Assembly: GCA_001899635.1 (NCBI GenBank) | Contig: MKVQ01000048.1 | Span: 372,001 to 436,000 of the forward strand | From: Myxococcales bacterium 68-20 | GTDB taxonomy: Bacteria > Myxococcota_A > Polyangia > Polyangiales > Polyangiaceae | DNA: 64,000 bases | Reading direction: 5' to 3' | Shown here: positions 1 to 64,000 of the stretch, one piece after another | Position numbering within the stretch: the stretch's first letter is position 1 | How the letters are laid out: each line of letters begins with the position of its first letter | Position numbers and translations under genes: made by a program | The notes under the pieces: generated by a model | The model's input: only the letters and a program-made list of their open reading frames with translations | Databases searched by the model: none | What the model was told of the DNA's origin: nothing

Positions 1-209
1 GATGAAGCGCCGACAGCCTCCGACGCGGGGGCGGACTTCGTGTGACCGGCAAGGGCATGGCCTCACCACACGCATCGTCAAGACGGGACCGGACATGGAT
101 GTGCTCGACACGTTCGACGGCGAGCCCGTTCTCGTCCGCCGACTCCGGATCGCACGCTCGACGCATTCTCACGACACGGATGGAACGCCGCGAGCATCCA
201 ACCGGCTCC

Positions 210-1136
210 ATGGCGCTCTCCTTCGGTCCCTTCGTTCTCGGTGGCAACGTCTTCGGCTGGACCGTCGGGCGTGAGGAAGCGTTTCGCCTGCTCGACGCGT
301 TCGTCGAGCGTGGCGGGAAGGCGATCGATACGGCAGACGTCTACTCGAGCTGGGCGCCCGGAGCGCAAGGCGGTGAGTCGGAGCAGCTCATCGGTGAGTG
401 GCTCGCCGCGCGGAAGAACCGCGGCCAGGTCCTCATCGCGACGAAGGTCGCCAAGTGGAAGGCGCAGCCGGGCCTTTCGCCCGAGAACATCCGTACCGCG
501 ATCGAGGGCTCGCTCCGTCGCCTCGGGACCGACCACGTCGACCTGTACTACGCGCACGAAGACGACCTGAACGTTCCTCAGCTCGAGTACCTCACGGCCT
601 TCGACGCCCTCGTGAAGGAAGGAAAGGTCCGCGCCCTCGGTGCCTCGAACTTCACGCCGGACCGCCTCGCGTCGGCGCTCGCGCTCGCGCGCCAGAATGG
701 GCTCCGAGCCTTCGAGGTCTCCCAAGACCACTGGAACCTCGTCGAGCGGGGCATCGAACGGAGCCTCGTGCCGCTGCTCGAGAAGGAGGGCCTGAAGGAG
801 CTGCCCTACTGGTCGCTCGCATCCGGCTTCCTCACGGGCAAATACCGCTCCGGCGCCCACGTCGAGTCCGCGCGCGCCGGCAGCGCGTCGAAGTACCTCG
901 ACGATCCGAAGAACGTCGCGCTGCTCGGGTTGATGGACGAGCTGGCCTCGGCGCACGGCGTGTCGGTCACCGCGATCGCGCTCGCATGGCTGAAGGCCCA
1001 GCCCGTCGTCGCGGCGCCGATCGCGAGCGCGCGCACCGTCGACCAGCTCGACGCGCTCTTCGAGTGCGCCAAGGCCACGCTCTCGCCGAGCGACGTCGAG
1101 AAGCTGTCCGCCGCGACGGCTCCTCCGCGTGCGTGA
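210..1136 (+). CDS. Aldo/keto reductase family protein
   Basis: A 308-residue NAD(P)H-dependent oxidoreductase of the aldo/keto reductase barrel family, probably cytosolic; its carbonyl substrate cannot be told. The family's catalytic tetrad is visible: Asp40 and Tyr45 in AIDTADVY, Lys79 in ATKV, and His116 in LYYAHED. The frame is open upstream to about 42, but homology begins at MALSFGPFVLGGNVFGWT, so I chose the ATG at 210; an ATG at 180 would add ten unconvincing residues. The downstream neighbour is convergent, so this looks like a single-gene unit unrelated to the polysaccharide locus. Confidence 0.88.
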   Translation: MALSFGPFVLGGNVFGWTVGREEAFRLLDAFVERGGKAIDTADVYSSWAPGAQGGESEQLIGEWLAARKNRGQVLIATKVAKWKAQPGLSPENIRTAIEGSLRRLGTDHVDLYYAHEDDLNVPQLEYLTAFDALVKEGKVRALGASNFTPDRLASALALARQNGLRAFEVSQDHWNLVERGIERSLVPLLEKEGLKELPYWSLASGFLTGKYRSGAHVESARAGSASKYLDDPKNVALLGLMDELASAHGVSVTAIALAWLKAQPVVAAPIASARTVDQLDALFECAKATLSPSDVEKLSAATAPPRA

Positions 1137-1165
1137 GGAGCGTTCGTGGACGCCGTCCGACCGCT

Positions 1166-1705
1166 TCAATGCGGACGGGCTGCCGCGAGCGTGCCTCCGG
1201 TGAGGCGGTTTGCGTACGTGCTCATCGTGTACGCACCGCAGCCAATCATGATCTCCAGCGCCTGCGCCCGCGTATAGCCCGCGCCGAGGAACGCATCCCA
1301 GATCTCCACTCCGACGTCGCCGCGAGTCACGAGGAGCTCACGAGTGAAGGCGGCGAGCGCGTCCAGACGCGTGTCTCCGAGCGCGACGCCCTCGACAAGC
1401 TTCTCGGCGAGCGCACTCTGGTCGATCCGACGAAGCAGGCGTGAGTGCATCGTGATGCACACCTCGCACCCCACATCGCGTGCGATGACGAGGATGACGA
1501 GCTCGCGCTCGACCGGCGAAAGCGACGTCCGCTCGAAGGCCTGCGCCGCGGCACGGAACGCCTCGAACAGCGCCGGTGCGGTGACCATGCGCGCGACGAC
1601 CGACGGAACGATGCCGAACTCGGCGCGCGTAGCCTCGAGAATGGGGCGCGCCGCTTCGGGAGCGGAGCTCTCGTCGAGATCACTAAATCCACGGTCGATG
1701 GTCAT
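1166..1705 (-). CDS. AhpD-like / carboxymuconolactone decarboxylase family protein
   Basis: A 179-residue protein of the AhpD/CMD fold. The family's redox centre is present as C80-E-V-C83 with H87 (GCEVCITMHS), the arrangement of alkylhydroperoxidase-type enzymes that act in peroxide or thiol redox reactions. I chose the ATG at 1705 because AGAGGAG lies about eight bases upstream; an in-frame TTG at 1723 has no such site. The gene follows a MarR regulator on the same strand with a gap of about 70 bases, and its upstream region carries a copy of the motif that also lies upstream of that regulator. Regulation by the MarR protein is therefore likely (inference). The natural substrate is unknown. 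Confidence 0.85.
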   Translation of the reverse strand: MTIDRGFSDLDESSAPEAARPILEATRAEFGIVPSVVARMVTAPALFEAFRAAAQAFERTSLSPVERELVILVIARDVGCEVCITMHSRLLRRIDQSALAEKLVEGVALGDTRLDALAAFTRELLVTRGDVGVEIWDAFLGAGYTRAQALEIMIGCGAYTMSTYANRLTGGTLAAARPH

Positions 1706-1725
1706 CGGATGAGCTCCTCTCAATT

Positions 1726-1743
1726 ATTGTCAATGCAACTATT
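1726..1743 (-). promoter_or_regulatory. Probable MarR operator, copy 1
   Basis: The 18-base motif ATTGTCAATGCAACTATT lies just upstream of the AhpD-like gene. It matches the copy at 2262-2279 in 16 of 18 positions. Its core is an imperfect inverted repeat (TTGT...CAAC), the form many MarR dimers bind. On the minus strand it contains TTGACA, so bound repressor could block a promoter. Seen: the shared motif. Inferred: binding by the adjacent MarR protein. Confidence 0.6.
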
Positions 1744-1778
1744 TACCCGACGGCTAGCACGAGCTTCGCGCTCCGCGC

Positions 1779-2231
1779 TCAGTCGAGGCGTTCGGCGATG
1801 CGGCGCAACGTCCGACGCGTGATCTCGAGGTCGCGCTCTGGAATGTCCCGTTCGAGCTCGGCGACCAGCTTGCGGACGACGGGCACGAGGGTCTTCTTGG
1901 CCTCGCGTCCCTTCGGCGTGAGCACGACGAGACGAGAGCGCGCGTCTCCGTCATCGACGGCCCGCGCAACCAGACCCGCCTTGCTCATGGAATCCACGAT
2001 GCGGCTCATCGTCGGCGCATCGCGATGGCACACGCCGGCGAGGTCGCTCTGCGTGCGCCCGTCTCGCTCCCACAGGCGAACGAGGACCATCCACTGCTCT
2101 GGCGTCAGCTCGTGGCCGTGCTCGCGGAACGCGCGATACATTGCCCGCCGCGTCGTCTCGTAGAAGCGGTTCACCCAGAAGGCGAGCGCGTTCTCGAGGA
2201 CGATCTCGTCCTTGTCGAACTGATCACGCAT
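1779..2231 (-). CDS. MarR family transcriptional regulator
   Basis: A 150-residue winged-helix DNA-binding regulator of usual MarR length. The central part shows the family pattern: a helix-turn-helix around TQSDLAGVCHRDAPTMSRIV, then a wing with DGDARSRLVVLTPKG, where Asp-x-Arg-x-x-x-x-x-Leu-Thr-x-x-Gly is the hallmark. The ends form the dimer helices. It starts at ATG 2231 and lies directly before the AhpD-like gene on the same strand. Near-identical operators lie in front of both genes, so autorepression plus control of the AhpD-like gene is the simplest reading. The inducer is unknown; a phenol or oxidant would fit the partner gene. Confidence 0.9.
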   Translation of the reverse strand: MRDQFDKDEIVLENALAFWVNRFYETTRRAMYRAFREHGHELTPEQWMVLVRLWERDGRTQSDLAGVCHRDAPTMSRIVDSMSKAGLVARAVDDGDARSRLVVLTPKGREAKKTLVPVVRKLVAELERDIPERDLEITRRTLRRIAERLD

Positions 2232-2261
2232 CCGCAGTCCAAGATGAGGGCACGGACGATA

Positions 2262-2279
2262 TTTGTCAATGCAACAATT
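2262..2279 (-). promoter_or_regulatory. Probable MarR operator, copy 2
   Basis: TTTGTCAATGCAACAATT lies 31 bases upstream of the MarR start and nearly repeats the site at 1726-1743. The core TTGTCAATGCAACAA is an imperfect palindrome. Read on the minus strand it holds TTGACA (2269-2264), a consensus -35 hexamer; the expected -10 region (CATCTT near 2246-2241) is weak. It probably serves in autorepression. Confidence 0.6.
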
Positions 2280-2507
2280 CCCCCGCTCGAGGCTCGCGTC
2301 CCGACGCAGTGCCTGCGCGCTCTTCGTCGACTTCGAGATGCTGCGCCGATGAGTGAGTTTCCGTTCACTTGAACGGTGCCCTACACGGGCCGTTCGAAGC
2401 CTCGATGAGCGCGTCGGCGAGTGCGCGCCGCATCGGACCGACGTTCTGCGGAGGCCACTCGAACGACCGCGATCGGGATCAACGCGGACGGGCGCCGGGA
2501 CGCTTCA

Positions 2508-3968
2508 TCATGCCGATGGCGCCGGGCCGCGCCGATCCCGGACGAGACCGATGAGCTCATGGACGTTGGGCCGGGCGAAGACGAACAGCCCGAGCACGTA
2601 GACGACCCCGCCGAGCACGATCTCGAGGGCGAGCTGAACGCCCGCCGGGATGTGCATCGGCGCGAGGAACTGCCGCAAGGCGAGGACGGAGAGGAACATC
2701 GGGGCACACGCGAGGAGCGGGCGCATCACGGAGATGAAGTAGCGTCCGACGGGGAGCGGCGTCACCAGCGCGGCCAGGCCGACGATGCTGACCGTGTAGA
2801 CCGTGAACCCGATCCCGACGCCGACGCATGCCCAAACCGGACCGCCGAGCTTGCCCAGCACGGCGACTCCCGAAAGCAGTGCGATGGCACGGGCGACGCT
2901 CGCGATGAGAACGAGACGCGGCTTTCTCTCGGCTTCCAGGTAAGCGCCCGCGGGCCATGACGCCGGCTGGAAGATCGTCATGCAGCTCAACACGGTGAGG
3001 ATGCCGGCCATCTCCGCCCAGCGCTTGTCGAAGAACGCATGAACGAGCGTCGGCGCGATCGACCCGAGCCCGACTCCGAGCGGCGCCACGACGAGCGACA
3101 TGAGCGCGGCCGCCCGAACCACCGCGCCAGGGCGGTCCTTCGGATCCATCTTCGAGAAGGCGGGCATGAGCACGTCGCCCATACGCTCGGCGACATAGAT
3201 CACGGGCGTCTCCGCCAAGCTGTACGAGAGCGCGTAGCAGCCCATGAGGCTCGGTCCGAACATGCGGAGCATGAGGACGTTGTCCCAGCTCGACGACGCG
3301 CGCTCGCAGAGCGCCACGAAGAGGATGGGCGTACCGTAGGCCAGCATCTTCCGCGCCTCGCGCCAGTCGGCCCCCGCGAACGAGAGCCACTCGGAACGGG
3401 GCACCTTCCGCACGAAGAGGAGGAAGGTCGTGGTCGAGCGCACGAGCCCAGCGATGACGATCGCGTAGCCGCCGTACCGGGACGCCGCCGAGAGCGCGAC
3501 AGCGGTGAACGTCACCTCGCCGATGCTGTTGATGATGGCGACATCGCGGAACCGGAGCTCGCGTACGAGCAGACGCTCCGGCATCGACCGCGCGCGATCG
3601 AGCAGGTGTGCGATCGCCAAGCCGCCGATGTAACGGCCCATCTGGGGCGCCTCGACGAACTCGCCGAGTTGTCCGCGAAGCGAGTACACGACCGCCATCG
3701 CGAGCACACCCAACCCGAAGTGGAGCACTGCTGCCTGCGAGACGACGCTGGGCTTCGACCTGAAGGCGATGAGGTACTGCCCGAACGCGAAGAACGTGAG
3801 GACGTTCGCCGTCTGGATGCAGATGAGCGCGGCCGAGACCTCGCCGTACTCCGCCGGCGCGATGAACCGCGTGAGCACGAGGGTGCCGACGAGAGACACG
3901 ACGCGCGCACCGAGTCCCGTGACGAGGTTCCAGACGACACCGCGTGCAGCAGCCTTCTCGATCGACAT
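2508..3968 (-). CDS. Polysaccharide flippase (Wzx-like)
   Basis: A 486-residue integral membrane protein of the oligosaccharide flippase family, which moves lipid-linked repeat units across the inner membrane. The N-terminus (AARGVVWNLVTGLGARVVSL) and the following TRFIAPAEYGEV are typical of Wzx proteins. Many hydrophobic segments are spread over the whole length, in line with the usual 12-14 helices. It lies downstream of the polymerase/ligase gene (4045-5466) on the same strand with a 76-base gap, so the two are probably co-transcribed. The transported glycan cannot be inferred. Confidence 0.87.
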   Translation of the reverse strand: MSIEKAAARGVVWNLVTGLGARVVSLVGTLVLTRFIAPAEYGEVSAALICIQTANVLTFFAFGQYLIAFRSKPSVVSQAAVLHFGLGVLAMAVVYSLRGQLGEFVEAPQMGRYIGGLAIAHLLDRARSMPERLLVRELRFRDVAIINSIGEVTFTAVALSAASRYGGYAIVIAGLVRSTTTFLLFVRKVPRSEWLSFAGADWREARKMLAYGTPILFVALCERASSSWDNVLMLRMFGPSLMGCYALSYSLAETPVIYVAERMGDVLMPAFSKMDPKDRPGAVVRAAALMSLVVAPLGVGLGSIAPTLVHAFFDKRWAEMAGILTVLSCMTIFQPASWPAGAYLEAERKPRLVLIASVARAIALLSGVAVLGKLGGPVWACVGVGIGFTVYTVSIVGLAALVTPLPVGRYFISVMRPLLACAPMFLSVLALRQFLAPMHIPAGVQLALEIVLGGVVYVLGLFVFARPNVHELIGLVRDRRGPAPSA

Positions 3969-4044
3969 CTTCTGAACCGACTACACCGAAAGGGGACGGG
4001 GCACGATACGCGATAACGAGGCTGCTCGGGTGCGCAGGTTCGCT

Positions 4045-5466
4045 TCACGAAGACCCAGCTTTGAGCCGGGTATACACGTAGAGCAGGCCCAGGATCGTGA
4101 CGTTGCCGCCCACGACGCCGACGACGTCCTTCCACCCGATCTTCACGTGGAACGTGTCGTCCGATTGCTTGACGATCCGGTACAGCGCGCCCGCGAGGCC
4201 GAACCAGACGAAAAGGAGCTGCTTGTACGTGAACGACAGGAAGAAAATGCCCACCGCGATCCCAGCCAGGGACACGAGCATCGCCATGGCGAGGGAGCGA
4301 AGCTCTTGCGTGAGGGACGCGTCTCGCCGGAGCACCGTGAGGGGGATCTTGAACGACGTCCAGAACAGGAGCGACCAGAAGACGAACCCGACGAAGCCGG
4401 TCTCCGTCGCGGCGAGCAGATACGAGTTGTGCGCCGTGAGATGGATCGGCGAGTCGACACGGTCCGCAAACTGATCCACGCCGACGCCGCGGATCGGAAA
4501 CTTGAAGAACATGCTGATCCCCTCGTAGAGGAGCTCGATCCGCTCCGACGCCGACTCGTCCGCCTCGGCCGCCGAACGCCCGCCGAGCAACACGACCGGC
4601 AGCGCGCAGATCACCGCGAGCACGAGCCCCTTCCAGCGGTAGCGTGAGACGAAGTAGATCCCGAAGACCGTGCCGAGAACGAGCTGTCCGCCGCGTGACT
4701 GCGAGAGGATGACCGCGTAGAGCCCGAGCCCGAGCACGGCAAGGGAGATCGTCATGAGCACGGTCTTCGCGCCCTGTCCGATCCTCTCGCTATGTTTGGA
4801 GGGCATTCCGAGCGCGAACAGCAGCGGGAAGATCGCGCCGATGAAGACCGACAGCTCGTTCGGGTCGTCCAGCTGCCCTCGCCAGCGGACCCGACGTCCC
4901 GTCGTGAACGTCTTGAACAGACCGAGGCGCTCGCACCCCCATTCGACGTCGAACCGGATACCGTCGCGGCAATCGCCGGCAAGCCCACACTCACGGCCAT
5001 CCGCGGTGTCCAGGTCGATGACCTGCTGCCCCTCGTCGTTCATCACCTTCTCGAGACACTGCGCGGGCTGATTGCCCTGATGGACCGCGACAGCGGAGAC
5101 GAAGGCCCCGAGCAGGAGAAGGAGCCATATCATCCCTTTCAACCGGTCGAGGGTGCGCGCCCCGTACATGACGGCGAGCATGAAGATCGAAGGGAAAAGC
5201 GCGCGGTTCGTGCCGAGCTCGATCCCTCGCCCGCCGCCAAGGTTCAACGCGGTGATGAAGTAACAGGTCAGGACGAAGAGCCCGACCCACGGCAACTGCG
5301 GCGTGTAGAGCGGCTTCTGGCGACCGAGCGCCATCTCCACGAGAACGCCGAGGACGCAGAGCCCGGTGAAGACGTCGAGCAGCCGGAGAACGCCGAGGAC
5401 CGGCCATATCTCCTGTGGCCGGATGACGAGGACGAAGACCAGAGCGAGGCTCGCGAAGAACGTCAC
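4045..5466 (-). CDS. O-antigen ligase / polysaccharide polymerase family membrane protein
   Basis: A 473-residue polytopic protein of the Wzy/WaaL superfamily. These enzymes polymerise repeat units or ligate glycans in the periplasm from undecaprenyl carriers. The sequence shows many hydrophobic helices, the stretch GQLDDPNELSVFIG, an ILSQSRGGQ segment, and a periplasmic-loop motif near the C-terminus (LTAHNSYLLAATETG) with the conserved His-Asn-x-x-Leu. The start is a GTG at 5466. It heads a two-gene minus-strand unit with the flippase, and shares a divergent region of about 80 bases with the beta-helix lipoprotein gene at 5550. Polymerase and ligase cannot be told apart from sequence; polymerase fits the neighbouring Wzx. 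Confidence 0.82.
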   Translation of the reverse strand: MTFFASLALVFVLVIRPQEIWPVLGVLRLLDVFTGLCVLGVLVEMALGRQKPLYTPQLPWVGLFVLTCYFITALNLGGGRGIELGTNRALFPSIFMLAVMYGARTLDRLKGMIWLLLLLGAFVSAVAVHQGNQPAQCLEKVMNDEGQQVIDLDTADGRECGLAGDCRDGIRFDVEWGCERLGLFKTFTTGRRVRWRGQLDDPNELSVFIGAIFPLLFALGMPSKHSERIGQGAKTVLMTISLAVLGLGLYAVILSQSRGGQLVLGTVFGIYFVSRYRWKGLVLAVICALPVVLLGGRSAAEADESASERIELLYEGISMFFKFPIRGVGVDQFADRVDSPIHLTAHNSYLLAATETGFVGFVFWSLLFWTSFKIPLTVLRRDASLTQELRSLAMAMLVSLAGIAVGIFFLSFTYKQLLFVWFGLAGALYRIVKQSDDTFHVKIGWKDVVGVVGGNVTILGLLYVYTRLKAGSS

Positions 5467-5549
5467 GCGGTCACCTCGAGCCGGTCGCGATCACACGGCG
5501 AGCATACATCATGCAGCGATGGGTGTGCTGGCGGGCGTACGGCGGTACG

Positions 5550-7235
5550 ATGCGCGGGACCGTGACGACCAGGACCTTCGCAGCGCTCGCCGTCCTCGCG
5601 ATCGGGTGTTCGGGCTCGAGCGGCGCCTCGAGCGGCGTCACGAACGCGCCATCCACCGTCCCGACGAGCGCCCCGGAAATGCAGCGACCACCGCCGAGAA
5701 CCGCGAGGCCGGCAGGGTCGTCGCGCCCGGCGGGCGCTCCCCCGACCCAGGCTGGGCTTGCTGGCGGTGCAGCGAGCGGATCTGGTGCGACCTTCCGGAC
5801 GACCACGGAGACACCGCCGGTCGAGTGTGGCCCAAGCACGACCGGAAGGACGTTCGACGTCGGCGATGGCAAGCCTTACACGACGCTCGGGGCGGTGCCC
5901 TGGGCGAACCTCTCGGGCGGTGACGTCGTGCGGCTGCACTGGCGACCTCAGCCTTGGCGCGAAAAGATCCTCATCTCGCAGTCGGGCAGCGCGACGAAGC
6001 CCATCCGCTTCTGCGGCGTGTCCGGCCCGAAGGGCGAGCGTCCCGTGCTGGACGGTGAGAACGCGACGACGGACAAGTCGTTCGACTTCATCCACGTGGA
6101 GGGCGAGCGCCGCGGCCTCATCACGATCTCGATCCGTCGCGACGGTCAGAGCTGGGGGGACAAGCCTCGGCACATCGTCATCGACGGCCTCGAGCTGCGT
6201 AACGCGGCCGTACCCCACGGCTTCACCAACAGCCGCGGCGAGAAGAAGACGTACCTCGACCACACCGCCTGCATCTTCGTCGAGCGTGGCGAGCACATCG
6301 TGATGGCGCGCAACGACGTCCACGGCTGCGGAAACGGGCTCTTCGTCGCCTCGAATGACAGCGAGGAGGTCGTCTCACGCGACATTCTGATCTACGGCAA
6401 CTACATCCACGGCAACGGCTCGCTCTCGCATCCGGACCGGATGCACGGCATCTACAGCGAGGCGATCGGCATCGTGGTCCAGAACAACCGTTTCGGTCCG
6501 AACCGTGAGGGATCGCTCGGCAACCAGCTCAAGGATCGCTCGACGGGGACCATCGTCCGGTACAATTGGTTCGAGGGCGGCTCGCGTGCGATCGATCTCG
6601 TCGAGCCCGAGGACAGCTTCGCCGTCGTGCGGCAGATGCCGGAGCGCCACGAGACGTGGGTCTATGGCAACGTCATCATCCTCGGCGCGCGCGCGTCGGC
6701 TCGCCCCATCCACTACGGCGGCGACAACGGCTCCGAAAACATGTACCGGAAGGGCACGCTCTTCTTCTACGACAACACGATGGTCATCACGACCAACGAG
6801 AAGGACCTGTATTACATGGCGGTCCTCCAGCTCGAGACCGACGACGAGTCCGCCGACGTGCGGAACAACGTCATCTACCGCTCGGGGACGACGCACCTCT
6901 CGTGGCTGCTCGAGAAGGGGACGGCACGCCTCGGTGTGAACTGGATCTCGAACGGCGTGACGACCGCGGTCGACCGCGGGCCGACCGTGAAGGTCAGCGC
7001 CAAGACCGAGATGCTGCCCGAAGGCAAGACGCTCAACGGTGACAACCCGAGGTTCGTCAACGCGGCCGCGGGTGACTACTGTCTCGGACCGAGCTCTCCC
7101 GCGCGGAACGCCGCCGGCGAGCTCGCTCCCCTTCTTCCTCCGGGCCTCCTGCCGACGCTCCAGTACAAGAAGCACCAGCACACCGTCCCGCGGCGGGCCG
7201 AGCGAATGGACCTCGGCGCGTTCGCGTGCGAGTGA
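5550..7235 (+). CDS. Right-handed beta-helix lipoprotein (putative polysaccharide lyase/epimerase-like)
   Basis: A 561-residue exported protein. The N-terminus is a lipoprotein signal (LAVLAIGC, lipidated Cys20), followed by a Ser/Ala/Pro/Gly-rich linker and a domain of about 450 residues with parallel beta-helix features: repeated Asn-Asn and Gly-Asn turns such as DILIYGNYIHGNG, IVVQNNRFG and TIVRYNWFEGG. Such folds occur in pectate and alginate lyases, C5-epimerases and other surface-polysaccharide enzymes. It is clearly paralogous to the lipoprotein at 39405-41045 (shared VPW..L..GD.VR.H.RP.P..EK start and HYGGD turn). I chose ATG 5550 because the signal peptide starts there. No catalytic residues could be assigned; periplasmic or outer-membrane trimming or modification of the exported polymer is an inference. 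Confidence 0.78.
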   Translation: MRGTVTTRTFAALAVLAIGCSGSSGASSGVTNAPSTVPTSAPEMQRPPPRTARPAGSSRPAGAPPTQAGLAGGAASGSGATFRTTTETPPVECGPSTTGRTFDVGDGKPYTTLGAVPWANLSGGDVVRLHWRPQPWREKILISQSGSATKPIRFCGVSGPKGERPVLDGENATTDKSFDFIHVEGERRGLITISIRRDGQSWGDKPRHIVIDGLELRNAAVPHGFTNSRGEKKTYLDHTACIFVERGEHIVMARNDVHGCGNGLFVASNDSEEVVSRDILIYGNYIHGNGSLSHPDRMHGIYSEAIGIVVQNNRFGPNREGSLGNQLKDRSTGTIVRYNWFEGGSRAIDLVEPEDSFAVVRQMPERHETWVYGNVIILGARASARPIHYGGDNGSENMYRKGTLFFYDNTMVITTNEKDLYYMAVLQLETDDESADVRNNVIYRSGTTHLSWLLEKGTARLGVNWISNGVTTAVDRGPTVKVSAKTEMLPEGKTLNGDNPRFVNAAAGDYCLGPSSPARNAAGELAPLLPPGLLPTLQYKKHQHTVPRRAERMDLGAFACE

Positions 7236-7298
7236 CACAATGAGCCTCGTTCTCCTCGACTCAACCAGCTCCCGCGACCCCCATTCGAGACAAGCACG

Positions 7299-8474
7299 AT
7301 GATCAGGCGAGCCTTTCGCGCTCTTCGCGAACGACACCTCGAGACGTTTCTCTCGGGCTACCTGATCGACGCCGGCCAGCGCGCGTTCGCGCGCCGGACG
7401 GGTCCGAAGGTCGAAGGAGTCCGTCACCTGCTCGTCGCCGTGTGCGATCACTACGAGCCGCTCTGGAACAAGGCCGACCCGGCTCACGGCGCGCGCCGGG
7501 TCCAGGCCTGGCGCGAGGGCTACCCGCGGCTCGCGAGCCAGTACCGCGACGCCGATGGCCGACACCCGCGCCACTCGTTCTTCTTCCCCGGGGAAGAGTA
7601 CCGCCCGGAGTTCCTCGAGCCGCTGGCAGAGCTCGCGCGTGACGGCTTCGGCGAGGTCGAGATTCACCTCCACCACGACGGCGACACCGCCGAGACGCTC
7701 GAGGCGCAGCTCCGCGACACGATCGCGAAGTTCATGAGTCATGGGCACCTCTCGCGCGCTGCCGACGGGTCCGCGCGCTACGCGTTCATCCACGGCAACT
7801 GGGCGCTCGCCAACCCGCGCCGTGACGGCAAGTGGTGCGGCGTCGACGAAGAGGTCCCGCTCCTCTTCAAGACCGGCTGTTATGCCGACTTCACGTTCCC
7901 TGCCGCGCCCGATCCGGCGCAGCCGAACATCGTGAACCGGATCTACTGGCCGACGGGCGACCTCTCCGCGAAACGCTGCTACGAGTCAGGCGAGCGCGCC
8001 CGGGTCGGCAAGGTCATGAGGGACCGGCTCCTGCTGGTGCAAGGACCACTCGCCTTCTCGCGCCGGTCCAAGAGGCTCGCTGTGTGGATCGAGAACTCGG
8101 CGCTCACGGCGGTCAACCCGGCAACGGCAGCGCGCGCAAAGACGTGGGTGACGCGGAACATCCACGTCGAAGGCCGGCCCGAGTGGGTCTTCGTGAAGCT
8201 CCACACGCACGGCGCACCCGACGCCCAGGCGGCGTCGCTGCTCGGTGACGGAGGCCATGCGCTCCACCGCGTCCTCACGACCGATTACAACGACGGCCAG
8301 AGGTGGATGCTCCACTACGTGACCGCGCGCGAAATGTTCAACATCGCGATCGCGGCCATGGAGGGCAAGACTGGCAATCCGAACCTTTATCGCGACCATG
8401 TCATCGCGCCGCCGCCGGCCGCCAAGGTCGAGCCCGTCGCGAACGAAAACCGAGCGGAGTCCCACGCGTCATGA
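7299..8474 (+). CDS. Conserved protein of polysaccharide loci, deacetylase-like features
   Basis: A 391-residue soluble-looking protein whose family I cannot name firmly. It has no signal peptide or membrane helix. Possible metal-site motifs are LVAVCDHYEPLW near the start, EIHLHHDGDT in the middle and FIHGNWAL further on, followed by LFKTGCYADFTFPA; the order and spacing resemble a NodB/glycosidase-type (beta/alpha) deacetylase barrel, but the classical TFDDG motif is absent. It overlaps the Gfo/Idh/MocA gene by ATGA and so is translationally coupled to it. The context suggests a role in sugar-precursor or oligosaccharide modification. Confidence 0.6.
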   Translation: MIRRAFRALRERHLETFLSGYLIDAGQRAFARRTGPKVEGVRHLLVAVCDHYEPLWNKADPAHGARRVQAWREGYPRLASQYRDADGRHPRHSFFFPGEEYRPEFLEPLAELARDGFGEVEIHLHHDGDTAETLEAQLRDTIAKFMSHGHLSRAADGSARYAFIHGNWALANPRRDGKWCGVDEEVPLLFKTGCYADFTFPAAPDPAQPNIVNRIYWPTGDLSAKRCYESGERARVGKVMRDRLLLVQGPLAFSRRSKRLAVWIENSALTAVNPATAARAKTWVTRNIHVEGRPEWVFVKLHTHGAPDAQAASLLGDGGHALHRVLTTDYNDGQRWMLHYVTAREMFNIAIAAMEGKTGNPNLYRDHVIAPPPAAKVEPVANENRAESHAS

Positions 8475-9571
8475 CCCTGCGGGTAGCGATCGTCGGCTGT
8501 GGCAAGATCGCCGATGGCCACGTCGAAGAGATCCAGAAGATGCCGGAGGTCGCGCGCGTCGTCGGCGCCGTCGATCTCGAGCCGATCATGGCCGAGCAGC
8601 TCGCCGTCCGTTACGGCATCGAGCACCACGGCGCCGACTTCTCGCGGATGCTCCGCGAGCAGCGCCCTGACGTCGTGCACATCACGACGCCGCCGGCCTC
8701 GCACCTGCCGCTAGCGCTCGAGGCGATCGACGCGGGCTGTCACGTCTTCGTCGAGAAGCCCTTCACGCTCCGGCACGAAGACTCGAAGAAGCTCGTCGCG
8801 CGCGCCGAGGAGGCGAAGAAGAAGCTCTCGATCGGCTACACGTACCTCTTCGACCCGCCGGCGCTGGAGATGCGGAGCCTCCTCCGGCAAGGCGTCCTCG
8901 GCGACGTCGTCCATGTGGAGAGCTGGTTCGGCTACAACCTCGAAGGCGCGTTCGGGAAGGCCGTCCTCGGAGATCCGAACCACTGGGTGCTGAAGCTGCC
9001 CGGGCAGCTGTTCCACAACAACATCGATCACCTGCTCAACAAGGTCGTCGAGTTCTTCGCGGAGGACGAAGATCTTCCGGCGATCTCCGCGTTCGGCTCC
9101 GTCCGCCGCCGCGCGCGGCTCGGCGATCACCGCGACCGGATGATGGATGAGCTCCGGCTCGTCATCCGCGGCAAGCGCACGACGTTCTACGGCACCTTCT
9201 CGTCCCACACCCGTCCGCCCGCGCACCAGCTCCGCGTCTACGGGACGAAGAACACCGCCACCGTCGACTTCACGATGCGCACCGTCACGCTCGAGACGCA
9301 GTCGACGCTCCCGAGCGCCATCGGCCGCCTCGTTCCGGCCTTCTCGCACGCGATGCAGTACGTGCGCGCGGGCGGCAAGAACGTCGGCCGCTTCGCCCGC
9401 TCCGACTTCCACTTCTTCTCCGGGCTCCACTACCTCTTCCGGGAGTACTACCGGAGCATCGTGGAAGACACTCCACCACCGATCTCGCATCGCGACATCC
9501 TTCGGGTCTCGGCGATGCTCGACGAGATCTTCGCGCAGCTCGACGTCCAGCGAGAGGAGCTCGGGTCGTGA
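8471..9571 (+). CDS. Gfo/Idh/MocA family NAD(P)-dependent oxidoreductase
   Basis: A 366-residue oxidoreductase. The N-terminal Rossmann fold begins VAIVGCGKIADGHVEEI (GxGxxA fingerprint), and the typical HITTPPASHLPLALEAIDAG plus the family's Glu-Lys-Pro motif (HVFVEKPFTL) follow. The C-terminal half matches the usual alpha/beta substrate domain. Such enzymes oxidise or reduce nucleotide sugars, often to 3-keto intermediates. ATG 8471 overlaps the previous stop (ATGA), and the stop overlaps the next start (GTGA), so three genes are translationally coupled. A role in making a modified sugar for the polysaccharide is likely; the exact reaction is unknown. Confidence 0.88.
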   Translation: MTLRVAIVGCGKIADGHVEEIQKMPEVARVVGAVDLEPIMAEQLAVRYGIEHHGADFSRMLREQRPDVVHITTPPASHLPLALEAIDAGCHVFVEKPFTLRHEDSKKLVARAEEAKKKLSIGYTYLFDPPALEMRSLLRQGVLGDVVHVESWFGYNLEGAFGKAVLGDPNHWVLKLPGQLFHNNIDHLLNKVVEFFAEDEDLPAISAFGSVRRRARLGDHRDRMMDELRLVIRGKRTTFYGTFSSHTRPPAHQLRVYGTKNTATVDFTMRTVTLETQSTLPSAIGRLVPAFSHAMQYVRAGGKNVGRFARSDFHFFSGLHYLFREYYRSIVEDTPPPISHRDILRVSAMLDEIFAQLDVQREELGS

Positions 9572-10593
9572 CCAAGACGCTCGTAACAGGAGCAACCGGA
9601 TTCCTCGGGACGTCGCTCGTGCAGCGCCTCGTCGCGCGAGGGCGCACGGACCTTCGTTGCCTCGTCCGCCAGGGCAGCGACGTCTCGCATCTCGAGGGCG
9701 TCATCGAGAAGCATCCCGACGTCGAGCGCTTCGTCGGCTCGCTCGCCTCGGTCGATGCCGCCGCGGCCGCCGTCGAGGGCGTAGACACCATCTTCCACGT
9801 CGCCGCCGCGATGGGCGGCGCGCCGGCAGACATCTTCCTCAACACCGTCGTCACGACGAAGAACCTCTGCGAGGCGATCGCCCGGACCGCCCCGTCGCGA
9901 GGAAACAAGCCGCCGCTCTTCGTCCTCGTGAGCTCGTTCGGCGTCTACGGCGTCGCGGATCTGCCGCGCGGGACCGTCGTCGACGAGGGCACCCCGCTCG
10001 AGAACAAGCCTGCGCGACGCGACCCCTACTCGCAGGGCAAGCTCAGGCAAGAGAAGCTCTGCTGGGAGTACCACGACAAGGGCATCATCCGGCTCGCCGT
10101 CGCTCGCCCCGGCGTCATCTACGGTCCACGCGGCGGCGCGTTCTCCGCGCGTGTCGGTCTGAACCTCTTCGGTGTGTTCCTGCATCTCGGCGGGCGCAAC
10201 ACGCTACCGCTCACGTACGTCGACAACTGCGCCGAGGCGATCGCGCTCCTCGGCGACAGGCCGGAGGCGGCGGGCCAGGTGTACAACGTCGTCGACGACG
10301 ATCTGGTCGACGCCGACGACTACCTGCGCCGGTACAAGCAGCGCGTGACGCCGCTGCGCTCGGTCTCTCTCCCCTACCCCGTCACGATGCTCATGTCGCA
10401 CGCGGTCGAGCGCTATCACCGCGCGTCGAAGGGGCAGCTGCCCGCCGTCTTCACGCCGTACAAGACGAAGACGACGTGGAAGGGGAACCGCTTCAGCAAC
10501 GAGAAGCTGAAGGCGATCGGCTGGCGTCCGATCGTAACCACCGAGCAAGGGCTCGAGCGGACGTTCGAGCACCTGAAGGCGCGAGCGAGCTGA
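9568..10593 (+). CDS. NAD-dependent epimerase/dehydratase (extended SDR)
   Basis: A 341-residue extended short-chain dehydrogenase/reductase. The NAD-binding motif is GATGFLG near residue 8, and the catalytic Tyr-x-x-x-Lys appears as DPYSQGK. SSFGVYG supplies the active-site serine region and RPGVIYGPRG is the usual segment after the active site. It starts at GTG 9568, overlapping the stop of the dehydrogenase gene. Members act as nucleotide-sugar epimerases, dehydratases or reductases; coupling to a Gfo/Idh/MocA enzyme and a hexapeptide acetyltransferase suggests a short pathway to one unusual sugar. Confidence 0.86.
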   Translation: MTKTLVTGATGFLGTSLVQRLVARGRTDLRCLVRQGSDVSHLEGVIEKHPDVERFVGSLASVDAAAAAVEGVDTIFHVAAAMGGAPADIFLNTVVTTKNLCEAIARTAPSRGNKPPLFVLVSSFGVYGVADLPRGTVVDEGTPLENKPARRDPYSQGKLRQEKLCWEYHDKGIIRLAVARPGVIYGPRGGAFSARVGLNLFGVFLHLGGRNTLPLTYVDNCAEAIALLGDRPEAAGQVYNVVDDDLVDADDYLRRYKQRVTPLRSVSLPYPVTMLMSHAVERYHRASKGQLPAVFTPYKTKTTWKGNRFSNEKLKAIGWRPIVTTEQGLERTFEHLKARAS

Positions 10594-10645
10594 GCTATGG
10601 TCGACGAGCCCCATGCGCCGATGGGGCTCGAGATAGGGCGTCACC

Positions 10646-11185
10646 ATGCTGCGAACGATGAAGCTCATCATCAGCGACCTGCGCGCGAAGGCCGCGTGGG
10701 TCTACGAGGACGAATCGCCGAAGGCGATCGCGAAAGCGCTCGCCACCGACGGCACCGCCGCGATGATCGTCTACCGCCTGATGCAGGCCTCACGGCGGCA
10801 CGGCCTCTCGCCGCTCGAGATGGTCTTCAACAAGGTCAACGCCGCCTCGGGGTGCATCATCGGCCGCGGCGTCGAGTTCGGGCCTGGCTTCGTGCTCATC
10901 CACTCGAACGGCGTCGTCATCAACGGCGCGGTCCGCGGGGGCGAGAACGTGCACATCGAGCATCAGGTGACGATCGGCGCGGAGAAGCGCCAGAGCCCGG
11001 TCATCGGCAACGGCGTCTTCATCGGCGCGGGCGCGAAGATCGTCGGCCCGGTCACGCTCGGCGACAACGCGCGGGTCGGCGCGAACGCGGTCGTGACGAA
11101 GGACGTCCCGGCAGACACGACGGTCGTTGGCATCCCGGCGCGGCCGGTGAACAAGCAGAACGGGACGTCACACTCGGCAGAGTGA
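10646..11185 (+). CDS. Serine-acetyltransferase-like hexapeptide acyltransferase
   Basis: A 179-residue left-handed beta-helix acyltransferase. Hexapeptide repeats run through the second half (IIGRGVEFGPGFVLIHSNG, then VIGNGVFIGAGAKIVG), with the active-site histidine region HIEHQVTIGA as in CysE-type enzymes and the usual GIPARPV close. It is shorter than CysE (about 270 residues) because the N-terminal helical domain is reduced. Acetyl-CoA-dependent O- or N-acetylation of a sugar is likely, since the gene follows sugar-modifying enzymes with a 52-base gap; true serine acetyltransferase activity is less likely. Confidence 0.84.
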   Translation: MLRTMKLIISDLRAKAAWVYEDESPKAIAKALATDGTAAMIVYRLMQASRRHGLSPLEMVFNKVNAASGCIIGRGVEFGPGFVLIHSNGVVINGAVRGGENVHIEHQVTIGAEKRQSPVIGNGVFIGAGAKIVGPVTLGDNARVGANAVVTKDVPADTTVVGIPARPVNKQNGTSHSAE

Positions 11186-11186
11186 G

Positions 11187-11201
11187 GGCCCGTCGGGGGC
11201 C
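11187..11201. terminator. Small hairpin between convergent stops
   Basis: GGCCC and GGGCC arms flank a five-base loop exactly between the stop of the acetyltransferase (11185) and the stop of the methyltransferase (11201). No T-run follows on either strand. It could act as a weak two-way terminator. Confidence 0.3.
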
Positions 11202-12067
11202 TACCTCTCGCGCCGGAAGTACATCCCCTTCGCCTGCTTCTGGGGAATCATGTGCATCGCGTTCTTCAGCTGATGCTTCGCAATGTACTCGTCGACCGCG
11301 CGACGAGCGCCGACCGCGAGATAGTCATCGATCACTACGAAGCCCCCCGGCGACAGCTTCGGATAGAGATTCTCGAGGATCGCGCGAACGCCCTCGTAAC
11401 CGTCGATGTCGACCCGAATGAGCGCGAGCCGCTCGATCGGCGCCGCCGGGAGTGACCGATCGAAGTACCCCTCGAGGACACGAAGCTCCGATCCGTGCAC
11501 TCCATACCGCTCGACGTTCTGCTCGAACTCCGAGCGGCCGATCCGGAAGTAAGCGGCGTGCTCGTAGAGCTCCTTGTCGTCCTCCGAGCTGTTCTCGGTC
11601 GGGGCAGGATAACCTTCGAACGAATCGGCGGCCCAGACGAGGCGCTGCTGATGGCCACGAGCAGCACGTAGGGCTGCCAGCATCAGGATCACGGCGCCAC
11701 CACGCCAGCAGCCACCTTCAAAGAAGTCACCGTCGACCCTTTCCTGCTCGATCGCGTAGAGCGTCTTCTGGAGGAACTCGAGGCGCCTCGATCCGCACAT
11801 GACTTCTGCGCTGCGAGGCCACCCGACGCCTTCGCGCTTGTCCTCCAGAGTCTGCGGGTTGTGGATGAGCCTGACGATGCGAGGGTGCTTCGCCAAGCCC
11901 AGGGCGCGTCTGATCGCTCGCCCCTTCCACGTGAGACCGCGCGCCGGCGTGAAGACGAAATCCTCGTCGTCGAAGAGCTCACGCGTGAGGCACCGGCGGA
12001 GCAGATCCATGTACATGCCGGCCTCAGGTGACGGAGGTGGAGTCGCGAGGATCTCGGACGGGGTCAT
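11201..12067 (-). CDS. TylF/MycF family macrocin-O-methyltransferase-like protein
   Basis: A 288-residue SAM-dependent methyltransferase of the TylF/MycF family, whose members O-methylate sugar hydroxyls on glycans and antibiotics with a metal ion. Visible marks are the SAM-binding stretch GDFFEGGCWRGGA, the acidic ADSFEGYP, and the metal-binding aspartates in FVVIDDYLAVGARRAV. The frame stays open upstream, but homology begins near MTPSEILATPP, so I placed the start at ATG 12067. It stands alone on the minus strand, divergent from the SGNH/MBOAT operon across about 100 bases. The natural acceptor is probably a sugar of the local polysaccharide. Confidence 0.86.
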   Translation of the reverse strand: MTPSEILATPPPSPEAGMYMDLLRRCLTRELFDDEDFVFTPARGLTWKGRAIRRALGLAKHPRIVRLIHNPQTLEDKREGVGWPRSAEVMCGSRRLEFLQKTLYAIEQERVDGDFFEGGCWRGGAVILMLAALRAARGHQQRLVWAADSFEGYPAPTENSSEDDKELYEHAAYFRIGRSEFEQNVERYGVHGSELRVLEGYFDRSLPAAPIERLALIRVDIDGYEGVRAILENLYPKLSPGGFVVIDDYLAVGARRAVDEYIAKHQLKNAMHMIPQKQAKGMYFRRER

Positions 12068-12168
12068 GGCAACGACAGCATAGGTGGGCACCGGAGGATG
12101 TCCACGACTGTCGCACGGCAACAGGTCCCCCCCCTTCACAGTGAGGGGCTGCGAGGGGCGTCGCGGTG

Positions 12169-13284
12169 ATGATTGACGGGGCCTTCCAATTGCCGGATCT
12201 TCCCCGCGAGATGGCGAACGAGAGCCCAAAGGGCGGCGGTTGGCGTGGGGTCGGCGTCGTGCTCGCTACGGCTGCGCTGATGATCGGCGCCTCGGATATG
12301 GCCCTCCGTCGGGTGTCTCCGCCGAAGTACGTGCGCGAGGTGGCGGATGCTCTCGCCGACTACGAGCACGAAGACCCGACCACGCTCGTCCTCGGCTCGA
12401 GCCACGCGCGGACATTCGACGTCATGGATCGCATGGCACGCGAGCGAACCCAGGGACGGGAGCGCATCCTCTCTGTCCCGCTCGAGGCGGGGAACTTCAC
12501 CGGGTTCGAGTGGGTGCTCCATCACCGGGTCGAGCCGCTCATCGAGGAGCGGGATGCGTCCGGCGCCAAGAAGCGACCGAGCCTCAAGCGCCTCGTGCTC
12601 GTCGCGGTGTGGTGGGACGCGTGCTTCGTCGACGGAGATCCGCCGAACTTCAACCTCCCGTCACGAGCCTGGACGTTCGGCGATTTCGCCGCCGACGTCG
12701 CCGCCCACGGCTTGAACGATCACAACCGCAACTACGTGACGACTCGCTGGCTCGACCTGTGGCACGGCAGCATCCTCGTCTCCGATCGCGGGCATGCGCA
12801 GGTGGTCGAGGCGCTCCACGACCGAGTAAAGCCGCTCTCGGCAGAGGCGAAAGAGAAGCAGTTCCAGTTCCGGCTGAGAGGTTGGCAGTCGATCATCGAG
12901 CGCGGAAAGATCTGCGGCGATCACCCGAAGGAGGTGGCGGCGGCGGATCGGATCCTGAAGTGGGGACAGGACAAGGGCTACGATGTCACGTTCATGCTCT
13001 ATCCGCTCAGGCCGATCACGCTCTCGGACGATACTCGGCAGAACGTCCAGGTCCCGTTCCAGAAGACGATGAGGGACGTGGCGGAACGTCGGGGCGTTCG
13101 ATTCGTCGACGCCACGTTCGACAACGGAGGGATCGACGACCCCGACTTCCAGGACTTCGACCACCTCACCGCGGCCGGCCACGAGAAGCTCAGCAACTGG
13201 CTCCTCGCCGACAAGTTCGCCTTCGTGCTCGACGGGCACGTGTCTTCGCCCCACACCACCGATGCCAGCGGAGGACGGCCATGA
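12169..13284 (+). CDS. Membrane-anchored SGNH-like protein, acyl-transfer partner (DltD/AlgJ type)
   Basis: A 371-residue protein with one N-terminal membrane helix (about residues 28-42) and an SGNH/GDSL-like extracytoplasmic domain. The block-I serine lies in LVLGSSHAR (Ser77/78) and the block-V Asp/His pair in DFQDFDHLTAAGH (Asp329, His332). Proteins of this kind (DltD, AlgJ/AlgX, PatB) work beside an MBOAT to place acyl groups on surface polymers. The stop overlaps the MBOAT start (ATGA). I used ATG 12169; a GTG one codon earlier is possible. It is the first gene of an eight-gene operon running into the NRPS/PKS genes. Confidence 0.78.
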   Translation: MIDGAFQLPDLPREMANESPKGGGWRGVGVVLATAALMIGASDMALRRVSPPKYVREVADALADYEHEDPTTLVLGSSHARTFDVMDRMARERTQGRERILSVPLEAGNFTGFEWVLHHRVEPLIEERDASGAKKRPSLKRLVLVAVWWDACFVDGDPPNFNLPSRAWTFGDFAADVAAHGLNDHNRNYVTTRWLDLWHGSILVSDRGHAQVVEALHDRVKPLSAEAKEKQFQFRLRGWQSIIERGKICGDHPKEVAAADRILKWGQDKGYDVTFMLYPLRPITLSDDTRQNVQVPFQKTMRDVAERRGVRFVDATFDNGGIDDPDFQDFDHLTAAGHEKLSNWLLADKFAFVLDGHVSSPHTTDASGGRP

Positions 13285-14732
13285 GCCTCTCCGAAGTCGA
13301 GCTCTTCTTCTTCTTCCCGGTCGTGTTCGCGGTCTACTGGCTGTTGCCACGGCGGGCCGTCGTTCAGAACGTGGTCCTCACGACCGCGAGCCTGTTCTTC
13401 TATGCGACCTGGAATGCGAAGCTCCTTCCGCTCTTCTTGCTGAGCACGCTCGTCGACTTCGCGGTGTTGCGCGCCTTCGCGCGAACCCCGGCGGCGGCGG
13501 ACGACGCCCCCGAGGACGAGCGAGCGAAGCGAACCGCGACGCGGCGGCGCTGGCTGATCCTCAGCCTGGTCTCCAACCTCGTCGTCCTCGCGGGGTTCAA
13601 GTACGTCGGGGCATTCAACAAGCTGCTGGCGCTGGGCCTGCCTCCGATCGCGCTCCCGCTCGGCATCTCGTTCTACACGATGTCGCGGCTAGGGGTGATC
13701 ATCGACACCTACTACGACCGGATCCCTCCCGTCCGATCGCTGCTCGTCTGGGTGACGTTCACCTCGTTCTTCCCGCAGCTCATCGCCGGTCCGATCGGCC
13801 GCACCGACCTCCTCGAGCAGTACGAACAGCCGCGCCGGCTCGAGGCCTCCTCGGCGCTCCGCGCGCTTCGCGAGGTCGGCGTCGGCTTCGTGCTCAAGGT
13901 GTACGTCGCCGCTCACGCGAGCACATGGGTGAATCCGGTCTTCGCCGAGCCTGGCGTCTATACGCGAAAGGCGCATCTGCTCGCCCTCATCGGCTATGCC
14001 ACGCAAGTCTTCGCGGACTTCGCCGGCTACAGCCTCCTCGCGCTCGGTGTCGCGCGCGCGTTTGCCGTCTCGCTACCGGAGAACTTCAACTTCCCGTTCC
14101 TGAGCACCAACCCGATGGAGCTCTGGCGCCGGTGGCACATGAGCCTGAACCGGTGGCTGTTCGACTACGTGTACTCGTTCATGGTGACGGGCGAGGGCTT
14201 CATGAACGGGCGCCTCGGCCTCGGGCTGGTCATCGTCATGATCGTCTCGGGCATCTGGCACGGCTCCACGTGGCCGTACGTGGTCTGGGGCGCGATGCAC
14301 GGGCTCTGGCTCTTCGCCCACTACCGCTATGACCTCCACTACAAGTCGCTTTGCCGGAAGGACCGCACCTGGGTCGCGCGCCGGAAGTCGGCCCCGTACC
14401 TGGCGCTCGGGTGGGCGGCGACGATCGGCTTCTTCATCATCGCGCTCGTGCCGTTCCGCGCGTCGTCGCTCGGGGACGCAGCGACGTTCTTCCGCGGCCT
14501 CGTGCTCGGCGGAGGCACCGAGACGCTCGACGCCGGGACGATGCACCCCGCGTTGGCTGTTCTCCTCGTCGTCCTTTACCACGTGCAGGCGATGCCGTTC
14601 TTCGACAGCGTCCGCGCGCGCTTCACCGCTGCCCCGGCCCCCGTTCGGGGGCTCGTACTGGGCCTCGTCGTCGTGTTCCTCATGATCTTCGCGCCGGTCG
14701 GCGCGGGCACGTTCATCTACGCTCAGTTCTGA
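13281..14732 (+). CDS. MBOAT family O-acyltransferase (DltB/AlgI-like)
   Basis: A 483-residue polytopic membrane protein of the MBOAT family. Signature segments are NFNFPFLSTNPMELWRRWH at about 268-286 and IVSGIWHGSTWPYVVWGAMHG at 321-341, with the catalytic-type His327 in GIWHG and His340. MBOATs of the DltB/AlgI branch pass acyl groups from a cytosolic donor across the membrane to cell-surface glycans. The frame is open far upstream over the SGNH gene, but the family start MSLSEVELFFFFPVVFAVYW fixes ATG 13281. An acyl carrier protein gene follows 18 bases downstream and is the obvious donor candidate. Confidence 0.92.
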   Translation: MSLSEVELFFFFPVVFAVYWLLPRRAVVQNVVLTTASLFFYATWNAKLLPLFLLSTLVDFAVLRAFARTPAAADDAPEDERAKRTATRRRWLILSLVSNLVVLAGFKYVGAFNKLLALGLPPIALPLGISFYTMSRLGVIIDTYYDRIPPVRSLLVWVTFTSFFPQLIAGPIGRTDLLEQYEQPRRLEASSALRALREVGVGFVLKVYVAAHASTWVNPVFAEPGVYTRKAHLLALIGYATQVFADFAGYSLLALGVARAFAVSLPENFNFPFLSTNPMELWRRWHMSLNRWLFDYVYSFMVTGEGFMNGRLGLGLVIVMIVSGIWHGSTWPYVVWGAMHGLWLFAHYRYDLHYKSLCRKDRTWVARRKSAPYLALGWAATIGFFIIALVPFRASSLGDAATFFRGLVLGGGTETLDAGTMHPALAVLLVVLYHVQAMPFFDSVRARFTAAPAPVRGLVLGLVVVFLMIFAPVGAGTFIYAQF

Positions 14733-14750
14733 AACGGAAATCCGAGCCCT

Positions 14751-15023
14751 ATGACATCATCGGAGCTTCGTCAGCGCGTCATCGACTGGCTGGACGACAA
14801 CTATCACTTCGGCGACGCGCAAAACCTGATCAAGGACGACGAGATGTCGTTCCTCGAGCGCGGCGTCCTCGACAGCCTCGGCTTCGTCCAGCTCTGCGTC
14901 TTCCTGGAGAAGACGTACAAGATCAAGATCGACAGGAAGAGCCTCACCCGCGCCAACTTCGACAGCCTCGGCAAGATCGTGCGCTACGTCACCGCTCACA
15001 AAGACTATCGAGGACCGAAGTGA
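14751..15023 (+). CDS. Stand-alone acyl carrier protein
   Basis: A 90-residue carrier protein. The phosphopantetheine site is Ser42 in GVLDSLGFVQL, followed by the second helix and FDSLGKIVRYV near the end. Length and helix pattern match discrete ACP/DltC-type proteins. It lies between the MBOAT gene and the acetoacetyl-CoA-synthetase-like gene, which it overlaps (GTGA), the place DltC takes in dlt-type operons. The phosphopantetheinyl transferase at 56794 could activate it. What it carries is not visible from sequence. Confidence 0.9.
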   Translation: MTSSELRQRVIDWLDDNYHFGDAQNLIKDDEMSFLERGVLDSLGFVQLCVFLEKTYKIKIDRKSLTRANFDSLGKIVRYVTAHKDYRGPK

Positions 15024-16996
15024 GCACGTCTGGGGGAAAGCTCCTCTGCATGCCGGATCCCGATCGGATCCAGCGCTCTCGCATGACCGCGTTCCGAAGC
15101 TGGGTCTCCGAGGAGACGGGCGCCGCGCTCGCGGACGATCACGCGCTCTTCGAGTGGAGCACCCGCAACGTCGCAGCTTTCTGGAAGCTCTTCGTCGAGT
15201 GGACGGGCGTGCGCCTCGGCGGCGCGCGCGAGCCGGTAATCGAAGGCGCCGAGGTCGAGACGGCGACCTTCTTCCCGGGCGCCAAGCTCTCGTACGTCGA
15301 TCACGTCCTCCGGCCGCCGGCGGACGAGAGCGCCGATGTCGAGGTCGTGATCGGCGTCGACGAGACGGGCGCCCGCGAGGCCCTCACCCGCCGAGAGCTT
15401 CGGCGGCGCGTCGCCTGTTATGCGCGCGAGCTCACGAGCCGCGGTGTCAGGCCGGGAGATCGCGTCGTCGGGATCGCACGCAACGTCCCGCGCACGCTCG
15501 TGCTTTACCTCGCGACACTGTCGCTCGGCGCGGTGTGGTCCTCGGTCGCTCCCGACATGGGGACCGAGCTGCTCGTCCAGCGCGTCGGCCAAGTGCATCC
15601 GAAGCTCGTGCTCGCAGACCTGTCGTACCCGTACCACGGCGCGCTTCGCGAGAACGTCCGCACGGACGCGATCAGCGAGCTCGTCCCGGGCTGCACGATC
15701 GTTTCGATGACCGAGGTCGAGGGCTGGGCGCCGGCCGGGGAGAGCCCGGAGCTCACGCTGGCCGAGCTGCCGTTCAACCATCCGCTCGTCATCCTCTTCT
15801 CGTCGGGCACGACGGGGCTCCCCAAGTGCATCATGCACGGGGCCGGAGGGACGCTCGTCGAGCACTGGAAGGAGCTCGCGCTGCACTGCGATCTCGGCCC
15901 CGGAGATCGCCTGCTGTTCCACACGACGGCCGGCTGGATGATGTACAACTGGCTCGTCTCGGCGCTCGTTACGGGCGCATCGATCGTCCTCTACGACGGC
16001 TCGGTGTCATTCCCGCATGCCGACTCGCTCCTCCGCTGCGTCGCCGAGGAGCGGTGCACCGTGTTCGGGACGAGCGCTGCGTACCTCTCTTATTGCAGGG
16101 ACGCCGGGCTCGAGCCGCGGAGCGCGCTCGATCTGTCGAGCCTGCGCCTCATGCTCTCCACCGGATCGGTGCTCCGCGATCCGATGTTCGAGTGGGCGTA
16201 CGAGAACGTCGCGCCGGTGCCCATCCACTCGATCTCCGGCGGCACCGACATCATCGGGTGCTTCGTCCTCGGCTCCCCCAACCTGCCGATCACGTGCGGC
16301 GAGAGCCCGATGACGAGCCTCGCGCTCGACGTGCGCGCCGCGAACGGAGGGGGCTTCGTCCGCGCGCCGGCCGAAGGCAGCGTGGTCGGCGAGCTCGTCT
16401 GCGTGCAGCCCTTCCCGTCGCGGCCGGTCGGCTTCTGGGGTGACGAGGACGGAAGCCGCTTCCACGAGTCGTACTTCTCCCAGAACGAAGGCGTTTGGAC
16501 GCACGGTGACACCATCGAGCTCACGAGCCGCGGGACCGCGCGAATCCACGGCCGGAGCGACGGGATCCTCAACGTGCGCGGCGTGCGCATCGGCCCCGGC
16601 GAGATCTACAAGGTCCTGGAGCTGTTCCCCGAAGTGAAGTCCTCCGTCGCGATCGAACAGCGGGCGCCGGAAGAGCCGGGGGGCAGTCGCCTCGTGCTCC
16701 TGGTCGTCCTCGCCGACGGAGGGCCAGTCCCGCGGCCGCTCATGCTGCGGATCAAGAAAGAGCTCGCCGCACGGACGTCGCCGGCACACGTGCCCTCGGT
16801 CATCGTCGCCGTCCGCGACGTGCCTCGTACGCACAACAACAAGGTGAGCGAGCGAGCCGCGCGCGACGCCGCCAACGGCGAGCTCCCAAAGAACGTGACC
16901 GCGCTCAAGAATCCCGAGGTGCTCCGCGAGATCATGGCCGATCCGGAGATCGCGATCGTTCGCGAGAATGCCGTCCCGCTCGAGGAGAAGAACTGA
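15020..16996 (+). CDS. Acetoacetate--CoA ligase-like adenylating enzyme
   Basis: A 658-residue enzyme of the ANL superfamily with the length and N-terminal extension of acetoacetyl-CoA synthetases (about 650 residues). The ATP-binding motif is LFSSGTTGLPKCIMHG; HTTAGWMMYNWL, SGGTDIIGCFV and THGDTIEL are further family segments. These enzymes join ATP, acetoacetate or a similar short 3-oxo acid, and CoA. GTG 15020 overlaps the ACP stop. Its place beside ACP, MBOAT and SGNH suggests it feeds an acyl group into this system, either as CoA thioester or directly on the carrier protein (inference). Ordinary acetoacetate use remains possible. Confidence 0.83.
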   Translation: MSTSGGKLLCMPDPDRIQRSRMTAFRSWVSEETGAALADDHALFEWSTRNVAAFWKLFVEWTGVRLGGAREPVIEGAEVETATFFPGAKLSYVDHVLRPPADESADVEVVIGVDETGAREALTRRELRRRVACYARELTSRGVRPGDRVVGIARNVPRTLVLYLATLSLGAVWSSVAPDMGTELLVQRVGQVHPKLVLADLSYPYHGALRENVRTDAISELVPGCTIVSMTEVEGWAPAGESPELTLAELPFNHPLVILFSSGTTGLPKCIMHGAGGTLVEHWKELALHCDLGPGDRLLFHTTAGWMMYNWLVSALVTGASIVLYDGSVSFPHADSLLRCVAEERCTVFGTSAAYLSYCRDAGLEPRSALDLSSLRLMLSTGSVLRDPMFEWAYENVAPVPIHSISGGTDIIGCFVLGSPNLPITCGESPMTSLALDVRAANGGGFVRAPAEGSVVGELVCVQPFPSRPVGFWGDEDGSRFHESYFSQNEGVWTHGDTIELTSRGTARIHGRSDGILNVRGVRIGPGEIYKVLELFPEVKSSVAIEQRAPEEPGGSRLVLLVVLADGGPVPRPLMLRIKKELAARTSPAHVPSVIVAVRDVPRTHNNKVSERAARDAANGELPKNVTALKNPEVLREIMADPEIAIVRENAVPLEEKN

Positions 16997-19900
16997 TGGA
17001 TCCCGCCAAGGAGTGGAACCGCACGGAGACGCTGTATCGACCGGAGGCGACCGTTCATCGGTTGATCCGCGAGCAGGCGGCGGCCATTCCCGATCGGCCC
17101 GCGCTCGTCTGGACCGGCGGGCAGATGACCTATCGCGAGCTCGATCGACGTTCCGACGACCTCGCACGGCGCTTGGTCGACGAGGGAGTCGGGCCCGACA
17201 TCCCGGTGGCGGTGAGCATCGAGCGGTCGCCCGAGGCCGTGGTCGCGGTGCTCGCCATCTTGAAGGCGGGCGGCTGCTACCTGCCGATCGATCCGCAGTA
17301 CCCGAAGGAGCGGCTCACGTTCATCATCGGCGACGCGAACGCGCCGGTGCTCATCACGCGTCGCTCGCTCGCGAGTCAGCTCGGTGCTCTCGCGCCGAAG
17401 ACGCTGTTCATCGAGGACCCGTGCGCGGAGGGTCCGGCGCTGGCGGAGCGCGTCGGGCCCACGAACCTCGCGTACCTCATGTACACGTCGGGCTCGACCG
17501 GGAACCCGAAGGGGGTCCTCATCGAGCACAAGTCGATCGTCCGGCTCGTCGGCGGCTCGAGCTTCATGCGGTTGAGTCGCGACATCGTCTTCCTGCAGGC
17601 GGCGCCGCTCGGCTTCGACCTTTCGACCCTCGAGCTCTGGGGGGCGCTCTGCCACGGCGGACGCGTCGCGATCTACCTCGAGGCCGTCCCAACCGGCCCG
17701 GGGCTCGCGCGAACGATCCGGGAGCACGGGATCACGTCGGCGTGGCTGACATCGTCGCTCTTCAACACCGTCGTCGACGAGGATCCGAAGCTGCTGACGG
17801 GCCTCTGCCAGCTGGCGATCGGAGGCGAGGCGCTCTCACCGCCGCACGTCCTCCGAGCGCTCGCGGCGCTCCCCGACACCGAGATCATCAACGGCTACGG
17901 CCCCACCGAGGTCACGACCTTCACGACGACGCACTCCATCCCGCGCGACACGCCGAAGGAGGCGAAGTCGATCCCCATCGGCAAGCCGATCGCCGACACG
18001 CAGGTCTACGTGCTCGACCCCGATCGGAAGGAGGTTCCGTTCGGCGAGGTCGGCGAGCTCTACGCCGGCGGCCTCGGCGTCGCTCGCGGCTATCACAATC
18101 GCCCCGAGCTCGACGCGGAGCGGTTCATTCCCGATACGTTCACAGGGAAGGGGCGCCTCTACAAGACGGGCGACCTCGTGCGTTTCCTGCCCGACGGCAC
18201 GCTCGACTTCATCGGGCGCGCGGACAGCCAGGTCAAGATCCGCGGCTTCCGCATCGAGCTCGGCGAGATCGAGGTCGCGCTCTCGCACCTGCCGCAGGTG
18301 CAGGCAGCGGCCGTGATCGCGCGCGACGACGGCACCGGCAAGCGCATCGTCGCGTACGTCGTCCCATCGAAAGATCGCTTCTCCCCGGCAGAGCTCCGCG
18401 AGGCCCTGCTCGAGCGGCTCCCCGACTTCATGATCCCGACGCTCTTCATCCGGATGCCTGCGCTCCCGATGAACACGAACGGGAAGCTCGATCGTAAGGC
18501 GCTGCCGGCGCCCGAGAGCACGCGGCCGGATCTCGCCCAGCCTTACCGCGCGCCGAGCACGGAGCGCGAGAAGCTCGTGTGCCAGGTGTTCGCGGAGCTC
18601 CTCAGCCTCGACCGCGTCGGCGTGGACGACGGCTTCTTCGAGCTCGGCGGCAACTCGCTCATGTCGCTGCGCGTCCTGGCGCGGCTCCGCGACGCGGGTC
18701 TGCCCGAGATCGCCCCCGCCCTCTTCTTCGCCGCCCCGACGCCGGCCGGGCTGGCGCGCCGGCTCGACGGCGACGGAGGAGCGGACCGCGCTCGCGCGCG
18801 CCGCCGTGCGCCCGCGAACGCGCGGGAGCCGATCGCAATCGTCGGAATGGCGGGGCGCTTCCCCGGCGCCCGCGACGTCGAGACGCTCTGGCAGAACCTC
18901 GTCGAGGGTCGCGAGAGCGTGCGCTTCTTCAAGCCGGAGGAGCTCGATCCGAGCATCCGGGAGCAGGCCACGTCGGATCCGTCATACGTGCACGCACGCG
19001 GCGTGCTCGACGACGTCGAGATGTTCGACGCGAGCTTCTTCGGCATCTCGCCGCTCGAGGCTCAGGTGATGGACCCGCAGCAACGGCACTTCCTCGAGGT
19101 GACGTGGGAGGCGCTCGAGAACGCCGGATACGTCCCGGAGACCGTCGACGGCAACGTCGGCGTCTTCGGCGGCATGTACAACGCGACGTACTTCGAGAAG
19201 CACCTCCTCCCTCGCCCGGAGGTGCGCGGTCGCGTCGCCGAGCTGCAGGTCACGCTCGGCAACGAGAAGGACTACGTGACGATGCGCGCCGCGCATCGGT
19301 TGAACCTCACGGGGCCCGCGGTCAGCGTGAACACGGGGTGCTCGACGGCAATCGTCGCCACCTCCCTCGCGATGGACAGCTTGAGGAACGGCGGATGTGA
19401 CGTCGCGCTCGCCGGCGCCGTGGCCGTCACCTGCCCACCTGCGAGCGGCTATCTCTACGTCGAGGGCGCGCAGGCGTCGCCCGACGGTCACACGCGGACG
19501 TTCGACGCGAACGCCGGCGGTACCGTGTTCTCGGACGGCATCGGCCTCGTCGTCCTGAAGCGCCTCTCCGACGCCGTCGCCGACCGCGACACGATCTACG
19601 CGGTGCTCCTCGGCGCGGCGTTGAACAACGACGGGAGCGAGCGCGCGAGCTTCACCGCACCGAGCCCGGACGGGCAGGCCGCGGTCATCTCGGCCGCGCT
19701 CGAAGCGGCCGGCGTCGATCCGCGCACGATCTCGTATGTCGAAGCGCACGGCACCGCCACGCCGCTCGGTGATCCCATCGAGATCGATGGACTCACGCGC
19801 GCCTACCGCAGGTACACGCCGGACCGCGGCTTCTGCTCGATCGGATCCATCAAGAGCAACGTCGGTCACATGACCGTTGCCGCAGGGGTGGGTGGGCTGA

Positions 19901-22900
19901 TCAAGACGTCGCTCGCGCTCCACCGCGAGCTCCTCCCGCCGACGCTCCACTTCACGGCGCCGAACCCGAAGATCGACTTCGACAGCTCGCCCTTCCGCGT
20001 CACATCCACGCTCACCGAGTGGAAGAGGAACGGCACGCCGCGACGAGCCGGCGTCAGCTCGTTCGGCTTCGGCGGCACGAACTCTCACGTCATCCTCGAA
20101 GAGGCGCCGCCGGCGACGCAGACCGACGCCTCGACGCGCCCCTCTCACCTCCTCGTCCTCTCGGCGCGGACGCCCGCTGCGCTCGCCGAGGCGAGCACGA
20201 AGCTCGCTCGCTTCCTCGAGTCCAAGCCGTCGCTCGATCTCGCGGACGTGGCGCACACGCTCCGGCGCGGGCGGCGCGGCTTCAGTCATCGTCGCTACGT
20301 CGTGGCGCGCGACCTCGCGGAGACGGTGCGCCTCCTCGACAAGCCCGAGCCCGCAAAGGCGGGCGCGCGCGAGGCCCTCGCCGACGTGCCGGAGCTCGCG
20401 TTCCTCTGCCCGGGGCAAGGCTCGCAGTACTCGCAGATGGGCCGCGGCCTCTACGACGCGGAGCCCGTGTTCCGCGCCGCCTTCGACGAGTGCTGCGACC
20501 ACCTCCAGACGATCACCGGCAACGATCCACGCGAGCGGTTCTTCTCCGACGATCCGTCGGCACTGACGGCCACGAGCGTCACGCAGCCGGCGATCTTCAC
20601 GCTCGAGTACTCGCTCGCACGCCTCTGGATGAGCTGGGGCGTGAAGCCGAAGGCCCTCATTGGTCACAGCGTCGGCGAGTGGGTCTGCGCGACGCTCGCC
20701 GGCGTCATGACGCTCGCAGACGCGATCGCCCTCGTCCTCGAGCGGGGCCAGCGGATGCAGGCGCTCCCCGCTGGCAGCATGCTGTCCGTGCGCCTTGGCG
20801 CCGACGCGCTCGCTCCGAAGCTGCCCGACGGCGTCGTCATCGCCTCGGAGAACGCGCCGGGCCTGTGTGTCGCGTCCGGGCCGACGCCCGAGATCGCCAA
20901 GCTCGAGGAGCTGCTCGCAGCCGAGGGCGTCGTCACGCGGCGTCTCGTCACGTCGCACGCATTTCACTCGCCGATGATGGACTCGGTCGTCGAGCCGCTC
21001 ATCGAGCGGATCGCGCAGGTCGAGCTGTCGCCGCCGAAGATCCCGATCCTCTCGACTGTGACCGGCAACTGGCTGACCGACGAGGAAGCGAAGAACCCGC
21101 GTTACTGGGGAGAACACCTCCGACGCCCCGTCCGCTTCGCCCCGGCGGTCGCGCGCCTGCTCGAGGAGCCGCGGCGTGCGCTCATCGAGATCGGTCCGCG
21201 CGCGACGCTCTCCGCGCTCGCACGTCAGGCGAGCGCTCCGAAGCGCGCGTTCCCGGTCGCCATCCCGAGCATCGCCGACGCGCCCGAGCGGGAGGTCGAG
21301 TCGATCTCGGCAGCGCTCGGACAGGTCTGGTCGCTCGGCGTGCCGATCGACTGGGCCGCGTACGGGGCGCACGAACGGCGCCGGCGCGTACCGCTTCCGA
21401 CGTATCCGTTCCAACGCCAGTCGCACTGGGTGGATGCCCCCCTTCCGACGAAGGCAGCAGCGCCGGCGGCGCAAGCCCCCATGGCCGCGCTACCCACGGC
21501 TCCCATCCAGGCCCAGATCTCCGTGCCTCCTCCTCCGCCCGCCACGTCCACGGCGCAACGCACAGCGCAGCGCAAGGAGCGCCTCACGGGGCGCGTCCGC
21601 GAGCTCGTCGAGGACGTCTCCGGAATCGAGGTCGGCGAGCTCGATCCGGCCACGCCGTGGCTCGAGATCGGGCTCGACTCGCTCACGCTAACGCAGCTCG
21701 CGCTACAGGTGCAGCGCAGCGTCGGAGTGAAGGTCACGTTCCGTCAGATCATGGAGGACTTCTCGTCGATCGCGGAGCTCGTCGCGATGCTCGACGAGCA
21801 GCTCCCGCCCGACCCCGAAGAACCAGCGCCCGACCCGAGCGCGACCGTCCCAGCGAGCGTCGCGACGAACGAAACGCCTCACCCCATCTCCGCTGTCACT
21901 TCCGCTATGACAGGAGCGGCCATGGCTAGCCCGTACGTGCGTCAGGTCATCGAGCAGCAGCTCCAGATCATGTCGCAGCAGCTCGCGCTGCTCGGTAGCG
22001 GGAGCGTTCCGACCGTAGCACAGCCGTCCGAGGTCGCGACGGCGGCAGTGACGGGTCCAACGGCCGCGCCGAAGCCGAAGAGCGACGACGAGCCCGCAGG
22101 CCCGATGACCTACGACGTCAAGAAGGCCTTCGGCGCCATCGCGCGCATCCACACGTCGGCAGACACGATGACGGGGCAGCAGCGCGAAGCGCTCGCCGCG
22201 CTCACGAAGCGCTACAACGCGCGCACGCGCCGCTCGAAGGAGTACACGGCCCAGCACCGCGGTCACATGGCCGACCCGCGCGTCGTGAATGGCTTCCGCC
22301 CGGTCACGAAGGAGCTCACGTACCAGATCGTGATCGAACGCTCGCGAGGCAGCCGCGTCTGGGACATCGACGGCAACGAGTACGTCGACGTGCTCAGCGG
22401 GTTCGGCATGAGCATGTTCGGCTGGCAGCCCGACTTCCTGCGCGAGGCGGTCCACGAGCAGGTCGATCTCGGCTACGAAATCGGACCGCAGCACGTCCTC
22501 TCCGGCGAGGTGGCGCGTCTCTTCTGCGACGTCACCGGCGCCGACCGCGCAGCCTTCTGCAACACGGGCTCCGAGGCCGTCATGGGGACGATGCGCGTCG
22601 CGCGCACCGTCACGGGCCGGAGCCTCATCTGCTCCTTCTCCGGGTCGTACCACGGCATCTTCGACGAGGTGATCGTTCGCGGCACGAAGAAGCTGAAGAC
22701 GATCCCGGCGGCGCCCGGGATCCTCCCGTCGTCGTCGCAGAACATGCTCGTCCTCGACTACGGCACGCCCGAGTCTCTCGAGATCCTTCGCCAGCGCGCC
22801 GGCGAGCTCGCGGCCGTTCTCGTCGAGCCCGTGCAGAGCCGCCGGCCGGACTTCGCGCCCGTGGAGTTCCTCAGGGAAGTGCGGAAGATCACGGAGCGCT

Positions 22901-23787
22901 CCGGCGCCGCACTCATCTTCGACGAGGTCATCACCGGCCTCCGGTCGCACCCGCGAGGAGCGCAAGGCCTCTTCGGCATCGACGCCGACATCGCTTCCTA
23001 CGGAAAGGTCGTCGGCGGCGGCTTCCCGATCGGCGTCATCGCCGGAAAGCGCAAGTACATGGACGCCCTCGACGGCGGTCACTGGCAGTACGGCGACGAC
23101 TCGATCCCGAGCGTCGGAGTGACCTACTTCGCCGGCACCTTCGTGCGCCATCCGCTCGCGCTCGCGGCGGCGAGGGCCTCGCTCCTCCGGATGAAGGAGG
23201 AGGGACCGGAGCTCCAGAGGCAGCTGACGGCCAAGACGGCCGGGATGGTCGCAGAGCTGAACGCGTTCATGTCGGATGTGGGCGCGCCGCTCCGCGTGAA
23301 CACGTTCGCATCGCTCTTCCGCAACGCCTTCACCGAGGAGCTCCCCTACGGCGACCTCTTCTACACGCTGCTCCGGGAGCGAGGCGTTCACATCCTCGAC
23401 AACTTCCCGTGCTTCCTCACGACGGCGCACACCGACGCGGACATCACGTTCATCGTCGACGCGTACAAGGGAGCCGTGAAGGAGATGCAAGAGTCCGGCT
23501 TCTTCCCGCCCGCGCGCGGCAAGGTCTCCGCGGCGAGCAGCGTGACGCACACGAACGGCACGACCAACGGCAACGGCACGACCAACGGCAACGGCACGCA
23601 CGCGCCCACCCCGAACGGTGACGCTCCGAGCCGGACGCCGAGCGATCCCTTCGCGACGCCGCCGGTCCCCGGCGCGCGCCTCGGCAAGAACCGCGACGGC
23701 TCGCCCGCCTGGTTCGTCCCTGACGCGGCACGACCGGGTAGATTCCTGCTCTATTCGCCTCCGCCTTCAGGAGAATCGTCATCATGA
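16996..23787 (+). CDS. Hybrid NRPS-PKS with aminotransferase: A-PCP-KS-AT-ACP-AMT
   Basis: A 2263-residue assembly-line protein. Order: adenylation domain, about 20-500 (YTSGSTGNPKG; NGYGPTE; NGKLDR); PCP with Ser554 (ELGGNSL); ketosynthase, about 611-1035, with Cys782 (TGCSTA), His918 and His958; acyltransferase, about 1135-1425 (GHSVGEW, Ser1225; HAFH, typical for malonyl); ACP with Ser1562 (GLDSL); class-III PLP aminotransferase, about 1740-2165, with Lys2004 (SYGKVVGGG). It lacks an N-terminal condensation domain, so A-PCP is a loading module. Expected chemistry: load one amino acid, extend with malonyl, then convert the beta-ketone to a beta-amine, as AMT domains of iturin-type synthases do. 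The A-domain pocket reads roughly DLLWAGGTFK by alignment to PheA, closest to aliphatic (valine-like) codes; low confidence. The start overlaps the ligase stop by one base (TGATG). Confidence 0.93.
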   Translation: MDPAKEWNRTETLYRPEATVHRLIREQAAAIPDRPALVWTGGQMTYRELDRRSDDLARRLVDEGVGPDIPVAVSIERSPEAVVAVLAILKAGGCYLPIDPQYPKERLTFIIGDANAPVLITRRSLASQLGALAPKTLFIEDPCAEGPALAERVGPTNLAYLMYTSGSTGNPKGVLIEHKSIVRLVGGSSFMRLSRDIVFLQAAPLGFDLSTLELWGALCHGGRVAIYLEAVPTGPGLARTIREHGITSAWLTSSLFNTVVDEDPKLLTGLCQLAIGGEALSPPHVLRALAALPDTEIINGYGPTEVTTFTTTHSIPRDTPKEAKSIPIGKPIADTQVYVLDPDRKEVPFGEVGELYAGGLGVARGYHNRPELDAERFIPDTFTGKGRLYKTGDLVRFLPDGTLDFIGRADSQVKIRGFRIELGEIEVALSHLPQVQAAAVIARDDGTGKRIVAYVVPSKDRFSPAELREALLERLPDFMIPTLFIRMPALPMNTNGKLDRKALPAPESTRPDLAQPYRAPSTEREKLVCQVFAELLSLDRVGVDDGFFELGGNSLMSLRVLARLRDAGLPEIAPALFFAAPTPAGLARRLDGDGGADRARARRRAPANAREPIAIVGMAGRFPGARDVETLWQNLVEGRESVRFFKPEELDPSIREQATSDPSYVHARGVLDDVEMFDASFFGISPLEAQVMDPQQRHFLEVTWEALENAGYVPETVDGNVGVFGGMYNATYFEKHLLPRPEVRGRVAELQVTLGNEKDYVTMRAAHRLNLTGPAVSVNTGCSTAIVATSLAMDSLRNGGCDVALAGAVAVTCPPASGYLYVEGAQASPDGHTRTFDANAGGTVFSDGIGLVVLKRLSDAVADRDTIYAVLLGAALNNDGSERASFTAPSPDGQAAVISAALEAAGVDPRTISYVEAHGTATPLGDPIEIDGLTRAYRRYTPDRGFCSIGSIKSNVGHMTVAAGVGGLIKTSLALHRELLPPTLHFTAPNPKIDFDSSPFRVTSTLTEWKRNGTPRRAGVSSFGFGGTNSHVILEEAPPATQTDASTRPSHLLVLSARTPAALAEASTKLARFLESKPSLDLADVAHTLRRGRRGFSHRRYVVARDLAETVRLLDKPEPAKAGAREALADVPELAFLCPGQGSQYSQMGRGLYDAEPVFRAAFDECCDHLQTITGNDPRERFFSDDPSALTATSVTQPAIFTLEYSLARLWMSWGVKPKALIGHSVGEWVCATLAGVMTLADAIALVLERGQRMQALPAGSMLSVRLGADALAPKLPDGVVIASENAPGLCVASGPTPEIAKLEELLAAEGVVTRRLVTSHAFHSPMMDSVVEPLIERIAQVELSPPKIPILSTVTGNWLTDEEAKNPRYWGEHLRRPVRFAPAVARLLEEPRRALIEIGPRATLSALARQASAPKRAFPVAIPSIADAPEREVESISAALGQVWSLGVPIDWAAYGAHERRRRVPLPTYPFQRQSHWVDAPLPTKAAAPAAQAPMAALPTAPIQAQISVPPPPPATSTAQRTAQRKERLTGRVRELVEDVSGIEVGELDPATPWLEIGLDSLTLTQLALQVQRSVGVKVTFRQIMEDFSSIAELVAMLDEQLPPDPEEPAPDPSATVPASVATNETPHPISAVTSAMTGAAMASPYVRQVIEQQLQIMSQQLALLGSGSVPTVAQPSEVATAAVTGPTAAPKPKSDDEPAGPMTYDVKKAFGAIARIHTSADTMTGQQREALAALTKRYNARTRRSKEYTAQHRGHMADPRVVNGFRPVTKELTYQIVIERSRGSRVWDIDGNEYVDVLSGFGMSMFGWQPDFLREAVHEQVDLGYEIGPQHVLSGEVARLFCDVTGADRAAFCNTGSEAVMGTMRVARTVTGRSLICSFSGSYHGIFDEVIVRGTKKLKTIPAAPGILPSSSQNMLVLDYGTPESLEILRQRAGELAAVLVEPVQSRRPDFAPVEFLREVRKITERSGAALIFDEVITGLRSHPRGAQGLFGIDADIASYGKVVGGGFPIGVIAGKRKYMDALDGGHWQYGDDSIPSVGVTYFAGTFVRHPLALAAARASLLRMKEEGPELQRQLTAKTAGMVAELNAFMSDVGAPLRVNTFASLFRNAFTEELPYGDLFYTLLRERGVHILDNFPCFLTTAHTDADITFIVDAYKGAVKEMQESGFFPPARGKVSAASSVTHTNGTTNGNGTTNGNGTHAPTPNGDAPSRTPSDPFATPPVPGARLGKNRDGSPAWFVPDAARPGRFLLYSPPPSGESSS
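23557..23598 (+). repeat. In-frame 18-base tandem repeat in AMT linker
   Basis: The unit GGCACGACCAACGGCAAC occurs twice and then partly. It encodes a Gly-Thr-Thr-Asn-Gly-Asn linker between the aminotransferase domain and a C-terminal segment ending in RPGRFLLY. It looks like a flexible spacer made by replication slippage. Confidence 0.75.
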
Positions 23788-26700
23788 GCAACCTCAGCCC
23801 GGTCGACTTCGATCCCTTCGCGGACGGCGAGCTCAGCAGCGCCGCGCCGGCGACCGCCGCGCAGCGCGAGATCTGGGTCGCATCCCAGCTCGATGCGGAC
23901 ACGTCGCTCGCATACAACGAGTCGTGCACGCTCGTCTGTCGAGGAGCGTTCGATCGAGCAGCGATGTGGGCAGCGCTCCGCGAGCTCCCGGCGCGCCACG
24001 AAGCGCTCCGCGGTACGTTCAGCGGCGACGGCAGGACGCTTTGCATCGCCGCCTCGCTCGAGATGCCCATCCTCGAGATCGATGCGACGCCGCCGAAGGA
24101 CGGGGAGCACCTGTACCAGGAGGCCTGGCGGCAGGAGGCAAGCACGCCGTTCGATCTCGGGCGAGGTCCGCTCGTCCGCGCCACCATCGTCAAGGTCGCG
24201 CACGACGAGCACCGCATCATTCTCGGAGCTCACCACATCGTTTGCGACGGCTGGTCGTTCTCGGTGCTGCTCCGGGATCTCGCGGCGATCTACAGCGCCA
24301 AGAAGCAGGGCGTTTCACCCGATCTTCCGGCGGCGCACGCGTTCTCCGCGTACGCCCGGGAAGAAGAGTCGCGCGACCAGTCGGCGGAGGAGCGGTACTG
24401 GCTGATGCGCTGCGAGCCGCTCCCCGAGCCCCTCGATCTCCCCATCGACCGGCCGCGTCCGGCGTTCCGCTCGGTCGCCTCGGATCGTGTCGACCTCGCC
24501 CTCGCCCCCGACCTCGTGGCCGCCGTCAAGAAAGCCGGTGCGAAGAGCGGGGCCAGCTTCTTCGTCACGCTCTTCTCTGCGTTCGGCGTGCTCGTCGGCC
24601 GGCTGTCCGGACAACACGACCTGGTCATCGGGATCCCGGCAGCGGGTCAGAGCGCCGTCGGTCGCGACACGCTCGTCGGGCACTGCGCGAACCTGCTGCC
24701 GGTCCGCATGAACGTCGCGATGGATGCGCCCCTGTCGGCGACGCTGAAGCAGGTGCGGAAGACGGTGCTCGACGCATACGAACACCAGCGCTTCACGCTC
24801 GGAGACGTGCTCGCGAAGCTCGAGATCCCGCACGTTCCCAACCGGCTCCCCCTCGTCTCGATCCTCTTCAACCTCGACACGGGGATGGCGCCGGGCGGTC
24901 TCGCCTTCGATGGTCTCGACGTGTCGTTCCGGGCGAACCCGCGCATCGCCGAGACGTTCGAGCTCTTCTTCAATGTCTTCGAAGGCAACGACACCGTCGT
25001 CGAGTGCCAGTACTCGACGGCTCTGTTCGATCGCGCCACGGTCGTCGCCTGGCTCGGCGCCTACGAGTCGATCCTCCGCGCGTTCGTCGCCCATCCGGAG
25101 CTGCCTGCGGGGCGTTTGCCCGTGCTGTCGCAGGCGGACGCGCGGCGTGTCGTCGGGGAGTGGAACGCGACCAGTCGCGCATATCCGTCGACCTCGACGA
25201 TGTTCGATCTCGTGGTCGAGCAGGCCGCGCGCACGCCCGACAAGGCGGCGGTCGTCGATCGCGATCAAACGCTGACGTACGCCGAGCTCGTGACGCGCTC
25301 GAGGTCGGTGGCCGCGGCGCTCGCGAAGCGCGGCGTCGGCGCGCGCGACCTCGTCGCGATCGTCGTCGAGCGCTCCGCGCTGATGGCCCCGCTGCTCCTC
25401 GGCGTCCAGGCGACCGGAGCGGCGTACATTCCGGTCGATCCGGAATATCCGGCGGAGCGTGTGGCCGCGTGGATCACGAAGGCGAAGGTCTGCGTCGTCT
25501 CGCCACGAACGAAGGCCCTGGCCGCCGGCGCAACGTGCGACGTAGCCTCGATGGAAGAGCTCCTCGCCGCCCCGGCCGGCGACTTCGCGGCGACCCCGTC
25601 GAGCAGCGACGCGCGCGCCTACGTGCTCTTCACGTCCGGCTCCACGGGCACGCCCAAGGGAGTCGAGGTCACCCACAAGAACCTCGTGAACTTCGTCTGC
25701 GCGATGAAGGACGCACCCGGCATGCGCGAGAGCGACGTGCTGGCCGCCGTCGTCACGCTCTCGTTCGACATCTCGGGCTACGAGATCTACGTGCCGCTCT
25801 CGGCCGGAGCGACCGTGGTCGTCGCCGATCGCGAGACGGCTCAGGACGGGCGTGATCTCGCCGAGCTGATGAAGAAGCACGCCGTCACCGTGCTCCAGGC
25901 GACGCCCTCGACCTTCCGCCTTCTCAAGCTGGCCGGTTACGATCCACGAGGTCTGAAGGCGCTCGTCGGCGGCGAGGCGTTCCCGCCCGACCTCGCCGAG
26001 TGGCTCCTCGCCGGCGGCGCGGACGTCACGAACTGCTACGGCCCGACCGAGACGACGATCTGGTCGACCACCTACCGCATGACCAAGGTGACGAACCCAA
26101 TCCCCATCGGGAAGCCGCTCGCGAACCAGACAGCGTACGTCCTCGACGCCGACGGCGAGCTCTGCGCGATCGGGGCGGTCGGCGAGCTCTTCATCGGCGG
26201 CGACGGCGTCGCGCGCGGGTACCTCGATCAGCCGAGCCCGACAGCGGAGCGCTTCGTGACCGACCGCTTCTCCGACAGGCCCGGCGCGCGCCTCTATCGC
26301 ACGGGCGATCGCGCTCGGCTCCGTCACGACGGCGTGCTCGAGTACTTCGGCCGCGCTGACGATCAGATCAAGGTGCGCGGACACCGCATCGAGATCGGCG
26401 AGATCGAGACCGGCCTCCACGGCTTCGCCCCGGTCTCGCAGGCCGGTGTCAGCGTCGTCACCGAGGATGGCGGCGACCCACGGCTCGCCGCGTTCATCGT
26501 CCCGAAGGCGGGCGAGACGGTCACGGCGACCGAGGTCCGCCGGCACCTCCGCAAGAGCCTTCCGGACGCGATGATCCCGCAGATCGTCAGGCTCGTGACC
26601 GAGATTCCCAAGACGGCGAACGGCAAGATCGACCGGCGCGCCCTCGCCAAGCTCGGCGCGGGCGATACCCGGCGGGAGCGCGAGATCGTCGCCCCGTCGA

Positions 26701-26924
26701 CGGACACCGAGCGCTTCCTGGTGGACCTCTTCCAGCGCGCCCTCAAGGTCGATCGCGTCAGCATCCACGACAACTTCTTCAGCCTCGGCGGCGACTCGCT
26801 CAAGAGCATGGAAGTGGTGATCGAGGTCGAGAAGAAGACCGGCGTACGTATCCGTCCGCGGAGTCTGCTCCTCTCCTCCATCGCGGATACGGCGAAGAGC
26901 ATCGCAGGAGAGCAGCAAGCGTGA
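23784..26924 (+). CDS. NRPS module C-A-PCP without thioesterase
   Basis: A 1046-residue single-module nonribosomal peptide synthetase. The condensation domain, about 20-445, has the intact motif HHIVCDG (His150, His151, Asp155). The adenylation domain, about 465-940, has LFTSGSTGTPKG, FDISGYE, NCYGPTE and NGKIDR. The carrier domain's Ser1005 lies in LGGDSL. There is no thioesterase or reductase. The specificity pocket by alignment to PheA is about DIYQLGCIWK, near known glycine codes (inference). ATG 23784 overlaps the stop of the aminotransferase protein, which should deliver its beta-amino acyl chain to this C domain. Release must rely on another enzyme; the next two genes are hydrolase-like proteins. 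Confidence 0.93.
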   Translation: MSNLSPVDFDPFADGELSSAAPATAAQREIWVASQLDADTSLAYNESCTLVCRGAFDRAAMWAALRELPARHEALRGTFSGDGRTLCIAASLEMPILEIDATPPKDGEHLYQEAWRQEASTPFDLGRGPLVRATIVKVAHDEHRIILGAHHIVCDGWSFSVLLRDLAAIYSAKKQGVSPDLPAAHAFSAYAREEESRDQSAEERYWLMRCEPLPEPLDLPIDRPRPAFRSVASDRVDLALAPDLVAAVKKAGAKSGASFFVTLFSAFGVLVGRLSGQHDLVIGIPAAGQSAVGRDTLVGHCANLLPVRMNVAMDAPLSATLKQVRKTVLDAYEHQRFTLGDVLAKLEIPHVPNRLPLVSILFNLDTGMAPGGLAFDGLDVSFRANPRIAETFELFFNVFEGNDTVVECQYSTALFDRATVVAWLGAYESILRAFVAHPELPAGRLPVLSQADARRVVGEWNATSRAYPSTSTMFDLVVEQAARTPDKAAVVDRDQTLTYAELVTRSRSVAAALAKRGVGARDLVAIVVERSALMAPLLLGVQATGAAYIPVDPEYPAERVAAWITKAKVCVVSPRTKALAAGATCDVASMEELLAAPAGDFAATPSSSDARAYVLFTSGSTGTPKGVEVTHKNLVNFVCAMKDAPGMRESDVLAAVVTLSFDISGYEIYVPLSAGATVVVADRETAQDGRDLAELMKKHAVTVLQATPSTFRLLKLAGYDPRGLKALVGGEAFPPDLAEWLLAGGADVTNCYGPTETTIWSTTYRMTKVTNPIPIGKPLANQTAYVLDADGELCAIGAVGELFIGGDGVARGYLDQPSPTAERFVTDRFSDRPGARLYRTGDRARLRHDGVLEYFGRADDQIKVRGHRIEIGEIETGLHGFAPVSQAGVSVVTEDGGDPRLAAFIVPKAGETVTATEVRRHLRKSLPDAMIPQIVRLVTEIPKTANGKIDRRALAKLGAGDTRREREIVAPSTDTERFLVDLFQRALKVDRVSIHDNFFSLGGDSLKSMEVVIEVEKKTGVRIRPRSLLLSSIADTAKSIAGEQQA

Positions 26925-27763
26925 CCCCCTTTTTCTTCGGCGACTCGAAGCGGCCGCTCTTCGGCGCGCTCTCCGAGCCGCCTGTCGCAAGCCAGCGCCA
27001 GCACGGGGTGCTCCTCTGTCCCCCGATCGGGCAGGAGCACGTGCGTGCGCACTGGGCCTTCCGGCAGCTCGCGACAGCACTCGCGCGCGACGGATTCCAC
27101 GTGCTCCGGTTCGACTGGTTCGGGGTCGGAGACTCGTCGGGCACCCTCGAGGACGCGACGCTCGATCACTTCGTCGAGGACGCCGCGACGGCCGCGTCGG
27201 AGCTCCGCGACATGACCGGCATCCGCCGCGTCTCGGCCGTCGGCCTTCGCCTGGGTGCAGCCTTCGCCGCGCTCGCGGCTGCGGACATCGACCCGTATCG
27301 GATCGTGTACTGGGATCCCGTCGTCGACGGCGCGGCGTACTTCCAGCGACTGTCGCGCCTTCAGCGAGAGATCCTCGTCGACCCGAAGCGCTTCTGGTGG
27401 GCGTGGCCAATGCCGGCGCGCGAGCTGCTCGCGAAGGTTCGCCCGCGGTCGGCGCAGCGGCGGCAGAGCGGGACCGACGAGATCGTCGGCTTCCGTGTCC
27501 CAGCCTCCTTGCGGCGCGCGCTCGAGAGCATCTCGCCGGATCAGGCCGTACCCGCGAACCGCTCCCGGCTCTCGATCGTGTCGTCCCGCGACGACGACGG
27601 GCACGCGGCGCTCGTGACTGCCTTCGAAGCTGCCGGCGTGTCCTTCGAGAAACGCGAGGTCGCCGTCGATGCGCGCTGGGACGACGCGAGCCAGATCGAA
27701 CAGCTGCTCTTGCCTGGCGAGACCACCAAGACGATCGTCTCGCTTCTCTCGAGGAACACGTGA
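26921..27763 (+). CDS. Alpha/beta-hydrolase-fold protein with Arg in nucleophile place (exosortase hydrolase-2-like)
   Basis: A 280-residue protein of the alpha/beta-hydrolase fold. The oxyanion-type start VLLCPPIGQEH and RFDWFGVGDSSG are present, but the nucleophile elbow reads G108-L-R110-L-G, with Arg in place of Ser, and no clear catalytic His follows. From memory, GLRLG is characteristic of the 'exosortase A system-associated hydrolase 2' family, so this is probably a family trait and not a defect. GTG 26921 overlaps the NRPS stop and the stop overlaps the next gene. It may be a non-hydrolytic partner or acyl-binding protein for the assembly line. A truncated relative with the same N-terminus lies at 43071. 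Confidence 0.75.
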   Translation: MTPFFFGDSKRPLFGALSEPPVASQRQHGVLLCPPIGQEHVRAHWAFRQLATALARDGFHVLRFDWFGVGDSSGTLEDATLDHFVEDAATAASELRDMTGIRRVSAVGLRLGAAFAALAAADIDPYRIVYWDPVVDGAAYFQRLSRLQREILVDPKRFWWAWPMPARELLAKVRPRSAQRRQSGTDEIVGFRVPASLRRALESISPDQAVPANRSRLSIVSSRDDDGHAALVTAFEAAGVSFEKREVAVDARWDDASQIEQLLLPGETTKTIVSLLSRNT

Positions 27764-28623
27764 CCACCTACAAGGACCACGTCCACAAGTTCGGTAAGGA
27801 CGACGGGCTCATCGGGATCGCGACCGTGCCGGACGCGAACCACGCCGCAGAGAGGCCTGCCGTCCTCCTGCTCAACGCAGGTCTCGTACACCGCATCGGC
27901 CCGTTCCGGCTCTCGGTCGAGCTCGCCCGCCGGCTCGCAGCGCAGCACTCGCTCGTCTTCCGCATCGATCAGTCCGCGCTCGGCGACAGCGCCCAGCGTG
28001 GCGACGGCCTGTCCTACGAAGAGCGTGCCGTCGTCGATGCGAAGGAGGCGATGGATTTCCTCGGCAAGCGATACGGCAAGAAGCGCTTCATCGTCATGGG
28101 CCTCTGCGCCGGTGCGATGAACACGCATCGCGTCACGGTCGCCGACGATCGCGTCGTCGGCGCGTGCCTGCTCGACGGCTACGCTTATCGCACGCCGATT
28201 TACTGGCGCCGGCAACTCCTGCCGAAGCTCGTCAACCCGGCGAACTGGGCCCGCGGCGTCGATATGCTGAAGGACAAGGTCCGCGGCATCGCGACAACCA
28301 AGCGGGAGGAGGCCAGCGGCGACGACGACATGCCGGGAGCTGACGCCGCCGAGATCTTCGCCCAGGAGTGGCCGCCGCTCGCCGACGTCCGCCGCGAGCT
28401 CGATCGCGTCGTAGCACGCGGCACGCAGATGCTCTTCGTCTACACGGGCGGCTGGTCCGACTTCGTCGACGAGAGGCAGTTCGACGAGATGTTCGCCGGC
28501 CTGCGCGAGAAGGCGCGCATTCGCGTGAAGTTCTTCCGCGACGCCGACCACACGTACATCCTCCTCGCGCATCGCGAAGCGATGCTCGACGAGGTCGCCA
28601 GCTTCGTCGCGCAAGTACGCTGA
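27760..28623 (+). CDS. Alpha/beta-hydrolase-fold protein with Cys nucleophile (exosortase hydrolase-1-like)
   Basis: A 287-residue alpha/beta-hydrolase-fold protein and the last gene of the operon. The nucleophile elbow is G114-L-C116-A-G, with Cys in the Ser position. An acid candidate is in YTGGWSDF and the catalytic-type His in RDADHTYIL, so a Cys-Asp-His triad is plausible. The pattern resembles 'exosortase A system-associated hydrolase 1', which normally sits next to hydrolase 2 and an acyl-CoA ligase in exopolysaccharide loci; no exosortase gene is seen here. GTG 27760 overlaps the previous stop. As neither NRPS in this operon has a thioesterase, chain release or acyl transfer by this protein is attractive (inference). 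Confidence 0.78.
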   Translation: MTTYKDHVHKFGKDDGLIGIATVPDANHAAERPAVLLLNAGLVHRIGPFRLSVELARRLAAQHSLVFRIDQSALGDSAQRGDGLSYEERAVVDAKEAMDFLGKRYGKKRFIVMGLCAGAMNTHRVTVADDRVVGACLLDGYAYRTPIYWRRQLLPKLVNPANWARGVDMLKDKVRGIATTKREEASGDDDMPGADAAEIFAQEWPPLADVRRELDRVVARGTQMLFVYTGGWSDFVDERQFDEMFAGLREKARIRVKFFRDADHTYILLAHREAMLDEVASFVAQVR

Positions 28624-28655
28624 CGGCGCGACTTACGCTCGATACCGACGGCGGC

Positions 28656-28674
28656 CGGCGCGGATCCCGCGCCG
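28656..28674. terminator. GC-rich hairpin between convergent genes
   Basis: CGGCGCGG and CCGCGCCG form a perfect eight-base stem around ATC, between the end of the NRPS operon (28623) and the end of the GT2 gene (28683). No T-run follows, so termination on both strands is only likely. Confidence 0.45.
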
Positions 28675-28682
28675 AACCGACC

Positions 28683-29708
28683 TCATTCCCAATCAGGCTC
28701 GAGCGAGTATCGCGCGAGGCCGGCGGCAAAGCCGATGCCGTGAGCCGCGTGAAGCACCGGGAAGATCGCGGCGACGACCGGCGCCAGCGCGAGACTGTGG
28801 CGGCGCGAGACGCGGATCGCTTCGACGGCGGCGGCGGCCCCGTAGAGGCCGAACGCGAACGGCGCGATGGGCTGGAGCGGCGGGACGATCAGCACGGTGA
28901 CACCGCCCGCGACCATGAGGAACGGGAGCACGGGGCGGACCTTCGGGAAGGTCCGATGCTTGAGGAGCGTGCGCGCGCGACCCTTCCCGTAGCGGAAGTA
29001 CTGCTTCGCGAGGCTCCTGAAGGAGTCGCGGGGGAAGTAGTGCACGACGATCTTCTTGCTGAGGAAGACCTTGCCGCCGGCGCGGAGGATCCGCTGGTTC
29101 AGCTCCGCATCCTCGTTCGTGATCGCGCCGGCGTCGTAGTTACCGACGGTCTCGAAGACCTTCTTCCGGAACGCGCCGAGGAAGACGGTATCGACGAACC
29201 CTTCACTCTCGGCACTGCGATAGCTCGCGCCGCCGACGCCAAGCGGGCTCTCGAGCGCAGCGCAGAGCGCTCGCTGGAACCAGGTCTCGCCGATGGCTCG
29301 CTGCGCGCCTCCGACGTTGTCCGCGCCCGTCTCCTCGAGGACGGCGACGCACTGCGAGACGTAGTCCGGCGCGTAACGCGCGTGGACGTCCATCCGGACG
29401 ATGATGTCGCCCTTCGCAGCCTCGATCATGACGTTCATGCCCGCGGACTGGAGACGGCGCGGGTTGTCGATGACACGGACGCGCCCGGGCCGGCGCTCGG
29501 CGATCTCCTCGAGGATCTCGCGCGTGCGGTCGGTGCTCATGCCGTCACCGACCAGCACCTCGATCGATTCGACGGGGTAGTCCTGCGCAAAGACGTCTTC
29601 GAGGCACGCCTGGATGTGGTGCTCCTCGTTGAAACAGGGGATGGCGATCGTCACGAGAGGCGTGGTTTCGGCGCCCTTCGGGCGTTTCTCCATCGTGCTG
29701 GCGTCCAT
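28683..29708 (-). CDS. Family 2 glycosyltransferase (ExoA-like)
   Basis: A 341-residue glycosyltransferase of the GT-A fold. The N-terminal VTIAIPCFNEEHHI is the nucleotide-sugar binding start; IIVRMDVHARYAP gives the metal-binding Asp-x-Asp-type site, and GAITNEDAELNQRILRAGG holds the catalytic ED-x-E region. About four hydrophobic segments at the C-terminus suggest membrane attachment, as in ExoA proteins that extend lipid-linked exopolysaccharide units. ATG 29708 has GAGGAG about six bases upstream; GTG 29711 is the alternative. It is the last gene of a minus-strand unit with the AlkP-like protein and the Wzc-like gene. Confidence 0.88.
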   Translation of the reverse strand: MDASTMEKRPKGAETTPLVTIAIPCFNEEHHIQACLEDVFAQDYPVESIEVLVGDGMSTDRTREILEEIAERRPGRVRVIDNPRRLQSAGMNVMIEAAKGDIIVRMDVHARYAPDYVSQCVAVLEETGADNVGGAQRAIGETWFQRALCAALESPLGVGGASYRSAESEGFVDTVFLGAFRKKVFETVGNYDAGAITNEDAELNQRILRAGGKVFLSKKIVVHYFPRDSFRSLAKQYFRYGKGRARTLLKHRTFPKVRPVLPFLMVAGGVTVLIVPPLQPIAPFAFGLYGAAAAVEAIRVSRRHSLALAPVVAAIFPVLHAAHGIGFAAGLARYSLEPDWE

Positions 29709-29769
29709 CACTCTCTCCTCACTCGGACGTCGACGCGCGTCGACGGCATATCGTCGGGCAATCTTTGGG

Positions 29770-31284
29770 TCAGGACTGATCGGGCTTGGGGGGCAGGCTC
29801 ATCGTCCGCGCACGCGGTATCACCGCGATGACGGGAAGCACATCGAGCTTCTCGATGTCGACGCGCTCGTAGATCCGGTCGTCGAGCATCGACGAGGCTG
29901 CCATCGAGGCGATCGAGAGCAGGACGCACGCCGCGAGCAGCGCCGCGAGCAGCGTCGAGCGCGGCTTCGAGGACGGCCGGACCGGGAGGTACGCCGGGTC
30001 GAGGATCGACACCTGGACGTTCCGGTCGTTCATGACCGAGCTCGCCGTCATCGAGGCGCGGAACACGCGCTCCTCGAGCTTCTGCTGGCGATCGCGGAGG
30101 TCGTTCACCTCGCGCTGGAGACGAGCGAACTCGAGCTCGAGCGCCACATTGCTGTTCGGCGCGACAACGGCCGCAGCACTCGCGCCGGCGTCGCCGCTCA
30201 CCTTCGCGAGCTGCGCGCGGCGGTTGGCGATCTGCGCCTGGAGCTCGGTGAGCTCCTTGCGAAGCGCGGCCTCGTCCGTGGCATTCTTCGACGGCGGCGG
30301 CTCCTCTTCCTTAGGATGCCGCTGGTTCCACGCAACTCGCGCCGCTTCCACGGCGGCGGCCTGGGTCTGCTCCGCCGCCTTCAGGCGATTCTTCGCGGCG
30401 ATGACGTCGGGATGTTTCTCCGTGTAGCGGTTCATCTTGTCGGCGAGGTCCGCGCGAGCGGCGACGAGCTCCGCGCTGTCCGGCGGCGGCTGGAACGTCG
30501 GCTTCGGCGTCGGCGACACCGGCTGGCCTTGCGCGGCCTTGAGCTCACGATCGATGCGCGCGGCCTTCGCCTCGAGGGACGCGAGCACCAGATCGACGTT
30601 TGGCGCGCTCACCGTGGTCGCGCCGCCCGGCGTCGCCGGCGCCAGCTGCGGGGCGATGCCCTGGAGGCGTGGCGTGAACTCGGGATGGGCGGCGACGAAC
30701 TGCGCGAGCTCGGCCTCCTTCTTCTTCAGCTCAGCTTGATTGCGCGCGCTCTCGCTGTGCAAGAACTCCTCGAGCGTCTTCGCCGAGTCCGTACGGCGGT
30801 TCTCGGCTTCTTTGACGATGCAGTCAGCGAGCCGCCGCGTGACTTCTTGCGCCTGCTCCGGAGACGAGCCGACGAACGAGATCTCGAACGTGTCTCCGTC
30901 GCGTGCGCGGAACGTGATGTGCTTCCGCATCTCCTCGACTGCGCCGATCGCTTCGCCGCGAATGATCTTGTCTTGATAGAGATGCAGGTCGTTGATGATC
31001 GGCTCGAGGCTCTGGCGCGCCAGGAGCAGCTCACGGAGCCGCGCGCCGACGCGCCGGGCGCCGCCGCTACCGCCCTCCTCGCCCTGGAGATCCGAACGGA
31101 TCGTCTCGTGATAGAGGATGAGCGTCTCGGATCTGTAGTCGCGCGGCCGCGTGAAGACGATCGGTACGACGATGAGGACGCCGACGACGAAGACGATGAG
31201 CCCTCGCTTCCAGAAGGACAGCGTCCTTCGGACCAGCGCCAGCACGCGATCGACCTGTTCACGAGGAGTCGGCTGTCCCATCAT
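29770..31284 (-). CDS. Polysaccharide co-polymerase / chain-length protein (Wzc/GumC-like, no kinase)
   Basis: A 504-residue inner-membrane protein of the chain-length determinant family. An N-terminal helix (about 26-45, RGLIVFVVGVLIVVPIVF), a long periplasmic coiled-coil region rich in Ala, Glu, Gln and Lys, and a second helix near the C-terminus (STLLAALLAACVLLSIASM) give the PCP layout. The C-terminal tyrosine kinase of Wzc is absent, as in GumC-type proteins. It pairs with the Wza-like lipoprotein (33048) for export. Start: ATG 31284 (MMGQPTPREQ); an upstream open stretch of 42 codons is not convincing. Confidence 0.88.
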   Translation of the reverse strand: MMGQPTPREQVDRVLALVRRTLSFWKRGLIVFVVGVLIVVPIVFTRPRDYRSETLILYHETIRSDLQGEEGGSGGARRVGARLRELLLARQSLEPIINDLHLYQDKIIRGEAIGAVEEMRKHITFRARDGDTFEISFVGSSPEQAQEVTRRLADCIVKEAENRRTDSAKTLEEFLHSESARNQAELKKKEAELAQFVAAHPEFTPRLQGIAPQLAPATPGGATTVSAPNVDLVLASLEAKAARIDRELKAAQGQPVSPTPKPTFQPPPDSAELVAARADLADKMNRYTEKHPDVIAAKNRLKAAEQTQAAAVEAARVAWNQRHPKEEEPPPSKNATDEAALRKELTELQAQIANRRAQLAKVSGDAGASAAAVVAPNSNVALELEFARLQREVNDLRDRQQKLEERVFRASMTASSVMNDRNVQVSILDPAYLPVRPSSKPRSTLLAALLAACVLLSIASMAASSMLDDRIYERVDIEKLDVLPVIAVIPRARTMSLPPKPDQS

Positions 31285-31366
31285 ACGACCCGGCGGAGCA
31301 TAACACGCAGGCTGGAGAGCCCTTCCTCGATGGGCATGTCCTCGATGGGGATGAGCACATGAGTCC

Positions 31367-32776
31367 CTACGACGCCGCGAGCGCCCCGAAGCCGTCAAGC
31401 GGCTTCGCACGCATCGTCGCCGGCGGCTGGATCGAGAACATGCCGAGGATCATGGGCGCGACCTGCTCGAGCGGGACCTTGTCCGAGTGCACGCGATGGC
31501 GGAGATCAGGCGTGCGGACCCACAGGATGCCGTCCGGGTGGTGCATACCGCTCTTGATGCCCTCGATCCGGTAGAGCAGGTCGAAGAAGCCCGTCGTGGC
31601 CTTCGTGACCGTACTCTCGATGCGGACGGACGGATCGAGCGTGTTGTAGATCTTGCAGCCGCAGAAGAGATCTGAGCCCTTCGGCTCGACGTTCAGCACC
31701 TGCGTTCCGTTCGCGGAGAGCGCGCGCAGCTTCTCGGCCGCCGCCGTCGCCGTGCGCTCGTCGGCGAACGTGACGTGGAAGTAGTGCGTCATGACCGGAG
31801 CAACGGTGAAGTCTCCTTCGACGCCCGCCCAGCGGATGAGCTTCTCGAAGTCCTTCGGCCGATACGCCACCTTCCCGCCCTGGTCCTCGAAGAGCAAGTA
31901 GGGTTGCTGCGAGAGCGCGGTGAGGAAGACGAGCGTCGTGTCCCGCCCCGCAAGCTTGAGGAGCTCCCCGACGAGGGCGTCCATCGACCGATAGCCGTAT
32001 TCGATGGCGTCCTTGTACTGCGCTTGCTCCTCGGCCGTCGGCGCGACCTTGAAGAGGTGGGGGGCCATGTTCCGCCAGTGCATGTGCTGGAAGTGGGCCG
32101 TGCTGTTCGAGAAGTACGTGGCGAAATGCGGACGCTCCTTCTGCCAGTAGTGACGGAACACGTCGAGCTGAAGCCGATCGAGGATCGTCGCGCGCTGCCA
32201 GCGTGTCTTGCCCTTGGTGCGCTTCTCGCTCGCGAGCTGCTTGGCGATGGCGAGCGCGGTGCTCCGAGAGAGGCCGTGCCGCACCATGAAGTGGACGAAG
32301 CGCGCGTACTCCTTCGCTCCGAGCGGGACACGGTCGCGCGTGTGCTCCTGGACATTGCGCTGGATGAACTCGAAGAACGGCCGTAGCTCGGCGGGCTGCG
32401 GCTCGACGTGCGTCGACCACGGATCGGGGAGGATCGCGCCCTTGTAACCGGGCGAGACGCGCGGGTTCATGCTCCCGCAGACCCACGTGCGCAGCCCCGC
32501 GTCCGAGAGGACGTCCCAGAGCGCCGGCTGCGTGACGTGGTGGCCCTCGTCGAGGTTGAGCTGCTTGTGGTCCTCGTAGTTGATGCCGTTGTGGACGGTG
32601 ATCCACTGGATCCACGGCTCGAGGTAAGGCGCGCGCTCCTTGGCCTCGGTGACGTAGACGTTCGCCTCGTCATGGAAGCGACGGAAGTTCGGGAGGACCC
32701 CACGGGCCATGAACTGCTGCATCAGCGAGGGTGAGAGCTCGTTGAATTCGATGAGGATGACCGAGGGGGCAGGCAT
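31367..32776 (-). CDS. Alkaline-phosphatase/sulfatase-superfamily-like protein
   Basis: A 469-residue protein that seems to have the alkaline phosphatase superfamily fold. The start SVILIEFNELSP, the segment PALWDVLSDAGLRTWVCGSMNP and a histidine-rich FSNSTAHFQHMHWRNM recall sulfatases and nucleotide pyrophosphatases. The usual nucleophile motif (Cys/Ser-x-Pro-x-Arg) and the Ser-Asp-His-Gly metal motif are not found; FLTALSQQPY stands near the expected place of the latter. No signal peptide is visible from ATG 32776. It precedes the Wzc-like gene in a minus-strand unit. The role is unknown; transfer or removal of a phosphate- or sulfate-containing group on the glycan would fit the context. 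Confidence 0.62.
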   Translation of the reverse strand: MPAPSVILIEFNELSPSLMQQFMARGVLPNFRRFHDEANVYVTEAKERAPYLEPWIQWITVHNGINYEDHKQLNLDEGHHVTQPALWDVLSDAGLRTWVCGSMNPRVSPGYKGAILPDPWSTHVEPQPAELRPFFEFIQRNVQEHTRDRVPLGAKEYARFVHFMVRHGLSRSTALAIAKQLASEKRTKGKTRWQRATILDRLQLDVFRHYWQKERPHFATYFSNSTAHFQHMHWRNMAPHLFKVAPTAEEQAQYKDAIEYGYRSMDALVGELLKLAGRDTTLVFLTALSQQPYLLFEDQGGKVAYRPKDFEKLIRWAGVEGDFTVAPVMTHYFHVTFADERTATAAAEKLRALSANGTQVLNVEPKGSDLFCGCKIYNTLDPSVRIESTVTKATTGFFDLLYRIEGIKSGMHHPDGILWVRTPDLRHRVHSDKVPLEQVAPMILGMFSIQPPATMRAKPLDGFGALAAS

Positions 32777-33047
32777 GAGATGCACGAGGCTAGCTCCGCG
32801 AGACCTGATCGCAAGGCTTGCGGTTGTCATCCGGATGCGCGACTGAAGTCCCGCCCCGCCAACACAGGGCTCTTTTGGGGCCCCGCGGCCTGCAACCCCA
32901 CGGAATGGGCCGGCCGAGCCCGATCGACGGGGCCCGCGCGTCGACCCGCCTCGAAGCGGGGACGCGGAGATTGGCTTCTACCTCCGCCGAGCGCGGCCGG
33001 GTATGGGGCGGCTCGCCACCGAGATGCTATCGTCGTTCCCGCTCGCC

Positions 33048-33647
33048 ATGCGCCTTTCGTCCTTTGCTCTTGCGTTCGGTGTCTTCGTCGCCTCTGCGCC
33101 CCTCCTCGCCGCGTGCGCGTCTGCCGGGCCCAGGTACGACTACGCCAAGGAGCCGGATCCGCGCGGCCAGGAATTCCAGGTCGGGCCGCTCGATCAGCTC
33201 AATGTCGTCGTCTGGAAGAACCGGGATATGTCCGCCGAAGTGACGGTCCGCCCGGACGGGATCATCACGCTGCCGCTCATCGGGGACGTGAAGGCCGCAG
33301 ACCGGACGCCGTCGGAGCTCCAGAAGGACATCGCCAAGCGCCTCTCGGACTACCTCCGCGAGGAAGAGCTTGCCGTCTCGGTCGGCGTGAGCGCGGTCAA
33401 CAGCTACCACTTCACCGTGATGGGCGCGGTCGAGCGCGCCGGCTACTACACGTCGCGCACGTACGTCACCGCGGTCGAGGCGGTCGCGATCGCTGGCGGG
33501 CCGACGCGCTTCGCCGGCAACGAGATCACGATCGTCCGTGGCAACCCGCCGCGGAAGATCCCGATTGACCTCCGCCGTGCGACGTCGAGCGAGCACGCGA
33601 ACGAGAACATCGTCGTCCTCCGCGGGGACGTGATCGTCGTCCCGTGA
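33048..33647 (+). CDS. Polysaccharide export outer-membrane lipoprotein (Wza/GumB-like)
   Basis: A 199-residue lipoprotein with lipobox LLAAC (Cys23). The Poly_export domain follows (FQVGPLDQLNVVVWKN ... VRPDGIITLPLIGDVKAADRTPSELQ), then an SLBB-type domain (YHFTVMGAVERAGYY). It is short compared with E. coli Wza (about 380 residues) and matches GumB-type length. Such proteins form the periplasm-spanning export ring with a Wzc/GumC partner, here encoded divergently. I chose ATG 33048 because the signal peptide starts there. An intergenic region of about 270 bases upstream holds the divergent promoters; I could not pick a convincing one. Confidence 0.9.
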   Translation: MRLSSFALAFGVFVASAPLLAACASAGPRYDYAKEPDPRGQEFQVGPLDQLNVVVWKNRDMSAEVTVRPDGIITLPLIGDVKAADRTPSELQKDIAKRLSDYLREEELAVSVGVSAVNSYHFTVMGAVERAGYYTSRTYVTAVEAVAIAGGPTRFAGNEITIVRGNPPRKIPIDLRRATSSEHANENIVVLRGDVIVVP

Positions 33648-33820
33648 CCGTCATCACGTGATCGCGGTCGTCAGTTCCGCGGGGTGACCGGCATGGTCAT
33701 CGCCCCCTCCGGCGGCGCGGCTGGAGCGAAACCGACTTCCCGACCGCGCGATGAGCGATGAGCAAGCGGGCTGGCGTTGAAGACCCCCCGCCAAACGGCT
33801 GACAGCGCTATGGTGGACTC

Positions 33821-34540
33821 GTGCGCCCCCACGTAGCGGTCGTCAAGCGCGCGATCGACGTCCTAGGCTCGGTCGCGGGCATAGCCCTGACCTTGCCCCT
33901 TTACATTCCGATCGCCGCGGCTGTTAAGCTCGATTCACCGGGCCCGGTCTTCTTCGTCCAGCGACGCGCCGGACGGCTGATCGAGGAGCCCGGCCAGCTC
34001 CCACGCTGGGAGCCCTTCGACATGGTGAAGTTCCGGACCATGCGCGCCGACGCCGAGAAAGGCACCGGGGCGGTCATCGCCGCAAAGGGCGATCCTCGCA
34101 TCACGAAGGTCGGCAAGTTCCTCCGGGCGACGCGCCTCGACGAGCTGCCCCAGTTCTGGAATGTCCTCAAAGGGGACATGTCCCTCGTCGGACCTCGCCC
34201 CGAACGTCCCGAGATCCTCATCAACCTCGCGATGGCCATCCCTTTCTTCGAGGAGCGCACGCGGGGCATCAAGCCGGGGCTGACGGGGCTCGCGCAGATC
34301 TCATTGAGCTACACGGGCGCGCCCGACCCCGACAGCGAGGTGGCGAAGCTCATGGACACGCTGACCAATCCGTTCGACATCCCCGAGGCGGAAGGCGCCC
34401 TGGCAGACGACATGCGCATCAAGCTCATGTTCGACCTCGCGTATGCCGCGGCCCTCGAGGACTTCTGGTCGTTTTTGAAGACGGAGCTGAAGATCGTCGT
34501 CCAGACGCCGCTCGTCATGCTCCGGTCCAAGGGGACCTGA
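33821..34540 (+). CDS. Undecaprenyl-phosphate sugar phosphotransferase (priming sugar transferase)
   Basis: A 239-residue bacterial sugar transferase, the short form with one N-terminal membrane segment (VAGIALTLPLYIPIAAAV). Signatures are KLDSPGPVFFVQRRAG, PFDMVKFRTM, KVGKFLRATRLDELPQFWN and LVGPRPERPE. These enzymes start each repeat unit by moving hexose-1-phosphate from a UDP-sugar to undecaprenyl phosphate at the inner membrane. The start is GTG 33821. It follows the Wza-like gene on the same strand with a 173-base gap in which I see nothing clear. It supplies the priming step missing from the rest of the locus. Confidence 0.93.
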   Translation: MRPHVAVVKRAIDVLGSVAGIALTLPLYIPIAAAVKLDSPGPVFFVQRRAGRLIEEPGQLPRWEPFDMVKFRTMRADAEKGTGAVIAAKGDPRITKVGKFLRATRLDELPQFWNVLKGDMSLVGPRPERPEILINLAMAIPFFEERTRGIKPGLTGLAQISLSYTGAPDPDSEVAKLMDTLTNPFDIPEAEGALADDMRIKLMFDLAYAAALEDFWSFLKTELKIVVQTPLVMLRSKGT

Positions 34541-34563
34541 GCTCGAGCGTCTGAGCTGAGAGC

Positions 34564-36054
34564 TCAGCGGCGTCGCGGCCCGTTGCCAGGCGCGCGCGGT
34601 TCGCTCGGCGGCGACGGGACGGAGGGACGAGGGGCGAGCCGGTCGGGCTGCTCGTCCTCGTCGTCCCCAGGACCTGCGGGTGACGTCCGGTTCCAGCGCG
34701 TGCCGCCGACGCCGGCCGGCGGGCGTTCGCGCCCTTCCTGAAGCGCGTCCGTTCCGTCTTCGTCGCGCACGCCGGGCGCATCGCCCCGATCGACCCGTTG
34801 GCCGAACTCCGCCGCCTCGCCGATGCCTGCGCGGCCCCGCCCGCGACCATCGACGAGGTCGCGTGGGTGGGACGACAGCCCCACGCCGACGAAGATCGAG
34901 TCGCGCAGGAACGACGGAAGCGTCGAGGACCTCATGTCATCCATGATCTGCGCGAGGAAGGTGTAGCGCCCGAACACCTCGATGCGCTCGGTCGGCCGCC
35001 AGATGAGCTCGACGTTGGCGTTCGCGGAATGAAAGCTCTGGTCGCCGCGTCCGCTGAGATCGACGAGGGTGCCGCGCAGATAGCCGATCGTCGCCGCCCC
35101 GTAGAGCCGGGCCGGTTCGGAGATCGGAGTGAACGCCTGGAAGGCGCCCTGGTGAGCCTGGATGGCCTGCCCCGTCAGCGGGTTCGGCGTCACGCCCGTG
35201 GAAGCGGTGACGCTCCAGCCGAGACCGGGCTCGATGTTGTAGAGGAAAGACGCGCGCGCGAACGGCGCGACGACGGTGTCGCTCGAGCCGTTCGCGCTCA
35301 CGAGCCCGGCGGCACCGCCTGCCACCGTGGTGCTGATGGTTCGGCTCCAGTCGCGACGCCACCGGGGCCCACCGTCGGCAAGGACGAAGTCCTGGTTGCG
35401 GAACGGCGGTGCTGCGCGGACGATCGAATACCCGACGGACGCCTCGGGCCCGAAGGCGTCGCGCTCCCAAACGCGCTCGAGACTGGCGCCGAACTGCCCT
35501 CCGAACGAATCGATGGGCGGCGCCGGCTCGAGCGCCGTGAAGAACGTGGCCGACGCCCTCTGCCCGACGCGAACAAAGGGAGACAGCTCGTGGGAGAGCG
35601 CCTGGCCTACGGTCGACATGACGAGGTCGGTGCCCGTGCCGGTCGGCAGCAGCGCTGTGGGCGACTGCGTCGTGGGCGTCGTGAGCAACAGATTCGTCAT
35701 CGTCGTCTTCGTGACGAATGCGTTCGTGAGCAGCGTCGTCTGCGGAGAGAGCTCGAACCGCCCGTTGAGGAAGAGCGAGTGTGCGATCTGGCTCGGGTAC
35801 ACCGTGTGGAGTGCCCCGCTGAACTCGTAGCCGACGCTCACCTCGGAGCGCGCGGTCCTCGACGTGAGGACGATGTCCGGAAGGATCCCCAAGTGCCAAT
35901 TGTTGATTCGCTCGAAGGGCGCCGGCCTCTGCTCCGCGATGAACCCTCCCTGCACCCGCACGCGCTCGACGAGCGTGACCTCTGCGGCCGCCGTCGATGA
36001 CAGCGTCGTCGCGAGCGCTGCTCCGCAAATGGCGATCGCGCAGGGACGATACAT
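34564..36054 (-). CDS. Outer-membrane beta-barrel protein with disordered C-terminal tail
   Basis: A 496-residue exported protein. Signal peptide: MYRPCAIAICGAALATTL with AAA-E cleavage near residue 24. About 370 residues of alternating polar and hydrophobic strands with aromatic girdles follow (for example SEVSVGYEFSGALHTVYPSQ, ERIEVFGRYTFLAQI), as in transmembrane barrels of exopolysaccharide loci. The last strand seems to be SIFVGVGLSS, after which about 100 residues are rich in Arg, Pro, Asp and Gly. Barrels normally end in an aromatic residue, so this tail is odd and may be a read-through after a frameshift or a true extension. It is convergent with the priming transferase. No family name can be given. 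Confidence 0.72.
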   Translation of the reverse strand: MYRPCAIAICGAALATTLSSTAAAEVTLVERVRVQGGFIAEQRPAPFERINNWHLGILPDIVLTSRTARSEVSVGYEFSGALHTVYPSQIAHSLFLNGRFELSPQTTLLTNAFVTKTTMTNLLLTTPTTQSPTALLPTGTGTDLVMSTVGQALSHELSPFVRVGQRASATFFTALEPAPPIDSFGGQFGASLERVWERDAFGPEASVGYSIVRAAPPFRNQDFVLADGGPRWRRDWSRTISTTVAGGAAGLVSANGSSDTVVAPFARASFLYNIEPGLGWSVTASTGVTPNPLTGQAIQAHQGAFQAFTPISEPARLYGAATIGYLRGTLVDLSGRGDQSFHSANANVELIWRPTERIEVFGRYTFLAQIMDDMRSSTLPSFLRDSIFVGVGLSSHPRDLVDGRGRGRAGIGEAAEFGQRVDRGDAPGVRDEDGTDALQEGRERPPAGVGGTRWNRTSPAGPGDDEDEQPDRLAPRPSVPSPPSEPRAPGNGPRRR

Positions 36055-36133
36055 CGTTCGTGGGCTACCCGCCCCCTCCAACGAAGTAAACACCTTCCTG
36101 CCGCCGGAGCGCATCGCGCGATCGAGACGCCTC

Positions 36134-37966
36134 TCAGCCCGATCGAGGCCCCGATCGACGCCGCCGACGCGCGAGCATCGACACGAAGATGACACCACCT
36201 GCGAATACGAAGGCTCGGGGGGGCGCCGCGCCCACGCGGCACCCGCAGCCGCCCTCGTCGACCGTCCCCTGCGAGAGCGGGAGCGGGTCCGAGCCCTCCG
36301 CGCCTGGTGGGCTCTCGCCGGAAGCCGGCGGGGGAGGCTCGACGGCACCTCCACTGTAGATCTCCTTCGGTATCGGGTTGCCGAGGAACTCCCAGACATA
36401 CTTCGTCAGTGTCTGATCGCTGCCGTCGAGCGACTTGCCCGTGGCGAAGCCGCGTGCGCCCGGGGCTCCGGGACCGGAATACGAGGCCATCTCCCCCTTG
36501 ATCCGATCCTCGTTCGGGAACGGCCAGAGCGGCTCGTTGGTCAGCCTGTCCCAGCCCGGCTCGCCGTGGAGCGTTCCGGCCACGCCGATCTTGTACGTGA
36601 CCTCGGCGCCCGCCTGACCGCCGTCCTTCCCCGCGGTCTTGAGCGGTGACCCGACATCGATGTGCGGGAGCCACCGGAGTCCGCCGCCGTTCAGCGCGTC
36701 GATGTCGGTCTTGTCGTTGGAGCCCGGCTTGGCCTCGGTACGGCCTCCGTAGTTCGCGCCGTTTCCCGAGAGCACGTTGAAGTCGGACACCGTGTGATCG
36801 GCGATGCCGAGCGACTCGCACTTGGCAAGGATCGAGCTGGTGAGCGAGTTCTGGATCGGTCCGAAGATCGACCAGCCCGTGCCGTGCGCCGCGCCGCCGT
36901 TGGGGCCGTTGTACCGCCCGCTGATGCCGCCGATCGTGAGGCGCGTCGCGTCGACGCGCGCAGCGACGCCGGGCCCCTGGTCGCCGTAGTAGCCGCCGGA
37001 ACACCCCCAGATCACCGTGTCGCTGATGTTGCGGGTGCCGGAGATGCCCCAGTCGAGGTCAGCGGCATAGAACGCCTGCACGTTGAGGATGATGTTGCCG
37101 GCGAGCGTCTGGCTCGTGTCGGGCCCGTGATCGTCCTTGTTCTCGTTCCAGAAGCCGCCGTACAGCCTCCCGGCGCAGTGGGCCGTATCGGAGTCGAGGA
37201 CGATGTCGTTCTGCCAAGCCGTGTGGAGCGAATCGTAGTTGACGAAGCCGGCACACTGGAGCGAGCCGGTCCAGTGGTCGTTGCGGGCGACCGACCGCCT
37301 GACGACGACGTGATCGGACTGATAGACGAGGACCTGATACCTCCCGCCTCCGAACGCGTAGCTCTCCTCCACGAGGACGAACGAGGCGTTGGGCCCGATG
37401 CCGATGCTTGCGGCATTACCGCTCGCGGGAGCGTGACTCGCTCCGCAGCGCTGGACCTTCACGTGATCGCTGTCGATCACGACGATCGGCGAGTTGTTCT
37501 CGTTCGCCTGGTTCATCTTCACGCGGAACCCACGAACGGCGACGTAGCTCTTACGGCTCACGTTGATCCCGAACCGGAAGTCGTTCGGAAATTCCGAACC
37601 GTCGATCAGCACCCCCCAGTCGTTCGCAGCCCGAATCGTCGTGTACGCGCCGGCGGTGCCGCTCGGCATGTTCGTGATCGACTCCGCGTACGTACCGTCG
37701 CCGACGATCAGCGTGTCGCCGCCGGCGAGCTGTCCGATCCCGTGGCGGATCGTCCTGCAGGGCGAGGCCTGCTTCGTGCAATCGTTGCCGCCGTCATTGC
37801 CCGTCGTCGCGACGTACCTGTCGGCGGCGCTCGCGATCGCAGGGGCGCCCCAGACGACAAGCAAGCACGCAAAGGACGAGATCACTCGAGCGGCGAGAAG
37901 ACTCGCACGGACTCGAGGCTCGGACCTACCGGCAGGACTGGAAGGCAGCATCTGATCGACGGTCAT
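36134..37966 (-). CDS. Right-handed beta-helix protein with MYXO-CTERM tail
   Basis: A 610-residue surface protein. An N-terminal signal peptide ends near ASAAD (about residue 48). RYVATTGNDGGNDCTKQASPC begins a typical Pbl/pectate-lyase-like beta-helix, with rungs such as VAVRGFRVKMNQ and HVVVRRSVARN. The C-terminus is a MYXO-CTERM sorting signal: Pro/Ser-rich linker, GGCGCR, hydrophobic helix (AFVFAGGVIFVSML), then ARRRRR. In myxobacteria such tails mark proteins cleaved and lipid-anchored for surface display. It is divergent from the glycosyltransferase at 38001 with only 34 bases between. It may bind or cleave the local polysaccharide. Confidence 0.84.
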   Translation of the reverse strand: MTVDQMLPSSPAGRSEPRVRASLLAARVISSFACLLVVWGAPAIASAADRYVATTGNDGGNDCTKQASPCRTIRHGIGQLAGGDTLIVGDGTYAESITNMPSGTAGAYTTIRAANDWGVLIDGSEFPNDFRFGINVSRKSYVAVRGFRVKMNQANENNSPIVVIDSDHVKVQRCGASHAPASGNAASIGIGPNASFVLVEESYAFGGGRYQVLVYQSDHVVVRRSVARNDHWTGSLQCAGFVNYDSLHTAWQNDIVLDSDTAHCAGRLYGGFWNENKDDHGPDTSQTLAGNIILNVQAFYAADLDWGISGTRNISDTVIWGCSGGYYGDQGPGVAARVDATRLTIGGISGRYNGPNGGAAHGTGWSIFGPIQNSLTSSILAKCESLGIADHTVSDFNVLSGNGANYGGRTEAKPGSNDKTDIDALNGGGLRWLPHIDVGSPLKTAGKDGGQAGAEVTYKIGVAGTLHGEPGWDRLTNEPLWPFPNEDRIKGEMASYSGPGAPGARGFATGKSLDGSDQTLTKYVWEFLGNPIPKEIYSGGAVEPPPPASGESPPGAEGSDPLPLSQGTVDEGGCGCRVGAAPPRAFVFAGGVIFVSMLARRRRRSGPRSG

Positions 37967-38000
37967 AGCGGGCCGATGGCCGTGCTAGAAGTCATGATTC

Positions 38001-39212
38001 ATGGCAGCGCACAGCACCTCAGGCGCCGACGCTCGCGGCTCGACCGACTTCTCGAACGGTTCCGGCGACGTACTCCGTGGCCGCGACATGCTCTGTTTCA
38101 GCCACGACTGGAGCGGTGACCCGCTCTCGAAGACGCATCTGATGCGCCTCCTCGCACGGGACAACCGCATCCTGTGGGTCAACTCGATCGGGTACCGCGC
38201 TCCGTCCGCATCGGGTCGCGACCTGAAGCGCGCGATCGAGAAGCTGAAGGCCGCTGCGCAGCCCGTCCGCGAGGTCGAGAAGAACATCTTCGTGCTGAAC
38301 CCGCTCGCGATCCCGGCGTACGGCGTGAAGGGGATGCAGGCGCTCAACCGTCAGCTCCTGCGCCTGCAGGTACGGGCCGCGATGCGTCGCCTCCGCTTCT
38401 CGAGACCGATCAACTGGGTGTTCAACCCGGCGGCCGCGGTCGTCGCCGGCGCCCTCGGCGAAGACGTCCTCATCTACTACTGCGTCGACGAGTACACGGC
38501 ATTCTCCGGCGTCGCGCAGCAGTCGCTCATCGATCTCGAGCGCGGACTTCTCCGCAAGGCCGACCTGGTGGTCGTATCTGCCGATCGCCTGCTCCAGTCG
38601 AAGCAGAAGGAGAACCCGCGCACGCACCTCGTGCGGCACGGCGTGAACTTCGCGCACTTCAAGACGGCGCTCGATCCGGAGACGAAGGTACCGGCAGAGA
38701 TCGCGAACCTCCCGCGCCCGATCCTCGGCTACTTCGGCCTGATGGCCGACGACTGGTTCGACGTCGACCTGATGGTGCACGTCGCGAAGCGCTTCTCCCA
38801 GGGCTCGGTCGTGCTCCTCGGCAAGGTCACGATGGACCTCTCGCGGCTCACGGCGCTGCCAAACGTGCACTTGCTCGGCCGCAAGCCGTACGAAGCTCTC
38901 CCCGGTTACTGCAAGGGCTTCGACGTCGGCGTCCTTCCCTTCCCCATCAGCGAAGTGACGCTCAACGCGAACCCGCTCAAGGTGCGCGAATACCTCGCGG
39001 CGGGCCTGCCCGTCGTGTCGACGGCGATCCCCGAGGTCGAGGTCCTGAACCTCTGCCGCATCGGCCGGGACGCCGACGGCTTTGCGAACGAGATCGAAGC
39101 GGCGCTCGCCGACCCCGGCCCGACCGCGGAGCGGAGCGCATCGATGGCCGGCGAGAGCTGGGACGCGAAGCTCGACGAGATCCGCGGCCACGTCGCCGCG
39201 CTGCGCCGCTAA
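38001..39212 (+). CDS. Family 1/4-like glycosyltransferase (TuaH-like)
   Basis: A 403-residue GT-B glycosyltransferase. The N-terminal domain starts at DMLCFSHDWSGDPLSKTHLMRLLA, with the linker VLIYYCVDEYTAFSGV; the C-terminal nucleotide-sugar domain begins PRPILGYFGLMADDWFDV and includes HLLGRKPYEALPGY and the acidic ANPLKVREYLAAGLPVV, close to the Glu-x7-Glu region of GT4 enzymes. It resembles glycosyltransferases of teichuronic acid and capsule loci. The stop codon (39210-39212) forms the foot of a strong hairpin. Donor and acceptor are unknown. Confidence 0.85.
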   Translation: MAAHSTSGADARGSTDFSNGSGDVLRGRDMLCFSHDWSGDPLSKTHLMRLLARDNRILWVNSIGYRAPSASGRDLKRAIEKLKAAAQPVREVEKNIFVLNPLAIPAYGVKGMQALNRQLLRLQVRAAMRRLRFSRPINWVFNPAAAVVAGALGEDVLIYYCVDEYTAFSGVAQQSLIDLERGLLRKADLVVVSADRLLQSKQKENPRTHLVRHGVNFAHFKTALDPETKVPAEIANLPRPILGYFGLMADDWFDVDLMVHVAKRFSQGSVVLLGKVTMDLSRLTALPNVHLLGRKPYEALPGYCKGFDVGVLPFPISEVTLNANPLKVREYLAAGLPVVSTAIPEVEVLNLCRIGRDADGFANEIEAALADPGPTAERSASMAGESWDAKLDEIRGHVAALRR

Positions 39213-39216
39213 ATGA

Positions 39217-39243
39217 CCGAGCATGATTCAAAATCATGCTCGG
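39217..39243. terminator. Perfect 12-base hairpin after glycosyltransferase stop
   Basis: CCGAGCATGATT, loop CAA, AATCATGCTCGG. A further stem of CTAAATG (39209-39215) with CATTTAG (39246-39252) encloses it and includes the TAA stop codon. This is the first of three adjacent hairpins between convergent genes. No strong T-run follows. Confidence 0.6.
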
Positions 39244-39264
39244 CCCATTTAGACCTTGTCATCA

Positions 39265-39286
39265 CGGGGCGGCACGCGCCGCCCCG
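39265..39286. terminator. Perfect 9-base GC hairpin
   Basis: CGGGGCGGC, loop ACGC, GCCGCCCCG. Second of three adjacent hairpins in the convergent gap; very stable on either strand. Confidence 0.5.
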
Positions 39287-39312
39287 CCCCGGAAAAGCGC
39301 GGTTTTCCGGGG
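39287..39312. terminator. Perfect 10-base hairpin with A4/T4 inner steps
   Basis: CCCCGGAAAA, loop GCGCGG, TTTTCCGGGG. Third adjacent hairpin, directly abutting the second. Its symmetry suits termination from both directions, although the T-run is inside the stem. Confidence 0.5.
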
Positions 39313-39404
39313 TCCCCACCCCACGCGGCGCTCGCTTTGCTCGCTGAATTTTGATCGAGCTTCACGCTCGCCCATCTAGCCTCGACGACGATCGCCGGTG
39401 TCAC

Positions 39405-41045
39405 TCACCGGGACCCGAGCGCGCCGGGCGTCGGCGGGTCTTCCTTAGGCCGCGGCTCTCCACGGCCGTGCTTCACGTACTGCATCGTCACCGCGTGCAT
39501 GCCGGGCGCGATGCCGACGCCCTTGCCGTTCAAGGGGGCCGACGCAGACGGACGGAGGTCGAGCTTCGCGAGGTCGGCGAACATCGGATCGGCGCCACGC
39601 AGCGCCCGATCGAGGCCATTGAGCACTGCCATGCGCTTCGGCTCCTTGCCTGCGAAGCCCTCGAAGCCCGACACGTCTTCCGCGATCCAGTTGCCCGAGA
39701 GATCCGCGATGCCGGCGACCACCTGATCGCGCGCGCCGAGGAGCACGGTGGGCCTCCGCGGGACGCTCGGCACCTCGGTCGCGATGACGTTGTTACGCAT
39801 GTCGAGGCGCTGGTCGTTGGTCGAGAGCTCGAACACCGCGGTCGTCTGCCACTCCTCGTGGGAGCCGTTCAGAACGAGCACGGTGTTGTGGAAGAAGTGG
39901 AGCGTGCCCTTGCGGTAGGTCTCGAGCAGTCCACTGTCCCCGCCGTAGTGCACCATCGATCCGGAAGCCTGGCCGCCACGGACGAGGATGTTGCCGTAGA
40001 CCCAGCTCTCGTGGAACGCCGGGTCGGGGAGGTTCCTGTCGCGCGCTTCCTGCGAGTCGACGAGATCGATGAGGTGTGCTCCGTCCTCGATCCAGTTGTA
40101 CCGGATGACGACCCCGGCGCTCCGCTCCTTGATGTTACCGCCGAGGTAGCCCTCCGGCCCCTTGCGCGGCGGGCCGAAGCGATTGAACTGGTAAACGACG
40201 CCGGAGGCCTCGTTGTAGACGTTGTGCTCGAACCAGTTCTTCGGGCTCGCATTGCCGTGGACGTGGTTGCCCTCGATGAGGACGTCCTGCGTGAGCTCGT
40301 CGCCGCCTCCCGATCCGATGAACAGGCCGTTGCCGTTCGAGTGGACGTGGCAGCCGCGGATCGTGATGTGACTGCCGCGCTGGACGAAGATGCCTGCAGC
40401 GAGCTCCGGCCAAGCCGTGCGCTGGCCGTTCTTGTCGAAGAACGCACGTGTCGGCTCCGCGTTCCTGATCTCGAGGCCCTCGATCACGATATGGGACGGC
40501 TGCTCGAGCCACGGGCTCGAGCGCCGGTGCCCGATGAAGACGAGGCCGCGCGGCTGATGCCCGTCGTACGGGTACTCCAGGGACGGCCGCGTCGTCGCCC
40601 CGTCGCCGTCGATCACGGGCAGCTCGCCCTTCGGGCCCTTCACTCCGCAGACGCGGATGGGCGCGTCCTTCGTCCCGACGCTGCCCACCATGAACTTCTC
40701 TTTGTACGGCTCGGGACGATGGTGAATCCTCACCGTGTCGCCGGCCTCGAGCTTCTCCCAGGGGACGTCGCCGATCGTCGTGTACTTCTGCCCGGGCCCG
40801 ACCGGATGGTCCCTACCGCTGCCGGGCGCGCAGTCGCCCACGCTCTCGAACGGCGCGTCCGGCGCCGCCGAGCCGCGCGGCACCACGATCTTGGCGCTCG
40901 GGCGCCGGCCGCTGCTACCGCAACCGTGGTTGCAAGCAGCGAGCAGCGACGGGACGGCGAGCAAGAGCGCTTGCCGGCCCAGCCCCCGGAGACGCCCGGC
41001 ACGAGCCCGCGAGGTTGTGGACGGCTGGAGACGACGCGCGTGCAT
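39405..41045 (-). CDS. Right-handed beta-helix lipoprotein, paralogue of 5550-7235
   Basis: A 546-residue exported lipoprotein. Signal peptide with lipobox SLLAAC (Cys38), then a long beta-helix domain with rungs such as HITIRGCHVHSNGNGLFIG, DVLIEGNHVHGNA and GVVIRYNWIEDGAHLIDLV. It shares segment order and many residues with the lipoprotein at 5550-7235 (YTTIGDVPW, CGVKGPKGELPVIDG, HYGGDSG, YRKGTL). I chose ATG 41045 because residues before it do not extend the signal peptide. It is divergent from the lectin-like lipoprotein at 41216. It probably acts on the same exported glycan as its paralogue, as lyase, epimerase or binding protein (inference); catalytic residues are not evident. Confidence 0.78.
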   Translation of the reverse strand: MHARRLQPSTTSRARAGRLRGLGRQALLLAVPSLLAACNHGCGSSGRRPSAKIVVPRGSAAPDAPFESVGDCAPGSGRDHPVGPGQKYTTIGDVPWEKLEAGDTVRIHHRPEPYKEKFMVGSVGTKDAPIRVCGVKGPKGELPVIDGDGATTRPSLEYPYDGHQPRGLVFIGHRRSSPWLEQPSHIVIEGLEIRNAEPTRAFFDKNGQRTAWPELAAGIFVQRGSHITIRGCHVHSNGNGLFIGSGGGDELTQDVLIEGNHVHGNASPKNWFEHNVYNEASGVVYQFNRFGPPRKGPEGYLGGNIKERSAGVVIRYNWIEDGAHLIDLVDSQEARDRNLPDPAFHESWVYGNILVRGGQASGSMVHYGGDSGLLETYRKGTLHFFHNTVLVLNGSHEEWQTTAVFELSTNDQRLDMRNNVIATEVPSVPRRPTVLLGARDQVVAGIADLSGNWIAEDVSGFEGFAGKEPKRMAVLNGLDRALRGADPMFADLAKLDLRPSASAPLNGKGVGIAPGMHAVTMQYVKHGRGEPRPKEDPPTPGALGSR

Positions 41046-41215
41046 GGCTAGGCGAGCGTAGCGTCGGGTTGGTGGCACGACCACCGGCAAGACCTGCGTG
41101 CCATTTTGCATCGCCCATGTCGGCTATCGCCGACGTCGAACAACGACCTGGTCACATCCATGAAGTCACCCCCCTGCCCTGGACGACGTGAGACATCCTC
41201 GGTAGGAGAAGCATC

Positions 41216-42145
41216 ATGATGCGAGTCTTCTCGTCGGCGCTCTGGTGTCTGCCTGCGCTCCTTCTCTCGACGGGCGGCTGCGCCGATAAACGGCCGACCG
41301 CTGGCACTACGGGTACGAGCTCGGGCAGCGCGGGCTCGCATGTTGGCTCGAACGAGAACGGTGGCTCCAGCGGCACGAGCGGCGGCTCCAGCGGCACGAG
41401 CAGCGGCTCCAGCGGCTCCAGCGGCACGAGCGGCGGCTCCAACGGCACGCTCCCGGACGGGGGCGGCGGCTCCAGCGGCACGCTCCCGGACGGGGGCAGC
41501 GAGCTCGATGACGAGTTCGAGGGGAACGCGGTCGACAGCGCATGGACCGCGCTCAACCCACAGATGGTGGCGAGCACAGTCAGCGGTGGCGTGCTCCGCA
41601 TGACGCCGAACCGGAACTGCGTCTGGTTCCACGCCGACGAAGGGCCGGGGCTCATCAAGCTCGTCACCGGAGACTTCAAGGTGACAGCGAACGTCCGCGC
41701 GCGACGCGCAAGCAATCCCTCGATGCCGGCCCCCGGCATCTACCAGTTCGCGGGCCTGATCGCGCGCGATCCCGCGGGCAGCACGGCACATGAGAACTAT
41801 GTGTTCACCGTGATGGGCGAACGCGGCGGCTGGCTGACGAATGAAACGAAGAACACCATTCGTTCGAGCAGCGACGTGCACGGCCCGAACGAGGGCCGTA
41901 AGCACGCGGACGCCGAGCTCCGCATCTGCCGCATCGGCCAGGTCTTCCGGCTCTACAACCGGCCTCCCGCGGGTGGCCCGTGGAAGCTGGAGAGCACGTA
42001 CGACCGAAAGGGCGCTCCCTTGCCGGAGACGCTAGAGGTCGGTCCGATCGCCTACACGTACACCAACTCCCCCGACCTTGTCGGCGAGTTCGACTACGTC
42101 CGCTTCGGAACCGTCACGACGGTCGCCGACTGCACGGCCGACTGA
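41216..42145 (+). CDS. Lipoprotein with Ser/Gly repeat linker and concanavalin-A-like domain
   Basis: A 309-residue lipoprotein. The lipobox is LSTGGC (Cys22). Residues 30-95 are a low-complexity Gly-Ser-Thr linker with repeated GGSSGTS and TLPDGGG units. The C-terminal 210 residues start at LDDEFEGNAVDSAW and look like a jelly-roll (DUF1349/LamG-like) domain that often binds sugars. GGTAGGAG lies just upstream of ATG 41216. It is probably anchored at the outer membrane, with the linker holding the lectin-like domain away from the surface. No enzymatic residues are visible. Confidence 0.75.
   Translation: MMRVFSSALWCLPALLLSTGGCADKRPTAGTTGTSSGSAGSHVGSNENGGSSGTSGGSSGTSSGSSGSSGTSGGSNGTLPDGGGGSSGTLPDGGSELDDEFEGNAVDSAWTALNPQMVASTVSGGVLRMTPNRNCVWFHADEGPGLIKLVTGDFKVTANVRARRASNPSMPAPGIYQFAGLIARDPAGSTAHENYVFTVMGERGGWLTNETKNTIRSSSDVHGPNEGRKHADAELRICRIGQVFRLYNRPPAGGPWKLESTYDRKGAPLPETLEVGPIAYTYTNSPDLVGEFDYVRFGTVTTVADCTAD
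41361..41497 (+). repeat. Coding tandem repeats (GGCTCCAGCGGCACGAGC family)
   Basis: Repeated GGCTCCAGCGGCACGAGC-type units are followed by two copies of a longer unit containing ACGCTCCCGGACGGGGGC. All are in frame and encode the Ser/Gly/Thr linker of the lipoprotein. The array should vary in copy number between strains through slippage. Confidence 0.8.
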
Positions 42146-42192
42146 CGGGCAGCCGGAGCTGACCGGACGGCTTTCGTGTAGGCTCCCCGCCG

Positions 42193-43074
42193 ATGTGGAG
42201 CGTCCGCGGCAAGGTCTGTCTCATCACCGGCGCGACCTCCGGAATCGGTCGCGAGACGGCTCTCGGGCTCGCGAGGAACGGCGCTCGCCTCGCGATCGTC
42301 GCACGCGACCGTGCGCTCGCAACGAAGCTCGAGGCGGCAGCGCGTCGCGCAGGCAGCCCTGCCGTCGATCTCTTCTTCGCAGATCTCGCGGTCCAGTCGG
42401 ACGTGCGACGCGTAGCGGGCGAGATCCTCGCGAAGCTCCCCGCGATCGATGTCTTCATCAGCAATGCGGGGATCGTGATGAACGAGCGCGAGCTCACCGT
42501 CGACGGCGTCGAGAAGACGTTCGCCGTGAACCACCTCGCGCCGTTCCTGCTCGCGAAGCTCCTCCGCGAGCGCATCGAAGCGGCCGCTCCCTCGCGGATC
42601 ATCATCGTCGCGTCGCAGGTCGAGGCGCGTGGGGCGATCGACTTCGACGACCTCACCTTCGCGAAGGGCTACACGCCGCTCGGCGCCTACGACCGCTCGA
42701 AGCTCGCCAATGTCCTCTTCACGTACGAGCTCGCGCGACGCTTGCACGAGAGAGGCGTCACCGTGAACTGCCTCCATCCGGGAGTGATCGCGACGAATCT
42801 CCTCTCCGACTACGAGAGGAAGTCACGCCTCGGTGGAAAGCTCCTTCGACTGACCCATTCAGGGCCGAAGGAGGGCGCGGCGACGACGCTTCGCCTCGCG
42901 ACCGATCCGAAGCTCATCGACGTCAGCGGTCGCCATTTCAAGCCGACCGGCGAGGCACGCACCTCGCCCGCCTCGTACGATCTTCAGCTCGCGCGCCGGC
43001 TCTGGGAGATCAGCGAGCAGCTCGTCGGTGAAGCCGAGGCACCTTTGCATGCGAAAGGTGGCGCTCTCGAATGA
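42193..43074 (+). CDS. Short-chain dehydrogenase/reductase (retinol-dehydrogenase-like SDR)
   Basis: A 293-residue SDR. The cofactor motif is TGATSGIG (12-19), followed by SNAG (90-93), catalytic Ser141 (IVASQV), Tyr166 and Lys170 (YDRSK), and HPGVIATNL. The C-terminal extension is typical of the retinol-dehydrogenase/WW-oxidoreductase-like group, which reduces carbonyls with NADPH. Its stop overlaps the start of a 26-codon remnant of a hydrolase gene (ATGA), so it was once first in a coupled gene pair. It may have belonged to the nearby assembly-line pathways; its substrate is unknown. Confidence 0.87.
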   Translation: MWSVRGKVCLITGATSGIGRETALGLARNGARLAIVARDRALATKLEAAARRAGSPAVDLFFADLAVQSDVRRVAGEILAKLPAIDVFISNAGIVMNERELTVDGVEKTFAVNHLAPFLLAKLLRERIEAAAPSRIIIVASQVEARGAIDFDDLTFAKGYTPLGAYDRSKLANVLFTYELARRLHERGVTVNCLHPGVIATNLLSDYERKSRLGGKLLRLTHSGPKEGAATTLRLATDPKLIDVSGRHFKPTGEARTSPASYDLQLARRLWEISEQLVGEAEAPLHAKGGALE

Positions 43075-43151
43075 GTCCGATCTTCTTCGGCAAGTCCAAA
43101 CGCGCCCTCTTCGGGATGCATCATTCATCCTCGTCGAGTGCGCGAGACTGA
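43071..43151 (+). pseudogene. Truncated remnant of an exosortase hydrolase-2-like gene
   Basis: A 26-codon open frame overlaps the SDR stop by ATGA. Its first residues, MSPIFFGKSKRALFG, match the start of the hydrolase at 26921 (MTPFFFGDSKRPLFG) in 11 of the first 16 positions. After a short Ser-rich stretch it stops at 43151, and no frame downstream continues with the family's LLCPP segment. The end of the 2927-residue PKS-NRPS gene lies 15 bases away on the other strand. This looks like the 5' stump of a gene cut by a rearrangement; a functional micropeptide is unlikely. Confidence 0.65.
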
Positions 43152-43166
43152 CCGCTCCTTCGGTCC

Positions 43167-46100
43167 TCAGGAGGATCGGCGGAGGCGATCTCGGAAGCGC
43201 GAGAAGAGGGACTTCTTCGCTACGGGCTCCTGGGGCTCCACCGCCTTGGGTCGGATGGCCGACGTCGTCTCCGGTGTCTGCGCCGGAAGCTCCGCCGCGA
43301 TCTGCTCCAGGTTCTGGAAGATCATCGCGCGAGCGCTCATGCGATACCCCGTGGCCTTCTCGACCTGATAGGTCACGTGCGCCGAGAGGAGCGAGTGCCC
43401 GCCGAGGTCGAAGAAGTTGTCCTGTCGACCGACGCGCTCGATCTTCAGGACTGACTTCCAGATGTCGGCGACGAGCTGCTCGTTCGCCGTCACCGGCGGC
43501 TCGAACGCGCGCCCTGCCCCGCGCTCTTCGCCCGATGGATCCGGGAGCGCGCTCCGATTCACCTTGCCGTTCGCCGTGAGCGGGAGCGCGTCCATCTCGA
43601 CGAAGACGTGCGGGATCATGTAGTCGGGCAACGCCCCACGGAGATACGTGCGGAGCTCGGTCCCCGTCAGCGACTGCCCCTCTGCATGGACGATGTACGC
43701 GACGAGCCGCTTGTCGGCGCCGTCGTCCCAGACGATGACGACCGGCTGCTTGACCGCCGGATGTTTCTCCAGCACCGCCTCGATCTCGCCGAGCTCGATC
43801 CGGTATCCGCGGACCTTCACCTGGTTGTCCGCGCGCTCGAGGTACTGGATCCTTCCGTCGTCGCGGAGCCTCACGAGGTCACCCGTGCGGTACATCCGGC
43901 CCGGCCGGAACGGGTTGTCGACGAAGCGATCCTGCGTCAGCTCCAGTCTTCCGTGGTAACCGCGCGCGAGGCCGTCGCCCCCGAGGTACAGCTCACCGAC
44001 AACGCCGGTCGGAACCGGCGCTCGGCGCCCGTCGAGCACGTAACACTGCGTGTTCGCGATCGGCCGGCCGATCGTGATGTCGTCGGGGTCGGTGATCCGC
44101 GCGCAGGTCGACCAGATCGTCGTCTCGGTCGGACCGTACATGTTCCAGACCTCCGGGACACGCGCGCACAACTCGCGCGCGAGGCCCGCCGGCCACGCCT
44201 CGCCTCCGCAGAGGATCCTCTGCAGCGCCGGCGTCGAGCTCGCGCCCTCCACCGACCAGCCCGCGTCCAGCATCATCCGCCACGTCGCCGGCGTCGCCTG
44301 CATCGTGGTCGCTCGGCTCTTGCGCAGCAACTCCAGGAGCTCGTGACCGTCGACCGTCGCGTCACGGCTCGCGATGACGATCGTCCCGCCGCTCGTGAGC
44401 GGAAGGAAAACCTCGAGGACCGAGATGTCGAACGAGAGCGTCGTCACCGCGACGAGCTTGTCGTCGGGGCCGAAGCCCGGCTCCCTCCGCATGCTGTCGA
44501 GGAAGCTGACGACGCCGCGGTGCTCGAGCTCCACGCCCTTCGGCTTCCCCGTCGAACCCGACGTGTAGATCACGTACGCCAGGTTCTGGCTCGTCGACTC
44601 GCACGCCGGCAGGCTGGACGGCTCGCGCTCGATCTCCGGCCAGTCCGCGTCGAGACGCACGAGCGCCGTGCGATCGCTCTTCGGGAGCTGTGACTCGAGC
44701 TCCGCCTGGGTCAGGATGAGCGGCGTCGCCGAGTCCTCGATCATGTACGCGATGCGGTCCTCCGGGAACGACGGGTCGAGCGGGAGATATGCGGCTCCCG
44801 ACTTCAGCGTCCCGAGGAGCGCCACCAGCATCTCGATCGAGCGGTTGACGTGGATGCCGACCATCACGTCCGGACCGGCGCCGCGCGCCTTCAGGTAATG
44901 CGCCAGCCGGTTCGAACGTTCGTCGAGCTCACGGTACGTGATCGACGTGTCCTCGTACTCCGCCGCGATCGCGTCGGGTCGCACGGCGCTGACGGCGACG
45001 AACCGGTCGTGCAGCCGTTCGTGCTTCGGGTACTCGACCGTCGTCTCGTTCCATTCCTCGAGGAGTCTCTTCCGCTCCGCCGCGTCGAGCAGCGACACGT
45101 CGGCGATCGAGCGATCGGGATCGTGCAGCAGCACCGTGAGCAGATGCCGGAACTGCCCCACCATCCGCGTCGCCGTACGGTCGTCGAAGACGTCCGTCGC
45201 GTACTCGAAGAAGCACTGCATGCCCGAGCTGACCTCCTGCATCTCCAGCAGGAGGTCGAACTTCGACGTGCCGCTATGCACGTCGACGGCGGCGATCTCG
45301 ACGCCGTCGAGCACGAACGCCGACTCCGGCGCGCGCTGCATCGCGAACATCACCTGGAAGAGCGGGTTCTCACCCGTGCGGCGGTCGGGGTTGACCGCCT
45401 CGACGACGCGCTCGAGCGGGACCTCCTGGCGTGCGAGGGTCGCGATGACGCGCTCGCGCGTCGCGCGGACGTACTCGCGGAACGTCGACGGCCCCGTCAC
45501 GTCCCCGCGGAAGACGACCGTGTTCGTATAGAAGCCGATGGCGTCGCGTACCTCTTCCCGGTCGCGATTCGCGATCGGCGAGCCGACGAGGACGTCGCCC
45601 TGACCGCTGAGCCGCGAGAGGAACACCTGAAACGCCGCGAGCATCGTCATGAACAGCGAAGCTCGCTCTTCGCGCGCGAGCGCCGCGAAGCCCTCGGTCT
45701 GCTCCTTGTCGACGTTGAAACGCGCGAGCTTGCCCTTCGAGCTCGAGACCGGCGGACGCGCCCGGTCGAACGGGAGCGCCAGTGGCGACAGCTCTCCGCC
45801 AAGGGTGGTCTTCCAGAACTCGAGCTCGCTGTCGTGGACTCCGCTCGCCACGACCTCGTGCTGCCAGGCTGCGTAGTCGACGTACTGAATCGACGGCGCC
45901 CGGAGCGGCGACGGCTTGCCCGCGACGAACGCAGCGTACAGCGCCGAGAGCTCCTGGAAGTACAGCGCGAGCGACCACCCGTCACAGACGATGTGGTGCA
46001 CGTTGAACCAGAGGACGACGTCGTCGGGCGCGAGCTGGTAGACGCTCGCGCGAACGAGCGGCCCGGTCGCGAGATCGAAGCCCTCCCTCGACGCCGCGTC

Positions 46101-49100
46101 GGCACGCGCGAACGCCTCCTCGGCGGGTGAGCCGGACATGTCCACGCGCTCGAGCTGGAAGGAGGATCGGTCGTCGATGCGCTGGACCGGCCTGCCGCCG
46201 ACGTTCTCGAAACGCGTCCGCAGCGACTCGTGGCGCTTCACGATCTCGCCGAGCGCGCGCTCGAGGACGTCGAGATCGACGTTGCCACGCAGACGGAAAG
46301 CCTGCGGGATGTTGTAGACGGCTCGTCCCGAGTCGATTTGGTCGAGGAACCAGAGCCGCTGCTGCATGAGCGACGCCGGGAGCGCCTCGTTTCCGCCCAC
46401 GTCGACGTGGAGCGATCGATCGGTGCGGCGGAGCGCCGGCCCCTCGTTCCGGCCGCTCTCACGTGCGGCCTCGATCTCGCCGGCGATGCCCGCGATCGTC
46501 CGCTTCTCGAAGAGGCTGCGCAGCGAGATCTCGACGTTCAAACGCTTTCGGACGCGCGAGAGGACCTGGGTGAGGAGCAGCGAGTGCCCCCCGAGATCGA
46601 AGAAGTCGTCGTGGATGCCGACGCCGTCGACGCCGAGAATCTCCTCCCACACGGCGGCGATTGCACGCGTGAGGTCGGTCTCGGGCGCGACGAAGGCCGT
46701 CGCGAGGTTCGGGCGAGTGACCTTCACCGCCGCGACCGGCGCCACCTCGTCCGCCGCCTCGGGCTTCGCCGGGCGCGTCGACTCGATGAGCGCGAGGAGG
46801 TCCTGCGACGAGACGACGACCTGCGGCGCGAGCGGCCCGGCCAGGATCCGCTCGAGGGCCTGCATGCCCTCCTCCGGCAGGATCCCCTGCTCGAGGCCGA
46901 GCTCGAGGATCGGGTTGCCGACCTTCGACCGCTCAGGCGCGCGGGCCTCGCTCGCCGCGCGATCGGACTTCGCCTCGATCGATCCCTTCGTCGACGCGGC
47001 GGCGAGCTCCGTCATCACGGCGCGGTCTTCGACCCGGCGCATGACGAAGTCGTCGATCTCGGCGATCACGTTGCCCGCCTCGTCGGCGATCCGAACCGCG
47101 TAGGTCGCGAGGTCGCTCGTCGCCGACGTACAGCGCACGTGGCTCCGCACCTTCGGCGGCATCTTCCCGAACACACGAACTCGACCGTACGAGAGCGGGA
47201 CGAAGAACACCGTCTTCGGATCGAAGCCGGGCACGAGCGCCTGCGCGCCCGCGGTCGCGAAGTCGAGCAGCGCGGGATGCAGCGCGTAAGACTCGCAGTC
47301 CGATACGTGCTCTGCCGGCAGCTCGAGCGAGACGAGCGCCTCGCCCTCGCCGTACGCCACCGAGCGGCGGTTGTTCCAACGCGGGCCGAAGTCGAGATGG
47401 GCGTCGGCGGCCGAGTCGAACGTCTCGACGCGCGGGCACCTCCCAGCGATATCGGCGATCGCGATCGGGGCGGTCTTGCCGGCGCTCTCCCACCGAAGTC
47501 GTCCGATGGCGTGGACCGTGCCATCGGCGCCCGCGACCTTGCCCTCCCATCCGTCGCCCTGCCTTTCGAGCGTGACGGTGAGCTCTCGCGACTCGCCGTC
47601 CTTCACCACGAACGGAGCGAGGAAGGCAATCTCCGAGAGCACCGGCACCTTACCCGGCTCGGGCTTCTCCGCGAGGGCCGCCCGCAAGAGCTCGACGTAC
47701 CCGGTGCCCGGAATGAGCGCGGTGCCGCCCTTGATCCGGTGCTCGCCGACGACCCAGTGCGTATCGGTCGCGAACGTGCTCGCGTAGACGCGCTGCTCAG
47801 CGGTGTCGCGCACGCAGCGGTCGAGGAGTGGGTGGACCGCCGGACGCTCGGCGGCGCCCGCACGACCGAGGCCGAGCGACCGGGCGAGCTCGGCCGCCAT
47901 ACCGACGCGCTGCCATGCGTTCCAGTTCACGGCCACGCAGAGCGTGCCGTCGCGTGCAGTCCGCGCGTGGGCGAATGCGTCGAGGAACGCGTTCGCGCCG
48001 GCGTAGTCGATCTGCCCGGCGAGGCCGGTGATCGAGCTGACCGACGAGAAGAGGACGAAGAAGTCGAGCCGGGAGCCGGCGAGCGCCTCATCGAGGACGA
48101 GCGTGCCGAGGGCCTTCGGTGTGAGGACACGCTCGGCTTGCTCGCGCGTCTTCATCTGGAGAATTCCGTCGTCGAGGACGCCCGCCGTGTGGAACACGCC
48201 GTTGAGCGTCCCAAAGCGCTTGCGCGCCTCGGCGACGACCCGGCGCATGTCGGCCGGGCTCGATACGTCGCCCGCCGCGACGAGGACCGACGCTCCGAGC
48301 GCCTCGAGCTCGCGCACTGCCTCTGCGCGCGGGTCGGCCTTTCGACCGACCAGGACGAGCTTCGCCTTGTGAGCGGTCGCGAGGTGGCGCGCGAGCACGA
48401 GACCGAGGCCGCCGAGGCCGCCGGTGACGAGGTACACCCCGCCTTCACGCACGCGCGAGGTCGCGCGCGCGCTTGCTTTCGGTGGATCGGAGAGCTGCTG
48501 CGCCCGCGGGAGCGAAGTCGCCTCGAACGTCTGCACGAAGCGGTCGTGACCGCGATACGCGATGACATGCTCGAGCCACGCGTCGGTCCGCTTCGCTTCG
48601 GTCTCTGCGATGAGGCGGAAGGCGAGCTCGGCCTCGTGCCACGTCCCGACGGCGGGGACGGTGAGGTCGACGCTGGTGCAGGTGACCGACGGGATCTCCT
48701 GCATCATGACCTTGCACGGCCCGAGCACGGTCGCCCGCTCCGGATGGGCGACCGCCTCGCCGGCGACCTGCGCTGTCCCGCTCGACGCGACGACGAGCGC
48801 GATCGGCGTCGCTGTGCCGCTCTTTCCGATCGCTTGCGCGAGCGCGAGCAGCGAATGGAAGCCGAGCGACTGCGCCTGTTCGTAGCGCGCCTCGAGATTG
48901 TTCGCCTTGGGCAGCTCGCCCGCGGTCCACAGGTGGAGGATCCGGCGCGGGACGAAGCTTCGCTTCTCGAGCCCCGAGAGCAGCGCGTCGTAGTCCTCGG
49001 GGACGTCGGCGCGGATCGTCGCATCGCGCTCGGAGATCGAGAGCTTCGTGCCAGGAGTCACGCGGACGACTTTGCGTCCTGCCGCGCGGAGCTGTTCGAC

Positions 49101-51950
49101 GACGTTGTTGCCGAGCCGCGCAGAGTCGCCGCTCTCGCCGGCGAAGACGAGCCACCCCTCCTTGCCGTCCCCCGCCACGTCGGGCTCGCCGACGTGCTGC
49201 CGCTTCCACGACGGCAGGTAGAACCAGTCGGCAACGTCGTTCTTCTTGCGCAGGCTCCGCGAGGACGCCTGTGTCACCGTCGTCCCCGGCTCGATCCAGT
49301 ACCGTTGGTGCTCGAACGGGTAGGTGGGGAGCGAGATGCGGCACGCTCCACGCCCCTCGTAGAACGCGTTCCAGTCGATCGTGACGCCCGACATCCAGAG
49401 GCGCCCGACGACGTCGAGCATGAACCCGACGTCGGAGACCTTCTCGGTCGGATGGCGGAGGACGCTGTGGACGACGCGCGCCCGGCCTGCTGCCGGATGC
49501 GCCTTGACGAGGCTCGTCAGCGTCCGCCCCGGCGCGAGCTCGAGCATCACCATGTCGGGATCGGCGAGCGCGACGTCGAGGTTCTTCGAGAACTGGACGG
49601 TGCTCCGGAGATGCCGCACCCAGTACATCGGGTCGGTCGCCTCGGCCTCCGTGATCCACGTTCCGGAGACGTTGGAGAGGAATGGGAGCTTCGGCGGCGA
49701 GAGCGCGATCTTCCGCGTGAGCTGCGCAAAGCTCTCGAGGATCGGCTCGAGCATCCGCGAGTGAGCCGCCACGTGGATCCGGATCCGACGGAAGTCGACG
49801 TCACGCGAGGAGAGCGCCTTTTCGAGCGCCTCGATGGCAAGAGCAGGACCGGCAGCGACCGTGATCGTCGGTCCGTTCACGACGGCGACGTCGAGCTCCG
49901 ATCCGAGCAGCGGCTCGAGCTCTTCACGCGGGAGCGCGACGCTGATCATCGCGCCGGGCTCGACCTTCTCGAAGAGTTGCCCGCGGAGGAGCACCATGCG
50001 CAGACCGTCTTCGACGCTGAACACGCCGGCGAGGCATGCGGCGACGTATTCGCCCATGCTGTGCCCGAGCATCGCCGTCGGCGTGACGCCCCACGCCATG
50101 AATTGCTTGGCGAGCGCGTATTCCGTCATGAAGAGCGACGGCAGGGCCCGCGAGCCGTGCTGGAGCGCCTCGCTCGCAGCGTCCTCCTCCTCCGGTGACG
50201 GAAAGAGGAGCGGCTTCAGGTCCTCCTTCGTCATCGAGCGCAGGAGCCCGAGGCAGTGGTCGATCTCGGTCCGGAACGTCGGCTCGGTCTCGTAGAGCTC
50301 ACGCGCCATGTTGGCGTATTGCGCTCCCCCACCCGGGAACAGGAACGTGACTGCACGCCGATCCTTCGCCTGCTGGGTGAGCACGCGCGCCGGATCGCGC
50401 GCGAGCAGCGCGTTGGCCACGTCGGCCGCATCCTTGCCGACGACGATACGGCGATGTGCGAAGTCGCGCCGTCCGAGGCCGAGCGTGTAGGCCGCGTCGG
50501 CGAGCGAAACCTCCGGGTGGGTGAGGAGATGGGTCGCCAGCCGTTCGCCTGCGCGATCGACCGCGGCGGCGCTGCGCGCGCTCAGCGTGACGAGCTCCTG
50601 GCGGCGTGCGGTCCCCTTCGGGCGCTCCTGCTCCGGAGCCTCCTCGAGGACGACGAAGGCGTTGGTGCCGCCGACGCCGAGCGAGTTGACGCCGGCGCGG
50701 CGCGGATGGTTCGACGTCTTCCACGGCGCGAGCTTCGCGCTGACGAAGAAGGGCGTGGTCTCGATCTCGAGCTGCGGGTTCGGCTTCTCGAAATGGAGCG
50801 TCGGCGGCAGCTGCTTCGCCTTCAACGCATTGACGACCTTGATCAGGCTGGCGACTCCGGCCGCCGTGTCGGTGTGGCCGATGTTGGTCTTGACCGATCC
50901 GATCCCGCAGAACCCGACGTCGTCCGTGTGCTCGCGGTACGCCTGCGTGAGCGCGGCGACCTCGATCGGATCGCCGACCGGCGTCCCCGTGCCGTGGCAC
51001 TCGACGTAGGTGATCGTCCTCGGGTCGCAGCCGGACAGCGCGATCGCCTCGCCGATGCACGAGGCCTGTCCCTCCACGCTCGGCGCGAGATAGCCGACCT
51101 TGCTTGCGCCGTCGTTGTTGATCGCCGAGCCGCGGATGATGGCGTGGATGATGTCGCCGTCGGCGACCGCATCCTCGTAGCGCCGGAGCGCGACGACGCC
51201 GAGCCCGCTCCCGAAGACCGTCCCCTTCGACGCTGCGTCGAACGCGCGGCAATGCCCATCCGGCGAGAGGATCTCACCTTCCTCGTAGATGTAGCCGCGC
51301 CGATGCGGCATCTCGAACGTGACGCCTCCCGCGAGCGCGAGGTCGCACTCGCGCGAGAGGAGGCTCTGACACGCCATGTGGATCGCTACGAGCGACGTCG
51401 AGCACGCCGTCTGGACGTTGACGCTCGGGCCGGTGAGCTTCAGGCAATACGAGATACGAGTCGACAAGAAGTCCTTGTCGTTCCCCGTGTGACGCAAGAG
51501 GAAGAACCCGACCGAGTCGACGAGCGCCGGGTTCGTCAGGAGGTTGTAGGGCAGATACGCGTTGTGCCCCGAGCCGGCGAACACGCCGATCGATCCTTTG
51601 AACCGGTCCGGATCGACCGCGGCGTCCTCGAGCGCCTCCCACGCGCACTCGAGCATGTGCCGGTGCTGCGGATCCATGATCGAAGCGTCACGTGGCGAGA
51701 AGCCGAAGAAGCCCGCGTCGAACTCGTCCATCGCCTCGAGCGGCGCCCCCGACTTGACGTAGTGGGGATGCATCAGCTTGGCCGGATCCTCGCCGGCCGC
51801 CTCGAGCTCCCCATCGGTGTAGGCGGTCAAGCACTCGACACCGTCACGGATGTTGCGCCAGAAGCTCTCGACGTCGGCGGCGCGGGGAAAGCGCCCAGAC
51901 ATCCCCACAATCGCGATGGTGGTTGCGGGATCGAACGGCGTGTCGCTCAT
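43167..51950 (-). CDS. Hybrid PKS-NRPS: KS-AT-KR-DH-ACP-C-A-PCP, no thioesterase
   Basis: A 2927-residue assembly-line protein. Ketosynthase, about 10-440: Cys183 (TACSTS), His319, His359. Acyltransferase, about 535-860: Ser631 (GHSMGEY). Ketoreductase, about 1165-1380, after a structural subdomain: TGGLGGLG, LDD motif of B-type KRs at 1259-1261, Tyr1316. Dehydratase, about 1395-1640: His1404 (GEHRIKGG) and Asp1563 (HPALLDF). ACP Ser1790. Condensation domain: HHIVCDG (1985-1991). Adenylation domain: YTSGSTGKPKG, NMYGPTE, NGKVNR; pocket about DILQLGMIWK, a known glycine-type code. PCP Ser2853. The module should add malonyl, reduce and dehydrate to an enoyl chain, then join glycine. KR before DH is not the usual order. 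The product stays on the last PCP unless released in trans. It follows the formyltransferase NRPS by 53 bases. Confidence 0.94.
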   Translation of the reverse strand: MSDTPFDPATTIAIVGMSGRFPRAADVESFWRNIRDGVECLTAYTDGELEAAGEDPAKLMHPHYVKSGAPLEAMDEFDAGFFGFSPRDASIMDPQHRHMLECAWEALEDAAVDPDRFKGSIGVFAGSGHNAYLPYNLLTNPALVDSVGFFLLRHTGNDKDFLSTRISYCLKLTGPSVNVQTACSTSLVAIHMACQSLLSRECDLALAGGVTFEMPHRRGYIYEEGEILSPDGHCRAFDAASKGTVFGSGLGVVALRRYEDAVADGDIIHAIIRGSAINNDGASKVGYLAPSVEGQASCIGEAIALSGCDPRTITYVECHGTGTPVGDPIEVAALTQAYREHTDDVGFCGIGSVKTNIGHTDTAAGVASLIKVVNALKAKQLPPTLHFEKPNPQLEIETTPFFVSAKLAPWKTSNHPRRAGVNSLGVGGTNAFVVLEEAPEQERPKGTARRQELVTLSARSAAAVDRAGERLATHLLTHPEVSLADAAYTLGLGRRDFAHRRIVVGKDAADVANALLARDPARVLTQQAKDRRAVTFLFPGGGAQYANMARELYETEPTFRTEIDHCLGLLRSMTKEDLKPLLFPSPEEEDAASEALQHGSRALPSLFMTEYALAKQFMAWGVTPTAMLGHSMGEYVAACLAGVFSVEDGLRMVLLRGQLFEKVEPGAMISVALPREELEPLLGSELDVAVVNGPTITVAAGPALAIEALEKALSSRDVDFRRIRIHVAAHSRMLEPILESFAQLTRKIALSPPKLPFLSNVSGTWITEAEATDPMYWVRHLRSTVQFSKNLDVALADPDMVMLELAPGRTLTSLVKAHPAAGRARVVHSVLRHPTEKVSDVGFMLDVVGRLWMSGVTIDWNAFYEGRGACRISLPTYPFEHQRYWIEPGTTVTQASSRSLRKKNDVADWFYLPSWKRQHVGEPDVAGDGKEGWLVFAGESGDSARLGNNVVEQLRAAGRKVVRVTPGTKLSISERDATIRADVPEDYDALLSGLEKRSFVPRRILHLWTAGELPKANNLEARYEQAQSLGFHSLLALAQAIGKSGTATPIALVVASSGTAQVAGEAVAHPERATVLGPCKVMMQEIPSVTCTSVDLTVPAVGTWHEAELAFRLIAETEAKRTDAWLEHVIAYRGHDRFVQTFEATSLPRAQQLSDPPKASARATSRVREGGVYLVTGGLGGLGLVLARHLATAHKAKLVLVGRKADPRAEAVRELEALGASVLVAAGDVSSPADMRRVVAEARKRFGTLNGVFHTAGVLDDGILQMKTREQAERVLTPKALGTLVLDEALAGSRLDFFVLFSSVSSITGLAGQIDYAGANAFLDAFAHARTARDGTLCVAVNWNAWQRVGMAAELARSLGLGRAGAAERPAVHPLLDRCVRDTAEQRVYASTFATDTHWVVGEHRIKGGTALIPGTGYVELLRAALAEKPEPGKVPVLSEIAFLAPFVVKDGESRELTVTLERQGDGWEGKVAGADGTVHAIGRLRWESAGKTAPIAIADIAGRCPRVETFDSAADAHLDFGPRWNNRRSVAYGEGEALVSLELPAEHVSDCESYALHPALLDFATAGAQALVPGFDPKTVFFVPLSYGRVRVFGKMPPKVRSHVRCTSATSDLATYAVRIADEAGNVIAEIDDFVMRRVEDRAVMTELAAASTKGSIEAKSDRAASEARAPERSKVGNPILELGLEQGILPEEGMQALERILAGPLAPQVVVSSQDLLALIESTRPAKPEAADEVAPVAAVKVTRPNLATAFVAPETDLTRAIAAVWEEILGVDGVGIHDDFFDLGGHSLLLTQVLSRVRKRLNVEISLRSLFEKRTIAGIAGEIEAARESGRNEGPALRRTDRSLHVDVGGNEALPASLMQQRLWFLDQIDSGRAVYNIPQAFRLRGNVDLDVLERALGEIVKRHESLRTRFENVGGRPVQRIDDRSSFQLERVDMSGSPAEEAFARADAASREGFDLATGPLVRASVYQLAPDDVVLWFNVHHIVCDGWSLALYFQELSALYAAFVAGKPSPLRAPSIQYVDYAAWQHEVVASGVHDSELEFWKTTLGGELSPLALPFDRARPPVSSSKGKLARFNVDKEQTEGFAALAREERASLFMTMLAAFQVFLSRLSGQGDVLVGSPIANRDREEVRDAIGFYTNTVVFRGDVTGPSTFREYVRATRERVIATLARQEVPLERVVEAVNPDRRTGENPLFQVMFAMQRAPESAFVLDGVEIAAVDVHSGTSKFDLLLEMQEVSSGMQCFFEYATDVFDDRTATRMVGQFRHLLTVLLHDPDRSIADVSLLDAAERKRLLEEWNETTVEYPKHERLHDRFVAVSAVRPDAIAAEYEDTSITYRELDERSNRLAHYLKARGAGPDVMVGIHVNRSIEMLVALLGTLKSGAAYLPLDPSFPEDRIAYMIEDSATPLILTQAELESQLPKSDRTALVRLDADWPEIEREPSSLPACESTSQNLAYVIYTSGSTGKPKGVELEHRGVVSFLDSMRREPGFGPDDKLVAVTTLSFDISVLEVFLPLTSGGTIVIASRDATVDGHELLELLRKSRATTMQATPATWRMMLDAGWSVEGASSTPALQRILCGGEAWPAGLARELCARVPEVWNMYGPTETTIWSTCARITDPDDITIGRPIANTQCYVLDGRRAPVPTGVVGELYLGGDGLARGYHGRLELTQDRFVDNPFRPGRMYRTGDLVRLRDDGRIQYLERADNQVKVRGYRIELGEIEAVLEKHPAVKQPVVIVWDDGADKRLVAYIVHAEGQSLTGTELRTYLRGALPDYMIPHVFVEMDALPLTANGKVNRSALPDPSGEERGAGRAFEPPVTANEQLVADIWKSVLKIERVGRQDNFFDLGGHSLLSAHVTYQVEKATGYRMSARAMIFQNLEQIAAELPAQTPETTSAIRPKAVEPQEPVAKKSLFSRFRDRLRRSS

Positions 51951-52003
51951 CGGTCGTATCTCTTCTTGCTCTTCGAGTGACGTCGGTCTGGCGCTCGGCC
52001 GGC

Positions 52004-55000
52004 TCAGCGGCGCTGGGGTCGGCGGTCACGCGCCTCGTTCCGCCGCGCCATCGCCGCCCTTCGCGCATCCGCGCGGTCCTTGCTCTTCTCCATGGTCTTC
52101 GACGTTCCGTCGCCGCCGAGGAACTCGGCGAGCGAACGGATCGTCGGGAACCGGAACAGATCGGTGAGCGCCAGCGGGCGCGACAGCACGTCCTTGAGCC
52201 GGCGCTGCAGCTGCACCGTGAGGAGCGAGTGTCCTCCGAGATCGAAGAAGTTGTCGTCGAGACCGACGCGGTCGACCGAGAGCAGCTCGGTCCACACGGC
52301 GGCGATCTGTGTCTCGATCCCTTCGGCCGGTGGGGCGTAGGCGGCCGCGGTCCGAGCCGCGGCCTTGTCCGGCGCCGGGAGCGCCTTCCGATCGACCTTG
52401 CCGTTCGGCGTCAGCGGGAACTTCGGCAGGACGACGAAGGCGGACGGCACCATGTAGTCGGGCAGCTCGGCCCGAACGCTCGCCTTGAGCACATCGACAT
52501 CGATCGACTGGCCGGTCTCGGCGATGAGGTACGCGACGAGGCGCTTGTCACCCGGCGCGTCCTCGCGTGCCGCGACGACGACGTCGCGAACGCCGGCCTC
52601 CTTGCGGAGCTGCGCCTCGATCTCACCGAGCTCGATCCGGTAGCCGCGGATCTTCACCTGGAAGTCCATGCGGCCGAGGAAGTCGAGTGTCCCGTCCGGG
52701 CGGCGGCGCACCAGGTCGCCGGTTCGATAGAGACGGCCGCCCTGGCGGAACGGGTCGTCGACGAACCGCTCGGCCGTGAGCTCCGCGCGCTCGAAATAGC
52801 CTCGCGTGACTCCCTCACCGCCGATGTAGAGCTCTCCCGCCATCCCGAGCGGCACGAGCTCCCGCCGGCGGTCGAGGACGTAGAGCTGCGTGTTCGCGAT
52901 CGGCTCGCCGAGCGAGACCGCGGAGCCGTCCCCCGCGACACGCGCCGTCGACGACCAGATCGTCGTCTCGGTCGGGCCGTACATGTTGAGGATGTCGGCG
53001 GACGTCGCTGCCCGAAGCTCCGCCGCGAGCGCGGCGGGGAGAGCTTCACCGCCGACCATGACCTTCGAGAGGGCGCGGAGCGCGGCCCGCGACTCTTCAT
53101 CCGCGAGGATCATGCTCATCTGAGACGGCGTGCACTGCAGATGCGTCACCCCGTGGCGCTTCACCTGGGCGGCAAGCGTGTAGTCGGTGCCGGCGTCCAC
53201 CGGGGTGGTGGCGAGCGTCTTCAGCTCGTTCAGGTACTCGAGGTGCTCGAGCACCTTCGCCGACGGCACGCCGTAGTCGAGGAGGCAGCCGATGTCGTCG
53301 ACGCCGATCCCCTTCAGGCGATCGATGATCTTCAGGCACGACGCCGGCGTCCCGAAGAGACCGCTCGTCTCGTAGTAGCGGTTGAACGCGTGCTCGAGGA
53401 CGGCGTCGAGCTCCTCGGGGCTGAGCTCCTGCTCGTCGAAGATCTGCGCCGGCGTCTTCCCCGACTTGTCGGCCTTCTCCTTGAACGTGGGGAACGTCCA
53501 CGCCGCCGCCTTGATCAGATCGACGGAGCTCTTGAGGTATGCCTTCATCGGCTCACGCACGAGCCGGCGCACCTCGTCGGCATCCGGACCGACGAAGGTG
53601 TGGAGCATGACCGTCACCTGTCCCGGCCCCTCGTGCCCGGCGGCCTTGCGCGCCTCGCGGTAGACGCGGATCTTCTCGCCCACCTCATCGATCGTCTGGC
53701 CGAGCAAGTGGGTCAGGAGGTTCGCGCCGATCTCGCCCGCGGCGCGGAAGGTCTCGGGGTTGCCCGCGGCGGTGAGCCAGAACGGGAGCTCCTTCTGGAT
53801 CGGGCGGGGGAGCGTTCGAACCTCGATCTCCTTGCCGATCGGCGACGTCACCTTCAGCGTCTCGCCGCGCCACAGCTTCCGGACGATCTCGAGATCGTCG
53901 AGCATCGCCTGCTTCCGGTCCTTGAAGCGCTCCGGCTTGTAGATCACGAAGTCGTTCGGCTGCCATCCCGACGCGAACGAGATGCCGACGCGGCCACCGG
54001 ACAGGTTGTCGACGAGCGCCCACTCCTCCGCGACGCGGATCGGATGGTGGAGCGGCATGACGACGGACGCGGCGCGGAGGTGAATGTTCTTCGTGATCGT
54101 CGCCAGCGCGGCGGCGGCGACGGACGGGTTCGGGTAGAGCCCGCCGAAGGCATGGAAGTGACGCTCGGGCGTCCACACGGCGGAGAACCCGTTCTCGTCG
54201 GCGAAGCGCGCGCCTTCGAGCAGGAGCTTGTACTTGTCGCTCGCCTTGTTCTCGCCTTCGTCGCTCGCGAAGTACATGAGCGACATCGTGATCGGCAGCG
54301 CCTGGTTCGGAAGGTGAGCGCGCGCGAGCGCGGCATCGTCCGCCTTGTCCGAGTGGACGACGACCTTGAAACCGCGCGTGAGCGTCCAGAACAGCTCGAG
54401 GACCGAGATGTCGAACGAGAGGCTCGTCACGGCGAGCCAGGCCCCGGGCTCCTTGTGCTCGAGACGCTCGTCCATCCCGGCGAAGAAGTTGACGACGTTC
54501 CGGTGCTCGACCATCACGCCCTTCGGCTTGCCGGTGGAGCCCGACGTATAGATCACGTACGCGAGGTTGCTCGACGCGACCTTCGTCTCTGGCTTCGTCT
54601 TCGGAGCATCGGAGACTTCGCTCACGAAGATCGTCTCGCCGGTGTGAGCCGGGAAGCGGCCCGCAAGCTCGCGCTGCGTGACGAGCACTCTTGCGCCCGA
54701 GTCTTCGAGCATGAGCGCTAGGCGATCGCGCGGGTACGTCGGGTCGAGCGGGACGTAGGCGCCGCCCGCCTTCATCACGCCGAGCGTGGCGACGAGCATC
54801 TCGGCGCTCCGCTCGACCGACACCGCGACGAGAGAGTCCGGGCCGACGCCGAGCGCGACGAGACGATGCGCGAGCTGGTTCGCGCGCGCGTCGAGCTCGG
54901 CGTACGAGAGGGCCTGCTCGAGGTAGCAGACGGCTGGCGCATTCGGTGTGCGGGCTGCCTGCTCTTCGAAGAGCTGGTGAACGCAGACGTCGCGCCGGAA

Positions 55001-56668
55001 GTCGACAGCGGTGGCGTTGAAGTCGCCGACGATCCGCTTCTGCTCGTCCTCGGAGAGGAGCGGCTGCGCGCCAATCGGCGTCGTGCCGCTGCCAGCGGCG
55101 CCGGCGAGGAAGATCCCGAACTGTCGCTGCATCGACGCGATCGTCGCGCTCCCGAGGACGCGCGAGTCGGCGCACCACACCATCTCGCCGTTCTGTCCGA
55201 GCGCGATGGCGAGCGTGGCGTTCGCCGGCGGCGTGTAGTCGGCGACCGAAGCCGCGACCTCGATCGTGACCTGACCGAGCGCGCTGGTGATCGCCTGGGC
55301 ATTCGCGGCGAGCTGCGGATGGCGGGCGATCGTGTCACGCGGATACGTCCCACGTGTCCGCACGCGCTCGAGCTCGGCGCCCACGGACGCCACGAGAGCG
55401 TCGAAGCCTGCCTCCATCGCGACGTTCGCGCGGAACGGGACGTGGTGGGCGAACCAGCGCGGAGCGTCCACGATGCGCTCGCGCAGCGCCGGATCGCCGA
55501 AGGCGACATCGAACTGCTCGGCGTCGCACACGCGAGCGAGGTAGGCGAGCACGGCAGCAACGATGGCGTCGCTCCCGAGCGACCTCGCGGCGTCGGGGAT
55601 CACGAACGACGAGCGCGTGCTGCCCGAGTCGAGGAGCGCCGGATCGACGAGCGGGAGCTCGAGCGGGACGAGCGCTGCGAGCCGCTTGGTCCAGAACGAC
55701 TCGTACCGGCAGAGATCCTCGTGAAGCGCAGTGAGCCGCGTCGACTCGTCGTCCGAGATCCGCGGCAAGGTCGAGCCGACACGAAGGCCGTGCCGGGCCG
55801 CCCACTCGACGATCGCGACAGGGCTGCCGGAGAGGCACGTGAGCTCACGAACGGCGAGCGCGCCTTCGCCGCAGGCGACGACGAGCTCGTCGTCGAGCGT
55901 CAAGATCGTCCCGGGAGCACCGCTGCCGTCGACGCGGGCGGCGCTCTTCACCGCAACGAGCTCGTCGCCCGCGAGGATCTTCGCGAGCGTGAGCGGATTC
56001 TCGACGGGGCCGAAGTCGAGCGCACGCACGACCGCCTCGAGCGCGGTGGCGTCGCGATCCCAGCGCAGCGTACCGGCAGACTCAGGACGCTTGTGGCGTG
56101 CGAAGTAGTGCTTTTCCGCCGGCGGTTGCGGACGCGGCTCGGCGCGGCCCGACGTGAGCGCATCGGCGAGCGGGCCAAAGCTCTCGATCGCTGCTTCGTA
56201 GCAGCGCGTGTTGAGCGTGTAGCTCGTCTCCTCCGCCCCCAGCTCGAACGTCGTCTGGTGATAAATGGCGCCTGCGTCGACGTCCTCCGTCATCGCGTGC
56301 CACGTGATCCCGTGGCTCTCCTCACGATTGAAGAGGGCCCATGCCGTCGCGTACAGGCCGGCGTACCGCGGGAGCGGGCCGTCGTGGAAGTTGATCGCGC
56401 CCTTGCGCGCCTTCGCGATGACGTCGCCCGGGATCATCGTGAGGTTGGTGATGCTGAAGAAGTAGTCGAACGGCTCGGTCAGCCGTGCCGCGAGATCCTT
56501 CCCCGGCGCGACGACGGGAAGGCCCCGCTCCTCTGCCCAGCTCACGAGCTGCGGCGTCGCCGTGATGACACCACGAACGACGTGGCCTCGATCGAGCCAA
56601 GCCTCCGCGCAGTGGATCAGGAGCGACTCGCTACCAGCGAGATAACACGAGGACACTTGTTCGCGCAT
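52004..56668 (-). CDS. Starter NRPS: formyltransferase, partial C, A with inserted luciferase-like monooxygenase, PCP
   Basis: A 1554-residue initiation protein. Residues 1-290: formyltransferase domain of the Fmt/GART type with Asn93, His95 (AINFHDGPLP) and Asp131 (EDVDAGAIY). Residues about 310-535: only the C-terminal half of a condensation domain; the HHxxxDG motif is missing. Adenylation domain from about 560: YTSGSTGKPKG (707-717), FDISVLE (752-758), interrupted at about 790-1150 by an FMN-dependent luciferase-like monooxygenase (WTPERHFHAFGG, SFASGWQPNDF), resumed with NMYGPTE (1228-1234), YRTGDL and NGKVDR. PCP Ser1481. The pocket is about DILQMGMIWK, glycine-like. Expected chemistry: activate glycine, formylate its amine, and possibly oxidise the alpha carbon, then pass to the KS of the next protein. 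The tail is Arg/Lys-rich. Confidence 0.92.
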   Translation of the reverse strand: MREQVSSCYLAGSESLLIHCAEAWLDRGHVVRGVITATPQLVSWAEERGLPVVAPGKDLAARLTEPFDYFFSITNLTMIPGDVIAKARKGAINFHDGPLPRYAGLYATAWALFNREESHGITWHAMTEDVDAGAIYHQTTFELGAEETSYTLNTRCYEAAIESFGPLADALTSGRAEPRPQPPAEKHYFARHKRPESAGTLRWDRDATALEAVVRALDFGPVENPLTLAKILAGDELVAVKSAARVDGSGAPGTILTLDDELVVACGEGALAVRELTCLSGSPVAIVEWAARHGLRVGSTLPRISDDESTRLTALHEDLCRYESFWTKRLAALVPLELPLVDPALLDSGSTRSSFVIPDAARSLGSDAIVAAVLAYLARVCDAEQFDVAFGDPALRERIVDAPRWFAHHVPFRANVAMEAGFDALVASVGAELERVRTRGTYPRDTIARHPQLAANAQAITSALGQVTIEVAASVADYTPPANATLAIALGQNGEMVWCADSRVLGSATIASMQRQFGIFLAGAAGSGTTPIGAQPLLSEDEQKRIVGDFNATAVDFRRDVCVHQLFEEQAARTPNAPAVCYLEQALSYAELDARANQLAHRLVALGVGPDSLVAVSVERSAEMLVATLGVMKAGGAYVPLDPTYPRDRLALMLEDSGARVLVTQRELAGRFPAHTGETIFVSEVSDAPKTKPETKVASSNLAYVIYTSGSTGKPKGVMVEHRNVVNFFAGMDERLEHKEPGAWLAVTSLSFDISVLELFWTLTRGFKVVVHSDKADDAALARAHLPNQALPITMSLMYFASDEGENKASDKYKLLLEGARFADENGFSAVWTPERHFHAFGGLYPNPSVAAAALATITKNIHLRAASVVMPLHHPIRVAEEWALVDNLSGGRVGISFASGWQPNDFVIYKPERFKDRKQAMLDDLEIVRKLWRGETLKVTSPIGKEIEVRTLPRPIQKELPFWLTAAGNPETFRAAGEIGANLLTHLLGQTIDEVGEKIRVYREARKAAGHEGPGQVTVMLHTFVGPDADEVRRLVREPMKAYLKSSVDLIKAAAWTFPTFKEKADKSGKTPAQIFDEQELSPEELDAVLEHAFNRYYETSGLFGTPASCLKIIDRLKGIGVDDIGCLLDYGVPSAKVLEHLEYLNELKTLATTPVDAGTDYTLAAQVKRHGVTHLQCTPSQMSMILADEESRAALRALSKVMVGGEALPAALAAELRAATSADILNMYGPTETTIWSSTARVAGDGSAVSLGEPIANTQLYVLDRRRELVPLGMAGELYIGGEGVTRGYFERAELTAERFVDDPFRQGGRLYRTGDLVRRRPDGTLDFLGRMDFQVKIRGYRIELGEIEAQLRKEAGVRDVVVAAREDAPGDKRLVAYLIAETGQSIDVDVLKASVRAELPDYMVPSAFVVLPKFPLTPNGKVDRKALPAPDKAAARTAAAYAPPAEGIETQIAAVWTELLSVDRVGLDDNFFDLGGHSLLTVQLQRRLKDVLSRPLALTDLFRFPTIRSLAEFLGGDGTSKTMEKSKDRADARRAAMARRNEARDRRPQRR

Positions 56669-56793
56669 GTTTCGCCTGCCGTGGGATGGGAAAGGGACCC
56701 GCAGGGTAACGACCTCTCAGCCGGCCGGAAAGGGCTGCGATCTCACCAAATGGGTGACAACTTGGGGCTCGCGCCCCCCCTGCAGTGGTGTCG

Positions 56794-57486
56794 TCAGCGC
56801 TCCGCCACGGGCGGGATCTGGACGCTCGTCACGAGGATCTGCTCGGCCGAGAGCTCGCTGAACTTGCCGGAGACCACCGTCCCCGCGAGGAAGCCGCCCA
56901 CGTCGCGAAGGAACACGCCTCGAAAGGCCCCTCGAAGCGAGGGACTGCGCTCGAGCTTCGTGATCTCGATTCGGGCATCGGCGAAGTCCATGAACTCGTT
57001 GGTGCGCGGATATTGCGCCTTGTAGAGCGACTCCTTCGCCGAAAAGACGATCATTGCGAGCTGCTGCCGTTGGTCGAACGGCGCGGCCTCGACGAACGCG
57101 CGCTCCTCGTCGACCAGGATCCTGGGCCACAGGTCCTCGGAGAGGCGGAGCCGGTCCTCGACGTCGATGCCGAACGTGCCAGTCTCGTCGAGCCGGCCCA
57201 CGGCGGCGAAGGCCTTCTTGGTGCAGTGAGAGATGCTCCCGGTGAATCCCTCCGGCCAGATCGGCGCTCGCATCTCATCCTGGAGGATCGCGACGTCGTT
57301 CACTCCGAGCTGCGCGAGCGCAGCGCGCGCCAGCTTCCGTCCCGTTGCGAACTCGTGCCGACGCTTGTCGACCGCACGTGCGACGAGCAAGGCTTCGTTC
57401 GGGTGAAGCGAGGCTGACGCCGTGAAGTCGATCGGGCTCGTTCGGACGACCACCGGCCCCTCGAATAGCCCATCGAGCTCGTGCAT
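56794..57486 (-). CDS. 4'-phosphopantetheinyl transferase (Sfp/EntD superfamily)
   Basis: A 230-residue enzyme that attaches phosphopantetheine from CoA to carrier-domain serines. Signatures: WPEGFTGSISHC, the magnesium site GIDVE (Asp108, Glu110), and FSAKESLYKAQYP with Glu152. The FSAKES form and the ISHC stretch match the EntD group. ATG 57486 is preceded closely by GGAGGAG; an upstream GTG at 57501 has no site. It sits 125 bases before the formyltransferase NRPS and is the only such enzyme seen in the window, so it probably activates both assembly lines and the free ACP at 14751. Confidence 0.92.
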   Translation of the reverse strand: MHELDGLFEGPVVVRTSPIDFTASASLHPNEALLVARAVDKRRHEFATGRKLARAALAQLGVNDVAILQDEMRAPIWPEGFTGSISHCTKKAFAAVGRLDETGTFGIDVEDRLRLSEDLWPRILVDEERAFVEAAPFDQRQQLAMIVFSAKESLYKAQYPRTNEFMDFADARIEITKLERSPSLRGAFRGVFLRDVGGFLAGTVVSGKFSELSAEQILVTSVQIPPVAER

Positions 57487-57571
57487 CGCTCCTCCGGTCA
57501 CACCAAGAATCGCCGACGCGAGTGGCAGGTCACCGAGCTCGCCTGCCGGACATGCTCCCGCACGAGGTCGC

Positions 57572-58537
57572 TCAGGACGGCTCGCGCTGCAACCAGTCGA
57601 CGACGCTCGCCAGGCCGTCGTCCAGCTTCACGCGCGGTGACCACCCGAGCTCCTCGCGGGCCCGGGTGATGTCTGCGAACGTCGCGTCGACGTCACCGAG
57701 CGGAACGGGAGCGCGTTCGATCGTCACCGGGCGATTCGCCGCGCGGCTCATCGCATCCACGAGCTCAGCGAGCGTCACCGGCGCGCCCGACCCGAGGTTG
57801 TAGGGCCGCGCGCCCTTCGGCGCCTGGTCGATCGCGGCGACGAGACCACGGACGATGTCCTCGATGTGCGTGAAATCGCGACGCATCGAGCCGTCGCCGA
57901 ACATCGTGATCGGACGCCCGGCCAGGATCTTCCGGAGAAAGCTCGTGATCGCCATCTCCGGGCGCTGCCACGGTCCGTAGACGGTGAAGAAGCGGAGCAT
58001 CGGCGCGCGCATCTCCGGCGTCTTCCGGAGCATCGAGCTGACGACGAGCTCCGCGCTCCGTTTGCTCGCCGCGTACGGAGATTCGGGCACGATCGCCGGT
58101 GCATCCTCGGTCGCCGGGAGAGGCGTCGCGTTGCCGTACACGGACGAGCTCGACGCGAAGAGGAACAGCGAGCAGCCCGCGTTCTGCGCCGCCTGGAGCT
58201 GAACGGCCGTGCCCTCGACGTTGACGTCCTGGTAGCGCGCCGGATCGACGAACGAGGGACGCACGCCCGCGAGTCCGGCGAGATGAAGGACGCCGGTCAC
58301 CCCGGCCGAGAGCCGTGCCGCGAGCTCACGGTTCGTGACGCACCCCTCCTCGACGCTGAAGCGGTCACCGTGCTCCTTCTGCAGGACCTCGGCGTGGCGT
58401 CGCTTCAGTCGCTCCGGGTACGGCTCGTTCGAGAAGTCGTCGAGCACGCGGACGGTGTCCCCGCGCTGGAGCAGCGCCCGCGAGAGGTGATGACCGATGA
58501 AGCCGACGCCTCCCGTCAGGAACCACGTGCTCGACAT
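57572..58537 (-). CDS. NAD-dependent nucleotide-sugar epimerase (UDP-glucuronate/UDP-glucose 4-epimerase-like)
   Basis: A 321-residue extended SDR. Motifs: TGGVGFIGHH at the start, LHLAGLAGVRPSFVDP, SSSSVYGN, and catalytic Tyr-x-x-x-Lys in SPYAASKRSAE. RFFTVYGPWQRPEMA is typical of UDP-glucuronate epimerases. It starts nine bases before the preceding Ugd gene ends on the same strand, so the two form a pair: Ugd would make UDP-glucuronate and this enzyme would convert it to UDP-galacturonate. The acid sugar would serve the polysaccharide. Confidence 0.88.
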   Translation of the reverse strand: MSSTWFLTGGVGFIGHHLSRALLQRGDTVRVLDDFSNEPYPERLKRRHAEVLQKEHGDRFSVEEGCVTNRELAARLSAGVTGVLHLAGLAGVRPSFVDPARYQDVNVEGTAVQLQAAQNAGCSLFLFASSSSVYGNATPLPATEDAPAIVPESPYAASKRSAELVVSSMLRKTPEMRAPMLRFFTVYGPWQRPEMAITSFLRKILAGRPITMFGDGSMRRDFTHIEDIVRGLVAAIDQAPKGARPYNLGSGAPVTLAELVDAMSRAANRPVTIERAPVPLGDVDATFADITRAREELGWSPRVKLDDGLASVVDWLQREPS

Positions 58538-58546
58538 CGGCCGGCG

Positions 58547-59896
58547 CTACCTCTGGGACGGGCGATCGAGCGCCCGGCCCGACGCGTGCGCGACGCCGAT
58601 GCCCTGGTAGCGGAGCCCCGCCTTGAGGACGTCGGCGGGCTTCCAGATGTTGCGTGCATCGACGAGCAGCGGATTGGCCGAGCCGCTCGACACCAAGCGC
58701 TTCTTGATCTCGCCGAAGTTCGGCGCGCGATAGCTACGCCACTCGGTGAGGAGGATGACCGCGTGCGCGCCGTCGAGCGCCTCGTAGTCGCGATCGACGA
58801 CCCTCACCTTGGAGCCGAACAGCTTCCTGAAGTTCGGCCCGGCCTCGGGATCGTGGCCGGAGACGTTCGCGCCCTTGTCGAGCAGGACACGGGCGAGCTT
58901 CACGGCCGGAGATTCGCGGATGTCGTCCGTCTCCGGCTTGAATGCGAGCCCCCAGAGCGCGATCGTCTTCCCCTCGACACCGTCGAGCGCCTTGTCGACG
59001 AGTTGCGCGAGGAAGTGAGCCTGCTCCTCGTTCGCGAGGTGCGCAGCCTCGGCAACGCGCATCGGCACGGTGTGCTCGCGACCGAGCGCGACGAGCGCCT
59101 GGACGTCCTTCGGAAAGCACGATCCGCCGTAGCCGGGGCCCGCGTAGAGAAACTTCTTGCCGATGCGCGAGTCGGTGCCGACGCCCATGCGGACCGAGTG
59201 GATGTCGGCGCCGGTGGCGTGGCAGAGCCGCGAGAGCTCATTCATGAACGAGATCCGGATCGCGAGCATGGTGTTCGACGCGTATTTGATGAGCTCGCTC
59301 GAGCGCGGATCGGTGACGACGAGGCGCTCGCCGGAGAGCTGGAGCGGCGCGTAGAGATCGCGCATCGCCTGCCGGGCCTCTTCGCTCCGCGCGCCGACGA
59401 CGACACGGTCGGGCTTGAAGAAGTCGTTTACTGCGTCGCCTTCCTTCAGGAACTCGGGGTTCGACACGACCTCGAGCGTGACGTTCGCGGTCGTGAGCCG
59501 CGCCTGCACCGCGTCGCACGTGCCGACGGGGACGGTGCTCTTCACGACGACGAGCGCGTCCCGCGTGGCCGTCTTCGCGATCGTGTCGGCCGCCGACATG
59601 ACGTACGAGAGATCCGCGGCGCCGTCGGAGCCGGGCGGAGTCCCGACCGCGATGAAATAGGCATCGGCCGAGTCGAACGGCGCCGGGATCGACGTGCCGA
59701 AATGCAGGCGGCCGTTGCGCTGATTTCGATGGACCAGGTCGGCGAGCCCCGGCTCGTAGATCGGAACATGCCCCTCGTTCAGCTGCGCGACCTTTGCCGG
59801 ATCGATGTCGTACACGAGCACGTCGTGACCGAGATCGGACATTCCGGTTCCACTCACGAGGCCAACGTAACCCGCGCCGAAGACGACGATTCGCAT
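58547..59896 (-). CDS. ugd: UDP-glucose 6-dehydrogenase
   Basis: A 449-residue enzyme that oxidises UDP-glucose to UDP-glucuronate with two NAD+. The N-terminal fold starts MRIVVFGAGYVGLVSG, and the catalytic Cys260 lies in GPGYGGSCFPKD exactly at the family position. EVVSNPEFLKEGDAVNDF and WGLAFKPETDDIRESP are further signatures. ATG 59896 is the natural start although the frame is open to 60022. It is flanked by a glycosyltransferase and an epimerase on the same strand. It supplies a uronic acid donor, so the polysaccharide is probably acidic. Confidence 0.95.
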   Translation of the reverse strand: MRIVVFGAGYVGLVSGTGMSDLGHDVLVYDIDPAKVAQLNEGHVPIYEPGLADLVHRNQRNGRLHFGTSIPAPFDSADAYFIAVGTPPGSDGAADLSYVMSAADTIAKTATRDALVVVKSTVPVGTCDAVQARLTTANVTLEVVSNPEFLKEGDAVNDFFKPDRVVVGARSEEARQAMRDLYAPLQLSGERLVVTDPRSSELIKYASNTMLAIRISFMNELSRLCHATGADIHSVRMGVGTDSRIGKKFLYAGPGYGGSCFPKDVQALVALGREHTVPMRVAEAAHLANEEQAHFLAQLVDKALDGVEGKTIALWGLAFKPETDDIRESPAVKLARVLLDKGANVSGHDPEAGPNFRKLFGSKVRVVDRDYEALDGAHAVILLTEWRSYRAPNFGEIKKRLVSSGSANPLLVDARNIWKPADVLKAGLRYQGIGVAHASGRALDRPSQR

Positions 59897-60022
59897 TGAG
59901 GGGCAAAAACTATCCCCTAGGGCCACCAGCCGGCAAGCGTGCCGTCCAGCCGTGTCGGCGGGCTTCGCTCCACCGGGCTCCACGGGGGAATCAGGAAGGT
60001 ACGCCGGGCCGCACGGCGCCAC

Positions 60023-61213
60023 TCACCCGTTCGTGCGACCGGCGGGGCGCGACGTGCCGGACAGGAGATCGACGATCTGCTGCGTCGACTCTTTCCACGT
60101 CATGAGCCCGGGCAGCGCGACGCGCTTGGCGTCCTGGTCCGGAACGCCTCTCTCGCCCCGCGCCGCGAGCGACCGCTCGATCGCAGCCGCGAGCGCGCCG
60201 ACGTTCTCGGGAGGCACGAGCGCGCAATCCGTCCCCTCGGCGATCTCGGCGACGCCTCCGACCTGCGTCGCGACGAACGGCGTCCCGCAGGCAAGCGACT
60301 CGCGGAGCACGTTCGGGACCCCCTCGGAGCGGCTGGCAAGGATGGTCAGATCGGCGGCGCGGTACCAATCGGGCAGCCCTCGCTGATCGACCTTGCCGGC
60401 GAAGTGAACGACGCGGTCCTTCAAGCCGAGCCGTTCGGCCTGCGCCTCGAGCGCCGCCCTGCTCTTGCCGTCGCCGACGAGGTAAAGCGAGACGTCGCGC
60501 GTCTTCGCGACCACCGCCACCGCGTCGATGAGCACGTCGATGCCCTTCACCGGCAGAAGGCTCCCCACGGCGACGAGCATCCTGCCGCGCGGAGTGATAC
60601 CGAGCCTCTTCCGCGCCTCGACGGCCGAGCCCGGCGCGAAGAGGTCCTTGTCGACGCCCTGGTAGACGACATGGACCTTGTGCGAGGGGACGCCGAGCGC
60701 CCTTACGGCCCGCGCAAGGTCGCGACCGACCGTGATGACGGCGCTGTTCGCGTGGAGCGCGTCGATGACCGCCCGCTGCCGGCGCCCCGGCTCACGCGCG
60801 AGGACGAGCACGTCGGAGCCGCCGACGATCACCCCGGAGGGGATCCCCGCCGCGCGCGCGAAACGTGCGGCCACCGCACCGTCCGGATGCGCCCAGTAGC
60901 TGAGGACGGCCTCGGGGCGGAACTGGTCGAGCACGCGCGTCAGCGCAGCGCGGCTCGAGAGCGCCATGAACCGGTCGTACCGGCTCTGGAGCACCCGCGG
61001 CGGATAGGCGTACGTCGGGTATTCCGTCGGGATGCCGTCGAGGCCGTAGGCGGGCCGCGGATCGCGCCCACGCGGCTCCAGCCACCCCTTCGGCGACACG
61101 ACGCGCGCCTCGTGACCGAGATCCACGAGCGCCCGACACACGTGCTGGCAGTAGATGCCGAGCGTCACGTTCCACGAGCGCGGGAAGATGCTGCTGAAGA
61201 AGAGGACTCGCAT
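60023..61213 (-). CDS. Family 4 glycosyltransferase
   Basis: A 396-residue GT-B enzyme. The N-terminus MRVLFFSSIFPRSWNVTLGIY, the hinge VHVVYQGVDKDLFAP, the donor-binding domain (MLVAVGSLLPVKGIDVLIDA, LYLVGDGKSR) and the Glu-x7-Glu motif (ASRSEGVPNVLRESLACG) are all in place. It lies between another GT4 gene (33-base gap) and the Ugd gene (126-base gap) on the same strand. It probably adds one sugar of the lipid-linked repeat on the cytosolic face of the membrane; the linkage is unknown. Confidence 0.9.
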   Translation of the reverse strand: MRVLFFSSIFPRSWNVTLGIYCQHVCRALVDLGHEARVVSPKGWLEPRGRDPRPAYGLDGIPTEYPTYAYPPRVLQSRYDRFMALSSRAALTRVLDQFRPEAVLSYWAHPDGAVAARFARAAGIPSGVIVGGSDVLVLAREPGRRQRAVIDALHANSAVITVGRDLARAVRALGVPSHKVHVVYQGVDKDLFAPGSAVEARKRLGITPRGRMLVAVGSLLPVKGIDVLIDAVAVVAKTRDVSLYLVGDGKSRAALEAQAERLGLKDRVVHFAGKVDQRGLPDWYRAADLTILASRSEGVPNVLRESLACGTPFVATQVGGVAEIAEGTDCALVPPENVGALAAAIERSLAARGERGVPDQDAKRVALPGLMTWKESTQQIVDLLSGTSRPAGRTNG

Positions 61214-61246
61214 GGCCTTGTCGTTCGGTCGCTCTCGTCGTCTCGC

Positions 61247-62407
61247 TCAGGTGCGCTGCCGGCACGAGAGGTAGAGGTCGTAGTAGCTGCTCGCCATCTT
61301 CTCGGCGGAGTACGTTCGCAGCGCGTGCTCGCGCCCTCGCTGCGCCATCTCCTGCAGCGCACGCAGGTCTGGCTCGAACGCACGTAGCGCCGCAGAGGAG
61401 AGCGCCGCCTCGTCGCCGTTCGGGACGAGGAGCCCCGTACGCTCGTGCTCGATCGCGGCGGGGATCCCGCCGACGGCCGTCGAGATGACAGGCAGGCCGG
61501 CGGCCCACGCCTCGATGAGGCCGATCGGGAGGCCCTCGGTGCTCGAGGACAAGATCCAGGCGTCCGCTGCGGCCAGCAGCGCTGGGACGTCACTGCGCCC
61601 GCCGGTCATGTGGACGTACTGCCGCGTCGGCAGGGCGTCGACGAGCGCTCGGACGTCGCCCCGCATGGGGCCGTCGCCGACGATCACGAGCCGGCGGTCG
61701 TCGCGGAGGAGCGGGCCGACGGCTCGCAGCAGGAGCGCGTGGTTCTTCTCCTTCACGAGCCTGCCGACCTTCACGAGGACACGTGCGCTCGCCGGGATGT
61801 CCAGCTCGCGCCTGATCCTCGAGCGGGCGCCGTCTTCGGCCGGGAAGCGAGAGAGGTCCGTCCCGTTGACGATGACCCGTAGCTTGTCGGGCGTGCACTC
61901 GGACGCCCGACGCGCGACCTCGGCGGTGGCCTCCGAAACGGCGACGAAGACGTCCGCCGCCGTGGCCGCTGCTCGCCGTAGCAGGTGGGCGCGCGACGAC
62001 ACCGCGACGGTGCCGTGCTTGCTGTGGACGACGGCGGCGCGCGCGAGCTTCCCCCCGGGCGCCCCGTAAATGAGAGGCAGCTCGTTGTGCGTGTGAACGA
62101 CGTCTGCACCGTACCTCCGGAACCACCGTGCCAAGCGGAGGGGCAACGAGAGATCGGTGCCGCGCCACTTCGGGACGGCCTCGAGGGTATCGACGACCCC
62201 CTGGAACTCGGCGGCCATCGCCCCGCGCACGTTGCTGAGCGTCACCACGGAGACGCGGTGACCATCCGCACGCTGCGCCCGTGCGAGATCGAGCACCACC
62301 CGCTCTGCACCCCCGACCTCGACGGACCAGAGGACGTGGCAGATCGAGAGGGGCAAGCGCCCGCTAGCCGTGCGCGAGGACACCTTGTCGACCGAGGTAG
62401 CGTTCAA
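61247..62407 (-). CDS. Family 4 glycosyltransferase
   Basis: A 386-residue GT-B enzyme. Signatures: ICHVLWSVEVGGAERVVLDL (glycine-rich acceptor loop), NGTDLSRFP, VLVKVGRLVKEKNHALLLRA, LVIVGDGPM and the Glu-x7-Glu region SSTEGLPIGLIEAWAAG. I place the start at TTG 62407 because GAGAGGAG ends eight bases before it; the frame opens at TTG 62431, and a GTG at 62383 is a further option. It heads the seven-gene minus-strand run that ends with the PKS-NRPS gene. Confidence 0.88.
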   Translation of the reverse strand: MNATSVDKVSSRTASGRLPLSICHVLWSVEVGGAERVVLDLARAQRADGHRVSVVTLSNVRGAMAAEFQGVVDTLEAVPKWRGTDLSLPLRLARWFRRYGADVVHTHNELPLIYGAPGGKLARAAVVHSKHGTVAVSSRAHLLRRAAATAADVFVAVSEATAEVARRASECTPDKLRVIVNGTDLSRFPAEDGARSRIRRELDIPASARVLVKVGRLVKEKNHALLLRAVGPLLRDDRRLVIVGDGPMRGDVRALVDALPTRQYVHMTGGRSDVPALLAAADAWILSSSTEGLPIGLIEAWAAGLPVISTAVGGIPAAIEHERTGLLVPNGDEAALSSAALRAFEPDLRALQEMAQRGREHALRTYSAEKMASSYYDLYLSCRQRT

Positions 62408-62740
62408 GCTGCGGACTCCTCTCGTTTCCAAGCCAACAGGTGGTCATGTAGTCGACGGAGGGGATAGCCAATACGCCCATTCGACGCACTCGCAAGCCTC
62501 CCGGCTCTCGTCTAGAGTCCGTCCTGGGCCTCGGCCCGACATGATCGACAACCTCGTCCGTGTCGTCGTTCCTTCGAGCAACGGTTCGTACTGGATCGCG
62601 AGGACGGACGATAGCGTGCTCGGACAGCCGCGTCGCAGCATGAAGGCGACCATGGTCGACGAAGGCTCGACCTACAACACACACGATCGGGAACCTGCTC
62701 ACATCCGCTCGCGGAGCATCATCGTCGAAGGGGGAGCAAC
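62408..62740. other. Divergent intergenic region, no clear gene
   Basis: This gap separates the minus-strand glycosyltransferase and the plus-strand deacetylase and must hold both promoters. It looks less GC-rich than the coding parts. A plus-strand frame is open from 62370 to 62744 (with an ATG at 62541), but it overlaps the deacetylase start by four bases and resembles nothing I recognise; a small regulator cannot be excluded. No clear palindrome or consensus promoter was found. Confidence 0.5.
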
Positions 62741-63760
62741 GTGAGGACGGCGGCAATCGCTAGACGGGTCGCGGGGACCATCGCTGTGAGGACGCCCGCC
62801 GCCGCGAGGCGCCTGGCCGGTGCCGTCGTGCGCTGGAAAGGAATCCTCGGCCTCAACTATCATCGGATCGGTGATGGTCGGCGAACCATCTTCGATCGCG
62901 GCCTCTACAGCGCCACGGCAGAGGACTTTGACGCGCACGTCCGCTGGCTCAAGGCAAACTTCGACGTCATCGCCCCACGCGACGTCGACACGGCAGTCCG
63001 TGCGAAGCGTGGCCGTCACGTCATCGTCACCTTCGACGACGGCTACGCCGACAACCACGAGCACGCGTTCCCGATCCTGAAGTCGCACGGCGTCACCGGC
63101 ACGTTCTTCATCGCGACCGGGTTCATCGACGACCCCCGCCTCCCCTGGTGGGACGAGATCGCCTGGATGGTTCGCACGAGCAAGCGGTCGGGCGTGGAAA
63201 TGCCGGGGTTCCTCGACGCCCGCGTTTCGTTCGACGAGCCCGACCGCGAGCGGGCGGTTCGCGCGCTGCTCCATGCTTACAAGAAGCTGCCCGACTCCAT
63301 CACGACGAAGTTCCTCGACGCTGCCGGAGGAGCGACCGGCACCGGAAGGCCTCCGATGGACGTCGTCGATCGCCAAACCGTCTGGATGACCTGGGACATG
63401 ATCCGCGAGATGCACGCGGGAGGGATGACCATCGGCGGACACACGGCTCGACATCCCGTGCTCTCACGGCTCTCCCGCGAGGAGCAGGCGAAGGAGATCG
63501 CGATGTGCGAGCGCCGGCTGAAGGAGGAGCTCGGCATTCCGATGACGACCTTCTCGTATCCGGTCGGCACCCTGGACGCGTTCAACTCCGAGTCGCGCGC
63601 ATGCTTGCGCGAACGTGGTGTGCACACCGCCTTCTCGTACTACGGCGGCATGCGCAGCCTCCGCGACTGGGACCACTACGACATCCGCCGGATCGCGATC
63701 GAGCAGGACACCAGCTTCGACGAGTTCCGCGCGATGGTCATGTTTCCTTGGACGACCTAG
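62741..63760 (+). CDS. Polysaccharide deacetylase (NodB domain)
   Basis: A 339-residue carbohydrate esterase-4-type enzyme that removes N- or O-acetyl groups with a metal ion. The metal/catalytic motif is TFDDGYADN (Asp99, Asp100), the histidine pair is in GGHTARHP (His234, His238), and FSYPVGTLDAFN gives the later loop. GLNYHRIGD near the start is common in capsule-locus deacetylases. The start is GTG 62741 after a GGGGGAG site. No cleavable signal peptide is evident; the N-terminus is basic and alanine-rich. It is divergent from the GT4 run and probably modifies a lipid-linked or exported glycan. Confidence 0.9.
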   Translation: MRTAAIARRVAGTIAVRTPAAARRLAGAVVRWKGILGLNYHRIGDGRRTIFDRGLYSATAEDFDAHVRWLKANFDVIAPRDVDTAVRAKRGRHVIVTFDDGYADNHEHAFPILKSHGVTGTFFIATGFIDDPRLPWWDEIAWMVRTSKRSGVEMPGFLDARVSFDEPDRERAVRALLHAYKKLPDSITTKFLDAAGGATGTGRPPMDVVDRQTVWMTWDMIREMHAGGMTIGGHTARHPVLSRLSREEQAKEIAMCERRLKEELGIPMTTFSYPVGTLDAFNSESRACLRERGVHTAFSYYGGMRSLRDWDHYDIRRIAIEQDTSFDEFRAMVMFPWTT

Positions 63761-63814
63761 CCCCGCTCGCTTCGACGTGGCCATCGGCGATCTCGCGCGC
63801 GAACGGCCCTTCGC

Positions 63815-64000
63815 TCAACGGGCGGAGCGGCGGCGGCGTACGAGGACGGCGAGGGCGCCGAGCCCCGTGACCAGGGCGACGCCGGACAGGTTCAGCGCGC
63901 AGCGCCCAACGGCGCGGCAACCGCAGCCGCCATCGTCTCCCGGAGCGGCACCGCCGCCGCCGACGCCGCTGCCGCCGCTAGGGTCCCCGTTGGTGTTGCC
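63815..64000 (-). CDS. C-terminus of a MYXO-CTERM protein, cut by the window edge
   Basis: Only the last 61 codons are present, reading in from the right edge to a TGA at 63817-63815. They encode a Gly/Ser-rich linker, GDDGGCGCR, a hydrophobic stretch (GVALVTGLGALAVLV) and RRRRSAR, a complete MYXO-CTERM sorting tail like that at 36134. The function of the main domain lies outside the window. The gene is convergent with the deacetylase. Confidence 0.85.
   Translation of the reverse strand, partial: GNTNGDPSGGSGVGGGGAAPGDDGGCGCRAVGRCALNLSGVALVTGLGALAVLVRRRRSAR

Follow-up and report, generated by a model that had tools for sequence, protein, structure and literature searches.

The 64-kb window analysed here, i.e., the whole stretch of DNA from Myxococcales bacterium 68-20 (genome size 11.9 Mb), contains a complete Wzx/Wzy-type polysaccharide locus that encloses two NRPS/PKS operons. 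The assembly lines are best read as acyl- or peptidyl-decorating cargo modules of polysaccharide loci: with a probability of roughly one half, the locus makes one secreted Wzx/Wzy polysaccharide, and the short products of the two lines are substituents of that polymer or of its repeat unit at the lipid-linked stage. This reading is based on the observed gene content, operon geometry, domain order, catalytic-residue conservation and recurrent co-location, from which we infer the substrates, the chemistry, the products and their attachment to the glycan. The content of the locus is not explained by chance.

The polysaccharide locus and the two enclosed operons

Gene identities were assigned by means of Pfam/NCBIfam profiles and codon-position GC. 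The flippase, polymerase, priming transferase, Wza, four glycosyltransferases and Ugd listed in the preliminary description were all borne out, as were the two assembly-line operons on opposite strands. The genes lying outside these operons are the following:

2508-3968, minus: Wzx-type MOP flippase (PF13440 9.4e-36, NF007773)
4045-5466, minus: Wzy_C O-antigen ligase/polymerase family protein (PF04932 1.4e-16)
7299-8474, plus: protein with no assigned function (no Pfam match; 62-71% identity in glycan loci of relatives)
8471-9571, plus: Gfo/Idh/MocA oxidoreductase (PF01408 1.1e-25; 66-67% in G096)
9568-10593, plus: NAD-dependent epimerase/dehydratase (PF01370 2.7e-24; 62% in the G096 glycan locus)
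10658-11185, plus: hexapeptide acetyltransferase, EpsC/CysE-like (PF00132; NF041874 1.8e-34, below cut-off)
11201-12016, minus: TylF-family methyltransferase (PF05711 2.6e-62)
28683-29711, minus: GT2 glycosyltransferase (PF00535 5.3e-29; 63-65% in G073, G015, G303)
29770 to about 31245-31410, minus: Wzz/PCP-like co-polymerase (no Pfam match; 59% in G096)
33003-33647, plus: short OPX, Wza family (PF02563 4e-22; 72% in G096/G142)
33821-34540, plus: priming sugar-phosphate transferase, Bac_transf (PF02397 2.6e-51)
34564-36054, minus: outer-membrane beta-barrel-like protein (AF2 mostly strands; 31-38% in G096/G142/G144)
36134-37885, minus: beta-helix protein with MYXO-CTERM sorting signal (TIGR03901 24.7 bits, cut-off 20)
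38001-39212, plus: GT4 glycosyltransferase (PF13692 1.8e-9; 42-43% in G096/G142)
62741-63760, plus: polysaccharide deacetylase family protein (PF01522 1.4e-24)

Both the flippase/polymerase pair and the priming transferase/OPX pair of a Wzx/Wzy locus are present, and the priming transferase is matched, at 57-80% identity, in numerous genomes of the host's family; a PCP with a BY-kinase domain is missing. The protein previously named Wzc (29770, minus) is bitopic, about 490 amino acids long, and aligns to a Wzc-like protein of G303 (L149:7312-9570); its Wzz/PCP-like homology was retained, and the kinase domain implied by that name was not found. In some Wzx/Wzy systems the kinase is a separate protein; hence, a kinase-less PCP does not exclude membership in this class. 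The OPX is composed of 214 amino acids and is devoid of a membrane-spanning part. The beta-barrel-like protein is likely its partner, as suggested by a weak AF2 model (pLDDT 70-85 in the C-terminal half), for which Foldseek returned generic porins, AlgE included, and no partner-specific match. The presence of both proteins in one locus resembles the EpsX/EpsY export of Myxococcus, whose loci, unlike the window, are described without NRPS/PKS genes in the available text (PMC9601211).

Operon 1 (12169-28623, plus) extends upstream of the NRPS genes and closes with two hydrolases, in this order:

12169-13284, plus: SGNH/GDSL-like protein, one N-terminal TM segment (PF13472 2.6e-5, below cut-off)
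13281-14732, plus: MBOAT acyltransferase, DltB/AlgI type (PF03062 7.2e-14)
14751-15023, plus: discrete carrier protein (PF00550 0.0014; 6bug_A 2.7e-5)
15083-16996, plus: acetoacetyl-CoA-synthetase-family ligase (TIGR01217 611.8 bits, cut-off 520.9)
16996-23787, plus: NRPS/PKS, A-T-KS-AT-T-AMT (Pfam; AMT-region relatives at 71-77%)
23784-26924, plus: NRPS, C-A-T (Pfam)
26921-27763, plus: alpha/beta hydrolase, exosortase-A-associated hydrolase-2-like (TIGR03101 1.7e-24, below cut-off)
27760-28623, plus: alpha/beta hydrolase, exosortase-A-associated hydrolase-1-like (TIGR03100 2.3e-16, below cut-off)

Five of the junctions are overlaps of 1-4 bp, and at the remaining ones the genes nearly abut, a tighter packing than the preliminary description had noticed. 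In the SGNH-like protein the GSSH and DxDH motifs are invariant in three relatives; its AF2 model (pLDDT 49.5) is too weak for a structure search. The best solved relative of the MBOAT protein is DltB (6bug, 1.6e-30), with His286 and His327 invariant, and that of the carrier is DltC, at weak similarity (2.7e-5). The two hydrolases score 86.8 and 59.9 bits versus curated cut-offs of 202.75 and 168.45, respectively; the hydrolase-2-like family is paired with relatives of the operon-2 starter (famox, see below) or of the operon-1 NRPS (nrpsA) in L035, L073, L076, G293 and G299.

In operon 2 (43167-62431, minus), a formyltransferase-NRPS and a PKS-C-A-T protein are encoded together with a PPTase, an epimerase, Ugd and two GT4s; the operon is listed here with two neighbouring plus-strand genes:

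41216-42145, plus: secreted protein with no assigned function, travelling with the operon-2 line (47-53% beside it in G070, G084)
42193-43074, plus: SDR oxidoreductase (PF00106 3e-32; 59% beside the operon-2 line in G070)
43167-51950, minus: PKS-NRPS, KS-AT-KR-DH-T-C-A-T (Pfam; no thioesterase)
52004-56668, minus: NRPS starter "famox", i.e., formyltransferase, C-like stretch, A domain with inserted luciferase-like monooxygenase, T (Pfam)
56794-57501, minus: Sfp-type phosphopantetheinyl transferase, PPTase (PF17837, PF01648)
57572-58537, minus: NDP-sugar epimerase/dehydratase (PF01370 8.9e-54)
58547-60022, minus: UDP-glucose 6-dehydrogenase, Ugd (TIGR03026 1.1e-128, above cut-off)
60023-61213, minus: GT4 glycosyltransferase (PF13692 8.1e-35)
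61247-62431, minus: GT4 glycosyltransferase (PF13692 6.2e-34)

The seven co-directional genes reported earlier were recovered, and a single PPTase does adjoin the NRPS gene; the gaps, given as 9-126 bases, span about 0-137 bp depending on the start codons chosen. The arrangement of the genes, with overlaps in operon 1 and short gaps in operon 2, partly supports a transcript shared by glycan and NRPS genes. Promoter and terminator scans gave nothing above shuffled sequence, and scanning the window for Rfam families and tRNAs gave no matches. No sigma-70-like promoter was found in 51000-62800, which is weak evidence since myxobacterial promoters differ from this type.

Famox is predicted to be a formylating starter, the catalytic N, H and D of its formyltransferase being conserved among 72 relatives (N89 in 71/72, H91 in 72/72, D127 in 70/72). 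Its AMP-binding region (567-781) is followed by the luciferase-like domain (806-1124), after which the A domain resumes; residues H870, R874, E877, G897, W898 and D902 are invariant in the 72 sequences, where the glycine code of the A domain is conserved too. A glycine code was also read by hand in the A domain of the downstream PKS-NRPS. The solved structures nearest to famox are LgrA and PuwE. An althiomycin-type starter was rejected, the searched text of the althiomycin paper containing no formyl or monooxygenase term.

Distribution of the assembly lines and alternative explanations

Full-length members of the famox family are found in many phyla; culturable bacteria with a compact version include Ruegeria, Shinella and Methylobacterium. 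A Bac_transf or Poly_export gene lies <=25 kb from famox in 26 out of 45 genomes, versus an upper-bound expectation of 2.9; for the non-famox C-domain NRPS loci of the same genomes the figure is 0/18 (Fisher 8e-6), 30 of the 45 genomes having no C-domain match at E <= 1e-30. That one or two natural-product clusters came to lie next to a polysaccharide locus simply by chance, even in a genome as large as this one, is very improbable in view of these figures and of the repeated occurrence of both lines, different as they are, in the vicinity of glycan genes. Throughout 80 loci, the commonest neighbours of the famox/PKS block are PPTase (28), GT2 (28), Wzx (14) and Wzy (6), and the order Wzx-PKS-GT2-famox-PPTase-Wzz is shared by L058, L068, L083 and L092; the PPTase family of the window is present in 30 of the compared loci, window included. 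Of five annotated plasmid loci that were read, four proved to be whole EPS loci enclosing PKS and famox (plasmids of Ruegeria, Aminobacter, Shinella and Paracoccus), as judged from existing annotation, independent of our gene calls. A plasmid search with nrpsA retrieved partial relatives only.

As for operon 1, its NRPS line recurs in G303, from another family of the same order, within a full glycan locus comprising OPX, Wzz/Wzc, Wzy, Wzx, a priming transferase (62%), glycosyltransferases and a PPTase. In G293, G284 and G299 this line lies next to Wzx and hydrolases, which also favors a link to glycans. In G044, MBOAT-ACP-ligase genes adjoin nrpsA. Other acyl cassettes occur in same-genus glycan loci (MBOAT, ACP and an exosortase-type ligase in G142, a hydrolase pair in G073), and relatives of the window locus encode a TIGR03098-like ligase and a TIGR03108-like amidotransferase.

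The preliminary description had treated glycan and NRPS genes as a single locus, a view that gene order and related loci support; an obligate unit is refuted at the family level, where each gene set is present independently of the other. In five genomes of the same genus the glycan locus is present and the operon-2 line absent; in G070 and G084/L035, which harbor the nearest relatives of that line and form one clade with the window, no glycan genes were found near it (contigs of 80 and 38 kb), so that in this subclade the line can work without a glycan locus. Furthermore, no glycan gene was recognised in the 60-80 kb read around nrpsA in G167, G176 and G224. All of these cases speak against decoration of a polymer; since each set occurs without the other, the two sets are separable modules recurring together.

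This separability favors the idea that the lines make a secreted small molecule unrelated to the polymer, having been inserted into a variable, insertion-tolerant polysaccharide locus. In G070 and G084 the operon-2 line is isolated, accompanied by hydrolases of its own and a 41216-like protein (in G070 also by the SDR), and several famox loci, in Chloroflexota, Nitrosomonas and some Comamonadaceae, have no recognised glycan neighbours. We consider this idea rather unlikely, though to be taken seriously, because the co-location is strong and recurs in distant taxa with differing gene orders, because it is absent from the other NRPS loci of the same genomes, and because operon 1 overlaps acyltransferase genes. 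Moreover, Wzx, Wzy and MBOAT are the only window proteins with many predicted TM segments; thus, no dedicated small-molecule exporter is seen in the window. It is less likely still that the lines yield glycosylated small molecules or glycolipopeptides, with sugars added by the GT4s, Ugd, the epimerase and, in other loci, the conserved GT2, and with Wzx as exporter. The position of Ugd, the epimerase and two GT4s within the operon-2 run agrees with this, as do 28 cases of a GT2 adjoining PKS or famox and, in G293, G284 and G299, Wzx beside nrpsA and hydrolases, where the stretches read gave no match to any further glycan gene. However, the polymerase, co-polymerase, OPX and priming genes of the window and of many relatives would be needless for a small glycoside, and a periplasmic acceptor is suggested by the DltB-like MBOAT.

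Proposed function and relationship to known systems

If the products of the two lines decorate a polysaccharide, the polymer would be made and exported through the priming transferase, glycosyltransferases, Wzx, Wzy, the Wzz-like PCP and the short OPX with the beta-barrel protein. In operon 2, with carriers activated by its PPTase, the starter would load glycine, which would be N-formylated and alpha-oxidised; the chain would then grow by one C2 unit, reduced and dehydrated, before a second glycine is added. No enzyme for joining this product to a sugar was recognised, which speaks against decoration. Operon 1 (A-T-KS-AT-T-AMT, then C-A-T) might yield a beta-amino-acyl dipeptide, released or handed on by the two hydrolases, while SGNH-MBOAT-carrier-ligase may represent an O-acylation unit of the Dlt/alginate type, by which an acyl group would pass from the carrier through the inner membrane and onto the polymer. 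The MBOAT would act either on what the NRPS makes or on a short acyl group that the ligase supplies separately. The possible feeder of the carrier is an acetoacetyl-CoA-synthetase-family ligase, not an amino-acid A domain, another observation against decoration.

The likeness to Dlt (DltA-DltB-DltC-DltD) consists of an MBOAT nearest to DltB and a carrier nearest to DltC that share an operon with an activating ligase and, at sub-cut-off similarity, a putative SGNH counterpart of DltD, a polymer being the probable acceptor; unlike in Dlt, the ligase is acetoacetyl-CoA-synthetase-like with no DltA-like aminoacyl ligase, the operon runs into NRPS/PKS genes, and the host appears to be Gram-negative, with a Wzx/Wzy polymer. 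The hydrolase 1/2-like pair recalls the exosortase-A (XrtA/PEP-CTERM) EPS clusters, which carry an acyl ligase, a decarboxylase, a carrier and hydrolases 1/2; nevertheless, the window hydrolases fall below the curated cut-offs, MYXO-CTERM takes the place of PEP-CTERM, NRPS/PKS genes replace the simple cassette, and no exosortase was found among the window genes scanned. The KS-AT-T-AMT order agrees with the PKS-aminotransferase of the iturin/mycosubtilin type, whereas operon 1 starts with A-T (an amino-acid-type A domain) and not with a fatty-acyl ligase.

Famox shares with LgrA (linear gramicidin, F-A-T start) a formyltransferase with conserved N, H and D preceding the A domain, and differs from it in the C-like stretch between F and A, the monooxygenase inside A, the glycine code and the PKS that follows. 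Its monooxygenase belongs, in a PKS/NRPS context, with the MupA/Atu3671 family, for which a 2-hydroxylation role has been proposed (PMC4219810), and with PuwE (puwainaphycin; nearest solved chain 6ket); unlike in these, it is inserted in the A domain of a predicted formylating glycine starter. An earlier description of NRPS/PKS genes inside Wzx/Wzy loci was not found by title and abstract among the open-access papers searched, a result that does not prove absence.

It may be speculated, although we regard it as doubtful in this general form, that a widespread NRPS-PKS class mainly builds parts of cell-surface polysaccharides, a formyl-glycine starter and one PKS module giving a small unsaturated acyl unit that secreted polymers of many phyla would contain regularly, perhaps as a linkage within the chain. 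The products of NRPS/PKS lines are usually taken to be free small molecules; the wide co-location suggests that lines such as these make chemical groups attached to outer sugar coats. If true, orphan clusters in Rhizobiales, Rhodobacterales, Comamonadaceae, Myxococcota and others would gain a function, and EPS chemistry would gain substituents that sugar-focused annotation does not predict.

Gene content of the locus and of the two assembly-line operons

The preliminary description placed two NRPS/PKS operons inside one Wzx/Wzy polysaccharide locus, and the gene content of the window (GC ~67%, in a genome of 11.9 Mb) confirms this, except that the protein termed Wzc carries no kinase. Genes were called from ORFs, supported by codon-position GC and by scoring of codon usage.

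12169-28623, plus strand: operon 1
62431-43167, minus strand: operon 2
Glycan assembly/export genes: Wzx, Wzy_C, priming transferase, short OPX, Wzz-like PCP
Sugar/transfer genes: four GTs, Ugd, two epimerases, Gfo/Idh
Further glycan-locus genes: hexapeptide transferase, TylF methyltransferase, polysaccharide deacetylase, beta-barrel-like protein

A MYXO-CTERM protein is also encoded, which points to a myxobacterial host. Two related secreted beta-helix proteins (5511-7235 and 39405-41111; sequence cluster c407), possibly polysaccharide lyases or epimerases, flank the locus on opposite strands. The 487-aa protein adjoining the PCP gene (31367-32830) resembles the alkaline phosphatase superfamily by eye and has no Pfam or NCBIfam match.

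In operon 1, SGNH, MBOAT, carrier protein and acetoacetyl-CoA-synthetase-family ligase genes are followed by nrpsA (A-T-KS-AT-T-AMT), nrpsB (C-A-T) and the hydrolase 2-like (hyd2) and hydrolase 1-like (hyd1) genes. Overlaps of 1-4 bp exist at five junctions (SGNH/MBOAT, ligase/nrpsA, nrpsA/nrpsB, nrpsB/hyd2 and hyd2/hyd1), and a single transcript is therefore likely. When all solved chains were compared, the best matches of the MBOAT and the carrier were DltB and DltC, respectively, both from PDB entry 6bug, two features shared with the Dlt system. The MBOAT, carrier and ligase genes also adjoin nrpsA in another genus of the family (G044), where a related SGNH lies on a separate contig. The A-domain codes, read by hand, are DLLWAGGTFK (nrpsA) and DIYQLGCIWK (nrpsB), their specificity reading being uncertain.

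Operon 2 comprises two GT4s, Ugd, an epimerase, a PPTase, the NRPS starter gene (hereafter famox) and a KS-AT-KR-DH-T-C-A-T gene. Famox encodes a formyltransferase, a C-like stretch (by eye), an A domain with an inserted luciferase-like monooxygenase, and a T domain. Its A-domain code (DILQMGMIWK) and that of the PKS (DILQLGMIWK), both read by hand, are glycine-like. The formyltransferase N/H/D, the monooxygenase residues and a DILQxGMIWK-type code are kept across 72 full-length famox rows. The domain scan found no thioesterase in either assembly line. The nearest solved chain to famox is LgrA and, for the monooxygenase, PuwE, for which a 2-hydroxylation role has been proposed (PMC4219810).

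Co-location of famox with glycan genes

A genome scan with famox retrieved 80 loci, most of them full length, from Chloroflexota, Myxococcota, Burkholderiales, Rhizobiales, Rhodobacterales, Gammaproteobacteria, Planctomycetota, Gemmatimonadota and others. In the single alphaproteobacterial PKS scanned, the gene adjoining famox is KS-AT-KR-DH-ACP-TE; the similar lengths of the other neighbouring PKSs suggest the same order. At least one glycan-gene cluster member occurs in 57/80 loci and at least two in 44/80, counts that are descriptive since the clusters were picked from these same loci. Six Rhizobiales famox glycan loci (L040, L042, L047, L063, L082 and L095) share a conserved gene set consisting of a TIGR03098-like ligase, a carrier and a TIGR03099-like PLP decarboxylase, with ligase and decarboxylase scoring below cut-off. 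Two equal-score famox copies in G116 (C11:853496-858121 and C16:316007-320632, two contigs) stem from a recent duplication or, alternatively, from the assembly.

The co-location test used the curated families Bac_transf and Poly_export in 45 genomes, which were selected, once an initial neighbour list was known, because their flanks were usable and without regard to glycan content. Either family lay within 25 kb of famox in 26/45 genomes, versus an upper-bound expectation of 2.9; of the C-domain NRPS loci without famox in the same genomes, 0/18 had one so close (Fisher p = 8e-6; p-values are indicative, positions having been compared by hand in phylogenetically related genomes). Fragmented assemblies bias the test against finding linkage. 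Among five plasmid loci with independent annotation, four are EPS loci surrounding PKS and famox; the fifth, from Aliiroseovarius, carries famox and a long NRPS/PKS in the vicinity of an exosortase gene and has no glycosyltransferase nearby. On this plasmid (L159, Aliiroseovarius sp. M344), typed as mobilizable, famox and the 9.2-kb NRPS/PKS have nitrous-oxide-reductase genes on one side and an XrtD exosortase on the other.

Relatives of the locus and possible role of the products

The priming transferase has matches of 57-80% identity in many genomes of the family. Five same-genus genomes (G096, G142, G144, G145 and G073) keep the glycan locus in parts to mostly, and the operon-2 line (famox plus PKS-NRPS) is absent from the stretches read. 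The G142 locus includes MBOAT, ACP, a TIGR03098-like ligase and a TIGR03108-like amidotransferase, and that of G073 the hydrolase pair. On the G144 glycan contig (L116:9037-13268), a PhaC-like protein (TIGR01836, 282 bits, below cut-off) has a FadD-like acyl-CoA ligase and a 104-aa ORF as neighbours, possibly another acyl cassette of such loci. The operon-1 line sits within a full glycan locus in G303 and adjoins Wzx and hydrolases in G293, G284 and G299; in G167, G176 and G224 no glycan genes were recognised in the 60-80 kb read.

Decoration of the polymer by the assembly-line products is the favoured reading, with a probability of about 0.5. It is supported by the recurrent co-location, by the operon structure and by the Dlt-like unit, and no other dedicated exporter was seen in the window. 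This reading is weakened by G070 and G084/L035, whose operon-2 lines are the nearest to that of the window: they have no glycan genes nearby and form one clade with the window in the tree. On this tree the glycan label requires 13 changes, an overestimate owing to duplicate rows and short flanks. That the lines make a free metabolite is a less probable alternative, and a glycosylated small molecule is less probable still.

Within the open-access papers searched, no earlier description of NRPS/PKS in such loci was found. Since relatives occur both with and without glycan neighbours, the assembly-line modules are separable cargo, repeatedly recruited to polysaccharide loci.

Follow-up and report, generated by a model that had tools for sequence, protein, structure and literature searches.

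The Dlt system is laid out in four parts, a ligase, a carrier protein, an MBOAT protein and an SGNH/DltD-like protein. In NRPS-PKS hybrids with a built-in aminotransferase, of the microcystin and iturin type, the domains KS-AT-ACP-aminotransferase are followed by C-A-PCP. Separate alpha/beta-hydrolase thioesterases are a known release route for NRPS products, and glycine or alanine is the substrate of amino acid--[carrier protein] ligases. Two hydrolase families, TIGR03100 and TIGR03101, are named exosortase A system-associated hydrolases 1 and 2; the 2006 PEP-CTERM paper does not mention hydrolases (PMC1569441). Here we describe a locus that shares features with each of these systems. A literature search returned no description of its gene combination, and because subscription coverage was thin this absence is weak evidence.

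An eight-gene run inside a Wzx/Wzy-type locus

The window, the whole 64,000-nucleotide stretch analysed here, spans positions 372001-436000 of contig 48 in an 11.9 Mb genome (G000). Genes were called by codon-position GC and Pfam, and a polysaccharide locus flanks a run of eight plus-strand genes (12169-28623) on both sides, the setting expected by the original prediction. To the left lie a Wzx-type flippase (2508..3968, minus strand; PF13440) and a Wzy/O-antigen-ligase-type polymerase (4045..5466, minus strand; PF04932). To the right lie a family 2 glycosyltransferase (28683..29711, minus strand; PF00535), a Wza-type export protein (33003..33647, plus strand; PF02563) and a priming sugar transferase (33821..34540, plus strand; PF02397). 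With Wzx, Wzy, Wza, a priming transferase and glycosyltransferases gathered together, the region qualifies as a Wzx/Wzy locus, which also contains Gfo/Idh and epimerase genes, a hexapeptide (CysE-like) transferase, a TylF-type methyltransferase and further glycosyltransferases. An apparent gene at 3039-4016 was rejected, being a shadow frame antisense to the Wzx gene; the matches of this frame in relatives are probably their flippases.

The run opens with an SGNH/GDSL-type hydrolase (12169..13284), which matches PF13472 at 2.6e-5, below the curated cut-off. An MBOAT acyltransferase follows (13281..14732; PF03062, 52.6 bits against a cut-off of 27), with a WHG motif in its translation. The third gene encodes a small acyl carrier protein (14751..15023; PP-binding at 0.0014) that matches AmcB and DltC, both below cut-off (34 bits against 68 for DltC). 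The fourth is an AMP ligase of the acetoacetate-CoA-ligase type (15050..16996; TIGR01217, 625 bits against a cut-off of 521), which may start at GTG 15020 instead of ATG 15050. These four genes share the Dlt layout, and their MBOAT scores above the cut-off of the general PF03062 family. They differ from Dlt in that the ligase belongs to the acetoacetate-CoA ligase family and not to DltA, no DltA model appearing among its best 25 matches, and in that the block occurs in Myxococcota.

The next gene, NRPS1, encodes an NRPS-PKS of 2263 aa with the Pfam order A-PCP-KS-AT-ACP-aminotransferase (16996..23787), and NRPS2 encodes a 1046-aa C-A-PCP protein (23784..26924). The motif check finds the KS cysteine (TGCST), the GHSVG and HAFH motifs of the AT domain, HAFH being a mark of the malonyl type, the C domain motif HHIVCDG, the PCP motifs GGNSL and GGDSL, and GK..GG in the aminotransferase. 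The pair is thus a hybrid NRPS-PKS whose A, PCP, KS, AT, ACP and C domains carry intact motifs. Its domain order is that of the microcystin and iturin type, from which it differs in having two amino acid modules only, no thioesterase and a place in a polysaccharide locus. Pfam detects no integrated thioesterase or reductase release domain in either protein. The run closes with two proteins of alpha/beta-hydrolase fold, hydr2 (26921..27763), with arginine at its nucleophile elbow (GLRLG), and hydr1 (27760..28623), with cysteine at that position (GLCAG) and the invariant His264.

Overlaps of 1 or 4 bases are found at five of the seven junctions. The SGNH and MBOAT genes share ATGA (13281-13284), and an 18-base gap precedes the ACP gene. 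The ACP/ligase junction is a 26-base gap with the ATG 15050 start and a GTGA overlap with the GTG 15020 start. The sequence TGATG joins the ligase to NRPS1 with one base (16996) common to both, and the remaining junctions read ATGA (23784), GTGA (26921) and GTGA (27760). The original prediction had described a one-base overlap of ligase stop and NRPS-PKS start, overlaps continuing through the C-A-PCP gene and two hydrolase-fold genes, and a single operon of eight genes with no thioesterase. The coordinates, junctions and Pfam domains bear out each of these points, the operon as one operon-like run. Because of the five overlaps, and because both blocks are conserved elsewhere, chance is an unlikely explanation for the arrangement.

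Two separable modules and their joinings

The operon is composed of two separable modules, SGNH-MBOAT-ACP-ligase (module 1) and NRPS-PKS with hydr2/hydr1 (module 2). The MBOAT subfamily of module 1 (39-56% identity, nearly all at least 44%, E < 1e-85) is present in 4 of the 318 genomes from the window's class and in 18 of 379 sampled across the phylum. Outside the class, an SGNH gene adjoins the MBOAT gene upstream and on the same strand in 16 Myxococcota loci (14 genomes), and at 9 of these loci the ACP, or the ACP and the ligase, then follow in the window's order. ACP homologues next to the same MBOAT elsewhere are 49-67% identical, and ligase orthologues adjoin MBOAT-ACP in other genomes. 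The stretches fetched around module 1 from the 14 outside-class genomes, up to ~10 kb per side, gave no match to NRPS domains or to the hydrolases of module 2; module 1 is therefore a Dlt-like block in its own right. Two further genomes, G178 and G029, carry module 1, and hydr1 was not found in them, a search limited by short contigs.

To sample module 2, we searched 193 genomes of the class, with NRPS relatives sought by domain-wise tblastn, and scanned GTDB contigs for hydr1, which yielded 80 named loci. Their hosts include Corallococcus, Lysobacter, Luteimonas, Variovorax, Kangiellaceae, Planctomycetota, Gemmatimonas and KSB1, among others. At least one NRPS/PKS-type domain match lies within 10 kb at 67 of the 80 loci, across many phyla. 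Commonly a C-A-PCP gene directly precedes hydr2-hydr1, with A-KS-AT-aminotransferase before that where the contig allows. Homologues of SGNH, MBOAT and ligase were found at none of the 80 loci, and the ACP gave one weak match. The usual travelling partner of the NRPS is the hydr2/hydr1 pair, to which the original prediction gave only a brief mention and which probably replaces the missing thioesterase. Plasmids and phages gave no nucleotide match to hydr2-hydr1.

The two modules meet twice, in the window's genome and in G088, a member of the same family, and do so in different gene order. In G088, NRPS1 is followed by MBOAT, ACP and ligase with a 4-base overlap of NRPS1 and MBOAT, and C-A-PCP genes with hydr2-hydr1 lie on a separate contig. 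The link of NRPS to acylation genes made in the original prediction thus recurs. In a tree of aminotransferase domains, the NRPS1 of the window groups with class members where module 1 was not seen, and that of G088 falls elsewhere. The AU test rejects the two as sisters, with long branches such that the p-value is not to be taken literally. From these sequence comparisons, the G088 joining apparently arose independently of that in the window. Two joinings with different order and non-sister NRPS genes argue for functional coupling, and the comparison supports the coupling of modules 1 and 2 as real.

The hydrolase pair, glycine and polysaccharide

The G-x-C nucleophile elbow of hydr1 carries cysteine in 81 of 81 sequences (Cys116 in the window), His264 is likewise invariant (81/81), and a profile alignment pairs the cysteine with the serine of solved MHETase. 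In hydr2, arginine occupies the nucleophile-elbow position in 77 of 78 sequences. Structural models of both proteins (pLDDT 90 for hydr1 and 91 for hydr2) adopt an alpha/beta-hydrolase fold with matches in the PDB. On these residues and predicted folds, hydr1 looks built for acyl-enzyme chemistry, and hydr2 would be its non-catalytic partner. The pair also occurs as a single fused protein in the window's class, and in the window's genus a GNAT domain is fused to hydr2-hydr1. Long frames ahead of the fused pair, considered as large fusions, are mostly shadow frames of an upstream GH2-type gene.

The best NCBIfam matches are TIGR03100 for hydr1 (59.9 bits, cut-off 168.45) and TIGR03101 for hydr2 (86.8 bits, cut-off 202.75). 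The pair thus resembles the exosortase A-associated hydrolases but scores below both cut-offs, and here it follows an NRPS. No match to exosortase (TIGR02602) was found in the window's genome, and membership of an exosortase/PEP-CTERM system was rejected on this ground.

The specificity residues of the A domains were read by alignment, and the codes are predictions. NRPS1 has a valine-like code (DLLWAGGTF), and NRPS2 a glycine-like code (DIYQLGCIW) two positions off the usual one. Where an A domain ends <1.5 kb before hydr2, its code is of glycine type at 27 of 32 loci, a count made after removal of duplicate records in which ~8 of the glycine-coded loci are Corallococcus. Azospirillum, Mycetohabitans and one genome of the window's class (G072) have a fused hydr2-hydr1 gene in an operon whose other members are an ACP, an acyl-CoA dehydrogenase, DUF1839, GH2 and an amino acid--[acyl-carrier-protein] ligase. 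In Rhizobium sp. NLR16a, the same ligase set adjoins a protein that fuses a Wzx-type flippase, hydr2 and hydr1. The pair therefore travels with carrier-bound amino acids there too. These operons (NF005479) and module 2 share the hydrolase pair and a carrier-bound amino acid, whereas in the operons the place of the NRPS is taken by a stand-alone ligase that resembles aminoacyl-tRNA synthetases. A search of the window's genome for the NF005479 ligase gave no match.

The polysaccharide setting is repeated in several lineages. In Variovorax paradoxus VAI-C, one strand carries two NRPS genes, a PPTase, hydr2, hydr1, Wza, a tyrosine autokinase, a sugar transferase, glycosyltransferases, a polysaccharide biosynthesis protein and galE. 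In Lysobacter soli, a Polysacc_synt flippase comes immediately after hydr1, and homologues of Wza, a Wzz-like protein, Wzy and a glycosyltransferase lie within ~20 kb. Among 124 ORFs 3' of hydr1 at other loci, the Pfam families met most often are glycosyltransferases, Polysacc_synt and polysaccharide deacetylase (3 to 5 each). Counting matches on the same contig and dropping those on others, we find Wza at most 45 kb from hydr1 in 12 of 30 genomes (~2 expected). By lineage the excess is modest, with 5 of 18 against ~1.8 expected (P ~0.02). In the stretches read from Corallococcus and from some Variovorax clusters, polysaccharide genes are absent; the glycan link is therefore recurrent, not universal.

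Proposed function of the joined modules

We tentatively propose, with slightly less than even confidence, that two carrier-protein decoration modules are joined in one Wzx/Wzy operon, hydr1/hydr2 transferring a peptide to the glycan and module 1 acylating the same polymer. NRPS1 would activate an aliphatic amino acid, in keeping with its valine-like code, extend it with malonate and aminate the beta-keto group. NRPS2 would then add glycine, giving a short diamino peptide bound to the NRPS2 carrier through a glycyl thioester. Together with hydr2, which appears non-catalytic, hydr1 may take the peptidyl-glycyl group onto its cysteine and pass it to a glycan precursor. That precursor would most likely be a lipid-linked repeat unit still on the cytoplasmic face, not yet moved by the Wzx flippase. 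The module 1 ligase would charge the small ACP with a short acyl group, which could be acetoacetyl or 3-hydroxybutyryl. The MBOAT protein could carry this group across the membrane and the SGNH protein set it on the glycan, in a Dlt-like manner. Read from the sequences are the genes present, their overlaps and conservation, the cysteine and arginine positions, the glycine codes and the polysaccharide setting of several lineages; which substrates are used, whether a glycan receives them and on which side of the membrane are inferred. The arrangement suggests a glycine-terminated beta-amino peptide built for hanging on a bacterial polysaccharide. Counted against this model, hydr1 as a cysteine alpha/beta-hydrolase may merely hydrolyse, and relatives of Wzx might export the product in free form.

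The main rival to glycan transfer is a free small peptide, with hydr1 (and hydr2) as a trans-acting thioesterase, a flippase-type exporter and incidental polysaccharide neighbours. Thioesterases of this fold do release NRPS products, and the Corallococcus and Variovorax clusters lacking polysaccharide genes fit such a product. We nevertheless consider it somewhat unlikely, given the recurrent polysaccharide setting, the fusion of hydr2-hydr1 to a Wzx-type protein and the presence of the same pair in ligase operons that show no NRPS. Alternatively, the modules might make unrelated products and have in common only their transcript and the polysaccharide island they lie in. Each occurs alone, and both could drift together in such islands; the start-stop overlaps and the two joinings in different order weigh against this, and we regard it as unlikely.

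The original prediction made the MBOAT/SGNH pair the handler of the NRPS product, moving it to the glycan. The common operon, the recurrence of NRPS1 next to MBOAT-ACP-ligase in G088 and the Dlt layout of MBOAT with ACP, ligase and SGNH would all accord with this. The claim is not supported, since each module is found without the other. The acylation block brings an ACP and a ligase of its own and stands with no NRPS detected nearby in the 14 outside-class genomes, and a search of the G088 operon turned up no SGNH homologue. NRPS relatives are spread over many phyla at loci that lack the block, an outcome that the original prediction itself had named as one that would refute it. We therefore rate it as quite improbable. 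Lower still stands lipo-initiation, in which the ligase and ACP supply the NRPS with a starting acyl group, yielding an N-acyl peptide. The ligase-ACP pair does adjoin NRPS1, and the G088 NRPS1 carries an N-terminal C-like domain. That domain looks degenerate, however, because a search for HHxxxD in the G088 protein gave no match; the NRPS1 of the window begins directly with its A domain, and in other genomes the ligase and ACP are part of the MBOAT module. Such initiation is very improbable.

Returning to transfer onto glycan, a broader and more speculative possibility, which we hold with considerable doubt, is a widespread class of polysaccharides bearing short, glycine-linked, amine-rich NRPS-PKS peptides attached by hydr1/hydr2 as a two-protein transferase of cysteine hydrolase and pseudo-hydrolase; the same transferase would fill in the acceptor step missing from amino acid--[carrier protein] ligase systems. 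If so, non-ribosomal peptide synthesis would, beyond free natural products, also decorate surface polysaccharides in several phyla. Two conserved hydrolase families named by context only would gain a testable role, as would the amino acid--[carrier protein] ligase operons, and genome-mining tools would read thioesterase-less NRPS clusters in polysaccharide loci differently. The window itself holds a second thioesterase-less NRPS-PKS of two genes (43167..56668, minus strand; Pfam), whose last A domain reads glycine by alignment.

A second NRPS-PKS in the same locus

A second NRPS-PKS without a thioesterase domain (window 43167-57501, - strand) lies in the same locus as the first, adjoined by a PPTase gene. 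Its first part has the order formyltransferase-A-PCP, with a luciferase-like monooxygenase inserted within the A domain after the formyltransferase, and is followed by KS-AT-KR-DH-carrier-C-A-PCP; the predicted code for both A domains is Gly.

Other proteins of the polysaccharide locus

The protein at window 7299-8474 (+ strand) has no Pfam match, and its relatives in further polysaccharide loci (L070, L075, L134, L142, L144 and L187; 39-69% identical) are found close to Wzy, Wza or hydr1. These proteins form a putative polysaccharide-locus family without a name. Three beta-helix-type proteins with weak matches to Pfam Beta_helix (window 5511-7235, 36134-37966 and 39405-41111) surround the locus and are perhaps polysaccharide lyases or adhesins.

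The two modules in other genomes

Loci L219-L234 show that the SGNH-MBOAT-ACP-acetoacetate-CoA-ligase block is a recurrent unit in Myxococcota, and a search of the fetched stretches around it for homologues of the window's polysaccharide genes gave no matches.

In Rhizobium, a Wzx-type flippase, hydr2 and hydr1 form one polypeptide (L199:9559-12867), whose hydr2 elbow reads GQGLG rather than GLRLG. The window's own genus includes a genome in which hydr2-hydr1 is fused with a GNAT (Acetyltransf_6) domain (L188:5195-8218), and a similar GNAT adjoins hydr1 in a Rhodocyclaceae locus (L133:11169-12335).

Follow-up and report, generated by a model that had tools for sequence, protein, structure and literature searches.

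A predicted N-formylating starter module with a monooxygenase inserted in its adenylation domain, and its conserved family, in a putative polysaccharide locus of Myxococcales bacterium 68-20

Introduction

The synthesis of linear gramicidin starts on LgrA, the initiation module of which (F-A-PCP) loads Val. F domains formylate the amine of a PCP-bound amino acid (PMC8949500). In other assembly lines, adenylation (A) domains for glycine are interrupted by a monooxygenase (MOX). In MtaG and MelG, which act in the myxothiazol and melithiazol lines, the MOX lies between motifs A4 and A5 and hydroxylates the alpha carbon of glycine; in modules of the myxothiazol type, the hydroxylated glycine collapses and is not kept, whereas solanimycin B, made by SolF, retains the alpha-hydroxyl (PMC10204066). 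All four MOX-bearing glycine A domains in one survey share the pocket code DILQLGMIWK (PMC12283262).

Formylating (F-A-PCP) starters and MOX-interrupted glycine A domains are already known. For the union of a formyltransferase (FT) and a MOX in one module, the intervening half condensation (C) domain, the extent of the family and its polysaccharide setting, no description was found in the literature searched, and no paper describing the FT-MOX combination, alone or with exopolysaccharide loci, was found in a search that left out most subscription journals and is weak evidence of absence. Here, we describe a gene encoding both parts in a 64,000-nucleotide stretch of the genome of Myxococcales bacterium 68-20 (hereafter, the window). 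An initial annotation, made from the letters alone, had recognized a starter module with an FT and with a MOX inside its A domain; this observation was right, and its coordinates and residues were confirmed.

Results and discussion

Architecture of the starter protein

The starter gene (Table 1) begins with ATG and is free of internal stops. Its coding signal is strong, the GC contents of the three codon positions being 0.69, 0.47 and 0.90, with the high third position of a real gene. Pfam models recognize, in order, Formyl_trans_N, Formyl_trans_C, AMP-binding split in two with Bac_luciferase in between, AMP-binding_C and PP-binding.

Table 1. Features of the window around the starter gene (coordinates are those of the window; residues are those of the starter protein)
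Feature	Position	Strand	Evidence
Starter gene, FT - C-lobe remnant - A(N) - MOX - A(C) - PCP, 1554 aa	52004..56668	-	Pfam/NCBIfam models
Formyltransferase, residues 1-295, with FMT/ArnA-type C-terminal subdomain 199-293	55784..56668	-	Pfam, alignment, predicted fold
Condensation-domain C-terminal lobe remnant, residues 316-550, without HHxxxDG	55019..55723	-	hhalign and motif scan
Adenylation domain part 1, residues 556-785, ending past FDISVLE and RGFKVVVHS	54314..55003	-	Pfam, alignment
Luciferase-like monooxygenase insert, residues 795-1150 (TIGR04020)	53219..54286	-	NCBIfam/Pfam/PDB sequence match
Adenylation domain part 2, residues 1160-1440, NMYGPTE and C-terminal subdomain	52349..53191	-	Pfam, alignment
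PCP, residues 1454-1517, LGGHSL with pantetheine Ser	52118..52309	-	Pfam PP-binding and alignment
Partner PKS-NRPS, KS-AT-KR-DH-ACP-C-A(DILQLGMIWK)-PCP, 2927 aa, active sites intact, without TE	43167..51950	-	Pfam and motif check
4'-Phosphopantetheinyl transferase (PPTase)	56794..57501	-	profile match
NAD-dependent sugar epimerase/dehydratase, same apparent operon, 70-base gap to PPTase gene	57572..58537	-	profile match
UDP-glucose dehydrogenase family, TIGR03026 430 bits (cut-off 190)	58547..60022	-	profile match
Family 4 glycosyltransferase	60023..61213	-	profile match
Family 4 glycosyltransferase	61247..62431	-	profile match
Polysaccharide deacetylase	62741..63760	+	profile match
Bacterial sugar transferase (priming glycosyltransferase)	33821..34540	+	profile match
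Wza-like polysaccharide export protein	33003..33647	+	profile match
Family 2 glycosyltransferase	28683..29711	-	profile match
Family 4 glycosyltransferase	38001..39212	+	profile match
Wzx-like flippase	2508..3968	-	profile match
Wzy-like polymerase / O-antigen ligase family	4045..5466	-	profile match

In the FT part, Formyl_trans_N matches residues 77-159 (E = 3e-15) and Formyl_trans_C matches residues 199-293. The catalytic residues Asn93, His95 and Asp131 named in the initial annotation are present, and all three are invariant among the aligned family members (85/85). The C-terminal subdomain of the ArnA/FMT type, on which that annotation was silent, is complete. In a predicted structure of FT (mean pLDDT 92.5), 288 residues superpose on the N-terminal domain of ArnA at 2.5 A (Z 27.1), and the sequence scores approximately 70 bits against ArnA and 65 against methionyl-tRNA formyltransferase versus 15 against the F domain of LgrA. 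A descent of FT from LgrA-type F domains, which was also considered, is thus unsupported. The analogy to linear gramicidin that had been drawn earlier holds for function but neither for descent nor for anatomy. Both proteins carry an N-terminal formyltransferase before A-PCP in a first module, and an N-formyl aminoacyl group is expected from both. However, the F domain of LgrA is short and fused straight to an A domain without a MOX, whereas the starter protein has an ArnA/FMT-like FT with its C-terminal subdomain, a half C domain and an interrupted, glycine-like A domain.

The half C domain (residues 316-550) is labelled by no Pfam model and had been missed previously. When the family profile was compared by hhalign with C domains from the same loci, it matched columns 190-454 of 454 (probability 99.5, E = 3e-23), leaving the N-lobe of the C domain unmatched; the FT part of the profile gave no match to C domains, and HHxxxD is absent from the whole starter protein. 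The half C domain is seen by profile-profile comparison only: a single-sequence search of PDB sequences with it returned nothing above chance, and fold searches with a model of FT plus half C returned formyltransferases only, the FT domain alone filling the list, so that the half C domain was not probed. On the profile evidence, FT occupies the place of the N-lobe of a C domain, and the half C domain would be a non-catalytic scaffold left over once a formyltransferase had replaced that lobe.

The A domain is split between FDISVLE and NMYGPTE, as had been reported: AMP-binding matches residues 567-781 and a second stretch after the insert, which lies between FDISVLE...RGFKVVV and THLQCTPS...NMYGPTE, i.e. 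between A4 and A5. In an AlphaFold model of the interrupted domain (mean pLDDT 82, pTM 0.55), the A fold is predicted to be whole across the insert, with 388 residues superposing on TycA at 2.0 A rmsd (Z 52.8) and model residues 3-783 spanning the MOX. The pocket, which had been called glycine-like, reads DILQMGMIWK and differs from the surveyed code of MOX-bearing glycine A domains (PMC12283262) at one position, by a conservative change. The family consensus is DILQ(M/L/F)GMIWK, and positions 235, 236, 239, 278, 301 and 331 are identical in every family member readable there. The pocket code predicts that the substrate is most likely glycine.

The insert matches TIGR04020 (MupA/Atu3671 luciferase-like MOX) along the complete model (positions 1-341 of 341), with 500 bits in the protein and 505 bits in the genome search against a curated cut-off of 244 bits. 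This match gives almost the same extent as the 53219-54301 assigned initially. Bac_luciferase matches residues 806-1124 (E = 5e-48). The nearest solved relative is the PuwE monooxygenase (6KET; 383 bits, nearly full length), which belongs to a line making 2-hydroxy-3-amino acyl groups and lies between PKS and NRPS modules (PMC4219810), in contrast to the position of the present MOX inside an A domain. The window genes that were examined include no recognized flavin reductase, a point against the glycine oxidation proposed below. Judged by these parts, the starter protein is probably an initiation module on which glycine is loaded, formyl-capped and oxidized.

A widespread family with sporadic occurrence

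The module is not an odd single case: it belongs to a large conserved family. A scan of one genome per species, the query of which was an FT plus half-C alignment without any MOX sequence, found at least 570 confirmed relatives, and the best 80 of these at least 570 were kept. They come from Polyangia, Planctomycetota, Chloroflexota, Acidobacteriota, Gemmatimonadota, Cyanobacteria, Proteobacteria and others. A MOX is present in the same reading frame as FT and half C in 73 of the best 80, and this association, obtained with a query free of MOX sequence, counts in favour of the chemistry proposed below. Contig ends truncate two of the remaining seven. In a quick and provisional maximum-likelihood tree, the outgroups of which include A4-A5 modules without FT, a branch with SH-aLRT 95 separates the 84 FT-linked MOX domains, joined only by one long-branch MOX of an FT-less locus, from the rest; provisionally, the FT-linked MOX domains appear to form essentially one clade.

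Proteins of Aminobacter, Ruegeria, Paracoccus and others that are labelled 'MupA/Atu3671 family FMN-dependent luciferase-like monooxygenase' are relatives named by the MOX alone. They share the domain order of the starter protein across 94-98% of the length, at 42-48% identity, and they too lie in polysaccharide regions. Among plasmids, tblastn detected 17 records in which a single region covers 80% or more of the query, with identities of <60%.

The locus is sporadic, since only 1 of 28 relatives of the window's genome, a member of the same order, carries it and a full FT plus half-C match is absent from 11 same-genus genomes (0/11). Such an occurrence fits an accessory trait.

Several individual loci showed other features. 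Two Sphingomonas loci (L079 and L097) encode FT-A-PCP relatives without a MOX that adjoin a KS in dense glycosyltransferase regions, and they are natural controls for the contribution of the MOX. On a Deinococcus plasmid (L008, 11770-17108), separate reading frames encode the FT and A[MOX] parts; the partner PKS has a terminal C domain with HHLAADA, not HHxxxDG, and next to it come a UDP-glucose dehydrogenase and an epimerase, which the window also has. A record titled Comamonas sp. KCTC 72670 (L055) carries a MOX that hardly differs from the ones in Myxococcus sp. CA023 (L050) and RHSTA-1-4 (L052), and this record may be mislabelled or contaminated.

Partner synthase and predicted chemistry

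The catalytic residues of KS, AT, KR, DH and ACP are all in place in the partner PKS-NRPS, and the pocket of its A domain (Table 1) is the surveyed glycine code itself. A KS was found in 57 of the 65 loci versus 0 of 28 control windows. Elsewhere, KS-AT-KR-DH-ACP is joined to a TE (Aminobacter, Ruegeria and Myxococcus), to a C domain (Deinococcus) or to C-A-PCP-TE (Aliiroseovarius), and in the closest relative among the matches listed (L019/L160), C-A-PCP is on a gene of its own. The partners of the MupA/Atu3671-labelled proteins end in TE where examined, whereas that in the window ends in C-A-PCP with no TE to release a product, which weighs against the route proposed below.

Like MtaG and MelG, the starter module has a glycine-type A domain with a MOX between A4 and A5, and the pocket codes are near-identical. 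However, those modules stand at the end of their lines, act on peptidyl-glycine and release an amide. The starter protein is not a terminal amide-releasing module: it has an N-terminal FT in the place of the N-lobe, it lacks the C catalytic motif, and its partner PKS opens with a KS. SolF is likewise a glycine module with an internal flavin monooxygenase, and its product keeps alpha-hydroxyglycine; its MOX, however, lies between A8 and A9 of an internal elongation module without FT (PMC10204066).

We infer the substrate, the order of steps, the alpha-hydroxylation and its retention from the domains, catalytic residues, pocket, domain order and conservation described above. The A domain would adenylate glycine and load it on the PCP, and FT would formylate the glycyl amine with 10-formyl-tetrahydrofolate as donor. 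Using reduced flavin and O2, the MOX would then hydroxylate the N-acylated glycyl thioester at its alpha carbon, yielding N-formyl-alpha-hydroxyglycyl-S-PCP. The pairing is chemically sensible because MOX domains of the MtaG type use N-acylated glycine as substrate and no acyl group is smaller than the formyl group that FT provides; without the formyl cap, alpha-hydroxyglycine would be expected to break down to glyoxylate and ammonia. The partner KS would take the N-formyl-alpha-hydroxyglycyl group, KS-AT-KR-DH-ACP would add one (probably malonate-derived) unit, reduce it and dehydrate it, and in the window's genome C-A-PCP would add a second glycine. We consider this route from Gly-S-PCP through N-formyl-Gly to N-formyl-alpha-hydroxyglycyl-S-PCP, followed by polyketide extension, to be rather likely. 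The N-formyl, alpha-oxidized glycine starter proposed in the initial annotation agrees with all of the sequence evidence and is, to this extent, partly supported.

The fate of the hydroxylated intermediate may be different. The carbinolamide could collapse into formamide and glyoxylyl-S-PCP, so that the KS would receive a two-carbon glyoxylyl group and the formyl group would be a disposable cap. Collapse occurs in myxothiazol and melithiazol, where the MOX is at the same A4-A5 position (PMC10204066; PMC11342130), and the nearest outgroups in the MOX tree include modules with an A4-A5 MOX. However, a formyl donor and reduced flavin would be spent on glyoxylate, a compound available without them; in myxothiazol, collapse is part of terminal release, whereas the present module is the first; and alpha-hydroxyglycine is kept in solanimycin B (PMC10204066). 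We therefore regard collapse as unlikely. The MOX might also act otherwise, by N-hydroxylation or Baeyer-Villiger cleavage, or its substrate might be the ketide that the KS has already extended, given that alpha-hydroxylation or Baeyer-Villiger chain shortening has been proposed for TIGR04020 enzymes in various polyketide lines (PMC8739492). Against this, every A-inserted MOX in the literature examined works on the alpha carbon of glycine (PMC10204066, PMC12283262, PMC11342130), and in the provisional tree the FT-linked MOX domains group essentially as one clade, the outgroups of which include A4-A5 glycine-type modules. We hold another action to be quite improbable.

Polysaccharide setting and possible purpose of the product

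The polysaccharide setting of the starter gene, which is absent from the initial annotation, was found here. Judged by the genes in Table 1, the window is a polysaccharide locus. Two glycosyltransferase genes and those for the UDP-glucose dehydrogenase, epimerase, PPTase, starter protein and partner form a run on one strand from 62431 to 43167 with gaps of 0-125 bases, which from spacing only is an apparent single operon. No terminators were found in the gaps between the operon genes; terminator-like matches in the region are not above those in shuffles and carry little weight.

Other genes of interest are present in these regions. A second assembly line in the window (14351-26924, +) consists of an AMP-binding protein followed by A-PCP-KS-AT-PCP-aminotransferase class III and then C-A-PCP, and looks like a beta-amino-acid line within the same polysaccharide region. 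Beta-helix proteins encoded in or beside the polysaccharide regions (window 5511-7235, +; 36134-37966, -; 39405-41111, -; and L009:1815-3431, -) are possibly polysaccharide lyases or epimerases. In both Ruegeria (L005) and Aliiroseovarius (L012), a gene for the VPLPA-CTERM exosortase XrtD lies near the locus, and a link between exosortase systems and the formylating starter line is possible.

The setting was compared with that of 28 control stretches, 20 kb long and drawn from the genomes that carry the loci, using iterated profiles of polysaccharide genes, the classes of which were seeded from the window and the studied loci and are thus biased towards similar genes. At least one polysaccharide gene was found in 35 of the 37 alphaproteobacterial loci, which are interrelated and not independent, and in 15 of the 28 other loci versus 3 of the 28 controls, the lengths of which differ somewhat from those of the loci (Fisher p = 0.0013 for the non-alphaproteobacterial set). 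With the same reservations, genes for assembly, export or priming were found in 34/37, 11/28 and 1/28, respectively (p = 0.0023, non-alphaproteobacterial set). In 15 loci, the gene directly upstream of the starter gene encodes a family 2 glycosyltransferase; in the annotated cases, it lies between the PKS and starter genes.

These counts bear on the purpose of the product rather than on the starter chemistry. The line may make a small molecule, perhaps a glycoside, that is secreted freely, in which case the polysaccharide setting would be coincidental or a mere supply of sugar. Approximately half of the non-alphaproteobacterial loci have no polysaccharide genes within reach, including those of Myxococcus, Anaerolineae, Acidobacteria and L019 (the closest Polyangia relative listed), and an ordinary TE ends many of the partners. 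On the other side stand the excess of polysaccharide genes over the controls, the glycosyltransferase gene that adjoins the starter gene on its upstream side in the 15 loci and the apparent operon with sugar genes in the window. We regard a secreted product as a serious possibility, although it falls somewhat short of an even chance. The other possibility is that the finished acyl group would be joined to a sugar of the surrounding polysaccharide, a weaker inference drawn from the neighbourhood only; the reactive carbinolamide itself might be the linkage point to a sugar hydroxyl. No acyltransferase for putting the acyl group on a sugar was identified. That the family represents a conserved, cross-phylum two-protein NRPS-PKS line, in which an acyl group started with N-formyl-alpha-hydroxyglycine is attached to an exported polysaccharide as a surface-glycan decoration, is a tentative proposal that we hold to be possible rather than likely.

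Implications

The starter protein presents a different anatomy for formylating starters, in which a formyltransferase appears to stand in place of half a C domain, and it offers a single-module system in which to ask if alpha-hydroxyglycine, once acylated, is stable while bound to a carrier protein. There are culturable hosts among the family. Assembly-line enzymes are usually studied as makers of secreted small molecules; if the proposal is true, the FT starters, which number in the hundreds, carry an internal glycine oxidase in most cases and are often part of polysaccharide operons, would represent an overlooked route to unusual surface chemistry.
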